Positions 1 through 64,000 of a DNA stretch of 64,000 nucleotides are shown here, one piece after another; position 1 is the stretch's first letter; each line of letters starts with the position of its first letter. Source of the stretch: Clytia hemisphaerica. Its lineage: Eukaryota; Cnidaria; Hydrozoa; Leptothecata; Clytiidae. The DNA lies in contig CACVBU010000096.1 of NCBI GenBank assembly GCA_902728285.1, forward strand, positions 365,937 through 429,936. Direction: 5' to 3'. The position numbers and the translations under genes were made by a program. The notes beneath the pieces were generated by a model. It saw only the letters and a program-made list of their open reading frames with translations, was not told the DNA's origin and did no database searches.

Positions 1-845
1 AAAACAGTGATCAAGTTAAAAAATAAAGGAGATTATTTCTATAATACATACAAGGGAATACAACAATATATTCTTGAGATGGAAAAATAAAAGATTGCCA
101 AAAAGTGGAGTACACCATGAGTACTGATATAATGTATTTTATGTGCAAATAGACTCAAGAAATTCTAGCTCTCAAATTAGATGAATAATCTCATAAAAAA
201 GTACTTTTTACATTCAAAGTAAAAAGTTTGATGTTTTAAGCATTATTAAAAGTACTAACAGTAATCATCAACAATCTATAGGAAAGCACTTTTTCAACTT
301 TCACAATTGTATGGAGTATTGTTTATAATTCTTTTGGTAGAGATTGTTGTTATATATCATTTCAAAAATTCTGCATTCAATCGTACTCTTTTATGCTTAC
401 TTGTAGGGGGTGGAAGATGCAGGGGCAGTACTCTCAGAGAAAATTCATAAAATGGGGGGTCATTATTAACTGATTTTGGGGTGATTTCCCCAAAAAACTC
501 AAGGAAAATGAAGGTTTGGTACTTTATCAGGACAATTTGATAAATTAGAGGTCATTACAAAATGCTAATTGGGTGATTTTTTCCAAAAAATTGCAAAATG
601 TCCACCTACAATTAAGCACAAGTGGGTAATTTTTTCAGAGGTCACCAATGTCTCTTTTTGTATAAAAGTACACCATATTTTCATATGATCACGTAAAAGT
701 AATCTTAGTTTTGTTTTGCAAGTATAACGTGGTATGAACTCTCTCTTCTTATGACATGACGAAACCAAAAATATTTCCTCACACATTATCTTGAAGCATG
801 CATGAAGGTTCACCTTTCCAGAAATTTCATTCTTCAACCAAATTC
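1..845. other. AT-rich non-coding stretch
   Basis: I see no supported gene, RNA or repeat here. The short open frames lack recognisable domains and splice context. Confidence 0.5.
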
Positions 846-1007
846 AATGTGAAATTCATCAATGTCCAATGATGGGAGAAGAATCTCTCGAAACGTAGCA
901 ATGTGAAATTCATCAATGTCCAATGATGGGAGAAGAATCTCTCGAAACGTAGCAATGTGAAATTCATCAATGTCCAATGATGGGAGAAGAATCTCTCGAA
1001 ACGTAGC
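846..1007. repeat. 3 x 54-bp perfect tandem repeat
   Basis: Three identical 54-bp units start at 846, 900 and 954, each beginning AATGTGAAATTCATC and ending AAACGTAGC. A degenerate piece (GATGATGGGAGAAGA) recurs near 1070. The repeat is open in more than one frame only because 54 is a multiple of three; I see no evidence that it is translated. Perfect identity suggests recent expansion. Confidence 0.9.
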
Positions 1008-2033
1008 AAATCGCAAATCTTGTGATCCATATGTAGCTAGGTAGATTTTTCCCCGTGATATTCCCGATGCCCGATGATGGGAGAAGAGCCAAACGTAAAT
1101 TCATGATTATATTCAAGACAAGATAAACTTCCACCAAATATTCACAAAAGTCCTTTCCCATAAACAAATTCCAAACTTCATTTATCAAGCAAAATTGATT
1201 TAAGTTTTGTTTTTGTTGGTATGAATGCTTTTCTTCTAAAGATAAACCAAAACAAAAATGTTTCCTCAGAATGAAAGTCTTTTTCTTTTGTCTCTCTTCA
1301 CCACATCAAACAAAAGCAGATGAAAATTCCATCACACAGAGTCTTTGTCAAAATCATCATACATTGCTTGATATTGTTGTGTGATTCTCAAATTTACTGA
1401 TTAAATTGAACCAAAAATGTCCTCAAAAAGATAAGTAATTGCCTGATTATTACCACTTTTCAGGACTTCAATTCCTTTCTTTAAAACACTGCATTGAACG
1501 CTTGCAAAGAAGTGAGGTCGTTTGCCGTACGAATGGCTACCCTTCAAATCATTTCAATATTTTGCCGGCGACTACATGCGACTGAAAGTTATTTTTGTAG
1601 GAGAATCTTTTACGCTCAAAACGGTCGGTCTCGTATTTTCGAGAAATTTCCTTGAACCACCTCAAATTTGCCATTTCACTGGATGCATTTTCTGAACCAG
1701 GTTCAAAATCAAAGATTTTCCTAGCACAGAACACAGCTAGATATTAATCCCGCAAAAAAAGTCATAACAAAGATTTTTTACAGCGCGGAAAAGCTAGCTA
1801 CGCCGTACACACATAACCTAAAGATTTTTTAGCGCGGAAAAAGCTAAGTTTGTCGCGCACACCACGGAAACGCACGCCACATACATACAACCCCTGGTAA
1901 AATAATATCGAGATATGACCAGAAAGAAAAATCAGTTCCGATCAGAAAACTAGATTTTACTTGAAGAAAGGGTCTTTGTTTTTTTTATGTACTAAAAGGG
2001 TTGGGGTGGTTCAGCTGAACCATTTGAACCCCC
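1008..2033. other. Non-coding stretch, possibly transposon-derived at its right end
   Basis: No supported gene. The right end (about 1985-2048) contains the palindrome GGTTCAGCTGAACC and, read on the minus strand, a terminus-like string CAGCGGCGGATCTGAGGGGG. That resembles the CAG-starting ends of hAT-type elements and directly abuts the HECT-like reading frame. I did not find a matching opposite end. Confidence 0.3.
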
Positions 2034-2822
2034 TCAGATCCGCCGCTGCCAAACCAGTCCTTGAAAGGCAAAGCATGGATTCCGCAGGAGCGCCATTTTT
2101 GCAGCTTTGGACAGGAGAGTGTTGATATTTGCTGGAGTTGGTTTGGCGAAAACCCCATATTCTGTCAGTATATCCACGATAGCCGACTCGGAGGCGCCTT
2201 CTACATTTTTGAAGAGGTCAGCTTCTCTGGGGGGCAGAAATTGAAGGAAACTGTCCTTTATTTCTCTATCATCAGCTTCACCATAAAGATAGTAGCAAAG
2301 CGAAGCTTCTGCAATCTGCAACGGGAAAACGCCATAACAAATGAAAGCATGCGAAATAATACGGCCAATTATTTGAAGATCAGATTCATCAAGATCGGAT
2401 GGAATTTTTTGAAAGTCTCCGTCGAACTTGTCGTAAACTTGATTGAAAAATTCTGAATAGGCATCCTTTGCAATGCCGTCACCCACTCCTTCTTCATCAC
2501 ACAAAGTTATAATCAGCTTGCTAGAAACCGTGTTTCGTTTTCGATAAGCAGCAAGCATTTCATCATAGATTTGATCTATTTTAAACTCGAGATAAAGGGG
2601 TTTAGAGTTCAGCTTTTCACAAGCTTTTGATCTTTCAAGATCAAGTTCTGTGTAGTAATTGTTAGTTGTAATTTCCTCTACACTCACATCAAACACTGTT
2701 CCAGTAAGGTCCATACCGTTGACTAAACTTTGTGATTCCTCAAAAGCTAGAATAAAAGAGACGTTTTTATTGTCACGACGAACATTTATTTTTCCACTTT
2801 TTAATCCAATCGTTTTATTCAT
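2034..2822 (-). CDS. HECT-domain-like protein, N-lobe part only
   Basis: Open frame of about 262 residues from an ATG at 2822 (minus strand) to a TGA at 2034. The middle (EEGVGDGIAKDAYSEFF, then about 25 residues later a helical HAFICYGVFPLQIAEASL stretch) resembles the N-lobe of HECT E3 ubiquitin ligases, where an acidic E-x-GVD-GG..REFF element is followed by the 'GRxxGLAL' helices. The C-lobe with its catalytic cysteine is absent. The last six residues (VWQRRI) appear to come from an adjoining repeat end, so the gene is probably truncated or continues in an exon at lower coordinates. HECT-like fragments of this kind also occur as transposon passengers in invertebrates. The assignment rests on a family pattern, not an alignment; a non-HECT protein is possible. 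Confidence 0.45.
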   Translation of the reverse strand: MNKTIGLKSGKINVRRDNKNVSFILAFEESQSLVNGMDLTGTVFDVSVEEITTNNYYTELDLERSKACEKLNSKPLYLEFKIDQIYDEMLAAYRKRNTVSSKLIITLCDEEGVGDGIAKDAYSEFFNQVYDKFDGDFQKIPSDLDESDLQIIGRIISHAFICYGVFPLQIAEASLCYYLYGEADDREIKDSFLQFLPPREADLFKNVEGASESAIVDILTEYGVFAKPTPANINTLLSKAAKMALLRNPCFAFQGLVWQRRI

Positions 2823-2880
2823 CGGCACAGATCGGCATTAAGGGCATCGTTTGAGTTGGTTATACTATTAGGATAAACCT

Positions 2881-3589
2881 TTAACCCTACTAGCCCCGGC
2901 ATATTATGCTCACCCACTTCTTTTCTGTCCTGTTTCTCATCAACTCTTTAACGGATCAGCCTTAAATTTCTTTACTTTTCCTAACTTTTTATTAATTAGC
3001 CTCATTTTGGCCAAATTTCACGTTGATATCTTTTCCCAATCAAGAGTAATTGGCCATTTCTGGAAACCACCTACGCTAATTAGTACAAATTAGGGCTAAA
3101 TCCCAAAAATTGAAAAAATGCAATGGGAAATACTTATGCTATGGACGTAAAATTTTGCATGGATAATCTTGTATCGGTAACAAAACTTTGTGGCAAATTT
3201 CATTTGAATAGTAGTACCCAGTCCCATTTTATGCCAATTTTGAAAAAAAGGCGATAACTCAAAAACGCACAGTTTTAAGCTGCCAATTTTTTGAAACTAT
3301 TGTCATTAGGCAAAAAACTAAAAAATATGTTGAAGATCTATTTTTTACCTTTCAAAAAATTAAATGAAATCAGTATAACCTTTTCTAGCCTTCTCAATAC
3401 CAATTTTTGTAAAATACCCATTTTTACCCAAATTTCTGACACATTTTGTGACGTCATCACAGTACAACTTGAAATTATGAATTTTTCTTCCTCGAATTCT
3501 TACTTTTAGGACATAATAAAATAGCTTTGGTCCAAATTTTACATTTAAGGACATTCCAATCACAAAAACCCCGGGGCTAGTAGGGTTAA
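2881..3589. mobile_element. piggyBac-like miniature element (TTAA target)
   Basis: TTAA at 2881-2884 is followed by CCCTACTAGCCCCGG. At the other end CCGGGGCTAGTAGGG precedes TTAA at 3586-3589. These are perfect 15-bp terminal inverted repeats starting CCC and flanked by a TTAA duplication, the piggyBac signature. The interior (about 700 bp) is AT-rich and has no transposase frame, so this is a non-autonomous copy. Confidence 0.82.
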
Positions 3590-4721
3590 AAAAACTTTGG
3601 CTTGTTTTGTAACACTCTAAAAGTGCGGCTGAGGTTTTTTTTCCCTAAACCTGAATAAAACTTTCTGGAATACAAAAAATGAAATATATATTCCCTATAG
3701 AGATTCAATTTCTTTATTATGGTTGTGGAAGTCGGTTGGAGATGTCACAAAAGTGCTTATTACAAGAAATACAGAGAGGGAGGGCCAACGCCAAGAGAAT
3801 TTTGAATCATAATAATACTATCATCACCTGATAATGGAAAAAGTGGAGACCCACCCAATATTTTGGTTTAAATATAAAGTAAACTTTTTGTGTAAATTTT
3901 TAAAAATAAAAAACCACCATGTTTTTATTTGGCTATTGGAAATCCACCAACACAAGTATAAACAAAGAATTGGTCATTCAACACAGCGACACCCGGTTCT
4001 GGGTAGCGAGAAAACTTGGCCCCCCGTAAATGGCCCCTCAATATGGCCTACCAAATGGCCCCACGATATGGCCCTTAAAAATGCATAAATAAACGGAAAT
4101 TAAAATTTTGACTTGAGCAACCGAAATAAAACGATGCTATTTACCATCTCTAATCGATATCTATTGGAGAATTTCGCGCAATAGATCCACTCCTCAAAAT
4201 ACGACGTACAGGTCAAATTTCACGGGACAGAGTTAGCTTCGAGATTTGGGTTCTAGCCTGCAAAAAACTCACGTAATAGTTTCCGTATGTAATAGATAGC
4301 TTCTTGCTTAAAATCGCTTTTATCACGTATTTATGTGTATCAGTTACAACAAGCAAAAGTGATTTGAAAAACTCGACTCGCGAGCGAGAAATCCATAAAA
4401 TCGGGAGAGGGCCACCCGTATAAGGGTCCCTTTTTAGGATCCTCAAAATCTGCCTATATTTCAAGTAGATTAGTAACAATAAGGTCACAAAATTCATGAA
4501 AATGATGGTTTTTTCTAGATTTCAGTTTCAAAAAGTCAGAAATTAAACAACTGTTCTTTGACATAAACTATGAAGTATATTATTTCAACATGAAAGAAAA
4601 CTATAGTAATTAGAAACTTGAATAAATAACTACATACTGTTGGCATAAATAAGAGCCGGTACTCAAAAGCAGCGTAGTTTTTTAGGAATTTAAAAAACTA
4701 GATGCGCTGAGGACTGAAGTT
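3590..4721. other. Non-coding stretch with short ATGGCCCC-type repeats
   Basis: No supported gene. Around 4018-4075 a loose run of ATGGCCC(C) motifs occurs at 13-20 bp spacing. Otherwise I see nothing. Confidence 0.4.
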
Positions 4722-5089
4722 ATTTTACTCCCGGGGGGGGGGTACTAGGTTTGCGAGGTGACGGGTATGTCCGAGCCAAAAATCGAAAATTGACCCTTTG
4801 AGAGACAAAATTTTGGTGATTTTGGGACCCTTTGAGAGACTTTTTCCTGAATTTTGGTCCATTTTTTCCAAATTTTGGTTTGATTTTCACCAAATTTTGG
4901 TCAAAATTCTTGGAAATCGTGACCCTTTGAGAGAGAAATTTTTGATTTTTGTGATTTTGGGACCCTTTCAGAGACTAACTTTTGAATTTGTACCCCTTTG
5001 AGAGACTTTTGAGGAATGAGAAAAGGTACCCTTATGGCTCGCACATACCCGGCACCCATTTTGCCTAAGTACCCCCCCCGGATTTTACT
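4722..5089. mobile_element. hAT-like MITE with 8-bp target duplication and internal repeats
   Basis: The direct repeat ATTTTACT (4722-4729 and 5082-5089) flanks a 352-bp element. Its ends form an imperfect inverted repeat of about 46 bp (4730-4776 against 5035-5081), starting with a G-run and containing GGGTATGT(C/G)CGAGCC. The interior carries at least five copies of a CCCTTTGAGAGA core (near 4793, 4828, 4921, 4970 and 4994). An 8-bp duplication is typical of hAT and P superfamilies. The termini are not classic hAT CAG ends, so the superfamily is tentative. Confidence 0.75.
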
Positions 5090-6347
5090 ACAAAAAAAGC
5101 TTCGTATATGTAAAAAAAAGCTCAAAGTAAGCTGTGGTTTGTGAGACTGTTTGATCGCCAAAGAGATGAATTCAGTTTCTAATAAGCCATGTATAAGGTA
5201 TTAGATTAGTACTGTAGTACGCTACCTAATTCTACCAGGCTATATCTGCGGGCAAAATATAAACAAACAGAGAAACAGAATACCTTAAGTTAAAGGGAAG
5301 AAATTTTGGCGGATCAAGTTCTCGCCAAAATTAATTCAATTCATGAATTCCACTAACATTTCAGTCTTAAAAAAGTTCAAATAACGATTTTCAGCCAATA
5401 TTATCAGGCAACTACCAAATTAAATTCTAACCAAAGTTAAATTTTTTAGCTAACCATTTAATTAAATTCCCACCAAACTTCCTCCAATTTTAAATAGCAA
5501 GAAATTAAAGGATACTGGTTTCCGGAAGATGAAACTCATCCAAACATAAATAAAGTAGAAAGAAAATCGATGTATCAAGGAATACTAGGATAACCCAAAG
5601 ACTTATAACCAAAACAAGACGTCTAAGCGCATAATTATGCAAAATTATCTCATTGTTCAAACAATAAAAATAAATTTCCTTTGATCCGCACGTTAGTTGC
5701 CGACAAGATTTTAAAAAATGGCTGCCAAAACTCGAAGGCCACCAAATTTGGAACTACTTGTCCATGTAATTTTGTTAATTATGGTCTAATTATCATGAAA
5801 TATGTCAACAAATTTGATTGGTTTGATTTTAGAATAATTATTCTTTGCATTTCTGCTCTTTGAACCTTGAACTTTGGCCAGAAGGAAGGAATTTCGCAAA
5901 AACAAAATGGCTGACTGGTTTCTGTGTATTTGCTATAATGACCCAAAGAATGGCTTTGAAATACTATGTTTGAGTTAGATGTAATTTTTCACATTTTTAT
6001 GGTACTGTAATTGTGTCATAAAAAAGTGAAATGATCAAACAGGCATTAAAAATAACAGGAGACTTGTTAAAGTTTTATGTCAGAATCTCCTCAAAAGTTT
6101 GGATCAAAATATTGAAAATTGAGTGAAAAAAGATTCTTTAATTTTTCAATTCAATTATCAGTCTTTGACCCAAACATTGATTCTATCTTTTCAAGACAAT
6201 ATGATTAACAAAAAATTTTTAGAATGAAAAAAACTTATACACTGGGCAGTATCTTTGTTTAAAAGAAAAATTTGAAACTTTTAATAAAATAAGGTCCATA
6301 AAAGGCTCTAACTACTCTTGGGTACCTAAATAAATGGGGGTTTGGAA
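5090..6347. other. Non-coding stretch
   Basis: No supported gene. A perfect 10-bp hairpin lies at 5302-5332 (AATTTTGGCG ... CGCCAAAATT, 11-nt loop). It is not followed by CTRR, so I do not call it a Helitron end. Confidence 0.4.
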
Positions 6348-6624
6348 TGGGCCATTCCAGAAAAAAAAACATTACCCCTTAATGGATGACATCAATTTTT
6401 GAAATAAATTTTTGCACGGAATTCCAGGCAAACTTTAAAGAGAAAGTATCGGAATTCCATGAATTTTACTTAATTTTGCATTATTGCATTAAAGTATTGG
6501 AATTCCATGATTTTTTTAGGTTACAGTAACGGAATTCCACGGTTTTGATAGGTATTTTGTAAATTTGTCACGGAAATTCCATGTCGTCCATTGGGGGGTA
6601 ACGAATAAAAAATGGAATGGCCCA
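6348..6624. mobile_element. MITE with TGGGCCATTCC ends and GGAATTCC repeats
   Basis: A 277-bp element whose ends are imperfect inverted repeats of about 45 bp: TGGGCCATTCCA, then a poly-A tract, then TTACCCC..AATGGA.GACAT on each side. The interior has four GGAATTCCA-type motifs spaced about 40-60 bp apart. It has no coding capacity. It matches the architecture of the element at 20653-20938. No clear target duplication was found. Confidence 0.72.
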
Positions 6625-7729
6625 ATAAGCCAGATAGGAGAATTTATTTATTAGCAGGGGAGGGGAAGCTTATTAGGTACCCAAAAATACAGTTTTATAT
6701 CGTAGATATAGTTTTAGTAAAATAGAGTTTAAAAAATGTTTGTATGTCATTCAAGTTCATCGTAAAATATCATGATTCCCTCTAGTTGAGTGTCTACTAC
6801 CATGATTATTATTTCTTCATTCCAATATCGATATTAACAGCACATATAGGTATATTAAAATAGTCAATCAACATCTTGTATATATGTACTATGTCATTCA
6901 AAATACCAAAAATATTCTCAAGTTTCCAATCAATTTAATTGAATGTCATAAGTATGAATTCAATAAGATTGGGTTAATCATTCCACCATTTATGAAATCA
7001 GCCTTTTTAGAGTTTCATATATCTGCAAGTTTTGCAAACACCAAAGTTAAGTAGAAAAGTGATCAGCCATGATAAATGAAAACTCAACATTATTTTTTCA
7101 CGTTTTGTCGTAGGCCATCGCTCAAAATTAAAGCCTAAACGATCACATTTCTCGTCTTTGTTCATGTGACATCAACCGTATAAGGTGAGTACACTCCCTT
7201 TGTGAGTCACCGCGGAGCGGTGTATTTTTGTATGGTGAAAAATCTCGCATATTTGCGCGCGGTAATCCGTTCTCTAAAGTCACGGAAAGCTGACGAAATC
7301 AACAATCTCGTTTCTCTATCTTTGAAGTCTCTGAATAACACTCGCTCGGAAAAAGTAATTATCTTCCTTAGATTTCTGTATGTGCAAAGTATTACGGAGA
7401 TAAAACAGTTTTAAAGGAAAAAGTACAATATACTCCATAGTTTTTCGACGCGACTGTTACAACAGCATGAAAACAGTGTCCCCATGTGAATTTGTTCCTT
7501 TTCAAAAGAAGATCAAGAATTAAAGACAAGACTAGGGAACCAATTAGCACTTAAAAGTAATTATTTTTTAATTATATTTGTATAACTTTAGAAATACAGC
7601 TTAAATTTGGGAATACATGTAGCTTTTCATGTGTTTATTAATTTGGATTGCAGTGAATACAAAATCAAAACTTTAGCTCAAATATTTTGGGTATTCACTA
7701 AAGTTAAAGAGTATGGAACACAAAACCTA
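6625..7729. other. Spacer upstream of the Helitron reading frames
   Basis: Probably includes the Helitron 5' non-coding part, but I could not place its TC end. A 70-codon frame at 7202-7414 has no ATG at its start (the first triplet is GTG) and no recognisable domain, so I leave it unannotated. Confidence 0.35.
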
Positions 7730-7862
7730 GCATGAAAGCTGAAAAAGAGTATGAAAACTCAAAACTAGCATGAAAGCTAATATGAAAGCTCGAAAACGTA
7801 GCATGAAAGCTAAAGAGACTATGAAAGCTCGAAAACTTAGCATGAAAGCTAAAGAGAGTATG
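7730..7862 (+). repeat. Minisatellite at the Helitron protein start
   Basis: Imperfect units of about 39 bp, built from GCATGAAAGCTAAAGAG- and TATGAAAGCTCGAAAAC-type halves, run across the beginning of the Helitron frame. They encode repeated basic MKAK/MKAR peptides (residues 1-30). The first non-repetitive Met is at 7860, and an in-frame stop lies just upstream of 7770. Confidence 0.75.
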
Positions 7863-10800
7863 GCCACTCAATCATCTAATGTGAACAGTTCAATTGAAAA
7901 CCACCTGAAAAAGCAAAGTATTCCCAGATTTACAAATGTTGTAATTCGTGAGTTACATCTTCCTAATTCGGTACGTTCTACCCCAGGGACATACAGTTGT
8001 GCGATTGATTCGTTCATTGATCTTTTTTACCATAGTATATTTGGTCTCTTAGACAGAACTTACGTTAACAGTCCACTTTTGATCTCTCTTCTTGATGTGT
8101 GTGACAAATATACAGAATTAAAAACTCTTCACAAAGATCGCATCTATAAAGAATCAGAACTTAAGTATCTAGTGTCTAATGAAGTTCGCAATCCAATTTG
8201 GAGCCACATTATTGATCACTGTCCTAGTTTCAGAGCAAGAGATTGTCATGCCGAGTTTTCACAAATTTTTCAAGAATCTGTCTTTGATTTTAGAAATGAC
8301 TTAGAGAGGATAATGTTTTGTAGCACTTATAACTTCAATCAAATTTGCATAAATTGTGGCCAACATTGTGTAGACTCGGTCTCAACATTTTTGCAATATT
8401 TTTCTTGGAATGAAACTATAAATGATGCAGTGATCAATGAATGGCCAGACTTATTATTTTCATCGAATTTGTTAGTTCAAGAAATTGTGTGTCAAAATTG
8501 TCAAACCAAAATACCTGCAAGTAATTTAGACATTGTTCCATCGTCAGTTTTGTTTATTGAGTTTGCTGAAAATCTCATGAACTTGGTGAAAATCCATAGC
8601 TCTCTCAAAATCAGAAACATTTCTTATAGTCTCAGGTCTTCAGTTCGTAATCATGGGGCCCACTTTACAATTGCTTCGTTTGATTCGAATAGGAATAAAT
8701 GGTTTTATATTGATGACCTCTTAGAGAGCATAGAAGTTTATCATTGTTTTGAGGATATTCAGTATCAATACCAGGAAGGATGGTTTTTTTGTTGTTATGT
8801 TCAGGAGGATGTAATTAACAGTGTTGATGAAAATATAGATTTGGTAATAGAAAATACAGAAGTGCCTATTGCATATGAATCATCCGTCTCTTTTCAAAAT
8901 AAGGTACATGATCATGATTATTGTAAAGGGGTCAAGTGTATTTCCTCAGAAGTGGAATTTGATCACAACTATTGTCTCAAAAAAGACACTGAAAAAAAAG
9001 TTGAATTTAAGGGTAAGCAAAGACAGCAAACAAACAATAAAAATCAGATTCAAAAAGACTCTGTATCAAATGTTAAACTTCAGGGTTCTCAGACTTGCAT
9101 AAAACATTCAATTGGAAAAATAAAAGAAAATTTAACAAACAAAAAAATTGAAAGTCAAAAGAAAGTTGAAAAGAAAATATCCATGAAATCGTCAGGTGCT
9201 GTAAGCTCTCATCTCGAACAGACAGAACATCTTACTATTCTAGACTTCTACAATGAAATGTATAAAATGCAAATAAAGCAATGCGAAGTTTGTGCAGAGG
9301 CTTGGTTTAATGTTTCTAAACAAGAGTGCACTCGATGTAAACGAGATAAACAATGGCCTAAAAAATTCAGTCGTGAGAATAACATGATCCCGTCACCAGT
9401 ACCTCATGAGCTGAAAGATCTTTCGCAGGTTGAGGAAATGTTGATTGCTAGAGCATTACCTATTATGAATGTTTATTGTAAACCTAGAGGTAGACAGAGA
9501 GCATATAAAGGTCATGTTATTACATTTCCTTCAGATGTTCAGACAGTTGCAAATGTTTTGCCAAATTTGCCCTCTGATATACCAATAATTAAGATATCTA
9601 AAAAGGGATCTTGTGTTGACTCTAGAGATTTCAAGGTCAGGAAACAAAAAGTTGTAGATGCTCTTGAATGGCTTGTGAAGAATAACCCTGTTTATTCTGA
9701 TGTTACTATTGATCAAAATCGAATAGAGGATCTCCCTCTAAATGGACAACTTTATTCCTCTATTAGTCAAGAGTCCACTGAGGATAGCTCTTCTGAATCA
9801 GAAAGTGAGCATAGTGAAGATGAAATTACAACAGACCTTGGTCCTGAAAATGAAGAAGACATAAGGCCTGATGAAATGAGTTCATTTGTACCTTCTTCTT
9901 TGAACACACAAATGCATAAAAACAAAATTTCTCATTTTATCAACAATATCCCTGAACTGGATATTATTGGTATTGAACCAATCAATGAATTCAATACTCC
10001 ATTTTTAGCTACTATGGCTTTTCCAACTCTATTTCCTGATGGCAAAGGTGATCCAACTAACCTTGCCTTGGAAAGAACTATAGCGTCTAATGAACTTGAA
10101 AACTTTTCATTAAAGATTCGTCATTTACTCAAATTCTGTGATGTCAATGATGACAATTACTTCTATCGTTTTGCTGCACATCCTAGATTTGCCTACTGGG
10201 CTTTCAACATATTGTATCGTAGAAGAATTTTGAGCAGGGGAAATTTGTACATTAAAAGGAATCCAGGGGAAATGAATTTTACTTTGGATGAATTCAATGA
10301 AATGTTAAACTCTAACTGTGCTAATGAATTGATGAAAAAGGTATTTTATTACACCAAAGATGTAAGTGGATCACGTTCTTTTTGGAACAAAGTACGAAAC
10401 AATCTGACAGCAACAGTTAAACAAGTTGGGGTATTTACAATTTTTTTCACATTTTCTATGGCAGAGTTTCACTGGCCAGATCTTTTGAGTAAATTTAAAG
10501 TAGATGTCAATGATGTGAATGGAATAAGAAAATTTATTACAGAGAATCCTCATGTAGTAGACTATTACTTCACTGAGCGTACAAACAAATTTGTCAAGCA
10601 TTGGCTTTATAATTTGCTAAAAGCTACATGGCACTGGTACAGGTTTGAATATGCTTCTAGAGGTTCCATTCATTGTCATGGTGTTGCTAAACTAGAAGAC
10701 GATCCAGGTTTGGTTGAATTAACAAATATTGCTCTGAAAGGTTACCTTGCATCGCAAAAATTAAAATCTGAGAATGTTGCTTTTCAGGAAAAAGAGTTGA

Positions 10801-12338
10801 ATGAAATTATTGCTGAAGGTAGCCAGGCTGAGAAACAAGTGTGTGATTATGTTGATAAGCTTCTTTGTACTTGCAATCCTATGGAGGGAGAAAACTGGGT
10901 CAAACCCCAGGTACATCCCTGTAAAGTGGATTATAGAAACTTAAATCCAGAGGAAATGAGTACAGATTATGCCAATCTTGTTAACTCTGTCGAAAAACAT
11001 CTTTGTAGTTCGGCATATTGTCTTCGGCAAAAAAATGATGACACAACATGTCGATTTCACTTTCCTTTTGAAGTAAACGAGAAAACACATTTGGAATTTG
11101 AAAAGGTGAAATCTAGAGATGGTGTTGAAAGGTTCAGAGCAAAAGTTGTAACTTCAAGAAATGACCCAAGAGTCAACAGGCACCAACGTGTTTTATTACA
11201 AGGATGGAGAGCCAATGTTGATATCAGTGTAGTAGTTGATTACCACTCATGTGTTGAATATTTGACAAAGTATGCTTCTAAGCCAGAGAAGCTCAGTGAT
11301 ATTACACAGGATGCGTTCACTCATGTGGCTTCAAAAGTAAACTCTGATAATTTTTCCCCAAGCTCTGCAATAAAGAAATTAATGATGAGATCGGTAGGTT
11401 TACGTGATATGAGTGTTCAAGAGGTTTGCCATCAAATATTAGGATTGAAGTATTACAGTAGTTCTTATGAAGTTTATTGCATGTCCTTAGATGGTTCTCG
11501 ACAGGTTGAATTGGTTGATGGTGAAGTTAGTACAAAAAAATCTCACTTGGATATTTATGCATTTAGAGAGGACTACTCTTCTGATCCAAGGATTTCTGAG
11601 ATGAATTTTATCCAATTTCATGCCAATTATGTTTTGGTCAATGAAGAGTTGCATAAAAGGAAAAAAGAAGTTGTAATCCGAACATTTCCTTCTTACTCAT
11701 CTTCTCCAAATAGTATTCACTATAGTAAGTACTGCAAGTATAGTTTACTAAAATATAAAGTATGGAGACATACTCCAAATTCAGCTTGGGGTGAAATAGA
11801 TGCAACTGATGAAGGTTTTATTATGTGTTGGGCTACATTTCTACGATCAGATGCTGCTGTTAGTGTTCCTAATCATTTAAGGGAATTAGAAACAATTGAA
11901 AATGCTATGATGAGTAGAGAAACAGGTACCGATTCTCAGGACTCTGATTCCGAAGATGATTCTGAAGTAATCAATGATGAGATAAGCAACTACAGAGAGG
12001 AATGGATGTTTCTAGCAGATCATTTCTCAAATCCCCAACAAGAAGATAATTCGAGTGGTAGTGAAAATAGAACATATTGGCTGGATCAGTGTTCCCAGTA
12101 TAATTCAATATCTAGATTAGAAATGCCTGCTTGGATAAATAGCAAAAAAGCTACCTTAAGAATAGAAGGTCAACTGAATGACGAGGACACTGAATTACAG
12201 AATGTCTTAAAACTAAATGATCAACAGCGTAAAGCATTTGAGATGGTAAGGTGTCACATTAATAGTAACTCACAACTGTTGATGATAATTTTTGGAAAGG
12301 CAGGTTGTGGGAAAAAGTTTTTTGATTCACAGACTTAG
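7770..12338 (+). CDS. Helitron Rep-helicase with N-terminal USP-like cysteine protease (5' part, frame broken)
   Basis: 1,522 codons. The start may be 7770 or, after a basic repeat, the ATG at 7860 (residue 31). Order of domains: a cysteine-protease-like region with Cys box (SCAIDSF, C77), paired CxxC motifs, and a His/Asp box (HGAHFTIASFD..WFYIDD; H298, D315), which resembles C19 ubiquitin-specific proteases; a zinc-binding C505-x2-C508-x11-C520-x2-C523; an acidic linker; the Helitron N domain (FPTLFPDGKGD, about residue 750); the HUH Rep motif (RGSIHCHG, H968 and H970) with catalytic-type tyrosines in YLTKY (Y1164, Y1168); and the Walker A of the helicase (GKAGCGK, residues 1509-1515). Immediately after it, one extra A in the run 12312-12316 shifts the frame to a stop at 12338. 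The helicase continues in the next frame. Confidence 0.9.
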   Translation: MKANMKARKRSMKAKETMKARKLSMKAKESMATQSSNVNSSIENHLKKQSIPRFTNVVIRELHLPNSVRSTPGTYSCAIDSFIDLFYHSIFGLLDRTYVNSPLLISLLDVCDKYTELKTLHKDRIYKESELKYLVSNEVRNPIWSHIIDHCPSFRARDCHAEFSQIFQESVFDFRNDLERIMFCSTYNFNQICINCGQHCVDSVSTFLQYFSWNETINDAVINEWPDLLFSSNLLVQEIVCQNCQTKIPASNLDIVPSSVLFIEFAENLMNLVKIHSSLKIRNISYSLRSSVRNHGAHFTIASFDSNRNKWFYIDDLLESIEVYHCFEDIQYQYQEGWFFCCYVQEDVINSVDENIDLVIENTEVPIAYESSVSFQNKVHDHDYCKGVKCISSEVEFDHNYCLKKDTEKKVEFKGKQRQQTNNKNQIQKDSVSNVKLQGSQTCIKHSIGKIKENLTNKKIESQKKVEKKISMKSSGAVSSHLEQTEHLTILDFYNEMYKMQIKQCEVCAEAWFNVSKQECTRCKRDKQWPKKFSRENNMIPSPVPHELKDLSQVEEMLIARALPIMNVYCKPRGRQRAYKGHVITFPSDVQTVANVLPNLPSDIPIIKISKKGSCVDSRDFKVRKQKVVDALEWLVKNNPVYSDVTIDQNRIEDLPLNGQLYSSISQESTEDSSSESESEHSEDEITTDLGPENEEDIRPDEMSSFVPSSLNTQMHKNKISHFINNIPELDIIGIEPINEFNTPFLATMAFPTLFPDGKGDPTNLALERTIASNELENFSLKIRHLLKFCDVNDDNYFYRFAAHPRFAYWAFNILYRRRILSRGNLYIKRNPGEMNFTLDEFNEMLNSNCANELMKKVFYYTKDVSGSRSFWNKVRNNLTATVKQVGVFTIFFTFSMAEFHWPDLLSKFKVDVNDVNGIRKFITENPHVVDYYFTERTNKFVKHWLYNLLKATWHWYRFEYASRGSIHCHGVAKLEDDPGLVELTNIALKGYLASQKLKSENVAFQEKELNEIIAEGSQAEKQVCDYVDKLLCTCNPMEGENWVKPQVHPCKVDYRNLNPEEMSTDYANLVNSVEKHLCSSAYCLRQKNDDTTCRFHFPFEVNEKTHLEFEKVKSRDGVERFRAKVVTSRNDPRVNRHQRVLLQGWRANVDISVVVDYHSCVEYLTKYASKPEKLSDITQDAFTHVASKVNSDNFSPSSAIKKLMMRSVGLRDMSVQEVCHQILGLKYYSSSYEVYCMSLDGSRQVELVDGEVSTKKSHLDIYAFREDYSSDPRISEMNFIQFHANYVLVNEELHKRKKEVVIRTFPSYSSSPNSIHYSKYCKYSLLKYKVWRHTPNSAWGEIDATDEGFIMCWATFLRSDAAVSVPNHLRELETIENAMMSRETGTDSQDSDSEDDSEVINDEISNYREEWMFLADHFSNPQQEDNSSGSENRTYWLDQCSQYNSISRLEMPAWINSKKATLRIEGQLNDEDTELQNVLKLNDQQRKAFEMVRCHINSNSQLLMIIFGKAGCGKKFFDSQT

Positions 12339-13581
12339 ACATTTATTAGGAGATGCACTCATCATTTCATCATTATTTGGACTTGCAGCTTATAGTGTAG
12401 GAGGTAAAACTTTACATCACTTGTTGAGATTGCCTATCAAAGGCAAGTTTAACTCCGAACTTGAGGGCTCGTCATTGATACAACTTCAAGAAAGGCTAAA
12501 AGGTATTAGGTACATTATAATTGATGAATATTCTGTAATTAATCGAACAGACTTAGCTTGGGTGAATCGGAGATGCAAACAAGCCACTGGAAAGTTTGAT
12601 GTGCCATTTGGAGGTATAAATATGATCTTGTCTGGAGACTTGGGACAACTTCCTCCTGTGAAAGGACATCCTATTTATTACAACAATCCTAGAAATGAAC
12701 TTGAAGCTGAGGGATTTTTCGTTTATCAATTATTCAATACAGTTATTGAGCTTACTGTGAATCAGCGCTCAGATGGAAGCAGTTCTCTTCAAAAAAGATT
12801 TCGCAGCCTCTTGAGTAATGTTCGTGATGGTAATGTGAGCATAGATGATTGGAAATTGTTACTACTGACACGTTCTGGACCTAGTATTAAAACTAACTTT
12901 TCAAATGCCTTGAAGTTGTCCTATGGAAATAAAGATGTTGCAGAAAACAATTTCAAGGCCCTTGAAAAACTGAACCAACCGATAGCTAGAATTTCTGCTT
13001 TACACAATGACAAAAAAGCTGCAAAATGCTCTTTAGATGATATGGGTGGCTTGGCACCTACTCTCCTTTTATCAGTTGGAGCTAGAGTAATGTTAATGAG
13101 AAATTTGTGGACTGAATCTGGTCTCTGTAATGGAGCCATGGGTACTGTTTGCAGCATTGTTTTTAAGGATAATGAAACTCCACCATCTTTTCCAATAGCA
13201 GTGATTGTACAATTTGACCAATATTCAGGTCCAAGTTTTTCAGAATTACAACAGAATTTGGTACCCATACCACCTATTGCAAATACATCTGACAGCCTAG
13301 GTAGTAATTATGAAAGAATTCAGTTTCCCTTGCGATTGGCATGGTCAATAACTATACACAAGTCGCAAGGCCTTACTCTAGAACAAATGTCAATTGATCT
13401 TGGAAAATCTGAACGAGCATCTGGACAATCTTATGTTGCTCTCTCAAGAGCAAAGACTTTAGATAGTATTTATATTGAGCCAATGCCATATGAAAGATTG
13501 AAATCCTTAGCAAAAAGTAAAAGTTTGAAAAAGCGTTTGGATGAAGAAAGCAGATTACGTCAACTTGGTATGACAAAGTAA
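12311..13581 (+). CDS. Helitron Pif1-type helicase domain (3' part after frameshift)
   Basis: Continues the helicase directly from the Walker A lysine (GKSFLIHRL) once the extra A near 12312-12316 is discounted. Visible motifs: IIIDEYSVI (Walker B), LSGDLGQLPPV (motif III), and near the C terminus LAWSITIHKSQGLT and SYVALSRAKT (motifs V-VI of SF1B/Pif1). It stops at 13581. A possible donor (GTATGA at 13568) is in phase with the acceptor at 13767-13768, so splicing could fuse this end in frame to the RPA exon. Because the break lies inside the ATP-binding loop, the unedited copy would not encode a working helicase. Confidence 0.88.
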
Positions 13582-13768
13582 TCAAATTAAAGTTTTTATT
13601 TACCAGCCGTCTCCTCTAAATAGTTTGTATATAGATTTGCAGTTTTTGTGATTCTTTCATTGTTTTTAAAAAAAGTAAAGGGGAAATGTGGATATTTTCC
13701 TGAAAATTTGTTTATTTATCATTTTAGTTTCTTTTAATAACAAAAATTATCCTGTATCTTTATTACAG

Positions 13769-15333
13769 TGGCAAAAGGTGACAGAAAGAGGAAGCAAACT
13801 GCTGCTGATGCTAAGATGGATGACTTTGATGCATTAGCTAGCACTCAAAGTAATAACACCACCAAAAGTTCAAGTTCTTCTCCCAACGCCAGTGAAAGTT
13901 TGAATAACAATGAGACACCGGTGACTCCTAAAAAGCAGGCTGTTGAAGGGATGGTCAATACACCATCACGTTTGTTTGGGTCTCCATCACTCTTGCCGTC
14001 CCCAAGATTTTCACCTTCCATTCCACCCAATGCCAGAGGTAAGAAAAAGTAAAATTCAAGAACATTTTTCTTTAATTTTTTCTCAAACATTTCAGAAATG
14101 CATTATTTAATTCTTACCAGCTTTTACTAAAATAGTAAACCCATTAAATACAGTGGGACTGGTTTAAGTAAATGGTTTATGTATAAAGTCATTGCCTGGT
14201 CATGAAAAGTTTTGCGTTAATGTTATTTCTTGTGCTTATGTCAAGCCTTCTCTTTCAACACAGGGTATTGCAAATTGATTGTTACTATTCTTCTTTAGAC
14301 ATCCTTGGATTTGTTGGCGTAGTTGCAACGATCAGCCAAAATCAAGCTCGTACCAGAAATTTCTTCACGGTGCATCTCAAAACTGGCAAAACTGATTTTT
14401 GCAAAATAATAATCAGCAACCATAAAGACATCAAATCAATAAGGCAAAAATTTCTTGACGCCTTTCATAACAAAACTGCCATCCGTGCCGGCAAATTAGT
14501 ACCAGGGAAAGAGGTATATTTTTTTTAACAGCTACTCTTCAATCTCGGACATTGATGACAATGAACTCAGCTTTGGTTTAAATGATGCTGATGCTGTTCA
14601 TCTTTCTGATATCGATGAGAATGGAACGGTTCTTTCAGCGGTTGGAAAAATCAAATATTCAGGTCCCACTGAGATGAAAGAATATGATAAGTTCGGCAAA
14701 ACCAAAACAAGTCTTATGCGCCCTTGCCTTTTCTCTGATGGCGTGAAAACTGTCAGTTTGTCCCTGTGGGGAGACTTTGTTCATCTGGTTAGAGAAAACA
14801 CACTCATTCAATTGACTTCACTTTCCTCAAAAGTGATTAACGAGGAGATTTGTCTTGGTACCACTTACTCATCTTCAATTTGTTACCTGACAGCAGATTT
14901 GGACGTTGAATTCCCAGAACAGGTTCTCAGCGAAGTTGACTTGTCTACCAAGCTAATAACAACGCCTGTTATAGCTAGCGTTAAAGTGGACAACTATTGG
15001 TCATGTAAATCATGCCAAAAAAGGTTAGCACCATCCACACAAGGTATGACTTCCTGTTCTTCATGCAGTAAGGATTTCAAGATTAGTTACCTTAAATTGC
15101 ATCGAAATCTATTTAAAGTTGTCGTATTCGTTGAATTTGATGCTCCGGAAATGACAGTGAAATTATCAAACAACATCCTTATCGATATGTTCGGTTCAGA
15201 AACTCTGAATAATATCGACACAGAAGATGGTATGAACGACCTCAAGCTCAAGTTGCTTAATTCTGATTTCAGTTATGAAGTTGATGTTAAAAAGAAAATA
15301 GTTATGGAAATTGTGAAAGCTGAAGAAAGTTAA
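13769..15333 (+). CDS. Helitron-encoded RPA70-like single-strand DNA-binding protein (one intron, one frameshift)
   Basis: Exon A (13769-14038) follows a good acceptor (TTTATTACAG) and encodes a basic, Ser/Pro-rich leader. Donor GTAAGA at 14039 joins, phase 1, to acceptor TTCTTTAG with exon B from 14299. Exon B encodes an OB-fold (ILGFVGVVATI...RNFFTVHL) and, after 14527, a second OB region with an RPA-type zinc ribbon C-x2-C...C-x2-C (SCKSC ... SCSSC). An 8-T run at 14519-14526 shifts the frame; with one T fewer the reading continues unbroken to the TAA at 15333. The first exon starts with TG, so the ATG may be split with an upstream exon, the start may be Met at 13816, or the exon may be spliced to the helicase end at 13567. 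RPA partners occur in many plant and animal Helitrons. Confidence 0.78.
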
Positions 15334-15769
15334 GACTTCTTTTTTTCGCACAAACTTTTGAGAGGTTAAATCTCTTAAAAGAATCCTTAGACCATGATTT
15401 TATTATGCTTCTATTAAAAAACGTAGTAAAGACATATTTTCATCATTAAAGATTTATCAATGTACATTTTATCTTATAGTGTAGGTGGGTTGTCAGATTT
15501 CAATCTTCGTTTGAGTATAATGGGTAGAGCTAAGTTTTCATTGACATTGATTCTATGGGACCTATGACTCTTTGAGCCTCAAACTGTTCTTATTTGGTTC
15601 TTATTCTTTGGGGTATTTTGGGTCCTTTTTGCCTTATTTTTATTTTTTACCTCATCTTACCTCGTTTGGACCCTTATTTGATAAAAAATTAGACATCCCA
15701 GCCTTCAACTTGTTCTTATTTTTTGGGCATTTTAAGCCTCATTGTTTTTTTATAAAAAAGAGTATTAGC
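15334..15769. other. Helitron downstream region, no gene
   Basis: AT-rich, with T-rich tracts. No supported gene. Confidence 0.4.
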
Positions 15770-16000
15770 TTTTTTATTTTCCCATTTTGTTAATAATAAA
15801 AGAGGCGTAGAAAACAGATTTTTACCAAAAAAGATTTTTTTGTTAAGATTATTTAAAAAAGAGACGTAGAAACAGATTTTTATGAAAAAAGATTTATCAT
15901 TTTTCCCATTTTGTTAAGATTATTTAAAAAAGAGACGTAGAAACAGATTTTTATCAAAAAAAGGTTTATCATTTTTACCACTTGTTAATAATTTTAGAAA
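15770..16000. repeat. About three copies of a 71-bp AT-rich tandem repeat
   Basis: GTTAAGATTATTTAAAAAAG recurs at 15842 and 15913 (period 71), each followed by AGACGTAGAAACAGATTTTTA. A diverged first unit begins near 15790. Confidence 0.75.
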
Positions 16001-17457
16001 AGGTTTGTAGTTTTTTATTTAGTTTAGTTTTTTATAAGCAGGTCATTTATGATATAACATTTGTATCAAAATGATTCCTTTTTTTTACAATAAATGGATT
16101 TGCTTTAGCCATTTAGAAGTTTTATTGTTTACGTATTTTAGCAATATTCCATACATGTACACATTTATCACCATTATACCCTTGCAAAGATTTATCAAAA
16201 GTTATTTACCTTTTAGTCTATCTTCATCGTTATTCGCAATTTTCCTTAAATTTCTTCCCAAATTCATTTAGTTGCTTGAAACTGCCCTTTTGTATCTCTA
16301 AAGTAAGCAACGTCAAACTTTTGTTTTGGTTTTCATATAGACTATAGACAGAACTTAAAACACACATGTCACGGGAAAAATGAAAATTGAAAACTGGTCC
16401 AAAAGCCTAAAATTTGTACTAAATTTCCTAATTTCTAGTCTATTTTCGTCCTAATTTGTCCTATTTTACTAACTAAATGGCAAAAAAATTGGCTTGGAGG
16501 CCTGAACGGTTTCCCTAGCCTGTAGGCCACTTGGAGCTTTTTGATAGACTGGATGACGCTGGTAGCCAATTTTTTTGTTAATTTTACTTTGCCAGCATAA
16601 GTTTTTTGTGCCTACTCAGCTTTTTTAAGATAAATCGATAAACTTTAAGGATTTTTTAAGAATGTTGTTCAGCTTCAAATTTTGTCTGAAATATGGTTCT
16701 GTTGAGAAAGTTTCAAATTCTTGTTTTCCATTTTGGTTTTTATGTTTGAAGAAATTTAATCCCTGCAAAACTTAATCTACAAATGGTATTGCAGGAAAAA
16801 TCTTATTTTTGAAATGAATTTTATGGCAAATTTAGTTAAATTCACTTTTTTTATTTTTCAAGTCTTAGAAACAAAAGAATTTTTTAGGGCTCAAATTCGT
16901 GACATTTTCAGATCGCGAATCACTTCGATTTATATAATTCTTATAAAAAAACTGTACTTTGTATATCATTAAAAATTATATTTTGATTAAAAAAAAACTT
17001 GGAAAAACGTCTGGTTTCAAAACTAACTGTAGTCAAACCAAACTTTCTATAAGATTTAAGGATTTTTCTATGTACTGTTCATATTAAACGGTAAATGGTG
17101 TACAAATTCATAAATTTCATAAGATTTGACCGCGGTCGCCTCAGTGTGTTACACTGTGACCTAGTATTTTCCAACACATAAAAAACATTGCACACGCGAA
17201 AACCAGAAAAGCCATTTTGATTTTATTCAGTGGGCTCCAGCTAGAACAGATAAAGCTGCGTATGTTGAATGATGTTATGCGATTCACCGATTTCTCAAGT
17301 ATATACTCAAGTTGAACCCGCCTGTGAAGAAGTTCCTCGCAGATCTTAGTTACCCCACGCTGGCAAGTATGCAATCTATAGGCTGAAAGGCTGGGGAACA
17401 GATTTATAAAGCATAAAGCCCGAAGGGCTAGACTTGGCTGAAAAATGTGCCGTATAC
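16001..17457. other. Non-coding stretch
   Basis: No supported gene or RNA. AGCCCGAAGGGCTAG at 17417-17431 can form a 5-bp hairpin. It is not convincing as a Helitron 3' end because CTAG overlaps the stem. Confidence 0.4.
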
Positions 17458-17560
17458 CGTAATTTTTCTAATTTAACGCCACGCGTAATAATTAGAGTAA
17501 AATTTTCGCCAAAAACAGGGTACGCGTTAAATTAGAGTACGCGTTAAATTATAAATTACG
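17458..17560. mobile_element. Small palindromic MITE
   Basis: CGTAATTTTTCTAATTTAAC at 17458 and its near-inverse ending ATAAATTACG at 17560 form inverted repeats of about 21 bp around a 60-bp core. The core also contains direct repeats of CGCGTTAAATTAGAGTA type. No coding capacity. Confidence 0.55.
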
Positions 17561-18240
17561 TTACGTACATCACTTTGCCTCGTTTTAAAATTGTTGCCAT
17601 GGTGATCAACTCCCAGCGGATTTTATTATAACTACTTCCTATTCATAAAAAATCATTATGGTAATTTTTTGAATATCATCCACCAACCCTAGTTCTAGTA
17701 CCCCCGGATCGGGACCAAAATTCAATGGAAAAAAGAACCTCTTCCTCAGATATTAATAGGCTATAAAAGGGGAATTTCTCACACATGACATTGTATGATA
17801 CAAAATCTTGATTTTCGGAAAAATCAAAGTAACGTTTTTTCTTCTTCAAAGTTTCAGGGAAATGTGACTGATCTACCTACTAGAGTTCAGAACTGTTCAA
17901 GATTCCTATACTTGCGCGCAGCTATGTGGAAACCTGAGCTCCAATATTCCCGAATCTGGACTGATCGAAGGGGAAATCTCTATCAAAATAAGAGGATTTA
18001 ACAAATTCAGTCATCATTACATTGACCCCTTCACAAATAATTAGGGCGCCTTGTTGTTGAGAGTTGAAGGTTGAGATATGAAACTTGAGAAGTCTCAGGT
18101 TTAAAAAACTCAAAAGAAAAAGTAGCAAATTTCAATTGGCAAAAGCTCATTCAGTTGTATGTATTGTACTTTTTGCACAATGTTTATTTTTTCTGTCAAG
18201 GCTTTCAATGAGATAAGCTCAGTAACATAGTATAAATTGT

Positions 18241-18325
18241 AAAATTAAAACGTAGTCGGCCGAGTCAACTAACGTGTTGAGAGGGAGAAATTCCTTTGTA
18301 GCGCAGATGCAGATAATTCAAAAAC
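18241..18325 (+). other. Probable 5' untranslated exon of the GPCR gene
   Basis: Ends in a strong donor (AAAAAC|GTAAGTAT, donor at 18326). It would join the acceptor TTTTTTCAACTTCAG ending at 18636. The exon contains an ATG at 18307 that opens a short upstream frame. When spliced, that frame runs through the GPCR start and stops at 18663-18665. The 5' limit is not known. Confidence 0.5.
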
Positions 18326-18654
18326 GTAAGTATACAATTAGCACTCTTCCAACCTTCTTTTTATTCGGGGATTTGGTTGATAGAGGCGGGGGATTATTAG
18401 CTCATTTTCCTATTGACGCGGTATAAATTTGCGAAAGTGTACTTAAGATATTAAAAGTCTGCAAATACATCTGTTTTAATGTAAAGAAAAAGATAAAACG
18501 ACAGAGAAAATCTAACATTAGCTTTCTTTGAAATCTATACAAAGTTGCAATTATCGATGATTTTAACACCTATCAAAATACTGTGTCCTTGAAATTGAGT
18601 ACGTTGAGAAATACGTGATTATTTTTTCAACTTCAGGTTTAGCGGAAAGAGTTG

Positions 18655-19917
18655 ATGATGAGTGAGCAGCGACTTTTAACGATATTTGTGCTATTGGTAT
18701 TCATTCCAATATTATCAAGCTTTATAATCGACAAAAATACAACTCTTGAAGACTTATGTGCATCAAATCCGAACATAACAAAAGAAGATTGCAATTGTGA
18801 AAAGCATCAGTTCTTTTGCAAATTGCTGCAGGATCGTGATCGACAAAAGGGTTCGAACAGCACACCACAAGTACCCCTTCGTATTACTTGCGATGAGGAA
18901 ATGGGATATATGAGAGGTGTGAGCAATATTATCATAGGAGGGATCGGCATAATAGGGAATGTCTTGGTGATCACTGTCTCATTCCGCTATTACTGGATGA
19001 CCACAAGGTGTCATGTCTTGATTACTATTTTAGCATTCAGTGATCTCGCAACCTGTATCATTCGTCTGTGGAGAAACATACCTTTCTTATGGACTTGTCA
19101 TTGGGTATACAGCGCACTATCATGCAAAGTTGGAAGCAGTCTTCTAAATACTGCATCCTATATATCGATGGGGCTGATCGTTTTGATTGCTGTTGAACGT
19201 TATCTTGGCATTTGTCATCCGTTTCGAACTGTTATGACTAAATCACGACTTGTTTTTCTCCTTCTGGTAAACGTCGCAGTAGGGTTACTTATCACTACGT
19301 CACTTTTCCTCTACACAAATCTCAATGAAGAAACGAAGCAGTGTGAAATCAAGTGGCCAAGCAAGAAAGTCTCGCTCTTTTATGCCATCATCAATTTGAT
19401 TTTCTTTTCACTTTTACCAGCCTTAGTCCTAGCCATCCTCTACCAGCGCATCATAAAAGTTTTAAAAAGCACAACACGGAATCTCTTCAAAACCAACTCG
19501 ATGTGTTTTAATTCGGAAAAACGAAGAATGAAAGATAACGAACGTATCATGAAAATGGTGGTCACGATTTCAGTCTTATTTGTCGCTCTTGTATTCCCTA
19601 ACCGTATAATGTGGATCGCCAAAGACAGTTTAGAATTAGAAGGTATTCGGCCATCAAAAGACTTTCATTTTGCATATGTTTTCTTTGCTTTCATTATTTA
19701 TTCACTACATGCGATTGTAAACCCTATCATTTATTCTCTGATGGACAAAACCTTCCGTAGAAAAGCTATCAATACTTTGATGTGTAAAGCTATACCTCGA
19801 AATAAAACAGACATATGGGCTAACTCGAACACACAGGCTAGCCGAATAACGAGGCTGTCAACCTTTAAAAAAGAAAACCGATATTCACAACAAATAATGA
19901 CGTCAGGAGCTTTGTAA
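18655..19917 (+). CDS. Rhodopsin-family (class A) G-protein-coupled receptor
   Basis: 420 residues, one coding exon. The most likely start is the ATG at 18655 (a second ATG follows at once). A hydrophobic signal-like segment (about 7-23) precedes a Cys-rich extracellular N terminus with N-glycosylation sites. Seven hydrophobic segments are visible with class A landmarks: GN in TM1 (N102), LAFSD in TM2 (D130), E181-R182-Y183 at the end of TM3 in place of DRY, FP in TM6 (P315) and NPIIY in TM7 (356-360). Cysteines before TM3 and in extracellular loop 2 could form the usual disulfide. The tail is basic and Ser/Thr-rich. The overall look is that of peptide-type receptors, but the ligand cannot be told from sequence. 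A 5'-UTR intron (18326-18636) and an AATAAA at 20090 complete the gene. Confidence 0.9.
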   Translation: MMSEQRLLTIFVLLVFIPILSSFIIDKNTTLEDLCASNPNITKEDCNCEKHQFFCKLLQDRDRQKGSNSTPQVPLRITCDEEMGYMRGVSNIIIGGIGIIGNVLVITVSFRYYWMTTRCHVLITILAFSDLATCIIRLWRNIPFLWTCHWVYSALSCKVGSSLLNTASYISMGLIVLIAVERYLGICHPFRTVMTKSRLVFLLLVNVAVGLLITTSLFLYTNLNEETKQCEIKWPSKKVSLFYAIINLIFFSLLPALVLAILYQRIIKVLKSTTRNLFKTNSMCFNSEKRRMKDNERIMKMVVTISVLFVALVFPNRIMWIAKDSLELEGIRPSKDFHFAYVFFAFIIYSLHAIVNPIIYSLMDKTFRRKAINTLMCKAIPRNKTDIWANSNTQASRITRLSTFKKENRYSQQIMTSGAL

Positions 19918-20089
19918 ATACACTTGAAGTTACCCAAGCTCAAGGTATTAGTGTTCATATTTCAACGAAATCCAAGGGCACTAATCTCGAGGCACCAGTT
20001 GCTTTAAACAATTCATTGGACTGAAAAAAAAACTATGATTAATGAGAGTCAGTAGTCAATGATTATAGCTTACGAATATATTAATTGTA

Positions 20090-20095
20090 AATAAA
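20090..20095 (+). other. AATAAA polyadenylation signal (GPCR)
   Basis: AATAAA 173 nt after the GPCR stop, the first such hexamer downstream. Confidence 0.5.
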
Positions 20096-20652
20096 ATAGT
20101 TCTTCCTTATTCTGAACATTAACTACTTGATGATGCAAAAAGTTGAATGCTGTTTAACTCTTTCACGGTTACACAGTAGAATTTCGTACTCTCAGGGACA
20201 ACAATTTCGGTCTTGGCTGAACCTTTCTATCCATCTCGAGGGAGCAGAATAATCATTTGAATGAATATTCGAGTTAAGAAGGCTCGAGTATTATAGGTTT
20301 ATTTCCCGGAGTTTATTATGGAATCTTCACGAAACCAACGACTCGTGTTTAGGAGACTCTCTGTAGCTCTAAATACCCCTGTCTAAGTAACTTTCGGCGA
20401 CTTTCAGCTAGTGCGCATAAGATATTAAATACAGAAAAGATGAAAAAGATTTTGATTTGGTGAGATCGCCAATTTTGTACATCGAGAAATAAAAAGAGTA
20501 AAGATTACTTTTACTTTTCAAGGAGTATTCAAAAGCCGTTTTAGCCAGGGTTTTAGTCAACAAAAAACTAAAAAATCCCTCACAAAAGAAAGGTAGCCCA
20601 AAAACCTGTATAGGGGGACCCCAGCGGATCTGAAATTTACGCATTCATGCAA
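20096..20652. other. Non-coding spacer
   Basis: No supported gene between the GPCR 3' end and the following MITE. Confidence 0.4.
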
Positions 20653-20938
20653 TGGGCTTTTCCAGAAAAAAACCGTATACCCCCTGTTGAGGAGGTCCAT
20701 TTCCGTTCCAAGGGGGTAAGGTTTTATATGTGGCGGAATTCCAAAGGGAGATAAAAAAATCGGTCAAAAATAACTGGAATTCCATGGGGGTAGCTTTTTA
20801 AATCCTACTAAAATTCAGAATTCAAGAGGGGTTTAAACCTGAAATTGCCTGGAATTCCAGGGGGTTACAGCATTTCCAGCCACAGAGGGATGAACCTCCT
20901 CAACAGGGGGTATACGGTTTCTTTCTGGAAAAGCCCAA
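20653..20938. mobile_element. MITE with 44-bp terminal inverted repeats and GGAATTCC motifs
   Basis: The terminal inverted repeats (20653-20696 and 20895-20938) match except for one base. They start TGGGCTTTTCCAGAAA and run into CCGTATACCCCCTGTTGAGG. The 286-bp element contains three GGAATTCCA motifs each followed by A/G-rich sequence. It has no coding capacity. It shares end type and internal layout with 6348-6624 but differs in most bases. Confidence 0.85.
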
Positions 20939-21401
20939 TTTGTTTTCCGAAACTCATGCAAACTTGCTATTTCAATAAATCAGGATATCGGAGGAATTAA
21001 GTTAACCAGGAAAGTTCATACTCGAACAACTTACAAGATTCGCACATTCACAATTATAGAGTGGATTTTCAGCTCACGCAAATATTTTCAATTCACGCAT
21101 TCACGCGATCAAAAAAGTTTATTCACGCATTTAAGCAAGCCCCTGGGGGTGGGGCTATAAATTGCCAAATAAAGTCAGGATAAAAACACACAGTATTTTT
21201 AATACTTGAAGGCTCTAACAAACCCCATTAAATTTATCGTAAACAAAAACAGAAAGCTAAACAGTCCAAACAATGTTTGACTTGTTTTAATTTTTTTGCC
21301 GCATACTTTCCTGCAAATTTGCAAAATATAATTAGAGCGAGATTCTATAAACTGAACAACTAGCTTAAAACCAGGTTTTTGAAGAATTTTATAGTTTGAA
21401 A
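20939..21401. other. Non-coding region upstream of the synaptotagmin-like gene
   Basis: No supported gene. It presumably holds the promoter or 5' UTR; no TATA box was identified with confidence. Confidence 0.4.
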
Positions 21402-23193
21402 ATGAAGTCATTAGGAAGTAAAAAGAAATATTTCATCGTTTTCACTATGATAAGTATGCTAGGCTTCATTGTGTTTTACATGTTTAAGAAAGTGATGGCA
21501 AAACGGGCACAATATCTGAGAGATTTGGCAAGGCATGATGGTACTAAACATGGAGAATCCGCCATCTTTGAAGAACAATCAGCAATATTAGAAGAAAAAG
21601 ACGACGAGAAAATTGACCAAGATGACATGAAGGTCGACGTCACTCAATATTTCGAATATCAAAAATATGATCCCGAAAATCTTTGGGAGCAATATAAAAA
21701 AAAGCCAAGTAGGTTCCTGAATGTTGCAGCGTTATGTGAAAGTGATAGCGACGATACAACACCAAGAATTGAAATTCAAATCTATTACCAAACATTTGTT
21801 CATTTGTTTCGTGTCCACATTTTATCGTTGACAAAAATGCTATCTTTCCAGACAAATGACAGTAAGAATATCAAGTTAAAAATCATGCTCAGAAGAAGTT
21901 CAAAAACATGTTTCTCCGATGTTACTGACATTTATCCATTTGGAGAAACAATTGAATTTTCCGACAAGTTCTCATTTGCAATCAAATTCAAAGAACTACA
22001 GGAATACATCATCTACATATCTGTCTGGAATGTCAACATATTTCACCATGAGATCTTATTAGGAGCAGCTCATATGGATTTGAGCAATTACAGTGATTTC
22101 ACCAACAAGAACATAATTTCGAGCGACATTGTCCCTGTCAAAAAGGTGTGTAGAGAAACAATGAATGTAGCTAATTTCAAATTGCAGTTTCTCCAATATA
22201 TACAACACCGAATCTTGCAATATCAAAATATTTTCCTCTCTTTCTAGGACAAAAACATTTATGGGCACATCTTGGTCGGGTTGTGTTATCTACCGAGTGT
22301 TGAACGGTTGATGTGCGTGGTGATGAGCGCCAAAGACTTGAGAGATGATGTCACTAATCTTTCCATTCTCAATAATGTCATTAGTGAGTGGCTTGAAAAT
22401 GCCTACACACTATAATTCTTAACTCTTTCGAATAAAGGTCCTACCGAGGTGTTTAGAACAGCTGATGAGCGGTAAAACAAAGCTCTGCCTCAATGACATC
22501 CCTGTCTCCCTGCTTAACACGTTCGCTGCCAACTACGAGTATGCTCGTAGTAGAGTAGTCTAAATACCGGTAGTACTTCAAAGAGTCGTAACTTTTGATA
22601 CGGAAACTTAGCTTGCCTTTTTCACTGTATTTTTGGTATATCTACGTGAAATTTTGCGTCGACAGGTATACAATTTGTAGGCATTTGAAGTGAAACTAAG
22701 GCCACAGGAGCCTCTGAAAGTCAAACATTCGATAACATTCCAAGAGGTTGAATTTTCAATTTCTGAAAAAGGATCTGCAGTAAAAGTGTCAAAATGTCGG
22801 TGGTTCTTTTAAAAACGCAAAAAATGTACGTGAAAGAAGTGTTGCTAGCTTACTCGATACCTGATAATACCGTGGTTTTATGTTTTAGATCCCTTTGTAG
22901 ACGTGTTTTTGGTGAACGATGGGAAGATGATCAAATGTCATTCCACTAAAATATTACTCGATGATAAATCACCTGTTTTCAACGAAGCTATCGAGTTTTA
23001 CATTCCGAATCATCAAATAGAAGGATCGGATATCCATCTGATTGCAATGCATAAATACAATCGTATCACGAACACTCTGATAGGGAAAGTCATGATTGGA
23101 AGTCATTCCGATGGTCATTACAAAACACACTGGACTGAAACATTAGCTAACCCAGAAAAAGTCATACCATTTTGGCATCCCTTAACACGATGA
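21402..23193 (+). CDS. Synaptotagmin-like protein, two C2 domains lacking calcium ligands
   Basis: Three exons: 21402-22145, 22248-22383 and 22889-23193 (phases 0 and 1; donors GTGTGT and GTGAGT; acceptors TCTTTCTAG and TGTTTTAG). They give 394 residues, the usual synaptotagmin length. A lysine-flanked transmembrane segment (about 10-28) lies at the N terminus, then an acidic linker, a diverged C2A (about 104-240) and C2B (about 252-394). The C2B has GHILVGLCYLPSVERL, the NPxV-type strand, NEAIEFYIP, HWTE and the C-terminal WHPL motif (389-392) that marks synaptotagmin C2B. Synaptotagmins bind membranes and SNAREs in vesicle exocytosis. Here the loop aspartates are replaced (NPFV for DPYV; MHKYNR for the usual DxD loop), so calcium binding is unlikely, as in the calcium-independent members. 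The nearest subtype cannot be named. Confidence 0.88.
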
Positions 23194-23338
23194 CGTCAAG
23201 ATCAAGGAAATAAGATATTTTTCTTTTGTTTAGAAATTTGATCTCATGAATATATGTCGAAAGATCTATTTGATCAAATAGGACTAAAACAAGTTTGAGA
23301 TTTGAAAATTTCGAAATTGAACGCATAGTATGTAAGCA

Positions 23339-23344
23339 AATAAA
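23339..23344 (+). other. AATAAA polyadenylation signal (synaptotagmin-like gene)
   Basis: AATAAA 146 nt after the stop codon and only 19 nt before the next gene's ATG, so the two transcripts nearly touch. Confidence 0.5.
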
Positions 23345-23362
23345 GGGAAATTAGGCTTAAAT

Positions 23363-25517
23363 ATGAGAAAACATTTGAGTATCTTGTGCTTTGGCGTTTT
23401 ATTTTTGGTTCTTGGTATTGGTTTAGAAACTGCAGGTGTAGCAGCGCCAGAATGGTTTAGAAATACCAATATCACAGATGATGCTATAATTGTTCTCAGC
23501 ATATGGAATCGTTGTCAAGAAGGACCAGCTCTGAAAACACCACCAAAAGATTGTAACAAAGGAAAAGTATTATTATTTGGAAAAGATGATTTTGGTAAGT
23601 TATTCTATTGCATCTTCATCATGTATACAAGAAAAAGATACAATTAAAAATGATAATTTTAATTAGAAAGATCATTTCGAATTGATGAATTCAAGGGTTG
23701 AAAAGTTTATAAAAAAATTGAAAAAGAAGAAACTGCAGACTGCTAATTCTTTGAAATGGACTTAAATTCAGACAAAGATTTTGCTCGTGAAAGTATAAAA
23801 ATACGGTGAGAACAAAAAAATTGCTCTTACCATAGTATAAGAAAGCCGCGGCTGGAATGATAACATCTGAATTTCTGTTATTCTATCACTGTCGTATTTG
23901 ATGACTATTTGTTGATCAAGAAATCAGTAATGTAGCATCTTTAATGGTAAATTTTATTGGTTTGTCGTTAATAATTACTTCTCAGTGCGTTTTAGACATT
24001 AATGATATGCTCTTGATAATACACTTGCATTATAAAATCATTGTAAAGGAAAAATCAAAACTAAGAAATTGAAATAAGCACAAAATGGCTGGGCTGAAAG
24101 AACTCAAAAATTAATGAGGTGCCTCGAAATGCCTTCGCAATATTTCAGTGAAATCTATTTAGAAATCAATGAAAAAGTACATCAAGATAATAATGTGAAA
24201 ATTTCAAGCCAGCACCTTCAAAATGTATCATTTAAACTGACAGGAAAGTTGTCTTCTTGAATATAGTTCTTATAATTTTAATTTTAGCGAAAAACTATTG
24301 TTTCCACAAAATACCCCTAAAATATGTCCAAAATTTGTTCAAGTGTTCTATTGGGTACATATTCAAAGATATCTAACGACAAAAAAACTTTTTGTGAAGA
24401 AAAATAAGAGAAAAATTTCAAAAACTATCTACCGATAACAAACTGATCATCTTGATGTGCTTATAAAGCTCGGAGACAGAGATGGAACAGCAATTAACTG
24501 AAAAGACAATGCTGTACATATTCCAGCCGCGGCTTTCTTATACTTTCTTACTGTGTTCGTTCTATTTCCATTCCATTTTGATGTTTTAAAGGGTTTAATC
24601 AAGTTCACTCTCTTTTTAGCGCTGGATTTGATATTGGCACTTCACTGTGGTTCCATATTGATTTGCTTCATCGGATTGATCGCTGCAATCAGCATGTTTT
24701 ATTGCAGAAACCAAAGGAATGCCTGGAGACATTGTTCACTTTTCACATCAGCAATTATTTTGATTTCTGGTGAGTTTTCGTCCTGAAATATATTTGATTT
24801 CAGATGAAATTCAGCCTCGATATTGAAATGTCAGATAAGGACTTTTACCAAAATTTATCCAATTTTTAGGGTTTTTAAAATAATGGCCAGTGAACCATAG
24901 TGTAAAGGCAGAAGTTTCGAATGGGATGTGCAAGGTCGTGGGTTCAATTGGTAGTCGGGTTAAATCAAAGATTTTAAACTGGTGTTTGATGCCTCTCTTC
25001 CTAATACTCATCAATCTAAGAGATTGATCACGGGTGATCGAGCAAGCTAGGGAGACAGGCTACCTTTGGATAGCTAGAAAGAGCTTTCGGGTTGCCTCCG
25101 ACTGAAGTCGAAAAACTTACTTACTTTAAGACAAGTCAAAGAAATGCGTGAGATTTGAAGATTTCTAGTTACTAGTCATCGACACGTCCCCATACTGTCC
25201 CATACTCGAGTTCCGAAAGTGACTCCTTCCAAAAGCTTGATTTTAATTAAATGATATATATATTGATAAAATATTGAATTTTAGCGGCATGTGGCGTAGT
25301 AGCAGTGGTGTATAACGAATACAATCATAAAGAACATTTTCTAAATTCATATTTACGTGGTTGGGCGTACATGATGGCGGTATGTGGCGTTTGCTTGATA
25401 TTCATTTCTGGTGTCATCCTAGCGGTGTTGATCTTCATCAAACCTAGAAAGAAGATGATTTATGTACAAAGTAGAAGAATAGAACGTAACAATGAGAATG
25501 AGGTGGAGCTAAAATAA
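23363..25517 (+). CDS. Claudin/PMP22-like four-helix membrane protein, copy 1
   Basis: Three exons: 23363-23594, 24620-24769 and 25285-25517, all joined in phase 1 (donors GTAAGT and GTGAGT; acceptors CTTTTTAG and AATTTTAG). They give 204 residues. Topology: TM1 about 5-25, a large first extracellular loop, TM2 about 80-104, TM3 about 115-137, TM4 about 154-180, and a basic cytoplasmic tail ending EVELK. The first loop keeps the claudin-superfamily pattern W31 ... W48-x2-C51 ... C64, plus an N-glycosylation site (NIT, 36). Claudin/PMP22-family proteins act in cell-cell junctions or membrane organisation. Length, topology and motif support the family but not a specific subfamily. Its tandem paralogue with the same intron phases follows 313 bp downstream. 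Intron 1 contains an inverted-repeat element and intron 2 a SINE candidate. Confidence 0.8.
23834..24544. mobile_element. 711-bp element with 25-bp perfect inverted ends in claudin-like intron 1
   Basis: The 25 bp at 23834-23858 (AGTATAAGAAAGCCGCGGCT, then GGAAT) recur exactly inverted at 24520-24544. The interior is AT-rich without coding capacity. No unambiguous target duplication. It could be a MITE, or a conserved hairpin in the intron. Confidence 0.65.
24885..25125 (+). mobile_element. tRNA-derived SINE candidate in claudin-like intron 2
   Basis: A pol III A-box-like TAGTGTAAAGG (24898-24908) and B-box-like GGGTTCAATTGG (24940-24951) are spaced as in tRNA-derived SINEs. A non-tRNA body ends in the short repeat CTTACTTACTT. 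The limits are estimated and the B box is off consensus. Confidence 0.4.
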
Positions 25518-25707
25518 GATAAGAATAAGAATGTTTTTATTGGTAATTTTATTCATGCAGGATACTTCACAAAATATTACGTTAGTAAAACACTTTCGGA
25601 GCCAATTGTTGTTGTGTTGTTGATATTTAAAAGTTGTTACCTTCTTATATTACGCTTAAAATTTATATCGTGACAAATTGTTTTTTTTCATTGAGTGTCG
25701 ACAATGA

Positions 25708-25713
25708 AATAAA
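25708..25713 (+). other. AATAAA polyadenylation signal (claudin-like copy 1)
   Basis: AATAAA 191 nt after the stop of copy 1 and 118 nt before the ATG of copy 2. Confidence 0.5.
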
Positions 25714-25830
25714 AAATAGGATTTCAGTTAAGCCGTCTGTGAGTTTAAAGTAACTATTATTTATTTGTTGAATGTCTGTAGAGAATATATTTGTAATTGT
25801 TAAAAATAAATTTGAAATTATCAAAATATT

Positions 25831-28800
25831 ATGGCACGAGGATCTTTATTGACTTTTACCTTATGGTTGCTCTTGACAAGTTTAGCAGCATTATCAGCCA
25901 GCATCTTTGGAGATGTTTGGTATGTTTACGAGCCCAATGGAACGACCACAGGTTTACTAAAGAAATGCTACTTTGACATCCAGACTAAGAAAGTATGCAT
26001 TAACAGAAAAGTGTTTAAATTCAAAGAAAAGGATTTCGGTGAGTTTTGTTCATAAGTGTAAATATTTAACTTGAATTTTAGCCGGTCTCACCTCACTGTC
26101 AATTGGTACTCGAGCGCAAAACAGCTGAATTCAAGATTAAACCTAGCCTATACCAACCCACCCACGGACGTTTTTTATATTTTGAAAAACTTACCGTGTG
26201 TCGGTCTGTTTCGTTTAGCGAGATTCTGTGTCTCAGTTTGTCCCAGATTTTCCAGGAGTGCTCTTATACCATTGCATTGATGCGTTAAATAGACCATCCC
26301 TGCAGAAACATCTAGAGGTTTGCCTAAAAATGTCTGAGACACGGAATGTTGCTTAACCGTAACAAACCGAACTCCGCGTTATCTTTTCAGTAAGCAGTAC
26401 AGGTTAGATTAAAACTTCTAGCCAAAGTTTTGAATAAGATATTCTTTTTTCAAACGGGGATAAAAAGTCGGTTTTTACGGACTGCACGAATTTACAGCAA
26501 AAAACTATTTCGATTTTGTACATTTCAGATTTGGATGTGATATTGACAGGGCTATTGGGCTCCACACTTCTCATTATATGCAGTATTTCGATAGCGACAA
26601 GATTGTACTGTTCACAAAAAGTGATCGTCCCTACCTGGAAATGTTATACCACACTGATTGCAGTTTTGACTATCACAGCTGGTAATGAACCAAAGTCTGT
26701 TTATTTCAAATTACTGGGAAAGCGAGCATAAACTAAACTTGTACGTACACTAGCGCGTGTGCATTTTCGGACTTTTTGAAAATCTTCTTCAATTAGTAAC
26801 TTGGATGATTTAGCCTTGATTAATTTTGCGCATAATCGCACGATGGGTTATTTTTTCTTATTTGGCGTGCCCTCAAAGAGAGCAATTAATCGTTAATTGC
26901 ATCCTGTAGAGAGCAATTAATCGTTAATCAAACTCTTCGATGTCACACCAATGTTTACAAAATTGATTTTAATGTTTTTTCTTACATTTTTTTTTACATC
27001 GAACGTTTTAATTGCATTCGAAATTCATTTTGTGAGAAAGAAATTTTATAAACAACAATAAAAAAAACATAAAAGCGAAGAGAACAAGACGACTTAAAGT
27101 CGAAAATTTCGCCTAGAATTTAAACTACATAGGAAAAACAAGAAGTAGAGATTGAAGCCAATTTGAAATCTACTTTACATCGAGCCTTGACGAAACAATT
27201 TTACAGAACAACGAGGCTTAAAATCGCTAAAAAAGAGACCAATTTAAGAACTATTGTTTAATTTTTAAGAACTAATTAACAAAGGTACAATGGAACAACT
27301 AATTACCGAAAGCTATATCACCGTCTATCAAGAGTTATTGGTTTGATTCTTATAAAGTAAATGCTTATAAGAAAAATAAATATGCTCATATTGTGCGCCA
27401 TCCCTTTTTTACTTTGTAAGAACTAATTACCGAAAGGTATATCACCGTCTATCAAGAGTTATTGATTTGATTCTTATCAAGTATATGCTTATAAGAAAAA
27501 TAAGTAAGCTCATATTGTGCGCCATCCCTTGTTTACTTTGTAAGAACTAATTACCGAAAGGTATATTACCGTCTATAAAGAGTTATTGATTTGATTCTTG
27601 TAAAGTAAATGCTTATAAGAAAAATAAATAAGGTCATATTGTGCGCCATCCCTTGTTTACTTTGTAAGAACTAATTACCGAAAGGTATATTACCGTCTAT
27701 AATGAGTTATTGATTTAATTCTTATAAAGTAAATGCTTATAAGAAAATAAAGAAAAAATCAAAACTGTTGAGCTCAAGACAGAAAGATATATTACGTAAT
27801 CCAAAGAAAACCCGCGAAAATCGTCCGTGGTTATACGAGCGTGTAATTTGTAAATTAAATTTAGTGAGTTCGTCCACCGTATCAAGCACTTTCGTTTTCT
27901 AATTTTTTTTCCGAGGACACCGCAGAAAGGCTATCGTAATACTTTCGCTAAGCGAAATTAAAAATATAAAACTCTCAGTGTAATTTCTATAATTTACTTT
28001 CCTAACTGAGAAACCCATTGTGCGATTAGCTAGTAATCACATAGTAACTCGTACAATTCGAAAATTGCACTCGTGTTTCGATTTTTTCTACTCCTTTCGG
28101 AGTCAAAAACAAAAAAGTGTTTTTTCGACTAGTTGCGTTTTAAGGGTCCACCCCGTGCGAGCTGGGATGAGATACCGAGAATTTCCCGAAAACGATTTTT
28201 TCAAAATCTTCATATGCAAATATATCTTTTTCAAGGTAACTTCATTTAATATTGAAATTCAAATGTTAATAGCCTTACCACTGGTTGATACTAGTCCCAA
28301 ATATTATATTAATTTGATGTCACATAATTGACTTGCCTAGTATAAAAACTGTGGGTTGTCCCAAATCGTTTCAGTCACTTCTTCATCCTCGAAAGCGTAC
28401 AATACGTAAACTCGCTAATAGAAATTAAAACAGTTGCTTTCTACCAAAGCAAAGTGATTTTTATCGAATTTTCTGAATTTCCCCCATAATACGAGATGCT
28501 CTCTTTGTTTTTAATGGCTTCATCCTATCCAAATAGGAACTGGTGATAGAAAAAGATCGTCAAGGGTTGTTTGTTTAGTGGGTACGAAAGCGTAGAAATA
28601 ATTACGAAACTTATTATTCTTTCTTATAGCTTGTTCGACGACGGCAACTATGGTTTACTACATTTACGATGACTCGGGAATGCTTATAGATAAAACAAGT
28701 GGGTGGACAACTACAATAGGATGGGTGGCAGTTGGAGAGCTAAACTTTACCATGGTTTTTGCTGTCCTTTTGAGATATATTGGTCCAAATCATGGAAACA

Positions 28801-28850
28801 TAGTGAATGGAGTATATGAAACACGGAGGGGCGAATATGAGATGAATTAA
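25831..28850 (+). CDS. Claudin/PMP22-like four-helix membrane protein, copy 2
   Basis: Three exons: 25831-26038, 26529-26681 and 28630-28850, again both introns in phase 1 (donors GTGAGT and GTAATG; acceptors ACATTTCAG and CTTATAG). They give 193 residues. TM1 is at about 6-26. The first loop has W30, G41-L-L-K-K-C46 and C56; the C-x9-C spacing fits the claudin signature, while the second Trp of the GLW motif is Leu. An N-glycosylation site is at NGT (36). TM2 and TM3 are on exon 2 (it starts DLDVIL, matching ALDLIL of copy 1) and TM4 on exon 3. Identical exon structure and the shared exon-2 start show a tandem duplication, though sequence divergence is high. Intron 2 (1.95 kb) holds a 124-bp tandem array. 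Confidence 0.72.
26190..26378. repeat. Imperfect inverted repeat in claudin-like copy 2 intron 1
   Basis: The left arm (about 26190-26242, with GATTCTGTGTCTCAG) and right arm (about 26324-26378, with CTGAGACACGGAAT and AACCGTAACAAACCGA) are complementary over about 45 bp with mismatches. Probably a decayed MITE. Confidence 0.5.
27297..27750. repeat. 3.6 copies of a 124-bp tandem repeat
   Basis: Units start AACTAATTACCGAAAG at 27297, 27421, 27545 and 27669 (period exactly 124). They contain ATTGTGCGCCATCCCTT and end ACTTTGTAAG. Copies differ by a few bases. The array lies in intron 2 of the second claudin-like gene. Confidence 0.92.
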
Positions 28851-29291
28851 AATCTCTGCTGGAGACTGCGTTTGGTAACACAACAAGTTATGACGGGAAG
28901 ATGAATCATTAATTAAGTGATGAACAGTTTCCTAAGGACAATCTTCAATAGATGCCGATAAACAACACTGCTATTTCTTTCATTCTAGCTCCCCTACCGT
29001 TCAACGAAAATCGGCCAACAGCGCCGTCAGGAAAGGCACTTTGAATTCCAAATTAATATTTCAAAGATCAATGAAGAAATGCCCGAATAATATTTGGCAA
29101 AAAAAATCAAAACGCCTTTGATTTGAATTTACGGAACTTTTTTCGTAAACAATTATAAAGTATAGAATTAGTAATAAAAATCAAAACGAAATAAAAAAAT
29201 TCATACCTTTTTACTTTTCAATTTTGTTCATGGAGTAGCTTTGTTAATAAAATTGTATATATGATTTGAACTGTTTTCGATTTCGAAGAAA
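28851..29291. other. Spacer between claudin-like copy 2 and the first giant gene
   Basis: 441 bp without a gene. AATAAA occurs at 29173-29178 and may end the claudin-like transcript. The promoter of the giant gene must lie here or overlap the preceding gene. Confidence 0.45.
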
Positions 29292-29341
29292 ATGAAGTAC
29301 CAGGGGTTGATCTTTCTTCTCCTTTTCACTCGCCTAAAAAC
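29292..29341 (+). CDS. Signal-peptide exon of giant dystroglycan-like gene, copy 1
   Basis: ATG in good context (GAAAATGAAG) encodes MKYQGLIFLLLFTRLK, then a split Thr. The donor ACGTAAGTT at 29342 leaves phase 2, which fits the acceptor ATTCAATTCAG ending at 29815. Copy 2 has an exon of exactly the same length (50 nt), phase and kind, which supports the call. Confidence 0.8.
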
Positions 29342-32300
29342 GTAAGTTAAAAATCTCTCAACGAACACTTCCTTCGGTTGGAACACCAAATAAATCGGGA
29401 CTCGAGAATTGAGACTTAAGGTTGGCTCCAGATTCCCATAATAATTTCTAGCTCTATAAGTTACTCATTTTAATAACAGCATAGTTCCTTGCCAGCATAG
29501 TTCACCATATAATTGAAAATTATTTACCGTTAGTTTTCTTTTCTCAAAACGTCAGGATTTCGTCTAATTTTTCCTGAAGGGTTCCTTCTTCCAAGTGACA
29601 GAAAAAAGAATTCAATGAATTAAGATTACTATAGAACCTTAACAATTGAAGCTCAGCGTTCCATGAATAAAGAACTAAACCACAATTATCCGTGTCCTTC
29701 GTTGTGTATTTGAAATATTTTTACTACATTGAATTAGAATGATAAGTAATGTAGAAAGAAGTTTAGAGCTATTATATTTAGTAAGCGCGTATTCTTTTCT
29801 TCTTATTCAATTCAGGATTGAAAGTGCAGAGCCAGTGATCAACAACGCCATAAACGAGATTAAAGTATCTTACTGTTCAACGCAAGAATACAAACTTGAC
29901 GCAAATGCTTATTCTGATGCAGAAGACGGGAATTTAGTAGGTGGAAAACTTACATTGAAACTTCTAGATGCGTCTGCAGCAACCTTCGTGCCAAATGATG
30001 AGAAGCCAGTACAATTGGTGGGAACTTCACTCTTTATTGTTCCAGTATCGACAACACAGAGTGAATTGAATCTCATTCTTCGTGTGATGGATACATCTGG
30101 ATCGTTCAAAGACGACAGGTTCAAAGTCACTTTCAACAATAAAATCTCCGTACGTGAAATCTCCTTCCACTTCACTTTGAGCAAGGTAACAACAGGAGAC
30201 GTGCAGATACAAGATCTCTTCAACTTTTACCAAGCGCTGAAAGAATTGACCACTTGGAAGACGAGAAACTTTGGTTTAAGTGAAATCACAAATGTAGCAG
30301 ACAAGAAAAAAGAAGTGGCTGTATTCGATTGTGGAATGACGCAGTCTACTTGCCCATTACAGACCATTTTGAATCTGATCAATGACGTAAAAGATCAAAA
30401 CCCAGGGCCAACCTACACGCTCAATTTTGATAGTAAAATGGCAGCAATAGACCTACAAGCCAGTGGGTTTCGCTGGGAAAAATTTGACCGCTGTATTGGA
30501 GTGTCTGGAGTACCAGACCGTGACATAAACCTTGAATTCTGGTCGTTTGCAGGAATCCAAGCGATTGATCGAACACAGGTCATCCAGGTAGAAATTCCCG
30601 ACGGAGGCTTTACTTATGAAAGTATCAAGCAAAGTACAATGACTCTCGAAATACAATCAGGACGCAATGATCCAACAATAGCTTTCGATAACTTCTGGAT
30701 TGGCGCTGAACTGGAAGGTAGTAAATGGATCATATATGCAGTGAGAACAGACCGATTTTATGAGTATATAAGTTTGACAGGGAACTTTTTCGAACACAAA
30801 GGGATCTTATATGCTCAAGTGTTTGTCTCTGCGTCAGTTCTATTACCGATCAGCGTCGAACGAAATGATTATTACATGTCAGTAGAAAACACAACGAAAC
30901 CAATGAACAACTACATTGTTGAATTCTCCGTTGGAATCACAGGAATTGCTAAACACATATATCCCAAACAAATCAACATTTTTTTATCAAAGTTGTTTGT
31001 GACATTTGGTACATCATACAAAGAATTGATCTATGTCAATGATTACGTCATCGAATCGTTTGATGGGCGAAATGGAGATGGAGTTATCCGGTGGAGCTTG
31101 ATGATGGACAAATGTGAATTTGACAGAATTGAATTCATCCGTTCAAAAATGTTTGAAAGTGGAAGCCAGGAAGAAATCAATAATGATTTTAAACTCCGAA
31201 TGAAAAGAGAATATGACTTGAGATCGATAAAGGAAACTCTATCAGGTGACTGCAACCTATCAAAACCAAAACAGAGCAGTCCGATCGGCCCATACCAGAT
31301 TTCCTACTGTGGAATAAACAGCTTCAAACTAGCAGACGATACTTTTATCGACGAAGAAGATGGCAATCTAGCGAAACTGACCGCAAAAATGACAACCGAG
31401 CAAAACAAACCAATTGGCAGTGACGATATTATTCAATTCGACGACAGCAACTAAGATCATCTATGGATTGCTACCTTCGACATACAATCCACCACTCCAG
31501 AGAGAAATCACATATAAATTAGTAGTCACTGATTCATCAAACCTTTCTACAGAAACTGTCGTTAAATTTATTGTGTCGGATGATTCAAAAACAATCCCTT
31601 ACAGTATCTCCATAACAACCAAGTTCACGGCACAGTCAACAAGCTTCAACCAAGAGTCCAGGATTGGCATTAGCTTTTAAAGTTGGTAACTATTTTGGTG
31701 ATAACGGCAATGGATTTTCTTTGGTCAGCTCACAAACTTCTTCTGATGGGAATCAAGTCATAAAGTTCGGAAATTGTACATGGTCGACACCTCAATGTGA
31801 CTTTGTTAACTTAAATTTTTACAAAAACAAACTTCTAGCCACATCAACATCCTTGAACGCACTTCTTGATTTGAAACCAGAATTTGAAGTGTTGAAATGT
31901 GGAAGAAGTTATCAAACCTCCCTGTGACAAGGACAATCCACCAGAAGTCTCAAATCCTTTACAAGATTTGTCAGTTACAACTTGTGCAACGTTTATTATC
32001 AACATTCCTGCTAATACCTTCAATGATGTCGAACAAGGAAATACAAGGAATCTGGATCTTTCCATTCATTTTTCTGGACTGCAATTCGGACAAACAGAAA
32101 TGCTACATTTTCAGGAGACAACTCAAATCATAGCAATTGTTGCAGCAGAAAGTGATTTAAATAGCTACAATTTTGAATTGAAAGCCACTGATATTGGTGG
32201 AAATCAAGCTATTGACACTTTCAGTGCCCAAGTTCAAAAAGAGGAGAAGGATCCGTCCCATATCTTCACATTTCAGTTCAGAATTCTCAAAAATGACTTT

Positions 32301-35300
32301 CAAAATTATGTAGAGCTGTACAGTTTTGTTCGTCGAAGGTTCAAAGAATTTTTTGGTGACAGAGAAACCGATAATACTTTTCAAATTTTCAAAACTGAAA
32401 AAGTATCATCTGGTTATGGGAAAGATTCTGTGCATATTATTGAATGGTCCAACTGTACAATAACAAGAGATGAATGCAAAAAGGAACAAATAGAACGTCT
32501 CAAATCGCGTGTGTTCGATGGAGATGTGGTTAAAAATGAATTCAAACAATCGTTCCAAACAGACTTTTTTATTCTGGCTTTATCTTTCAAATTATTTGGT
32601 GTTTGTGATGTTGACCCACCAGTTGTTCAAAATCCGATTCCTGACCAAAACCTTGGGTTTTGTGGACCGCTGACTTATCAGATTCCCGAGAACACATTCA
32701 AAGATTCAAACGATGGAAACACAAGAGCTTTGCAACTAAAGATGACTTTTGAGAATGGTGAGCAGATTCCAGACACTTTCTTCGTTCAATTCAATGAGGA
32801 GGAGCAAACGATCTATGGAGTATTGGCGGCTGAAAAGGATACAACTCTAGCTGGAGAGTACAGTTTCGCCATTATAGCTAAAAACAGTAAAGAAAAGACC
32901 GCAAAAGCAATTTTAAAGTTGACAATCGATTCAGCCAAAAAGACAGTCAGTCATGTGTTCAAGCTCAATTTTTCATGGAAGGAGAGACAAAGTCAAATTG
33001 AGGTTTTGTCAAAAGTTGCAAACAAATTGGCAACGTTCTTCGACTTTTCGGGAAACTTTTATATTTATAACTACAGGGTGCTTACTACTTTCGGTTCGTT
33101 GACATTCACTACCTGCAATGCTAAGTATTCTCCATGTGACAGAGATTTGATTGCTGCAATCGAGAGTAAAGCCATCCTGAATGGACAACCTAGTGATTCG
33201 CTAAGAGAATCTTTAGGAAATAAGTACACCATCTTTTCTTTTCGAAGACTTCTTATTGGCGATTTCTGCTTACCTCAACCAAAGAAGCCAACGTACGTCA
33301 AACCATTTCAACCATTCACCATCGAAATATGCAAAACGTTTCGAAGAAATTTTGACTCGAAAACATTCGTGGATGAAGAAGACGTAAAATTGAATTATTT
33401 GGTGACAAAAATTGATAACAATTTCGTGAACGCCGAGTCCTCGTGGATTTCAGTGGATTCTTCAAGTCATCAGTTCATTGGCATCGTCCCAACAAACATC
33501 TTCTCGGCTACACAAAGCTTGAAATATAATGTCAGTGTTCGAGCAATCGACTCAGATAACATGCATGCCAATGGTGACGTTCTAGTTACGGTTAGAAGGG
33601 CTCAAATCAACTCTTTTTATATCTTCGAAAGTAAAATCAAGCCAAAAGACAGCCAACTCACGAGTCCAATTGATATCAAAATGAAGTTTTCTGACGGGGT
33701 CAACAGATTCTTTGGTTCCGACGCAGCTATGAGTATTTCAGGTTTTGAAGCAAATAATGACATTTACACGATTCGCTGGCAAAACTGTCTAATGGTGACA
33801 TCTTGCATTAACGAAGCTGCTCTTCAAATTTTGAAAAGTAACATCATACAAGGAGAAAACCAACCAGTTCAAGACTTCAGTGACGCTTTGTCAGAATTCG
33901 ACGTATTGGAAATGGGTCTCAATATCGCAGATGTTTGTAAAACAGATATTAACCCACCAACTTCAAAAGACAACCCTTTAGAAGTTCGTTTGCCGATTTG
34001 TGGAGGATTTGTGTATCAGATTCCAGAGGACCAGTTTACAGACACAGAAGATGGAAATACGAGAAGTCTTGAAGTTTTTTTGACAACTGATACAGACAGT
34101 GAAGTCAACATTGTATACAACTGGATGGCATATGATGTAACAAAGCAAACATTGACAGGGTATCCAACCTTGTTTGAAGCTACTCTTTTCAATCAAGAGA
34201 AGAAGAAACTCATTTTAACAGCTCGTGATAAAACTGGTCTCACCTCAAAAGTTGACCTGGTGGTAACGTTCAAGGAGATTAACGAGCCAAAGTTTTTCTT
34301 TGTGATTGGTATGATAACACAAGAGACAAGTGAAATGGTGAAAAACTTCGAGCTATCTGAAAAAATATCAGAATATTTGAAGGATTCTAACAATAAAAAC
34401 ATTGGAATCAAAAGTATAACCAGTAATGAATTGAAGTTCTTTAACTGCTCGATCTCATATAGTCCTTGTGATTGGGCTTCATTGATCCAAATAAAGTCAG
34501 CCTTGGCTACAGATAACATTCCTAATCCTGGATTGAAGGAGCTTTTGATGCCGAAATATGATATCACCTATGTATCCGTTGAATATGACCTTCCTTGCAA
34601 AGATGATGGTGTAAATCCACCAAGTACACGAGAAAAAATCAATATTGAAATAAGTATTTGTGAGTGGATAGATTTCGTGGTGCCAGAAAATACATTTTAT
34701 GATTTGGAGGATGGAAACACAAGAAAACTTCAACTCAGCTTTCAGTCTACCTTGAGTCAGCCATTTGATAACTGGATACTATTCAAACAGCAAGACCAAA
34801 AGTTCCATATCAATACATTGGCAAATGTGGCAATAAACCAGCCTGCTGAAGGATATTCATTCTCAGTCATTGCAACGGATTCTTCGTCAAGAACAGCTTC
34901 AACCGAGATGAAAATAAAAATCACTGGTCCTTTCAGTATCCTCGAAGAATGTAAATTGAAAATGTCATTAACAATTCTTAATCAACTAACTATGAGCTCG
35001 ATTTCTCTGATGAGAATGCTGATTTCGAAGATGGCCATCTACTTCCAAATCAAAACTGAAGAAATTGGAGCAGTAGATTTTCAAATAGATTCACAAATGA
35101 AACAAGTCACATTCTTCTGGTCTTATTGTTCTGATGTCTACAGGAGAGTTGAATATCAGACCGACTCAAAAGCACTCATGGTTGACTACTACAACTTCAT
35201 TGTGAAAATACTGTTAAAACTTTATCAAAACGATCGTAAAACAATTCGCAGCGAGTTCCTCCAGTCGTTTGGCAGTGAAATTCAAGTCAATGAAGTCATT

Positions 35301-38300
35301 CCTATGTTTAGTGGAAGATGTCAAAATTTACCACCTATTGTGTATCCTGGAACAGCGTCTCTGCAAATGGATGTTTATTACTACGGGTATTCAAGCCAAA
35401 TCTATCAAAATACAATATTTTACGACTTTGAGGATGGATGGACTCATTCTTTGCATGTCACAATGAGGAATTCTAATCGCGCAAGTTTATTCATTGACAG
35501 TTGGATTAACGTGGACAATGTTTCATATAACATTTATGCAGTTGCAAATTCCTTTGTTAGATCACTCACAACCTACAGTTTCACATATTATCTTTACGCC
35601 CAAGACTCTGGTGGACTTGAAGCAAATATCGCAATCACTGTGAATATAATCAAGAGTACTCTCAACTTATCTCCATTCAGATTTTCCTTTATCTATATTT
35701 ATAGAGGATCACCAGGTCAAGTCTTTGTTAGCCAAACCGTGTATTTGATACAAAAAATCATGCTTTATTACACCATTACTTCAAATCAAATTGTCACTTT
35801 TAGCTACACTGTGACTTATGGGAATTTGAATTATCGCCTGATGATCTGGTCTGTATTGCAACAAGATTGTCAATCAAACATCTATCTTTCTACAGCAAGC
35901 ATGAGATCTCTCTCAGATGGATCACTCAATCAAAACTTTGTCAACCAATTCAAAGACTTTATGGATTTAAAGAATATTTTCATCAGCACAACATGCCAGC
36001 CAAAGACAGAAGTCGTGATCAATTATAACATAACCTTACCACAGATAACATTCTGTCAAGTTTTTTCTTATCAACTTAAATATGACCTATTCTATGACCC
36101 TGTCGACGGAGGGATGTCAAATATGCAACTTCAACTAATGAATGAGAATGGAATGCTTGTCTCAAAATCATCCTGGCTTCAAATAAATCCAACATCTTTA
36201 CAATTATACGGTGTTGCAATTAGACGAAACTATCGTCGTTCAGCGTCCCAAAAATTTCAACTTAAGGTCACCAATGGCAGAGGAGTCACAAATAGCTTAG
36301 CCTTTGAAGCAGTCATCAGTGATGAACCTTTCACGACAGATTGTCCAATCACAATGAGTTTCACTTACAAATACTTTACAGAAAGCACACAGAATATCGA
36401 TGTCTTAACAGAGATGATCAGAATGCTGCAAAAATATTACAACGATCAAGAGGTAAACATCAAAGTTCTCAGTTTTCAAAGAGTGGATTCGACTTTTACA
36501 ATGGTTTGGAGTAACTGTTCCAGCTCATTCAGATCATCCACTCTCTCTACAGCCAAGAATGGATACACAGAAGAAAATCGCCAAAAGATCAAATTTGTTT
36601 TTGACAAGATTTACATGAACGGCCAAATCAAACAAGAATTTCAAACCTTTATGAGCCAATGGAGTTTGCTGATTTCTTTTGTATCTGTCAGTTACTGTTG
36701 TATTGAGAAAGGACCAGTAGCTAAAGAGAATGAAATTCGTTTACATGTCGACTATTGCAAACCAGTTAATTACATCATTCCCGAAGACATGTTCAACGAT
36801 GAATGTGATGGTTCTACACGAAACTTGCAAATGAAATTATTTTATGCGAATGACCAAGAAATCGATAGTAATGAATGGATCCAACTTAATAAGGAGCAAG
36901 CAATATTTGGGATCGTCACAGAGGTAGTCAAGATGAACTCTCCTCAAAACGGATACAGATATCTTTTAAAAGCATTCGATTATTCTGGCAGATCAACAAG
37001 TATCAGTGTGATTGTAAACATCATTGGAAATATACCAGATTATGAAGCTTATTTTGTGACAGGATATTCAAATACTAACAATGAAATGGTTTCAACTACA
37101 CAAATACTATACGAAACCTACCAGCATTTGGTAGGGATGATTGATTCACAAAACCAAGTTGACTCTCCCAACATATTTATCAAAGAATTTCAATACCCAG
37201 AGGTCATCACTTGGACCAAATGTGAATTATCTGAATGTGACCATGGAAAAGTTTACTAGCATTTTGGACAAATTCCAAATCCAAAGATATGACGCAATAC
37301 CAAATACTAAATTCATCGAATCAGCATCCTCTCAAATGACACCCTACTGGATTCAATCGTTCATCTTTAACCAACAGTGCGGTTCTGGGATCATCATCAT
37401 AACAGTTAACCCAGAAATTCCAAAGGAAGAAAACAAAGGTAACTGTGAAATGTTCACTTACCAAATCCCTTCAAATCTCTTCGTTGCATCTACACAGATG
37501 GATTCCAGGAACTTCGTGATGACAGCACGATTTGTTGGTAGTCAAAGCATCACAACTTCATCATTGATTCAATTCAATCAAGCAAAGCAAACATTTTATG
37601 GGTATGCAGTCTCATACCTAATGCAATCTTCATCTTTTCAAATGGAAGTGACTGCAACTCATCCTCAAAGTGGACAAAAAGCTTCAACTGAAATCAAGAT
37701 CAACTTTCCAAACAAAACAATAACTGACAATCTAAATGAAACCATCTGCCTTATAAATACGACCTTGATATCAAAATACCGAGCAGTCTATCCTGATGTT
37801 GATATATTGTCAAAGTTTTCACAATTGATTACAAGCTACATAAAAACATCCAATATCGAAATCGTGTGGTACAAACGGCAACAATTAAACAACTCTGTCT
37901 GGTCAATACTTTGGACAGATTGCTTTGCTCTATACACTTTCTACCAAAATAAAAATGGTATCCAATATTTCAACACCATGGAGACAACCATCAGCAGTCT
38001 TATTCAATCGAATGGTGAATTAAATCAAGACTTCCAACAGTTCTTACAAAAGTACGAATTTTTCAAGTTCATAAATATCACGACATCTGAAGGTTGTGGG
38101 GAGCCTCCAAATACACCACCTGACCCAAAAACACCAGTAGAAGTTCTTATGCCAGATTGTGGTGCTTTCGAATTCCCATTAGAAGAGGATGCCTTTGTGG
38201 ATGGTATTGATGGAAATACAAGGAATCTGGATGTAGAGATGATGTTCGTGGATGGAAAAGCTGTTCCTGAAGATTACTGGATAGTTCTCAATAAGACTCA

Positions 38301-41300
38301 ATTCTTCGTGGGCTCTGTGAATAAAGAAATCATTGAAAATCAGCCTGAAGGAGGATATGAATTTAAGCTCGTAGCTACAGACAGTGGAGGATTGTCATCA
38401 ACTATGAAAATAAAAGTCAAACATTCTGGAAAACAACTACCTAATCCAGACTACAAATTTAATGTTGTTGGAAAAATTGCAGAAGATTTTCAAAGTGAGG
38501 TTATTTCAGTGATCAAAATAGAAATCCTTAAGGCCGTTAGCAACTATGTTCGACCAAACCAAGTAGAAGCCTACAAAACATTCTACTTCGAAACCTTCAC
38601 TGTTGGTGATAAAATACGTTTTACAGTATCCCAATGCAAAGAATGTGACCCATTCCAAATTGCACCATTTGAGCTGATGGATAAGTCAAAAGCAGAAAGT
38701 ATATTTGAGAGCATCGTAAACGTCGAAGATGCAAACGCTGAAATATTCGATAAGTGCGACATAATTAAAACAGTGAATCCTGATTTTCAGTTGGAGATGA
38801 AATATTGTGAATATTATAGATACAGCTTCGTCCAGCAGTTTGGTGAATATTTTAAAAATCAACTTGATTATAAACTCACTGACAAAAATGGAAACGACAT
38901 TTCCTCGTGACTATTTCCTGTATTTCAACAAAGATGAATTAACAGTTGAAGCTTTTCCAACACCACAAATCTGGAATGATGCCCCAACAATCTATGAATT
39001 TCATTTCCTTGTAACTTTTGCGTTTCAACCAAATACCCCAGCCAAATTCTTATACAATCTAACGGTACCAGAGGTTAGAACTTTTCCAAAGACAGCCGAT
39101 TATTCAATAGTGATTCAAACATCGGAAAGTCAAGAATTGCCAGACGGTTATTTTATCAGTAAAACGCTAAATAACATTCGAAAGATCATCAATGATAACG
39201 AGGGAAATATAACGTTTTACAATTTTCAGAGACTTTCGACGGACCCGTTTCAATACAGAATTGATTGGAAAATTTGCATTGTTGGTGAAAAATGTGACAG
39301 CAGCTTTGTGAAGAATATAACTGAAAAACTACTGAATAATGAACTTCAACCATCAGATGATATAGTAGCAGCATTTTCTCCTGATAGCATACAAAACATT
39401 GAAACGGAATGTGAAAACCGACCTCCTACAGCTATGAAAAACTACACAATAGTGATCAAACCATGCGGGCATTTCATCTATCAGCTTCCAAGGAGTCTGG
39501 CCAAAGATGAAGAAGACGGAGATTTATATTCAATGTCCATTCAATTGAAAAACAAGGATGGATCTTCACTTGATAGAACGTCCTGGGTGCAACTTAACGA
39601 AGAGACGAAATCTATAATAGCAATACCTACTGCTAAAGCTTATGAAAGTCTACTCCAAACACCGTTAAACTTTCTTTTACTCATCACCGATACTGAAGGA
39701 AAGTCGATAGAAACAATTCTCATATTGACTGGCGAGGAAAAATCAAGCGATTCTTATTACAGTACAACGATAACTTTCCAGAATAATTTGGGCACCAATG
39801 CTCCTTTTGTTGAAATTCAAATAGTGATCCTGCGCAACATTGCTTCCACGAATAGCAGTAATTCTTTGGATGATTATCGCTTAGTTGACTTTAAAAAGCT
39901 TGCAAGTGATGAAAGCAGTTATCAAATGATCTATTCCATTTGTAAAATTGACGAAACTGTCTGTGTTCCTGAAGATAATGAAATCAAAACATCCGAGAAA
40001 CAATTACAAAACGACGATGGAAAACCATCGACAGAATTGATTAACAAACTTTCTCCTGACATTCTGCTCAAAGACATTCAGTTTACCAAGCGGTACACCA
40101 TTGACGAAGTCCCAAAAACAGCAGAAGATTCTATTAAACTGGCAGTCGATTCTTGTTGTCATAGCAGATTGTATTGTTTAGAAAATGACATTTTTGTCGA
40201 CAAAGAAGACGGGGACATAAAAAACTTGAAATTGTCTTTGATGAGAAGAGATACTTCACCAAACAGCGATTTTGTTGGATTAGTTGATGATTGCATTTAC
40301 GTTGTGTCTTATCAAAACTTTCTTCCAGGTATTTACAATTTCGTTTTGGAAGCTCAAGACAAATGCAACAACACTAAACCTATCAATATTGAAGTTGAAG
40401 TTTTGAAGAAATGCAAAGACGAGTTTGGTGTTGAATTTTCTGTCGACATCGAGAAACCAGCAGGAGAAAAAATTGATCAAAAAGATGTGTACCGCATCAA
40501 GAGTGAGCTAGAAAAATACTTCAGTACTGAAGATAATATTGCAGTAATTAGCAAAGAAGAGCAAACATCTGGCAAATACACCCTAAATCTGGGGTATTGT
40601 ACCTTGGATATCAATGCATGTGACTTGAAGTCAGTTGAAGAAATTATCTCCAAATTGGACGAGAATGGCGAATCAGAACTTACAAGCATTTTAAAAATTA
40701 TGAATATAGAGCTACAAGACATCAATATAGAGAGAAAAGGGGATTGCACAAAGCCCCCTTTTCCACCTCCAGAATCAAAACTCGAAAAATTGGAATTCAA
40801 CGTAACATATTGTGAGCATATGGACGTCAAAATGGCTGAAGACACATTCTTCAACCAGGAAGGATTGTCAACTCGAGATTTTCAGTTGCAATTATTGACG
40901 GTAGGTGGCAAAGATGTTGGGAAAGATTCTTGGATTCAATTGAATAAAACATCACAATCAATTTATGGATATATTAGATTCAGTGACAACCAAAACCAAC
41001 CCAAAGCCTTCAACTTTACGTTGTTTGTGAGGAAAAACGAGCAGGACCGTGGATTGAAAGTACCTCTTTGTGTTTATGTCATTGGTGAAGAGCCTGTTCT
41101 CGACTATCAAATGAATATCAAGTCCACAATCTTAGGTGATGCTTCAATGCCTAACGTGTATTACGAAATAGAAATGACTAAATTTCTCGCAAGCTTTTTT
41201 GGAAGAGGATCACTGAATAATTTGGGACTAGCTCGCTCATCAAGCTCGTTGAATGAAATTGAAAGTTTTAAATTTAGCTTTTGCAACGCAAGGAAGAAAA

Positions 41301-43374
41301 CCATGTGATTGTGTTTTAATTGGAGAAACAAGCTTCAAAAGCAAATGGCATAAGTTCCATGAGAAGTGACATGTTTCAATTTAGAGAGTCAGAAAAGGAA
41401 GTTTATGGAAATTGCGCAGAAACAAATTCACCAGAGCAAAAGGAAGACTTGATAAATTTTATTCAAATTGTTAAAGGGAGTTACTTCAATGTATCAATAC
41501 CTCCGGATTATTTTACGGACGATGAAGATGGAGGTATGTCAAACCTGACACTGTGTATAAAAGATGATCAAAATCGCCAGCTCGACAAAACAAGTTGGAT
41601 GAAAGTGAACCAGGAGAAGATATGCGGTGTATACACACTGAACGAACAGCGAAATCAAGTATCCACGAATAAGCTGATACGATATAGCTTGGTTGCAAAG
41701 GATGGTTGTGGAGAAGAAGCAGTCGATAATTTCGTTATCAACGTAGAAGAATCTGGTATAAGTAATAAATCATACTGCTTGATTATCGATATACCTTATG
41801 ATGAATTCGCCACAAATTGTTCATTGATTGAAAAAGTCAACAAAATCATCGCTGAAACTCTAAAAAGACCCACATCTGAAATCATAATATCTGACATCAA
41901 AACAAAAGATAATGCAACATTGTTCGAATGGCTTATCCAAAACAATCAAGATATCAAATGTCCAGCAATCGGAAACAAAACTTCAGACAAACTGACGACA
42001 AATGAAGGTCAGGTCAACAAAGACTTTGCAGACAGAATGAATGGAATAGGACTACCTGTTAATGACGTAATCATTAAATGTTACGGAAACGAGGCGAGAG
42101 CAGACCCTACAGATGACGAAATCCCATGGTGGATTATCCTTCTCAATCATATTACTCTTATTGCTTCTCATTTTCTTTTGGTGTCTTTGGTTGTTAATAC
42201 CAAGGCTGTGCCCTGGATGTTGCTGTTCAAAATTATGCCCAATATTTTGCACAAGGAAAGGTGCCTTATCATCTGTTGCACACGAGGACTTTATAGATGG
42301 AAAAGCAGCCATTGTGAAATCTCCATCAATAAGTAGTGCACCAGATAGTATCGATGGATTTCCGAAAGGAGGGATAGCAAACAAGGAAATCGATACAAGC
42401 TCTTTGTCATCAGTTGACAAAATTTCTACGGATTCCGGTCATTTTTCGGATCCACTTGAGCTACCACCACTATATGATCATCAACATGGTTATATTGATT
42501 CACCGAGGAAATATTCAAACATCTACTACAAAAACAATCACAAACAAGAGAACGACGACTGAAGGGGATTTCAATCGCATAGATGAGCGTGATGTTAAAT
42601 TAGATTTCAACACGCATCGAACTGATCAAGGTCGTCACAGAAATGAAGCTTTCTATGAATCTTGGAATGATCCTAGACAAAGAAATAAGATGAGCGATAG
42701 ACGATTAGGTTATAGAGAAGAGTATTATCACGACAATCGACAAGCGAACATAGGCTCGTACGCTGGCTTCAATAACTATGAAGAGAGAAGATACAACGAG
42801 CAAAGAAGAGCTCGAAGAGCTAAAATTAAAAGAGGTGACGATCATCTTCTTGTAAGAAGAAATAAAAGCAATAGAATAGAGAATGAAGATCGCTACCGCC
42901 GAAACTTACCACATTATTGACGAAAGAAATTTACGTCAAAACCACCAATCGTATGGGAACAGTTACTCAGGTGAGGACCAAGTAACTGTAACTCTTTCAA
43001 AATCTCTACTCAACAAGTATTTGAGAGAGCAAAACTTCAACATCCAGCAAGACAGTAGAACCCAAAATAAACGGTATTTTATTAAAAAGAGAAGTCGCAA
43101 CGTGGACGCTTTGGTAGACAACAGATATATGAGTTCAGGTCGGAAAAATATATATTGCGTACATTCACCTGGTACATCGTCTTCAAATGACATTTATATT
43201 ACAGACACGACAACAGGTTATACGTCAGACACAAGTGATAGAAACTTCTATATCGTGCGACGAAAGAGGGACGCGTCAACAACCAACAGCTCTTCAAGAA
43301 AAGCGAGACGAGTTCGATTAACCAAACAACATGCAGCAAGGTCAAATAATGTACACAGCCAACAGACATTATAA
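29292..43374 (+). CDS. Giant dystroglycan-like transmembrane protein, copy 1 (many frameshifts)
   Basis: Exon 1 29292-29341 and exon 2 29816-43374. Corrected for about ten frame changes it would encode roughly 4,530 residues: signal peptide; about 17 repeated modules of a CADG-type domain (e.g. CGPLTYQIPENTFKDSNDGN and CGGFVYQIPEDQFTDTEDGN) followed by a SEA/S6-like domain (e.g. IIEWSNCTITRDEC); a single TM helix (about 42130-42200); Cys-rich juxtamembrane residues; and a tail with LPPLYDHQHGYID. The alternation of these two domains is the core of dystroglycan, a laminin/ECM receptor whose tail binds dystrophin WW domains through PPxY. Frame breaks are near 31446, 31653, 31896, 37253, 38898, 41300, 41330, 42146, 42506 and 42907. 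Each moves the frame +1 relative to copy 2, and no other stop codons occur. It is either a gene spoiled by insertion-type sequencing errors or a very young pseudogene. Confidence 0.8.
31420..41325 (+). repeat. Region largely homogenised with 48366-58260 (paralogous gene conversion)
   Basis: Tracts 31420-32815, 33290-34265, 34655-38755 and 38800-41325 are nearly identical to copy 2 (many 60-bp lines without a difference, offset about 16.94 kb). They are separated by sharply bounded diverged tracts at 32820-33290, 34270-34655 and 38757-38800. Outside, the N-terminal 1.6 kb and the membrane-proximal end are strongly diverged. Small identical islands return at 41517-41665 and within 42435-43270. 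Confidence 0.85.
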
Positions 43375-44813
43375 ATCGGAATCTTCTCATAGATATGGCG
43401 AAAGCAGAGGACAACTTATTTTGAGATAAATATATTAACTATCTAATCAAGAAGTAGAGCAATTTTACCAAAAAAGATTTTAACATTTAGATTATATAAT
43501 TTACGGTCATTAACATATTTTTTATAAGTACTAGTAAACTTTGGCAGAGACTTTCCTCGTGATTTTCAGGCTAAAACTGGCTAAAATGCTCTTAAAATGT
43601 TTCTAATACACTTAATTAAGAAACTTGAAATAAGACCTTGTTCTTAACCATTAATGAAATATGAAGAACTGTACTTAATTTTTAAAGCGGGGGGTTGTAC
43701 TTTTACGGTGTGACGGGATTGGCCCTTTTTTAGTACGGTATTGCGGGATTTGACGAAAAAAAAAGACGGGAAAACGGTATGTTTAAAATCAGACGGTGAC
43801 GGTGTTTGGCCTTTTTTTTGTCATTATGCCGGTATTTGAACCTGTACAAACCGGTGTGACGGTGTTATAATTTTTTTTCAATTTTCGGGATTCCGGGATT
43901 CAGCAAAAAATTTTTCTTTATTTATTATTTTTACCCATTTATATTTATAAAATAGTGGAAACTTTCCTTTGTCTTAAATCATTTCCTTTATTTAAAGAAA
44001 TATAATATAATTCTTTCGAACGCTTACCCTCTTTCAAAATCATAATTTGAATCTGAAGTGGTTTGTTGTAATAAACTTTACTAAAGTTGTTTGGGTCAGC
44101 AATAGCCTTTGATCTGATTGACCCGCCTTTTTGCCGACAACTAAATAGAGATATTTCAGTCATTGAATGAATTTTTTTATTGCAGGGTAAGTAAGGGCGC
44201 CACTACTAGTAGCTAGGGTCCTATCCTTGGGATCCAAGATTTTTCGTGAGGCGCATCCTCACATTTTAAGTTCGAAAGTAATGATAAATATAAAGGATAG
44301 TTATATGATTTTGAGACATTATTGGAGAAGGTTGTTTAAAGTTTGAAATTCAATAGAGAACAATCAACATAAAATAATGATAAGTGAACACTGATTTTTA
44401 TTTTGCCATGTTATTTCTTAACGAATGCCTCAAATTTTAGGTATAGACTGCTGAAATGAGAACCACGATAACTACAAATTCAAAAACTAATTTCGCAACT
44501 TTTTTCCATAGTTTTTTCATCATATTTCACTGTTCCGCGAGGTTGACCTTTACAAAAGAGGACGGACACTCTTCGCACCCTTATTTCCGATGTTTGCTAA
44601 TTTCTTCTCTCTTTTTTAACTCTGTGATACAGACCCGGTGAGAACCCATTGAACAATTAAACAAACAGGCGATTTTCATCCCTAGTGTGATTTAGGCAAT
44701 GCATTCTTTCCAAACGGCTGTAACATTGGGCTACCGAGATAGGGTTAGCAAAAGCAAAAGCAAAAGGTTCGCAAAAGTTACTCATCGGTAAAATCCCTAA
44801 AGCAATATTGAAA
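43375..44813. other. Spacer between the giant genes, left part
   Basis: No supported gene. At 43685-43900 there is a run of short GACGGTG / GGGATT-type G-rich motifs separated by T-tracts that looks like a decayed simple repeat. Confidence 0.45.
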
Positions 44814-45445
44814 TACAGCTGGAACCTCTAATTAGCGGACATCATCGGGGAATCGGATCAGTGTACGCTAATAAGAGGTGTCCGTCTTTTGGAGGGTTTT
44901 GAGTTTCAGGCTCGAATTTCGAAATTAAACCGTACTAGGAGGTTGCAAACATGAAATTATGGTTTTAGGCATTTCCCTAAAGACATAGGAACATGAAAAG
45001 ACTCGAGAAAAGTTATTTAAACACAACAAACTACTTTTTTTCAATCGTTTAAGAAAAGTATAAAAATACTAAAAATAACAAAGTCAACTTCAGGGTTGGG
45101 AAAGAGCCTTAAGAGCTATAAAAACTGAATTTTTGTAAACAAAATTTGGAAAAAAAAAAAAAAAAATGCTTGAAATGAATGGTTTAAAATCACTTATTAC
45201 TTGTATCTTAATGTTTGAAACTATGTTTTCCTCGATGTCCGCTAATTTGAGGAAAAAAACAGGTTTTTGACCATTCCGTGCAAAAGTTTTTGTCCGCTAA
45301 ATGGAGGTGTCCGCTAATTGAGTGTCCGCCTTTTGGAGACTTTTTTACAAGGATTTGACTAGGAAACGGCCGGGAAAAAATATTTTGCCCACTAATCAGA
45401 GGTGTCCGCCTTTTAGAGTGTCCGCTAATTGGAGGTTCTACTGTA
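44814..45445. mobile_element. pogo/Tc1-like MITE (TA target)
   Basis: TA duplications at 44814-44815 and 45444-45445 bracket ends CAGCTGGAACCTCTAATTAG and its inverse CTAATTGGAGGTTCTACTG. The interior repeats GTGTCCGC(C/T)TTTTGGAG and GTCCGCTAATT motifs many times. The 628-bp element has no transposase. CAG termini with TA target duplication are typical of pogo-like Tc1/mariner elements. Confidence 0.78.
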
Positions 45446-46044
45446 CATATTATTACAAATATTTAATGTAAATTTGTAAAAAAAAATGCCGATAATAAGG
45501 ATGGAATTCAAATACTCCGTCAAAAGAGATGCAAATAGAGTTCTACATTTGATCCTCACTAGAGCAACAATTTAGGTTAATGAAATAGGGATGTCCCAAA
45601 ATGAGAATCATGCATGAAGAACTGTAACTCTTATAATTTTTGCTCGATTTACTCGATCACTTATTAAAAATGTGTTCAGAAGACTAGAATTGATTCATCA
45701 TTTGTGTTCCAAAAAGTGACAGACAAAAGTTTACCTAAATTCTGCTAAATTGAATAAAAGGACGCAAATAACCTAAATAGATGTGAAAGAAGTACCCAAG
45801 GGCTAAACCGTAAAGGAAGCTAATCAAAGATTAAAACATTTTTATTTTGCAAAAGTGTCATGCTAAGATTTGAGGAACGTAAATTGTACACATATCTATC
45901 AATTATTTAAAATCTCTCCCATACCGGCGATCTGAATGATTGTTTGTCAGGCTCAATATCGCTTTTGACCATAAAACGAATCAGCCAACTCAATTCAAAG
46001 TCACTTCTTTCTTTGAAAATGATTGAAGAGGTTCCGGTACGGTC
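45446..46044. other. Upstream region of giant gene copy 2
   Basis: No supported gene. A short upstream frame (46019-46048, nine codons) overlaps the start codon of the giant gene in an ATGA arrangement. Confidence 0.4.
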
Positions 46045-46094
46045 ATGACAAATATTTTGGGTTACCTTCTTTGGATTTTTATCTTCTATTCAAG
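46045..46094 (+). CDS. Signal-peptide exon of giant dystroglycan-like gene, copy 2
   Basis: The ATG at 46045 encodes MTNILGYLLWIFIFYS plus a split Arg. Donor CAAG|GTGAGC at 46095, phase 2. Its acceptor CTTCAATAG ends at 46698. Length and phase equal those of copy 1 exon 1, although the bases are unrelated enough to show that the genes are old duplicates. Confidence 0.78.
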
Positions 46095-49000
46095 GTGAGC
46101 ATCACTTAACTTTACGTGTTCCTTATAATCAAGAGTCTATTTTTCGCCTTTGAATATACTTATGCTTATAGGAGAACCTTTGCAGAATATGTTTATTGTA
46201 TGTATGTATAAGGTATTGCTTTAAGACGCATCGGGGCAGCAAATTTTTTTCCGTAAGCGGCCCAAGCCCTGATTTAGCGGCCCAAGACCTGAATTACCGG
46301 CCCAAGACCTGGGAAACTTTGCGATTTTTGAGACTTGCTTTTTTGCCATGATTTTAGAACTTATAGTGGCCCAAGACCTGAATTATTGGCCTAAAAAGTT
46401 ATAAAAAACTAGTAGAACACATTTATCAAATAAGATCATTAAATTGAAGTACTTTTCCATGGGAATATAACGGTTTGATCATCTTCTTTTTCCAAAAAAG
46501 CAAGTCTCAAAAGTCGCAAAGTTTCCCAGGTCTTGGGCCGGTAATTCAGGTCTTGGGCCGCTAAATCAGGGCTTGGGCCGCTTACGGAAAAAAATTTGCA
46601 TCGGGGCATAGGAGTAGTGCAGTAAAAATATTGCTGAAAATCCCAAAATATATTAAGTATAAGGAAAATTACAAATTGATAATTTTCTACTTCAATAGGA
46701 CTGACTGTGCAGCTCCACAAGCAAAGAAAAAGATACAAGAAATCAGAGTTTCTTATTGCTCAGCGAAAGAATACCCGATCGAATTAGATGCTTATACGGA
46801 CGTAGAGGATGGAGATTTAGGTGATGGGAAACTTACATTAGAGCTTTTGAATGCATCTGCTGAAAGTTTCGAAGCTGACGAAAAGAACCCAATACAATTG
46901 ATTAATTCAACACTCTATATAATACCAGTGTTTGGGGAAACGCAACAAAAGAATGGCAAAACTGAAGAGGAGCGCTTTTACATTTTGAGGGTTAAGGATA
47001 CAGAGGGATCGTTTGTCGATGATAATTTCAATATAGTTTTTTCTGGAAAACCGAAGGACGCCCAAGTCATTTTCAATTTTACACTAAAACATGTCCATTC
47101 AGAGGCTGCTTTGTCTTTTTATGACATTTACAACTTTTATGAAAACTTGGTATCTGAAAACCTTTGGAGCGGGAGAAGTTTAACGACAAGATCAATCTCC
47201 ATTGGAAAGAATAGAACAGAACTTGAAATAATTGACTGCGACATCGACGCTAGCACATGCGAGACAAGGCTCATCGAACAGCATATCAACAAAATTAAAG
47301 ATCAAAATCTCATCCCTACTTACACTCGTAACGTTGAAAATCTCAGAAAAACTATTGAAGTTGAAGTCATATCATTTAAGTGGAGAGCAATTAGCTCTAA
47401 TTGCATCGCTGCAATCAAACCTGTCGATTCCATTGGAACAAACAAAAATGCTGGATTTTGGACGTATGACGAGAAAACGGTCAGATATACACTGAATCAA
47501 ACGAAAGTGATTGAAATTGCTATGCCAAATAATGCATTGACGCGGGAAGATATCAATCCATCTGAATTGACAATTGCTGTCAGGGAACTCAATCAGGATA
47601 TCAAGATAATAGATTTTTGTGGATCACAAATTGAAAACGATCAATGGAAAATATATTTGCTTGCAACTGATGCGTTTTATGAGTATTTATCAAGACCACT
47701 TGACGGAAAATTTGACATCTCGCCAATTATAGCGAGTCCAACTGTAGAGGGTAGATTATACGGACAGGTTATTATTTCAATGCATGCAAGGTTTTTGGAA
47801 GATCTAATGGGCACAAATTATGCTTTCATTTTGAGCAAAAGTACACGACCAGTGAACAAATACAAGGTTACTTTTTATATGTACGTAAATGAAATTTCTA
47901 ATTGGATCTTTCCAAAACAGATACAGCTGTTTCTCACCAAATTACACAGAGTGTTTGGGTCCGAATACAAAGACTTGATATACATAAATTATTATACTAT
48001 CAAAGAATTTCAAAGCAGAAATGGTTATGCCGAGATCCAGTGGAGTTTACTGTTGGATTATTGCAATTTCCCTATGATCGAGTTTCTGCGAACAAAAATG
48101 TTTGTCGATGGAAACAATCAAAACATAACCCAAGAACTGATCAATGAAATGAACGAAGAGTTTCGCATCGAGAAAATTATAGAAAACGTGACAAGCTGTA
48201 CTTTGAATCCTCCAGTTCAAATCAGACCAATTCGTCCAATTACCCTCTCTTACTGTGGCGTAACAGTTTATCGAATAGAAAATAATACTTTTAAAGATGA
48301 AGACGGCGATTTGTCAAAACTTGACGTTCAACTTCAAGATGAGCAAGGGAGAAAGCTCACAGGCACTGACATTATTCAATTCGACGACGCAACTAAGATC
48401 ATCTATGGATTGCTACCTTCGACATACAATCCACCACTCCAGAGAGAAATCACATATAAATTAGTAGTCACTGATTCATCAAACCTTTCTACAGAAACTG
48501 TCGTTAAATTTATTGTGTCGGATGATTCAAAAACAATCCCTTACAGTATCTCCATAACAACCAAGTTCACGGCAGAGTCAACAAGCTTCAACCATAGTCC
48601 AGGATTGGCATTAGCTTTTAAAGTTGGTAACTATTTTGGTGATAACGACAATGGATTTTCTATGGTCAGCTCACAAACTTCTTCTGATGGGAATCAAGTC
48701 ATAAAGTTCGGAAATTGTACATGGTCGACACCTCAATGTGACTTTGTTAACTTAAATTTTTACAAAAACAAACTTCTGGCCACATCAACATCCTTGAACG
48801 CACTTCTTGATTTGAAACCAGAATTTGAAGTGTTGAATGTGGAAGAAGTTATCAAACCTCCCTGTGACAAGGACAATCCACCAGAAGTCTCAAATCCTTT
48901 ACAAGATTTGTCAGTTACAACTTGTGCAACGTTTATTTTCAACATTCCTGCTAATACCTTCAATGATGTCGAACAAGGAAATACAAGGAATCTGGATGTT

Positions 49001-52000
49001 TCCATTCATTTTTCTGGACTGCAATTCGGACAAACAGAAATGTTACATTTTCAGGAGACAACTCAAATCATAGCAATTGTTGCATCAGAAAGTGATTTAA
49101 ATAGCTACAATTTTGAATTGAAAACCACTGATATTGGTGGAAATCAAGCTATCGACTCTTTTATTGTCCAAGTTCAAAAAGAGGAGAAGGAGCCGTCCCA
49201 TATCTTCACATTTCAGTTCAGAATTCTCAAAAATGACTTTCAAAATTATGTAGAGCTGTACAGTTTCGTTCGTCGAAGGTTCAAAGAATTTTTTGGTGAC
49301 AGAGAAACCGATAATACTTTTCAAATTTTCAAAACTGAAAAAGTATCATCTGGTTATGGGAAAGATTCTGTGCACATTATTGAATGGTCCAACTGTACAA
49401 TAACAAGAGATGAATGCAAAAATGAAAAAATAGAACGTCTCAAATCGCATGTGTTCGATGGAGATGCGATTAAAGATGAATTCAGACAATCGTTCCAAAC
49501 AGACTTTTTCATTCTGGCTTTATCTTTCAAATTATTTGGTGTTTGTGATGTTGACCCACCATTTGTTGAAAATCCGATTCCCGACCAAAACCTTGGGTTT
49601 TGTGGACCGTTGATTTATCAGATTCCAGAAAGCACATTCAAAGATTCAAATGACGGAAACACAAGGGCTTTGCAACTAAAGATGACTTTGGAGAATGGTG
49701 AGCAGATTCCGGACACTTTCTTCATTCAATTCAATGAAGAGGAGCAGACGATCTATGGAATTTTGGTGGATAAAAACAATGACAACTTGCCAAGTGTGGT
49801 TTCATTGAAAATAACAGCAGAAAATGCAGGAATGAAATTTGCTGAAACATCATTCAAAATCTTTATTACTAAAAACAAGAAAGCGTTTAGTGTGACCTTC
49901 AAAATGAGATATGCTAGGCCTAAACAGCTTGATACAGTGGATAATCTAGTTAAAACATCAAAACTGTTGACCGAATACTTGGAATGGAATATAGACGATT
50001 TTTATGGCTATAAATACAGCACCTTTGGGAAGCTCACTTCTTTTACATTTTCAACATGCAAAGCAAAGTTCTCTCCCTGTGATAGGAAAGTCATTGAAGC
50101 AGTTGAAAGTAAAGCTATTGAAAATGGCCAACCAAGCGAATCACTTAAATCATCAATGAGCGTTCAGTTGCAAGTTCAAAATTTTCAAAAAGTAAGAATA
50201 GGAGACGAGTGTATTCCAAAAAATAAACCAGAATACGTCAAACCATTTCAACCATTCACCATCGAAACATGCAAAACGTTTCGAAGAAATTTTGACTCGA
50301 AATCATTCGTGGATGAAGAAGACGTAAAATTGACTTATTTGGTGACAAAAATTGATAACAATTTCGTGAACGCCGAGTCCTCATGGATTTCAGTAGATTC
50401 TTCAAGTCACCAGTTCATTGGCATCGTCCCAACAAACATCTTCTCGGCTACACAAAGCTTGAAATACAATGTCAGTGTTCGAGCAATCGACTCAAACAAC
50501 ATGCATGCCGATGGTGACGTTCTAGTTACGGTTAGAAGGGCTCAAATCAACTCTTTTTATATCTTCGAAAGTAAAATCAAACTAAAAGACAGCCAACTCA
50601 CGAGTCCAATTGATATCAAAATGAAGTTTTCTGACGGGGTCAACAGATTCTTTGGTTCCGACGCAGCTATGAGTATTTCAGGTTTTGAAGCAAATAATGA
50701 CATTTACAGGATTCGATGGCAAAACTGTCTAATGGTGACATCTTGCATTAACGAAGCTGCTCTTCAAATTTTGAAAAGTAACATCATACAAGGAGAAAAC
50801 CAACCAGTTCAAGACTTCAGTGACGCTTTGTCAGAATTCGACGTATTGGAGATTGGTCTCAATATCGCAGATGTTTGTAAAACAGATATTAACCCACCAA
50901 CTTCAAAAGACAACCCTTTAGAAGTTCATTTACCGATTTGTGGAGGATTTGTGTATCAGATTCCAGTGGACCAGTTTACAGACACAGAAGATGGAAATAC
51001 GAGAAGTCTTGATGTTTTTCTGACAACAGATACAGACATTGAAGTCAACATTGTATACAACTGGATGGCATATGATGTAACAAAACAAACACTGACAGGG
51101 TATCCAACCTTGTTCGAAGCTACTCTTTTCAATCAAGAGAAGAAGAAACTCATTTTAACAGCTCGTGATAAAACTGGTCTAACATCAAAAGTTGACCTAG
51201 TTATTATATTCGAGGAGATCAACGAACCAAAGTTTTTCTATGTGGTTGGTATGACAACACAAGAAACGAGCGAGATGAAAAAAAATTTCGAACTATCAGT
51301 AAAAATAGCACAATTCTTAAATGGTAGTCACAAAGACATTGGGGTCAAAAGTATAACAAAAGAGAAGTTTATATTTTTTAATTGTACAATGACTTTTATC
51401 CCTTGCCATTGGGCAGCCTCGAATCAAATCCTTACGAAGTTAGGTGAGAAAAACCGTCCGAATGAAGTACTCAAAACATTGCTATTACCGAAATATGATA
51501 TTTTATATGTTGCTGGTGAATATGATCTTCCTTGTAGCGAAGATGCTGTGAATCCACCTATTCTCAAATTTGAACTAGAAACGATTTCAATTAGTATGTG
51601 TAGATGGATGGATTTCGTGGTGCCAGAAAATACATTTTATGATTTGGAGGATGGAAATACAAGAAAACTTCAACTCAGCTTTCAGTCTACCTTGAGTCAG
51701 CCATTTGATAACTGGATATTATTCAAACAGCAAGACCAAAAGTTCCATATCAATACATTGGCAAATGTGGCAATAAACCAGCCTGCTGAAGGATATTCAT
51801 TCTCAGTCATTGCAACGGATTCTTCGTCAAGAACAGCTTCAACCGAGATGAAAATAAAAATCACTGGTCCTTTCAGTATCCTCGAAGAATGTAAATTGAA
51901 AATGTCATTAACCATTCTTAATCAACTAACTATGAGCTCAATTTCTCTGATGAGAATGCTGATTTCGAAGATGGCCATCTACTTCCAAATCAAAACTGAA

Positions 52001-55000
52001 GAAATTGGAGCGGTAGATTTTCAAATAGATTCACAAATGAAACAAGTAACATTCTTCTGGTCTTTTTGTTCTGATGTCTACAGGAGAGTTGAATATCAGA
52101 CTAATTCAAAAGCACTCATGGTTGACTACTACAACTTCATTGTGAAAATACTGTTAAAACTTTATCAAAACGATCGTAAAACGATTCGCAGCGAGTTCCT
52201 CCAGTCGTTTGGCAGTGAAATTCAAGTCAACGAAGTCATTCCTATGTTTAGTGGAAGATGTCAAAACTTACCACCTATTGTGTATCCTGGAACAGCGTCT
52301 CTGCAAATGGATGTTTATTACTACGGGTATTCAAGCCAAATCTACCAAAATACAATATTTTACGACTTTGAGGATGGATGGACTTATTCTTTGCATGTCA
52401 CAATGAGGAATTCTAATCGCGCAAGTTTGTTCATTGACAGTTGGATTAACGTGGACAATGTTTCATATAACATTTATGCAGTTGCAAATTCCTTTGTTAG
52501 ATCACTCACCACCTACAGTTTCACATATTATCTTTACGCCCAAGACTCTGGTGGACTTGAAACAAATATCGCAATCACTGTGAATATAATCAAGAGTACT
52601 CTCAACTTATCTCCATTCAGATTTTCCTTTATCTATATTTATAGAGGATCACCAGGTCAAGTCTTTGTCAGCCAAACAGTATACTTAATACAAAAGTTCA
52701 AGCTTCATTACACCATTACTTCAAATCAAATCGTCACTTTTAGCTACACTGTGACTTATGGGAATTTGAATTATCGCCTGATGATCTGGTCTGTATTGCA
52801 ACAAGATTGTCAATCAAACATCTATCTTTCTACAGCAAGCATGAGATCTCTCTCAGATGGATCACTCAATCAAAACTTTGTCAAACAATTTAGAGACTTT
52901 ATGGATTTAAAGAATATTTTAATCAGCACAACATGCCAGCCAAAGACAGAAGTCGTGATCAATTATAACATAACCTTACCACAGATAACATTCTGTCAAG
53001 TTTTTTCTTATCAACTTAAATATGACCTATTCTATGACCCTGTCGACGGAGGGATGTCAAATATGCAACTTCAACTAATGAATGAGAATGGAATGCTTGT
53101 CTCAAAATCATCCTGGCTTCAAATAAATCCAACATCTTTACAATTATACGGTGTTGCGATTAGACGAAACTATCGTCGATTGGCGTCCCAAAAATTTCAA
53201 CTTAAGGTCACCAATGGCAGAGGAGTCACAAATAGCTTAGCCTTTGAAGCAGTCATCAGTGATGAACCTTTCACGACAGATTGTCCAATCACAATGAGTT
53301 TCACTTACAAATACTTGACAGAAAGCACACAGAATATCGATGTCTTAACAGAGATGATCAGAATGCTGCAAAAATATTACAACGATCAAGAAGTAAACAT
53401 CAAAGTTCTCAGTTTTCAAAGAGTGGATTCGACTTTTACAATGGTTTGGAGTAACTGTTCCAGCTCATTCAGATCAACCACTCTTTCTACAGCCAAGAAT
53501 GGATACACAGAAGAAAATCGCCAAAAGATCAAATTTGTTTTTGACCACATTTACATAAACGGCCAAATCAAACAAGAATTTCAAACCTTTATGAGCCAAT
53601 GGAGTTTGCTGATTTCTTTTGTATCTGTCAGTTACTGTTGTATTGAGAAAGGACCAGTAGCTAAAGAGAATGAAATTCGTTTGAATGTCGACTATTGCAA
53701 ACCAGTTAATTACATCATTCCCGAAGACATGTTCAACGATGAATGTGATGGTTCTACACGAAACTTGCAAATGAAATTATTTTATGCGAATAACCAAGAA
53801 ATCGATAGTAATGAATGGATCCAACTTAATAAGGAGCAAGCAATATTTGGGATCGTCACAGAGGTAGTCAAGATGAACTCTCCTCAAAACGGATACAGAT
53901 ATCTTTTAAAAGCATTCGATTATTCTGGCAGATCAACAAGTATCAGTGTGATTGTAAACATCATTGGAAATATACCAGATTATGAAGCTTATTTTGTGAC
54001 AGGATATTCAAATACTAACAATGAAATGGTTTCAACTACACAAATACTCTACGAAACCTACCAGCATTTGGTAGGGATGATTGATTCACAAAACCAAGTT
54101 GACTCTCCCAACATATTTATCAAAGAATTTCAATACCCAGAGGTTATCATATGGACCAAATGTGAATTATCTGAATGTGACCATGGAAAAGTTACTAGCA
54201 TTTTAGACAAATTCCAAATCCAAAGATATGACGCAATACCAAATACTAAATTCATCAAATCAGCATCCTCTCAAATGACACCCTACTGGATTCAATCATT
54301 CATCTTTAACCAACAGTGTGGTTCTGGGATCATTATCATAACAGTTAACCCAGAAATTCCGAAGGAAGAAAACAAAAGTAACTGTGAAATATTCACTTAC
54401 CATATCCCTTCAAATCTCTTCGTTGCATCTACACAGATGGATTCCAGGAACTTCGTGATGACAGCACGATTTGTTGGTGGTCAAAGCATCACAACTTCAT
54501 CATTGATTCAATTCAATCAAGCAAAGCAAACATTTTATGGGTATGCAGTCTCATACCTAATGCAATCTTCATCTTTTCAAATGGAAGTGACTGCAACTCA
54601 TCCACAAAGTGGACAAAAAACTTCAACTGGAATCAAGATCAACTTTCCGAACAAAACAATAACTGACAATCTAAATGAAACCATCTGCCTTATAAATACG
54701 ACCTTGATATCAAAATACCGAGCAGTCTATCCTGATGTTGATATATTGTCAAAGTTTTCTCAATTGATTACAAGCTACATAAAAACATCCAATATCGAAA
54801 TCGTGTGGTACAAACGGCAACCATTAGACAACTCTGTCTGGTCAATACTTTGGACAGATTGCTTTGCTCTATATACTTTCTATCAAAATAAAAATGGTAT
54901 CCAATATTTCAACACCATGAGGACAACCATAAGCAGTCTTATTCAATCAAATGGTGAATTAAATCAAGACTTCCAACAGTTCTTACAAAAGTACGAATTT

Positions 55001-58000
55001 TTCAAGTTCATAAATATCACGACAACTGAAGGTTGTGGAGAGCCTCCAAATACACCACCTGACCCAAAAACACCAGTAGAAGTTCTTATGCCAGATTGTG
55101 GTGCTTTCGAAATTCCATTAGAAGAGGATGCTTTTGTGGATGGTATAAATGGAAAAACAAGGAATCTGGTTGTAGAGATGATGTTCGTAAATGGAAAAGC
55201 TGTTCCTGAAGATCACTGGATAGTTCTCAATAAGACTCAATTCTTCGTGGGCTCTGTGAATAAAGAAAGCATTGAAAATCAGCCTGAAGGAGGATATGAA
55301 TTTAAGCTCGTAGCTACAGACAGTGGAGGATTGTCATCAACTATGAAAATGAAAGTCAAACATTCTGGAAAACAACTACCTAATCCAGGCTACAATTTTA
55401 ATGTTGTTGGAACAATTGCAGAAGATTTTCAAAGTGAGGTTATTTCAGTGATCAAAATAGAAATCCTTAAGGCCGTTAGCAACTATGTTCGACCAAACCA
55501 AGTAGAAGCCTACAAAACATTTTACTTCCAAACCTTCAATGTTGGTGATAAAATACGTTTTACAGTATCCCAATGCAAAGAATGTGACCCATTCCAAATT
55601 GCACCATTTGAGCTGATGGATAAGTCAAAAGCAGAAAGTATATTTGAGAGCATCGTAAACGTCGAAGATGCAAACGCTGAAATATTCGATTCGAAGTGCG
55701 GCGGAATTTACCCATATAATCCTCCTTTTGAATTATTAAAGGTGAAATATTGTGAATATTATAGATACAGCTTCGTCCAGCAGTTTGGTGAATATCTTAA
55801 AAATCAACTTGATTATAAACTCACTGACAAAAATGGAAACGAATTTCCTCGTGATTATTTCCTGTATTTCAACAAAGATGAATTAACTGTTGAAGCTTTC
55901 CCAACAACACAAATCTGGAATGATGCCCCAACAATCTATGAATCTCATTTCCTTGTATTTTTCGCGTTTCAACCAAATACCCCAGCCAAATACTTCTACA
56001 ATCTAACGGTACCAGAGGTTAAAACTTTTCCGAAGACAGCTGATTATTCAATAGTGATTCAAACATTGGAAAGTCAAGATTTACCAGACGGTTATTTCAT
56101 CAGTAAAGCACTAAATAACATTCGAAAGATCGTCAATGATAACGGGGGAAATCTAACGTTTTACAATTTTCAGAGACTTTCGACGGACCCGTTTCAATAC
56201 AGAATTGATTGGAAAATTTGCATTGTTGGTAAAAAATGTGACAGCAGCTTTTTGAAGAATATAACTGAAAAACTACTGAATAATGAACTTCAACCATCAG
56301 ATGATATAGTAGCAGCATTTTCTCCTGATAGCATACAAAACATTGAAACGGAATGTGAAAACCGACCTCCTACAGCTATGAAAAACTACACAATAGTGAT
56401 CAAATCATGCGGGCATTTCATCTATCAGCTTCCAAGGAGTCTGGCCAAAGATGAAGAAGACGGAGATTTATATTCAATGTCCATTCAATTGAAAAACAAG
56501 GATGGATCTTCACTTGATAGAACGTCCTGGGTGCAACTTAACGAAGAGACGAAATCTATAATAGCAATACCTACTGCTAAAGTTTATGAAAGTCTACTCC
56601 AAACACCGTTAAACTTTCTTTTACTCATCGCCGATACTGAAGGAAAGTCGATAGAAACAATTCTCATATTGACTGGCGAGGAAAAATCAAGCGATTCTTA
56701 TTACAGTACAACGATAACTTTCCAGAATAATTTGGGCACCAATGCTCCTTTTGTTGAAATTCAAATAGTGATCCTGCGCAACATTGCTTCCATGAATAGC
56801 AGTAATTCTTTGGATGATTATCGCTTAGTTGACTTTAAAAAGCTTGCAAGTGATGAAAGCAGTTATCAAATGATCTATTCCATTTGTAAAATTGACGAAA
56901 CTGTCTGTCTTCCTGAAGATAATGAAATCAAAACATCCGAGAAACAATTACAAAACGACGATGGAAATCCATCGTCAGAATTGGTGGACAAACTTTCTCC
57001 TGACATTCTGCTCAAAGACATTCAGTTTACCAAGCGGTACACCATTGACGAAGTCCCAAAAACAGCAGAAGATTCTATTAAACTGGCAGTCGATTCTTGT
57101 TGTCATAGCAGATTGTATTGTTTAGAAAATGACATTTTTGTCGACAAAGAAGACGGGGACATAAAAAACTTGAAATTGTCTTTGATGAGAAGAGATACTT
57201 CACCAAACAGCGATTTTGTTGGATTAGTTGATGATTGCATTTACGTTGTGTCTTATCAAAACTTTCTTCCAGGTATTTACAATTTCGTTTTGGAAGCTCA
57301 AGACAAATGCAACAACACTAAACCTATCAATATTGAAGTTGAAGTTTTGAAGAAATGCAAAGACGAGTTTGGTGTTGAATTTTCTGTCGACATCGAGAAA
57401 CCAGCAGGAGAAAAAATTGATCAAAAAGATGTGTACCGCATCAAGAGTGAGCTAGAAAAATACTTCAGTACTGAAGATAATATTGCAGTAATTAGCAAAG
57501 AGCAAACATCTGGCAAATACACCCTAAATCTGGGGTATTGTACCTTGGATATCAATGCATGTGACTTGAAGTCAGTTGAAGAAATTATCTCCAAATTGGA
57601 CGAGAATGGCGAATCAGAACTTACAAGCATTTTAAAAATTATGAATATAGAGCTACAAGACATCAATATAGAGAGAAAAGGGGATTGCACAAAGCCCCCT
57701 TTTCCACCTCCAGAATCGAAACTCGAAAAATTGGAATTCAACGTAACATATTGTGAGCATATGGACGTCAAAATGGCTGAAGACACATTCTTCAACCAGG
57801 AAGGATTGTCAACTCGAGATTTTCAGTTGCAATTATTGAAGGTAGATGGCAAAGATGTTGGGAAAGATTCTTGGATTCAATTGAATAAAACATCACAATC
57901 AATTTATGGATATATTAGATTCAGTGACAACCAAAACCAACCCAAAGCCTTCAACTATACGTTGTTTGTGAGGAAAAACGAGCAGGACCGTGGATTGAAA

Positions 58001-60369
58001 GTACCTCTTTGTGTTTATGTCATTGGTGAAGAGCCTGTTCTCGACTATCAAATGAATATCAAGTCCACAATCTTAGGTGATCCTTCAATACCTAACGTGT
58101 ATTACGAAATAGAAATTATTAAATTGCTCGCAAGCTTTTTTGGAAGAGGACCGCTCAATAATTTGGGACTAGCTCGCTCATCAAGCTCGTTGAATGAAAT
58201 TGAAAGTTTTAAATTCAGCTTTTGCAACGCAAGGAAGAAATCATGTGATTGTGTTTTAATTAGAGAGACGCAATCAAAATCTACTGATGGAAATGGTATA
58301 AGTTCCATATCGAACGATTTGTTTCTATTTAGAGAGGCAGAAACAATAGTTCAAGGGAAATGTTCCGAATCTAAAGCTCCAGTTATCAATAAAGATATAA
58401 TCGATTTCATTCAGCTAAGAAAAGGTGAGATTTTCGAGGTTTCCGTACCAGAAAATGCTTTTACGGACGATGAAGATGGAGGTATGTCAAACCTGACACT
58501 GTGTATAAAAGATAATCAAAATCGCCAGCTCGACAAAACAAGTTGGATGAAAGTGAACCAGGAGAAGATATGCGGTGTATACACACTGAACGAACAGCGA
58601 AATCAAATTTCGACTAATAAACTTGAGAAATTCAATTTAGTTGCTAAAGATGGCTGTGGAAAAGAGGCTTATAATACATTTACTGTCATCCTTCAAGAAA
58701 GTGAAATCAAAGCGAGTGCTTCATACTGTTTAATAATAGATGAAAACATTGAACAGTTTAAGAAAGACTGTTCAAAAGTAGAAAATATCGTTGAAATAAT
58801 CGCTGAGAAGTTTATAATCCCTGAATCTGATGTTATTATTACAAAGATAATATCAAAAGATGAAAACAAGACACAATTTGAGTGGCAAATCCCCAATAGT
58901 AATGACATAACTTGTACAGTTCAAGAAAAATCTTCAAAACATATCTTACCAAATGGAAATGTAGATAATGATTTTGTTCTGCAACTTGACAAAGTTAATG
59001 TCAAAGTTGAAGAAATTCTGATTAAGTGCGTGTCAACTGATACAATAAAGACGCCAGATAAGAGCGAATTTCCATGGTGGGTTATCATTCTGCTCATAGT
59101 TATACTCGTTCTGCTCTTTCTTATTTGGTGCTTGTGGTTGTTCATACCAAGATGCTGCAAAGAAAACTGTTGTTTGTCTTTGTTTTGTGAAAGATGTTGT
59201 ACCAAGTCTGGCAGGTTTTCCTCGCTTAATAATGAAAATGATCCTGATTATGACGAGAATAAAGAACCAATTGTTGACTCTGACTCTATTGATGGGATGC
59301 CCATGGTTTACACCAAATTTAACAAAGAGTCAGACACCAGTTCAAATCCAAGCACCAAAGGAGAGCTAGTTGATGGGAAATTTTCGAAACCAAAGAGGAC
59401 GAAACATCTATGGATTCTGGTCAATTTTCAGATCCACTTGAGCTACCGCCACTATATGATCATCAACATGGTTATATTGATTCACCGGGAAATATTCAAA
59501 CATCTACTACAAAAACAATCACAAACAAGAGAACGACTGGACGAGATTTCAATCGCATAGATGAGCGTGATGTTAAATTAGATTTCAACACACATCGAAC
59601 TGATCAAATAGATCAAGGTCACCAGAAAAGTCAAGCTTTCTATGAATCTTGGAAAGACCCTCAACAAACAAACACTGATTATCAATCAATTCGCTATGTC
59701 AATAGACAATACAAAAATAATCAAACACCTCCTGGATACATAGAAGAGTTTTATAACGATAATCGGCAAGCGACCATAGGCTCGTACGCTGGCTTCAATA
59801 ACTATGAAGAGAGAAGATACAACGAGCAAAGAAGAGCTCGAAGAGCTCGAAGAGCTAAAATTAAAAGAGGTGACGATCATCTTCTTGTAAGAAGAAATAA
59901 AAGCAATAGAATAGAGAATGAAGATCGCTACCGCCGAAACTACCACATTATTGACGAAAGAAATTTGCGTCAAAACCTATCTTATGGAAATGATCATTCC
60001 GAACAAGTCACTGTTACTCTTTCAAAATTGCTGTTCAATAAATATCTGAGGGAGCAAAACCTGAAGGTTCAACAGAACAGTAAATACAAAAGATATTACA
60101 CCAAGAAACGGAGCCGCAACGTGGATGCTTTGGTAGACAATAGATATATGAGTTCAGGTCGGAACAACATATATTGCGTACATTCACCTGGTACATCATC
60201 TTCAAATGACATTTATATTGCAGACACTGCAACTGGTTATACGTCAGACACAAGTGATAGAAATTTTTATATCATGCGACGAAAGAAACAGACTGGTGAC
60301 GTAAATAGTAAAAATCAAGCCAAAATACATTATATTCGTAAAAGAAGGGCTTCGAGCTCTGAAGTTTAG
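46045..60369 (+). CDS. Giant dystroglycan-like transmembrane protein, copy 2
   Basis: Exon 1 46045-46094 and exon 2 46699-60369, a single 13.7-kb exon. An unbroken frame runs to about 59395; one missing base there must be allowed to reach the conserved tail, giving about 4,573 residues. About 17 CADG + SEA/S6-like modules start near 46729, 48211, 48871, 49549, 50225, 50890, 51550, 52268, 52940, 53645, 54330, 55040, 55710, 56360, 57045, 57690 and 58370, a period of about 680 nt (225 residues). CADG units show C-x-x-F-x-Y-x-IP...F-x-D-x-x-DG-x-T-R; SEA-like units show W-x-N/x-C, then C, then DG, then a closing Cys. The TM helix is at about 59075-59150, followed by a Cys-rich juxtamembrane stretch (CCKENCC, CERCC), PPLY (in LPPLYDHQHG), a second PPGY, and RRARRARRAKIKR. 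No Ser/Thr/Pro mucin region is seen, unlike vertebrate dystroglycan. Predicted role: cell-surface adhesion receptor linked to WW-domain proteins. Confidence 0.85.
46230..46608. mobile_element. Mutator-like MITE with 9-bp target duplication inside intron 1 of copy 2
   Basis: ATCGGGGCA at 46230-46238 and 46600-46608 is a perfect 9-bp direct repeat flanking a 361-bp element. The element's ends are near-perfect inverted repeats of about 105-110 bp (46239-46345 against 46490-46599), beginning GCAAATTTTTTTCCGTAAGC and containing three GGCCCAAG(C/A)CCTG units. Long TIRs with a 9-bp duplication are the Mutator (MULE) pattern. There is no coding capacity. The intact duplication implies a fairly recent insertion. 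Confidence 0.88.
59380..59410 (+). other. Apparent one-base deletion (frame change) in the copy 2 tail
   Basis: Left of this point the conserved frame ends KGELVDGKFSKPK. Right of it the frame homologous to copy 1 (DSGQFSDPLELPPLYDHQHG) lies one base back. Read without correction, translation leaves the conserved tail and stops at 59560, after an unrelated sequence of about 55 residues. There are no GT/AG borders that would make this an intron. Confidence 0.75.
59410..60369 (+). CDS. Cytoplasmic tail of giant copy 2 (PPxY-bearing part)
   Basis: Open for about 319 codons to the TAG at 60367-60369. It starts with FSDPLELPPLYDHQHGYIDS, has a second PPxY (TPPGYIEEFY), an Arg-rich stretch (RRARRARRAKIKRGDD), a VTVTLSKLLFNKYLREQ helix and an RSRNVDALVDNRYMSSGR block. 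Copy 1 has the same blocks but lacks the second PPxY, and its extreme C terminus is diverged. It could also be translated only through frameshifting or from an alternative transcript; homology with copy 1 argues that it is normally joined to the upstream frame. Confidence 0.75.
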   Translation: MDSGQFSDPLELPPLYDHQHGYIDSPGNIQTSTTKTITNKRTTGRDFNRIDERDVKLDFNTHRTDQIDQGHQKSQAFYESWKDPQQTNTDYQSIRYVNRQYKNNQTPPGYIEEFYNDNRQATIGSYAGFNNYEERRYNEQRRARRARRAKIKRGDDHLLVRRNKSNRIENEDRYRRNYHIIDERNLRQNLSYGNDHSEQVTVTLSKLLFNKYLREQNLKVQQNSKYKRYYTKKRSRNVDALVDNRYMSSGRNNIYCVHSPGTSSSNDIYIADTATGYTSDTSDRNFYIMRRKKQTGDVNSKNQAKIHYIRKRRASSSEV

Positions 60370-61299
60370 AACTTTTGAAATTAAAAATGTCTAAAAAAAA
60401 TGTAAATAATTTTGCACTTTCCTAGCAAGCACTGCCGGATCAGGGAAGAAAAAAATCGGTGGAGAATGACCGAAGTTGACCAAATTTTTCCCCGACTTTT
60501 CATTACCCAAAAAAAATATTTTCAACGAAATTTTGAATTCCCAAAATGCTTTCCCAGGGGTTAGTTTTATTACTTTTGATAGATAGGCTAATTCTTTTTG
60601 TCCCATTTTCGCTATAACCCCCAAAATGTGGTAGGTTTATTTTTATGGCTTTAAATGTAGTACTGTAAATGTAAATGTTGATATGTTTTGAATTGGATTA
60701 ACTATAACAGTAAATCTTAGAAATATTTTAATTTGTAGGAAAATAATTTTCAAAAGATTTTGTTATCCCGAAAATTGTATTCTTTCGATTCTTTCCCCAG
60801 AATGTAGGTGATTTTCATTGAAAAAACTAATTTAAGTTTAAATTTAATGTCCTGACATAATGAGTAACATGTAACAGTATGATCTGAAATAACTTTAATC
60901 ATGAAGTTGAACTATCATTAGGGCTATAAGTGATAGTTATCACACGGTAAAGAGTACAATATGGGATATATTTTTCGAGTTCAGATTTTTCGTTATATTT
61001 AGGCGAGGAAAATATAGAAAACTCTGAACGAGAAAAACATATCTAATATTGTACGAGTAAAGTGTGATAACTGGTTTATTGTCAACTTGAAAAATATCAA
61101 CAAACTTTTCTCTCTCCGTTTGTCTCTTCTTTGTTTTTTTTACTTCCTGTATTTTGGTGAAATCAACATCAAAACATTCGATTCTTCGAAAATGATTCGA
61201 ATGGTTATTAAAATGGCATACTATAAAAGTCGGACCCGGACCTTGGACCCTGACCCCGGACCCTATTTTGGACCCAAGATAGGACCTCAAATCGGACCC
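60370..61299. other. Region downstream of giant copy 2
   Basis: No supported gene. It probably includes the 3' UTR. AT-rich, then loosely spaced GGACC(C/T) motifs from about 61230 leading into the following array. Confidence 0.4.
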
Positions 61300-61460
61300 T
61301 AATTCGGACCCCCATCTAAAAAGTCGGACCTCCATCTAAAAAAGTCGGACCCCCATCTAAAAAAGTCGGACCCCCATCTAAAAAAGTCGGACCCCCATCT
61401 AAAAAAGTCGGACCCCGATCTTAAAATGTCGGACCCCCATCTAAAAAAGTCGGACCCTAA
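61300..61460. repeat. About seven copies of a 21-bp tandem repeat
   Basis: The unit GTCGGACCCCCATCTAAAAAA repeats every 21 bp (e.g. 61323, 61344, 61365) with small changes. A GGACCC-rich lead-in starts near 61230. Confidence 0.9.
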
Positions 61461-61599
61461 AAAACAACTTAACTTAAATCATTATGCCTTAACAGCTTAA
61501 AAAAAGACATGAGTACAAGCTTTTTGCTTATAGGCTAAGAAAAAGGTGATAAACAACCTCTTTGTAAAATGTAATAAAAAAACCTATAAAAGAGAAACC

Positions 61600-62140
61600 C
61601 CAGAGAAACCCATTGCTCTCCCTCCTCACAGCATGGATTTATCATAGAACTCTGGATAAATATCAAATAAAAATGTGGAGAGCAAACCGTTGCCGTTCCA
61701 TTGTTTTAGAAAACAATCTGAAACAATCGATGTCCGCCAAGGACAACTGTCACGGTGGCTCGAGTTTGATTTTGATGGATATAGATATATGCCCTCCGAT
61801 AGCGATCGGAATGGGTCCTACTCATCAAGGAGTAGGAATCACTGTGAACACAGACATTGCAACCCTGCAGGTGCGAGCTCACGTGGGTTATGGCATATAC
61901 ATTGACACTCGAACGACACTGGGAGAACGATGTTCATCGCAAGGCCGAACCTGTAGGGAGTGTTGCAGCACGTCTGGAAGTATCTACCCAGACTACCTAA
62001 TTCTCCTCACATGGTATGGGTTGACCTGGGCGAAGGTACATTCACCTGCCAAGTGAATCGTAGTACCGCGGTGGGTATCGAACTCGGGCCTCCCAGACAG
62101 GAATCAAGCGTAATAACCACTACTCTACTACGCCAAAATG
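61600..62140 (-). mobile_element. tRNA-derived SINE candidate (minus strand)
   Basis: On the minus strand 62132-62059 is a 74-nt tRNA-like head. It has an A box TAGAGTAGTGG, a B box GAGTTCGATACCC, and ends CGTAGTA and TACTACG that pair perfectly. The D and T stems are poor, so it is not a functional tRNA. The GC-richer sequence to about 61600 is probably the SINE body, and the open frames within it are incidental. The tail end is not defined. Confidence 0.5.
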
Positions 62141-64000
62141 ATTACCGTCAACAGCTCTAACTTGGGACGAGTGGTTATATCATGGGATTGTTGACTTTCT
62201 GGTCTGTATTTTCACTTACTGTTAAATCTCTGACAACAAATTTGTTTTCTATGAGATTTATGACTATGTTAATTAAATGACTTTGGAGATTCGGTAAAAT
62301 GATGGCCGAATTGCTGTCCCATGTTTTATCAGACTGTCGAAAGTTAGAGCGCCATATCAAAACATTCTTTTGACAACTTTAGTGCTTATCGAGAGGAAAA
62401 AAGAAAACATTCCTGAGCATAAATTTTTGGATAAGGTACAAAAGTAAGTACAAAATATGATCTCTTGCTTACCAGACCCCTTTTTGAACGGGTACAATAT
62501 GAAATACAGCATTTATGAGCCTTTGCATCAGTTATTTGTCCTTTCACTTTTTTCTCGAATTATCAGTAGGGCTCAGTATAGACTAGTAAACCACGTCGTT
62601 GTATTTCGCTGCAGATTAAACTTGCAATAGGATCTATTTTTCTATATGTTCACTGAATACAAAGACTAGTTCCAAGAGGCGCTATTTACTAAATAAACGG
62701 TGGAGTGCTTTTTATACCGCGGCGGAGTGCTCACTAAAAACAGCGCACTCAAGCTCGCGGATTGGAATAAAAAAGTAAGACAAAACTCTGTGCTTTTTAT
62801 GCTTTATTATTATTATTTTTTTAAAACTAAATTCAATTCACTCAAATCAAAACAAACTCACATCCTGATTATTTTTGGATTTTAATGTATTATAAAAGAA
62901 GGTGAGTACAATGTACAATGAAATATCAGTCAATTTAGAAGCTTTTTTTTTGAAAAAAGTTTTTGAAAAAAGTTCTTTCTTCCATAATTCATGCATAAAT
63001 GCACTAATAAGATACCAACAACAAGACAAGGAGTTGAAACTATTCACAAAAAGTATGATATTTTTGTGAATGAAAAGAATATGAACTAGACTGTACCTAC
63101 CAGCTAGGTACCCCAAAACAAAAATATTCATATATATAAGGGGAAAAATCTTTTTCAAATGAAAAAGATTAAAATATTTTAGAAAAACGGCATCAAAAAT
63201 ATAAAAGATCAGGCCACTGCAGGCATAAGAAAACTTTTTTTTTTGTAGAAGCCAAAATGAAAAATGTTTTCAAAAAAGCAACAATTTTTACTTAACATAA
63301 AATTATATGTATTTGTTCATATTGATCTTTAATTTTGCTATAACAATAATATAAAGTACCTACATAAAATTACTTCCAAATCCAAGTAGATTTTTTTAAA
63401 TTGGCAAAAATCCAATCAAAATTTTCATAAATTTTCAAACTGTAGGTTTTTTCACGTATAAATTTCAGTCTGAACTTGTTCAACAACACCAGGGGACAAC
63501 ACAAAATTACAAGGTAGAAGTCTGCCGGGGGCACCCTGGCGAATAACCGGGACGTGCCACGCTAATCTGATAACAGATTGTGTATTTTCTGGCCCAGTAC
63601 GCTGAAGCTCTAAAGACGTGGGCGAAAATATACAATCTGAAGAATATGGTCGCGCGCCTGTACGCGGACCGCGTAGAATTTTATTTAAGAGGAACAGGTC
63701 CGAGTGCAATGTCGACAGGGAAGGGTGTCATGGCCGACAATTTTTGGGTCGGGAGATATGTCAAGTTCTCTCAAAGCAAATTCAGAACTTTTTTTGGAAA
63801 AGAAGCATGCAAAACATTATTGTATTACACAAACAAGGTTCTTTAATGGATGAATATGCTCAAAAAAGAATCTTTTTTGCTTTAAACTGATTACACAAGA
63901 GAAAACAAAGTATAATAACATCATACACAAATATCACTTAAAAAGAGAGAAAAATCATAAACAAACATCTTTATATTATCAGTAGAAGAAAACTTAAGCT
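62141..64000. other. Non-coding right end of the window
   Basis: No supported gene. A GC-richer island at about 63500-63740 contains overlapping short open frames on both strands (e.g. 63580-63846) without recognisable domains, start context or splice signals. It may be part of a repeat. Confidence 0.35.

Follow-up and report, generated by a model that had tools for sequence, protein, structure and literature searches.

We consider it rather probable that two neighbouring genes, g1 and g2, in the window (i.e., the whole 64-kb stretch of DNA analysed here) encode single-pass adhesion receptors, the ectodomain of which would be a rod of about 18 IG2_MAT_NU units, the module of dystroglycan, used as mostly stapled and mostly uncut repeats by the mechanism proposed below. 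In dystroglycan, this module is normally single and adjoins the cell membrane. At the level of sequence, the homology of the modules, the predicted signal peptide and transmembrane (TM) helix, the PPxY-containing tail, the mosaic relationship of g1 and g2, and the presence of conventional dystroglycans in the same genome are all established. More tentatively, and with some doubt on our part, such "poly-dystroglycans" may constitute a separate dystroglycan-derived class, in which a switch has become a mostly uncut, stapled block, with a long tether, a yielding unstapled last module, rods homogenised by conversion, and independent tip, anchor and tail parts.

Gene layout and reading frames

Both genes lie on the + strand with 2.7 kb between them. 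The first, g1, spans from its 50-nt exon (29292-29341) to a stop codon at 43372-43374, and g2 spans from a candidate 50-nt exon (46045-46094) to a stop codon at 60367-60369 (Table 1). This g2 exon is the sole candidate within 43375-46698 passing a filter on length, phase, donor and hydrophobicity; with that qualification, the two adjacent genes of shared design, each with a 50-nt exon 1 and a large exon 2, described in an earlier note on this DNA are confirmed. The same note gave each gene a single 13.6-kb exon, which stands for g2 (13,671 nt) apart from one frame change, one open frame covering 46565-59557 and a different frame 59374-60366, but not for g1, the large exon of which is divided over several frames.

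Between the genes, a dispersed repeat occupies 45000-45476 (55 genome matches are listed for 45000-46000, mostly in the first half). Elsewhere in the window, the ORFs at 7755-15330 (a large N-terminal part, a helicase part and an RPA-like ORF, with one +1 frame step) are presumably Helitron-like, an intact single-exon class-A GPCR lies at 18643-19917 (Pfam 7tm_1, E 2.8e-35), and direct repeats of ~124 nt stand in tandem at 27291-27751.

Table 1. Coordinates of g1 and g2 features in the window
Feature	Position	Strand	Basis or remark
g1 exon 1, 50 nt	29292..29341	+	signal peptide MKYQGLIFLLLFTRLK; sequence, then GTAAGT donor
g1 exon 2, large exon	29816..43374	+	frame broken at nine places by a single base that g2 lacks
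g1 module 1	29823..30482	+	diverged from g2, 40% aa
g1 TM helix, approximate	42134..42202	+	read by eye
g1 tail PPLY	42464..42475	+	motif
g2 exon 1 candidate, 50 nt	46045..46094	+	signal peptide MTNILGYLLWIFIFYS; then GTGAGC
MITE-like element	46239..46599	.	107-bp inverted repeats, 99% identity; within g2 intron 1
g2 exon 2, large exon	46699..60369	+	13,671 nt; frame change between 59374 and ~59400
g2 module 1	46700..47332	+	HMM
g2 module 2, divergent	47333..48196	+	SEA-like half by HMM; cadherin-like half by profile-profile comparison only
g2 module 3	48197..48865	+	HMM
g2 module 4	48866..49546	+	structure predicted; DAG1 Pfam match
g2 module 5	49547..50212	+	HMM
g2 module 6	50213..50884	+	HMM
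g2 module 7	50885..51541	+	HMM
g2 module 8	51542..52273	+	HMM
g2 module 9	52265..52939	+	HMM; without extra Cys pair
g2 module 10	52940..53638	+	HMM
g2 module 11	53639..54334	+	HMM
g2 module 12	54335..55045	+	HMM
g2 module 13	55046..55693	+	HMM
g2 module 14	55694..56350	+	HMM
g2 module 15	56351..57055	+	HMM
g2 module 16	57056..57694	+	HMM
g2 module 17	57695..58366	+	HMM
g2 module 18, membrane-proximal	58367..59065	+	HMM; without extra Cys pair
g2 TM helix, then Cys-rich juxtamembrane stretch	59075..59146	+	hydropathy
g2 tail PPLY, common to g1	59446..59457	+	motif
g2 tail PPGY, without g1 counterpart	59728..59739	+	motif

Under a two-state model, g1 and g2 align as eight similar blocks (9,663 sites, 93-99% identity) and nine diverged blocks (3,914 sites, 44-70%), the last of which lies mostly at or behind the g1 coding end. 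The single extra bases in g1 are located near 31446, 31652, 31895, 37252, 38898, 41297, 42144, 42506 and 42906, with an additional length change near 41329. Eight of these nine bases fall inside similar blocks, where the remaining length differences are multiples of three. Read against g2, g1 contains no in-frame stop across 4442 gap-free codons; the three stops counted in the alignment are all located beyond the stop codon of g2.

The alternative that survives best treats g1 as a g2 pseudogene of recent date, such that only g2 and the other arrays matter. This reading draws on the nine single extra bases and the further length change that break the frame, and on the lack of a second haplotype of the g1/g2 locus among the matches listed. 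However, had g1 been unconstrained since the last exchange, the similar blocks by themselves should contain ~12 stops, whereas none is found in the 4442 codons, and the non-multiple-of-three length differences in these blocks are eight of g1's single extra bases only. Furthermore, frame errors also occur outside g1, as seen from the +1 step in the Helitron-like ORFs and from coding differences of 4, 1 and 17 nt between two haplotypes of another array, C598 and C435. The frame breaks of g1 are probably assembly errors, and a very recent loss of the gene, i.e., the pseudogene reading, is unlikely, albeit a serious contender.

The repeated module and its identity

Starting from a single module, an iterated HMM detects 17 full modules in g2, along with a lone SEA-like half. 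When the 17 are divided into sets of 9 and 8, a model of either set recovers every member of the other (E 1e-31 to 9e-8), while the best of 102 shuffled or reversed control sequences reaches E 0.12 against these half-set models, and no module match elsewhere in the 64-kb window falls below E 0.8. The SEA part of the lone half is found at E 1.6e-5 by one half-set model and at 6.9 by the other, and the cadherin-like part preceding it is undetected by both (E 16 and 35). In a three-gene alignment (g2, g1 and L034), the whole stretch joins the module profile over 209 columns (hhalign probability 95.9, E 5e-9 in this one-profile comparison), and it is counted here as a putative divergent 18th module, module 2 of g2. 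The about 17 repeats of the earlier note thus become 17 full modules plus one, and they are far from uniform, with only 16-21% identity to module 4.

The module corresponds to the IG2_MAT_NU unit of dystroglycan, i.e., a cadherin-like followed by a SEA-like domain. The module profile matches dystroglycan at E 4.9e-29, Pfam DAG1 is above cut-off in one ORF of each gene, and the predicted structure of a single module (g2 module 4) agrees with a dystroglycan-type CADG plus SEA-like pair, as had been proposed. Assignment to plain cadherin or Ig, the outcome that the earlier note set against its own reading, did not occur, and a classical cadherin or protocadherin identity is rejected, the best protocadherin match being only E 0.043. 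The NU cysteine equivalent to Cys669 occupies the exact column in 57 of 68 aligned rows, and in g2 lies within 3 columns in 14 of 17. Judged from sequence, the short 5′ coding exon followed by one large 3′ exon also follows the design of dystroglycan genes; in published dystroglycan genes, however, the intron interrupts IG1 (PMC5216574), whereas in g1 and g2 it comes after the signal peptide.

Maturation site and extra cysteine pair

The Gly-Ser maturation site, sought as hydrophobic-x-R/K-GS-three hydrophobic, is present in none of the 17 aligned g2 modules; its absence is also described for Nematostella and nematodes in PMC4582122. Among 65 array rows, exact GS occurs once (C504b_04, DGSAIL), GS one column off once (g1_04 of the tree, which is g1 module 5), and GS 3 to 12 residues away in six further rows, and C435_07 has no letters at this position.

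Two extra cysteines were observed in most array modules, one just ahead of the cadherin-like second strand and the other directly behind the strand following the former cut site. With four of the 65 rows excluded for gaps, both are present in 47 of 61 modules and both absent in 12, leaving two exceptions (Fisher 5e-11, a value inflated by relatedness, although the 12 pair-less modules are spread over several regions of the tree). Among those without the pair are g2 module 9, four modules of C435 and, of the 18 used from C504b, the first five, suggesting that the rod is not stapled along its whole length. Neither cysteine is present in two of the three rows from single-module dystroglycans; in the third, C373, one is absent and the position of the other falls in a gap. 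All four giant genes compared (g1, g2, C435 and C504b, of which g1 and g2 are close paralogues) have an incomplete pair in their membrane-proximal module. Based on the co-occurrence of the cysteines rather than on coordinates, we infer that the pair may form a disulfide tying the would-be alpha and beta parts together in most modules.

Membrane anchor and tail

Hydropathy places a single predicted TM helix near the C-terminus of g2 (59075-59146), as in dystroglycan, and PPLY is found in both tails and PPGY in g2 only, in agreement with the one TM helix and PPxY tail noted earlier. The tail nevertheless differs from that of dystroglycan: the motifs are internal, none lying within the last ~15 residues where the dystrophin-binding PPxY is expected, and the tail ORFs of g1 and g2 have no DAG1 match, no Pfam cut-off being reached. 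Given the internal PPLY and the lack of a Pfam match, binding of the tails to WW-domain proteins is plausible, whereas binding to dystrophin would be a guess. WW binding may not be general either, since no PPxY follows the TM helix of C504b in the stretch read.

A Cys-rich stretch, possibly palmitoylated, follows the TM helix in g2 (59147-59230), C435 and C504b, and is not seen in the conventional dystroglycans. The C-termini (60345-60369 in g2) read SSEV in g2 and QQTL in g1; we take the former, but not the latter, to fit the class I PDZ ligand motif.

Could g1 and g2 simply be ordinary dystroglycans, i.e., laminin receptors with a long spacer and the usual dystrophin partner? Module homology and the tail PPxY would fit, and models of a dystrophin/dystrobrevin-type EF-hand and of sarcoglycan have matches in the same genome. 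Yet the g2 ORF 46565-59557 lacks a furin site and any mucin-like stretch (no more than 24 S/T/P per 60 residues), neither tail ends in a terminal PPPY or matches DAG1 in its ORF, and two conventional dystroglycans already exist in the genome, making this reading slightly less likely than that of a pseudogene. By the sequence of their module, g1 and g2 belong to the dystroglycan superfamily; lacking the maturation site, the mucin-like region, the furin site and the terminal PPxY, they are not dystroglycans by the full definition.

Other arrays and their history

In the 417-Mb assembly (951 contigs), the DAG1 profile has 17 matches. Two of the loci, C791 and C373, are conventional dystroglycans with one module, an S/T-rich stretch, a GS site, a TM helix and PPPY near the tail end. 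C435 contains 22 modules and one partial module in three adjacent ORFs, the last with a TM helix, which we infer to be one gene; C598 is its haplotig (98.3% identity over 12,992 aligned sites), with the differences of 4, 1 and 17 nt within coding stretches mentioned above. C504b contains 20 modules, of which introns have probably split two, followed by a TM helix and a Cys-rich juxtamembrane stretch resembling that of g2, and C368 is its haplotig (92-97%). The proteins of C330 and C504a are 97-100% alike over four modules, with more matches across ~34 kb. The great expansion of the module claimed before is thus found both in g2 (~18 copies) and in these further arrays. C232 and C788 are LRR proteins and were set aside. 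The mitochondrial contig C900 (14,551 bp, genetic code 4) ends with nad1-nad4-cob-cox1, with cox1 at the very end (cox1 named by Pfam; nad1, nad4 and cob read from translations), the order given for hydrozoans in PMC13119343 and PMC4655093, and on this basis the animal is classed as a hydrozoan.

In a tree of 68 modules (g2 numbered without module 2, C504b including the split modules), five starred one-to-one groupings join g2 to C504b, all k to k+3 (6-9, 7-10, 9-12, 11-14 and 16-19), and this constant offset suggests that the array existed before these genes diverged. The tree program lists 11-14 among possibly false long-branch joins. In the same tree, g2_08 (module 9) pairs with C435_02, not with C504b, and g2_17 and g1_17 group with two C504b modules. 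The last module of C435 is the sole array last module that groups with single-module dystroglycans, with weak support (92/64).

The diverged blocks of g1 and g2 take in the tip, from module 1 into the start of module 3, and further on stretches of modules 5-8, a small section of module 14, pieces at 17-18, most of module 18, the TM helix and parts of the tail; other tail parts are 93-99% alike. Synonymous sites are near saturation in the diverged blocks and differ mostly by a few percent in the similar ones, and the nonsynonymous/synonymous ratio is ~0.3 in both classes (~0.27 in the diverged). Most simply, this pattern would reflect old paralogues whose rods have exchanged sequence by gene conversion. 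Tandem paralogues composed of ~97% and ~54% blocks might also be taken for polymorphic, allorecognition-like self/non-self receptors with tips kept different and rods exchanged, but this is improbable: at ~0.27, the ratio does not point to diversifying selection when the diverged blocks are taken as a whole, the C435 and C598 haplotypes are nearly identical, and divergence reaches the membrane-proximal module, the TM helix and parts of the tail rather than the tip alone. Multiplication of the modules by misassembly is scarcely credible, for although the assembly contains frame errors and haplotigs, the low identity to module 4 indicates that the g2 modules are old, part of the module order is common to another locus, and the same arrays recur in haplotigs.

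Proposed mechanism

In PMC6586460, the cadherin-like and SEA-like domains of dystroglycan are described as a switch, in which protease sites stay concealed as long as it is not destabilised. We propose that in the giant receptors this cut, force-sensitive juxtamembrane switch may have become a structural repeat, most copies of which stay uncut. In most modules, a disulfide would join the cadherin-like half to the strand end behind the old cut site, and a module stapled across this site could not separate there. The membrane-proximal module is the only position without a staple in each of the four giant genes compared, and a receptor under load would thus most likely extend or be shed there; some other modules also lack the pair. 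Ligand choice (matrix or a neighbouring cell) would fall to the divergent tip and reach to the rod, the PPxY tail may recruit WW-domain proteins (dystrophin or others), and gene conversion would keep most rod parts alike.

Failure of dystroglycan, which connects the matrix with the cytoskeleton, is at the root of muscular dystrophies, and the unit next to the membrane is under study as a switch. An animal possessing both ordinary dystroglycans and receptors of 18 to ~23 units offers a natural experiment on this unit without the cut, and renders the idea of stapled versus unstapled modules directly testable.

Comparison with known systems

To our knowledge, the cadherin and SEA-like domains of protocadherin-15 and cadherin-23 are not repeated as pairs. 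Their SEA-like domains, treated in PMC6586460, serve as a comparison system, with a protocadherin sequence match of only E 0.043. Vertebrate DAG1 (PDB 8yt8, 9c3c, 8uf4) is similar in the fold and sequence of IG2_MAT_NU, the single TM helix, the tail PPxY and the large 3′ exon, and, unlike g1 and g2, has one unit, the Gly-Ser cut, a mucin region, a furin site and a C-terminal PPxY; its IG1-S6 N-terminus may be a further difference. Duplication of the module, inside a large exon, is described for Trichoplax and some other lineages in PMC4582122 and PMC5216574; by the former, Trichoplax dystroglycan also has no terminal dystrophin-binding site, but shows duplication only.

The closest case is the dystroglycan of Nematostella vectensis, in which Adams & Brancaccio (2015, PMC4582122) describe six IG2_MAT_NU modules in tandem, with Gly-Ser likewise not conserved (GP motif). 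Its last module is the nearest to human dystroglycan; here, the last module of C435 alone groups with single-module dystroglycans, at the weak support given above. The earlier note did not know the expanded family as described; given this publication, its scale holds up but not its novelty as a tandem expansion, and the g1/g2 arrays carry to an extreme what is known from a sea anemone with six copies. While structurally similar, the two systems differ in several respects: there are 18 to ~23 modules here, in several genes, with conventional dystroglycans retained, a long tail without a DAG1 match, and an extra Cys pair that may also set them apart. Within the open-access literature searched, the following are new: arrays of 18 to ~23 modules, the occurrence of such arrays in several genes of a genome that has conventional dystroglycans as well, the extra Cys pair, and the mosaic of rod and tip. 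They extend what is on record for dystroglycan expansion, six modules in a single anemone gene, to a family of several genes.
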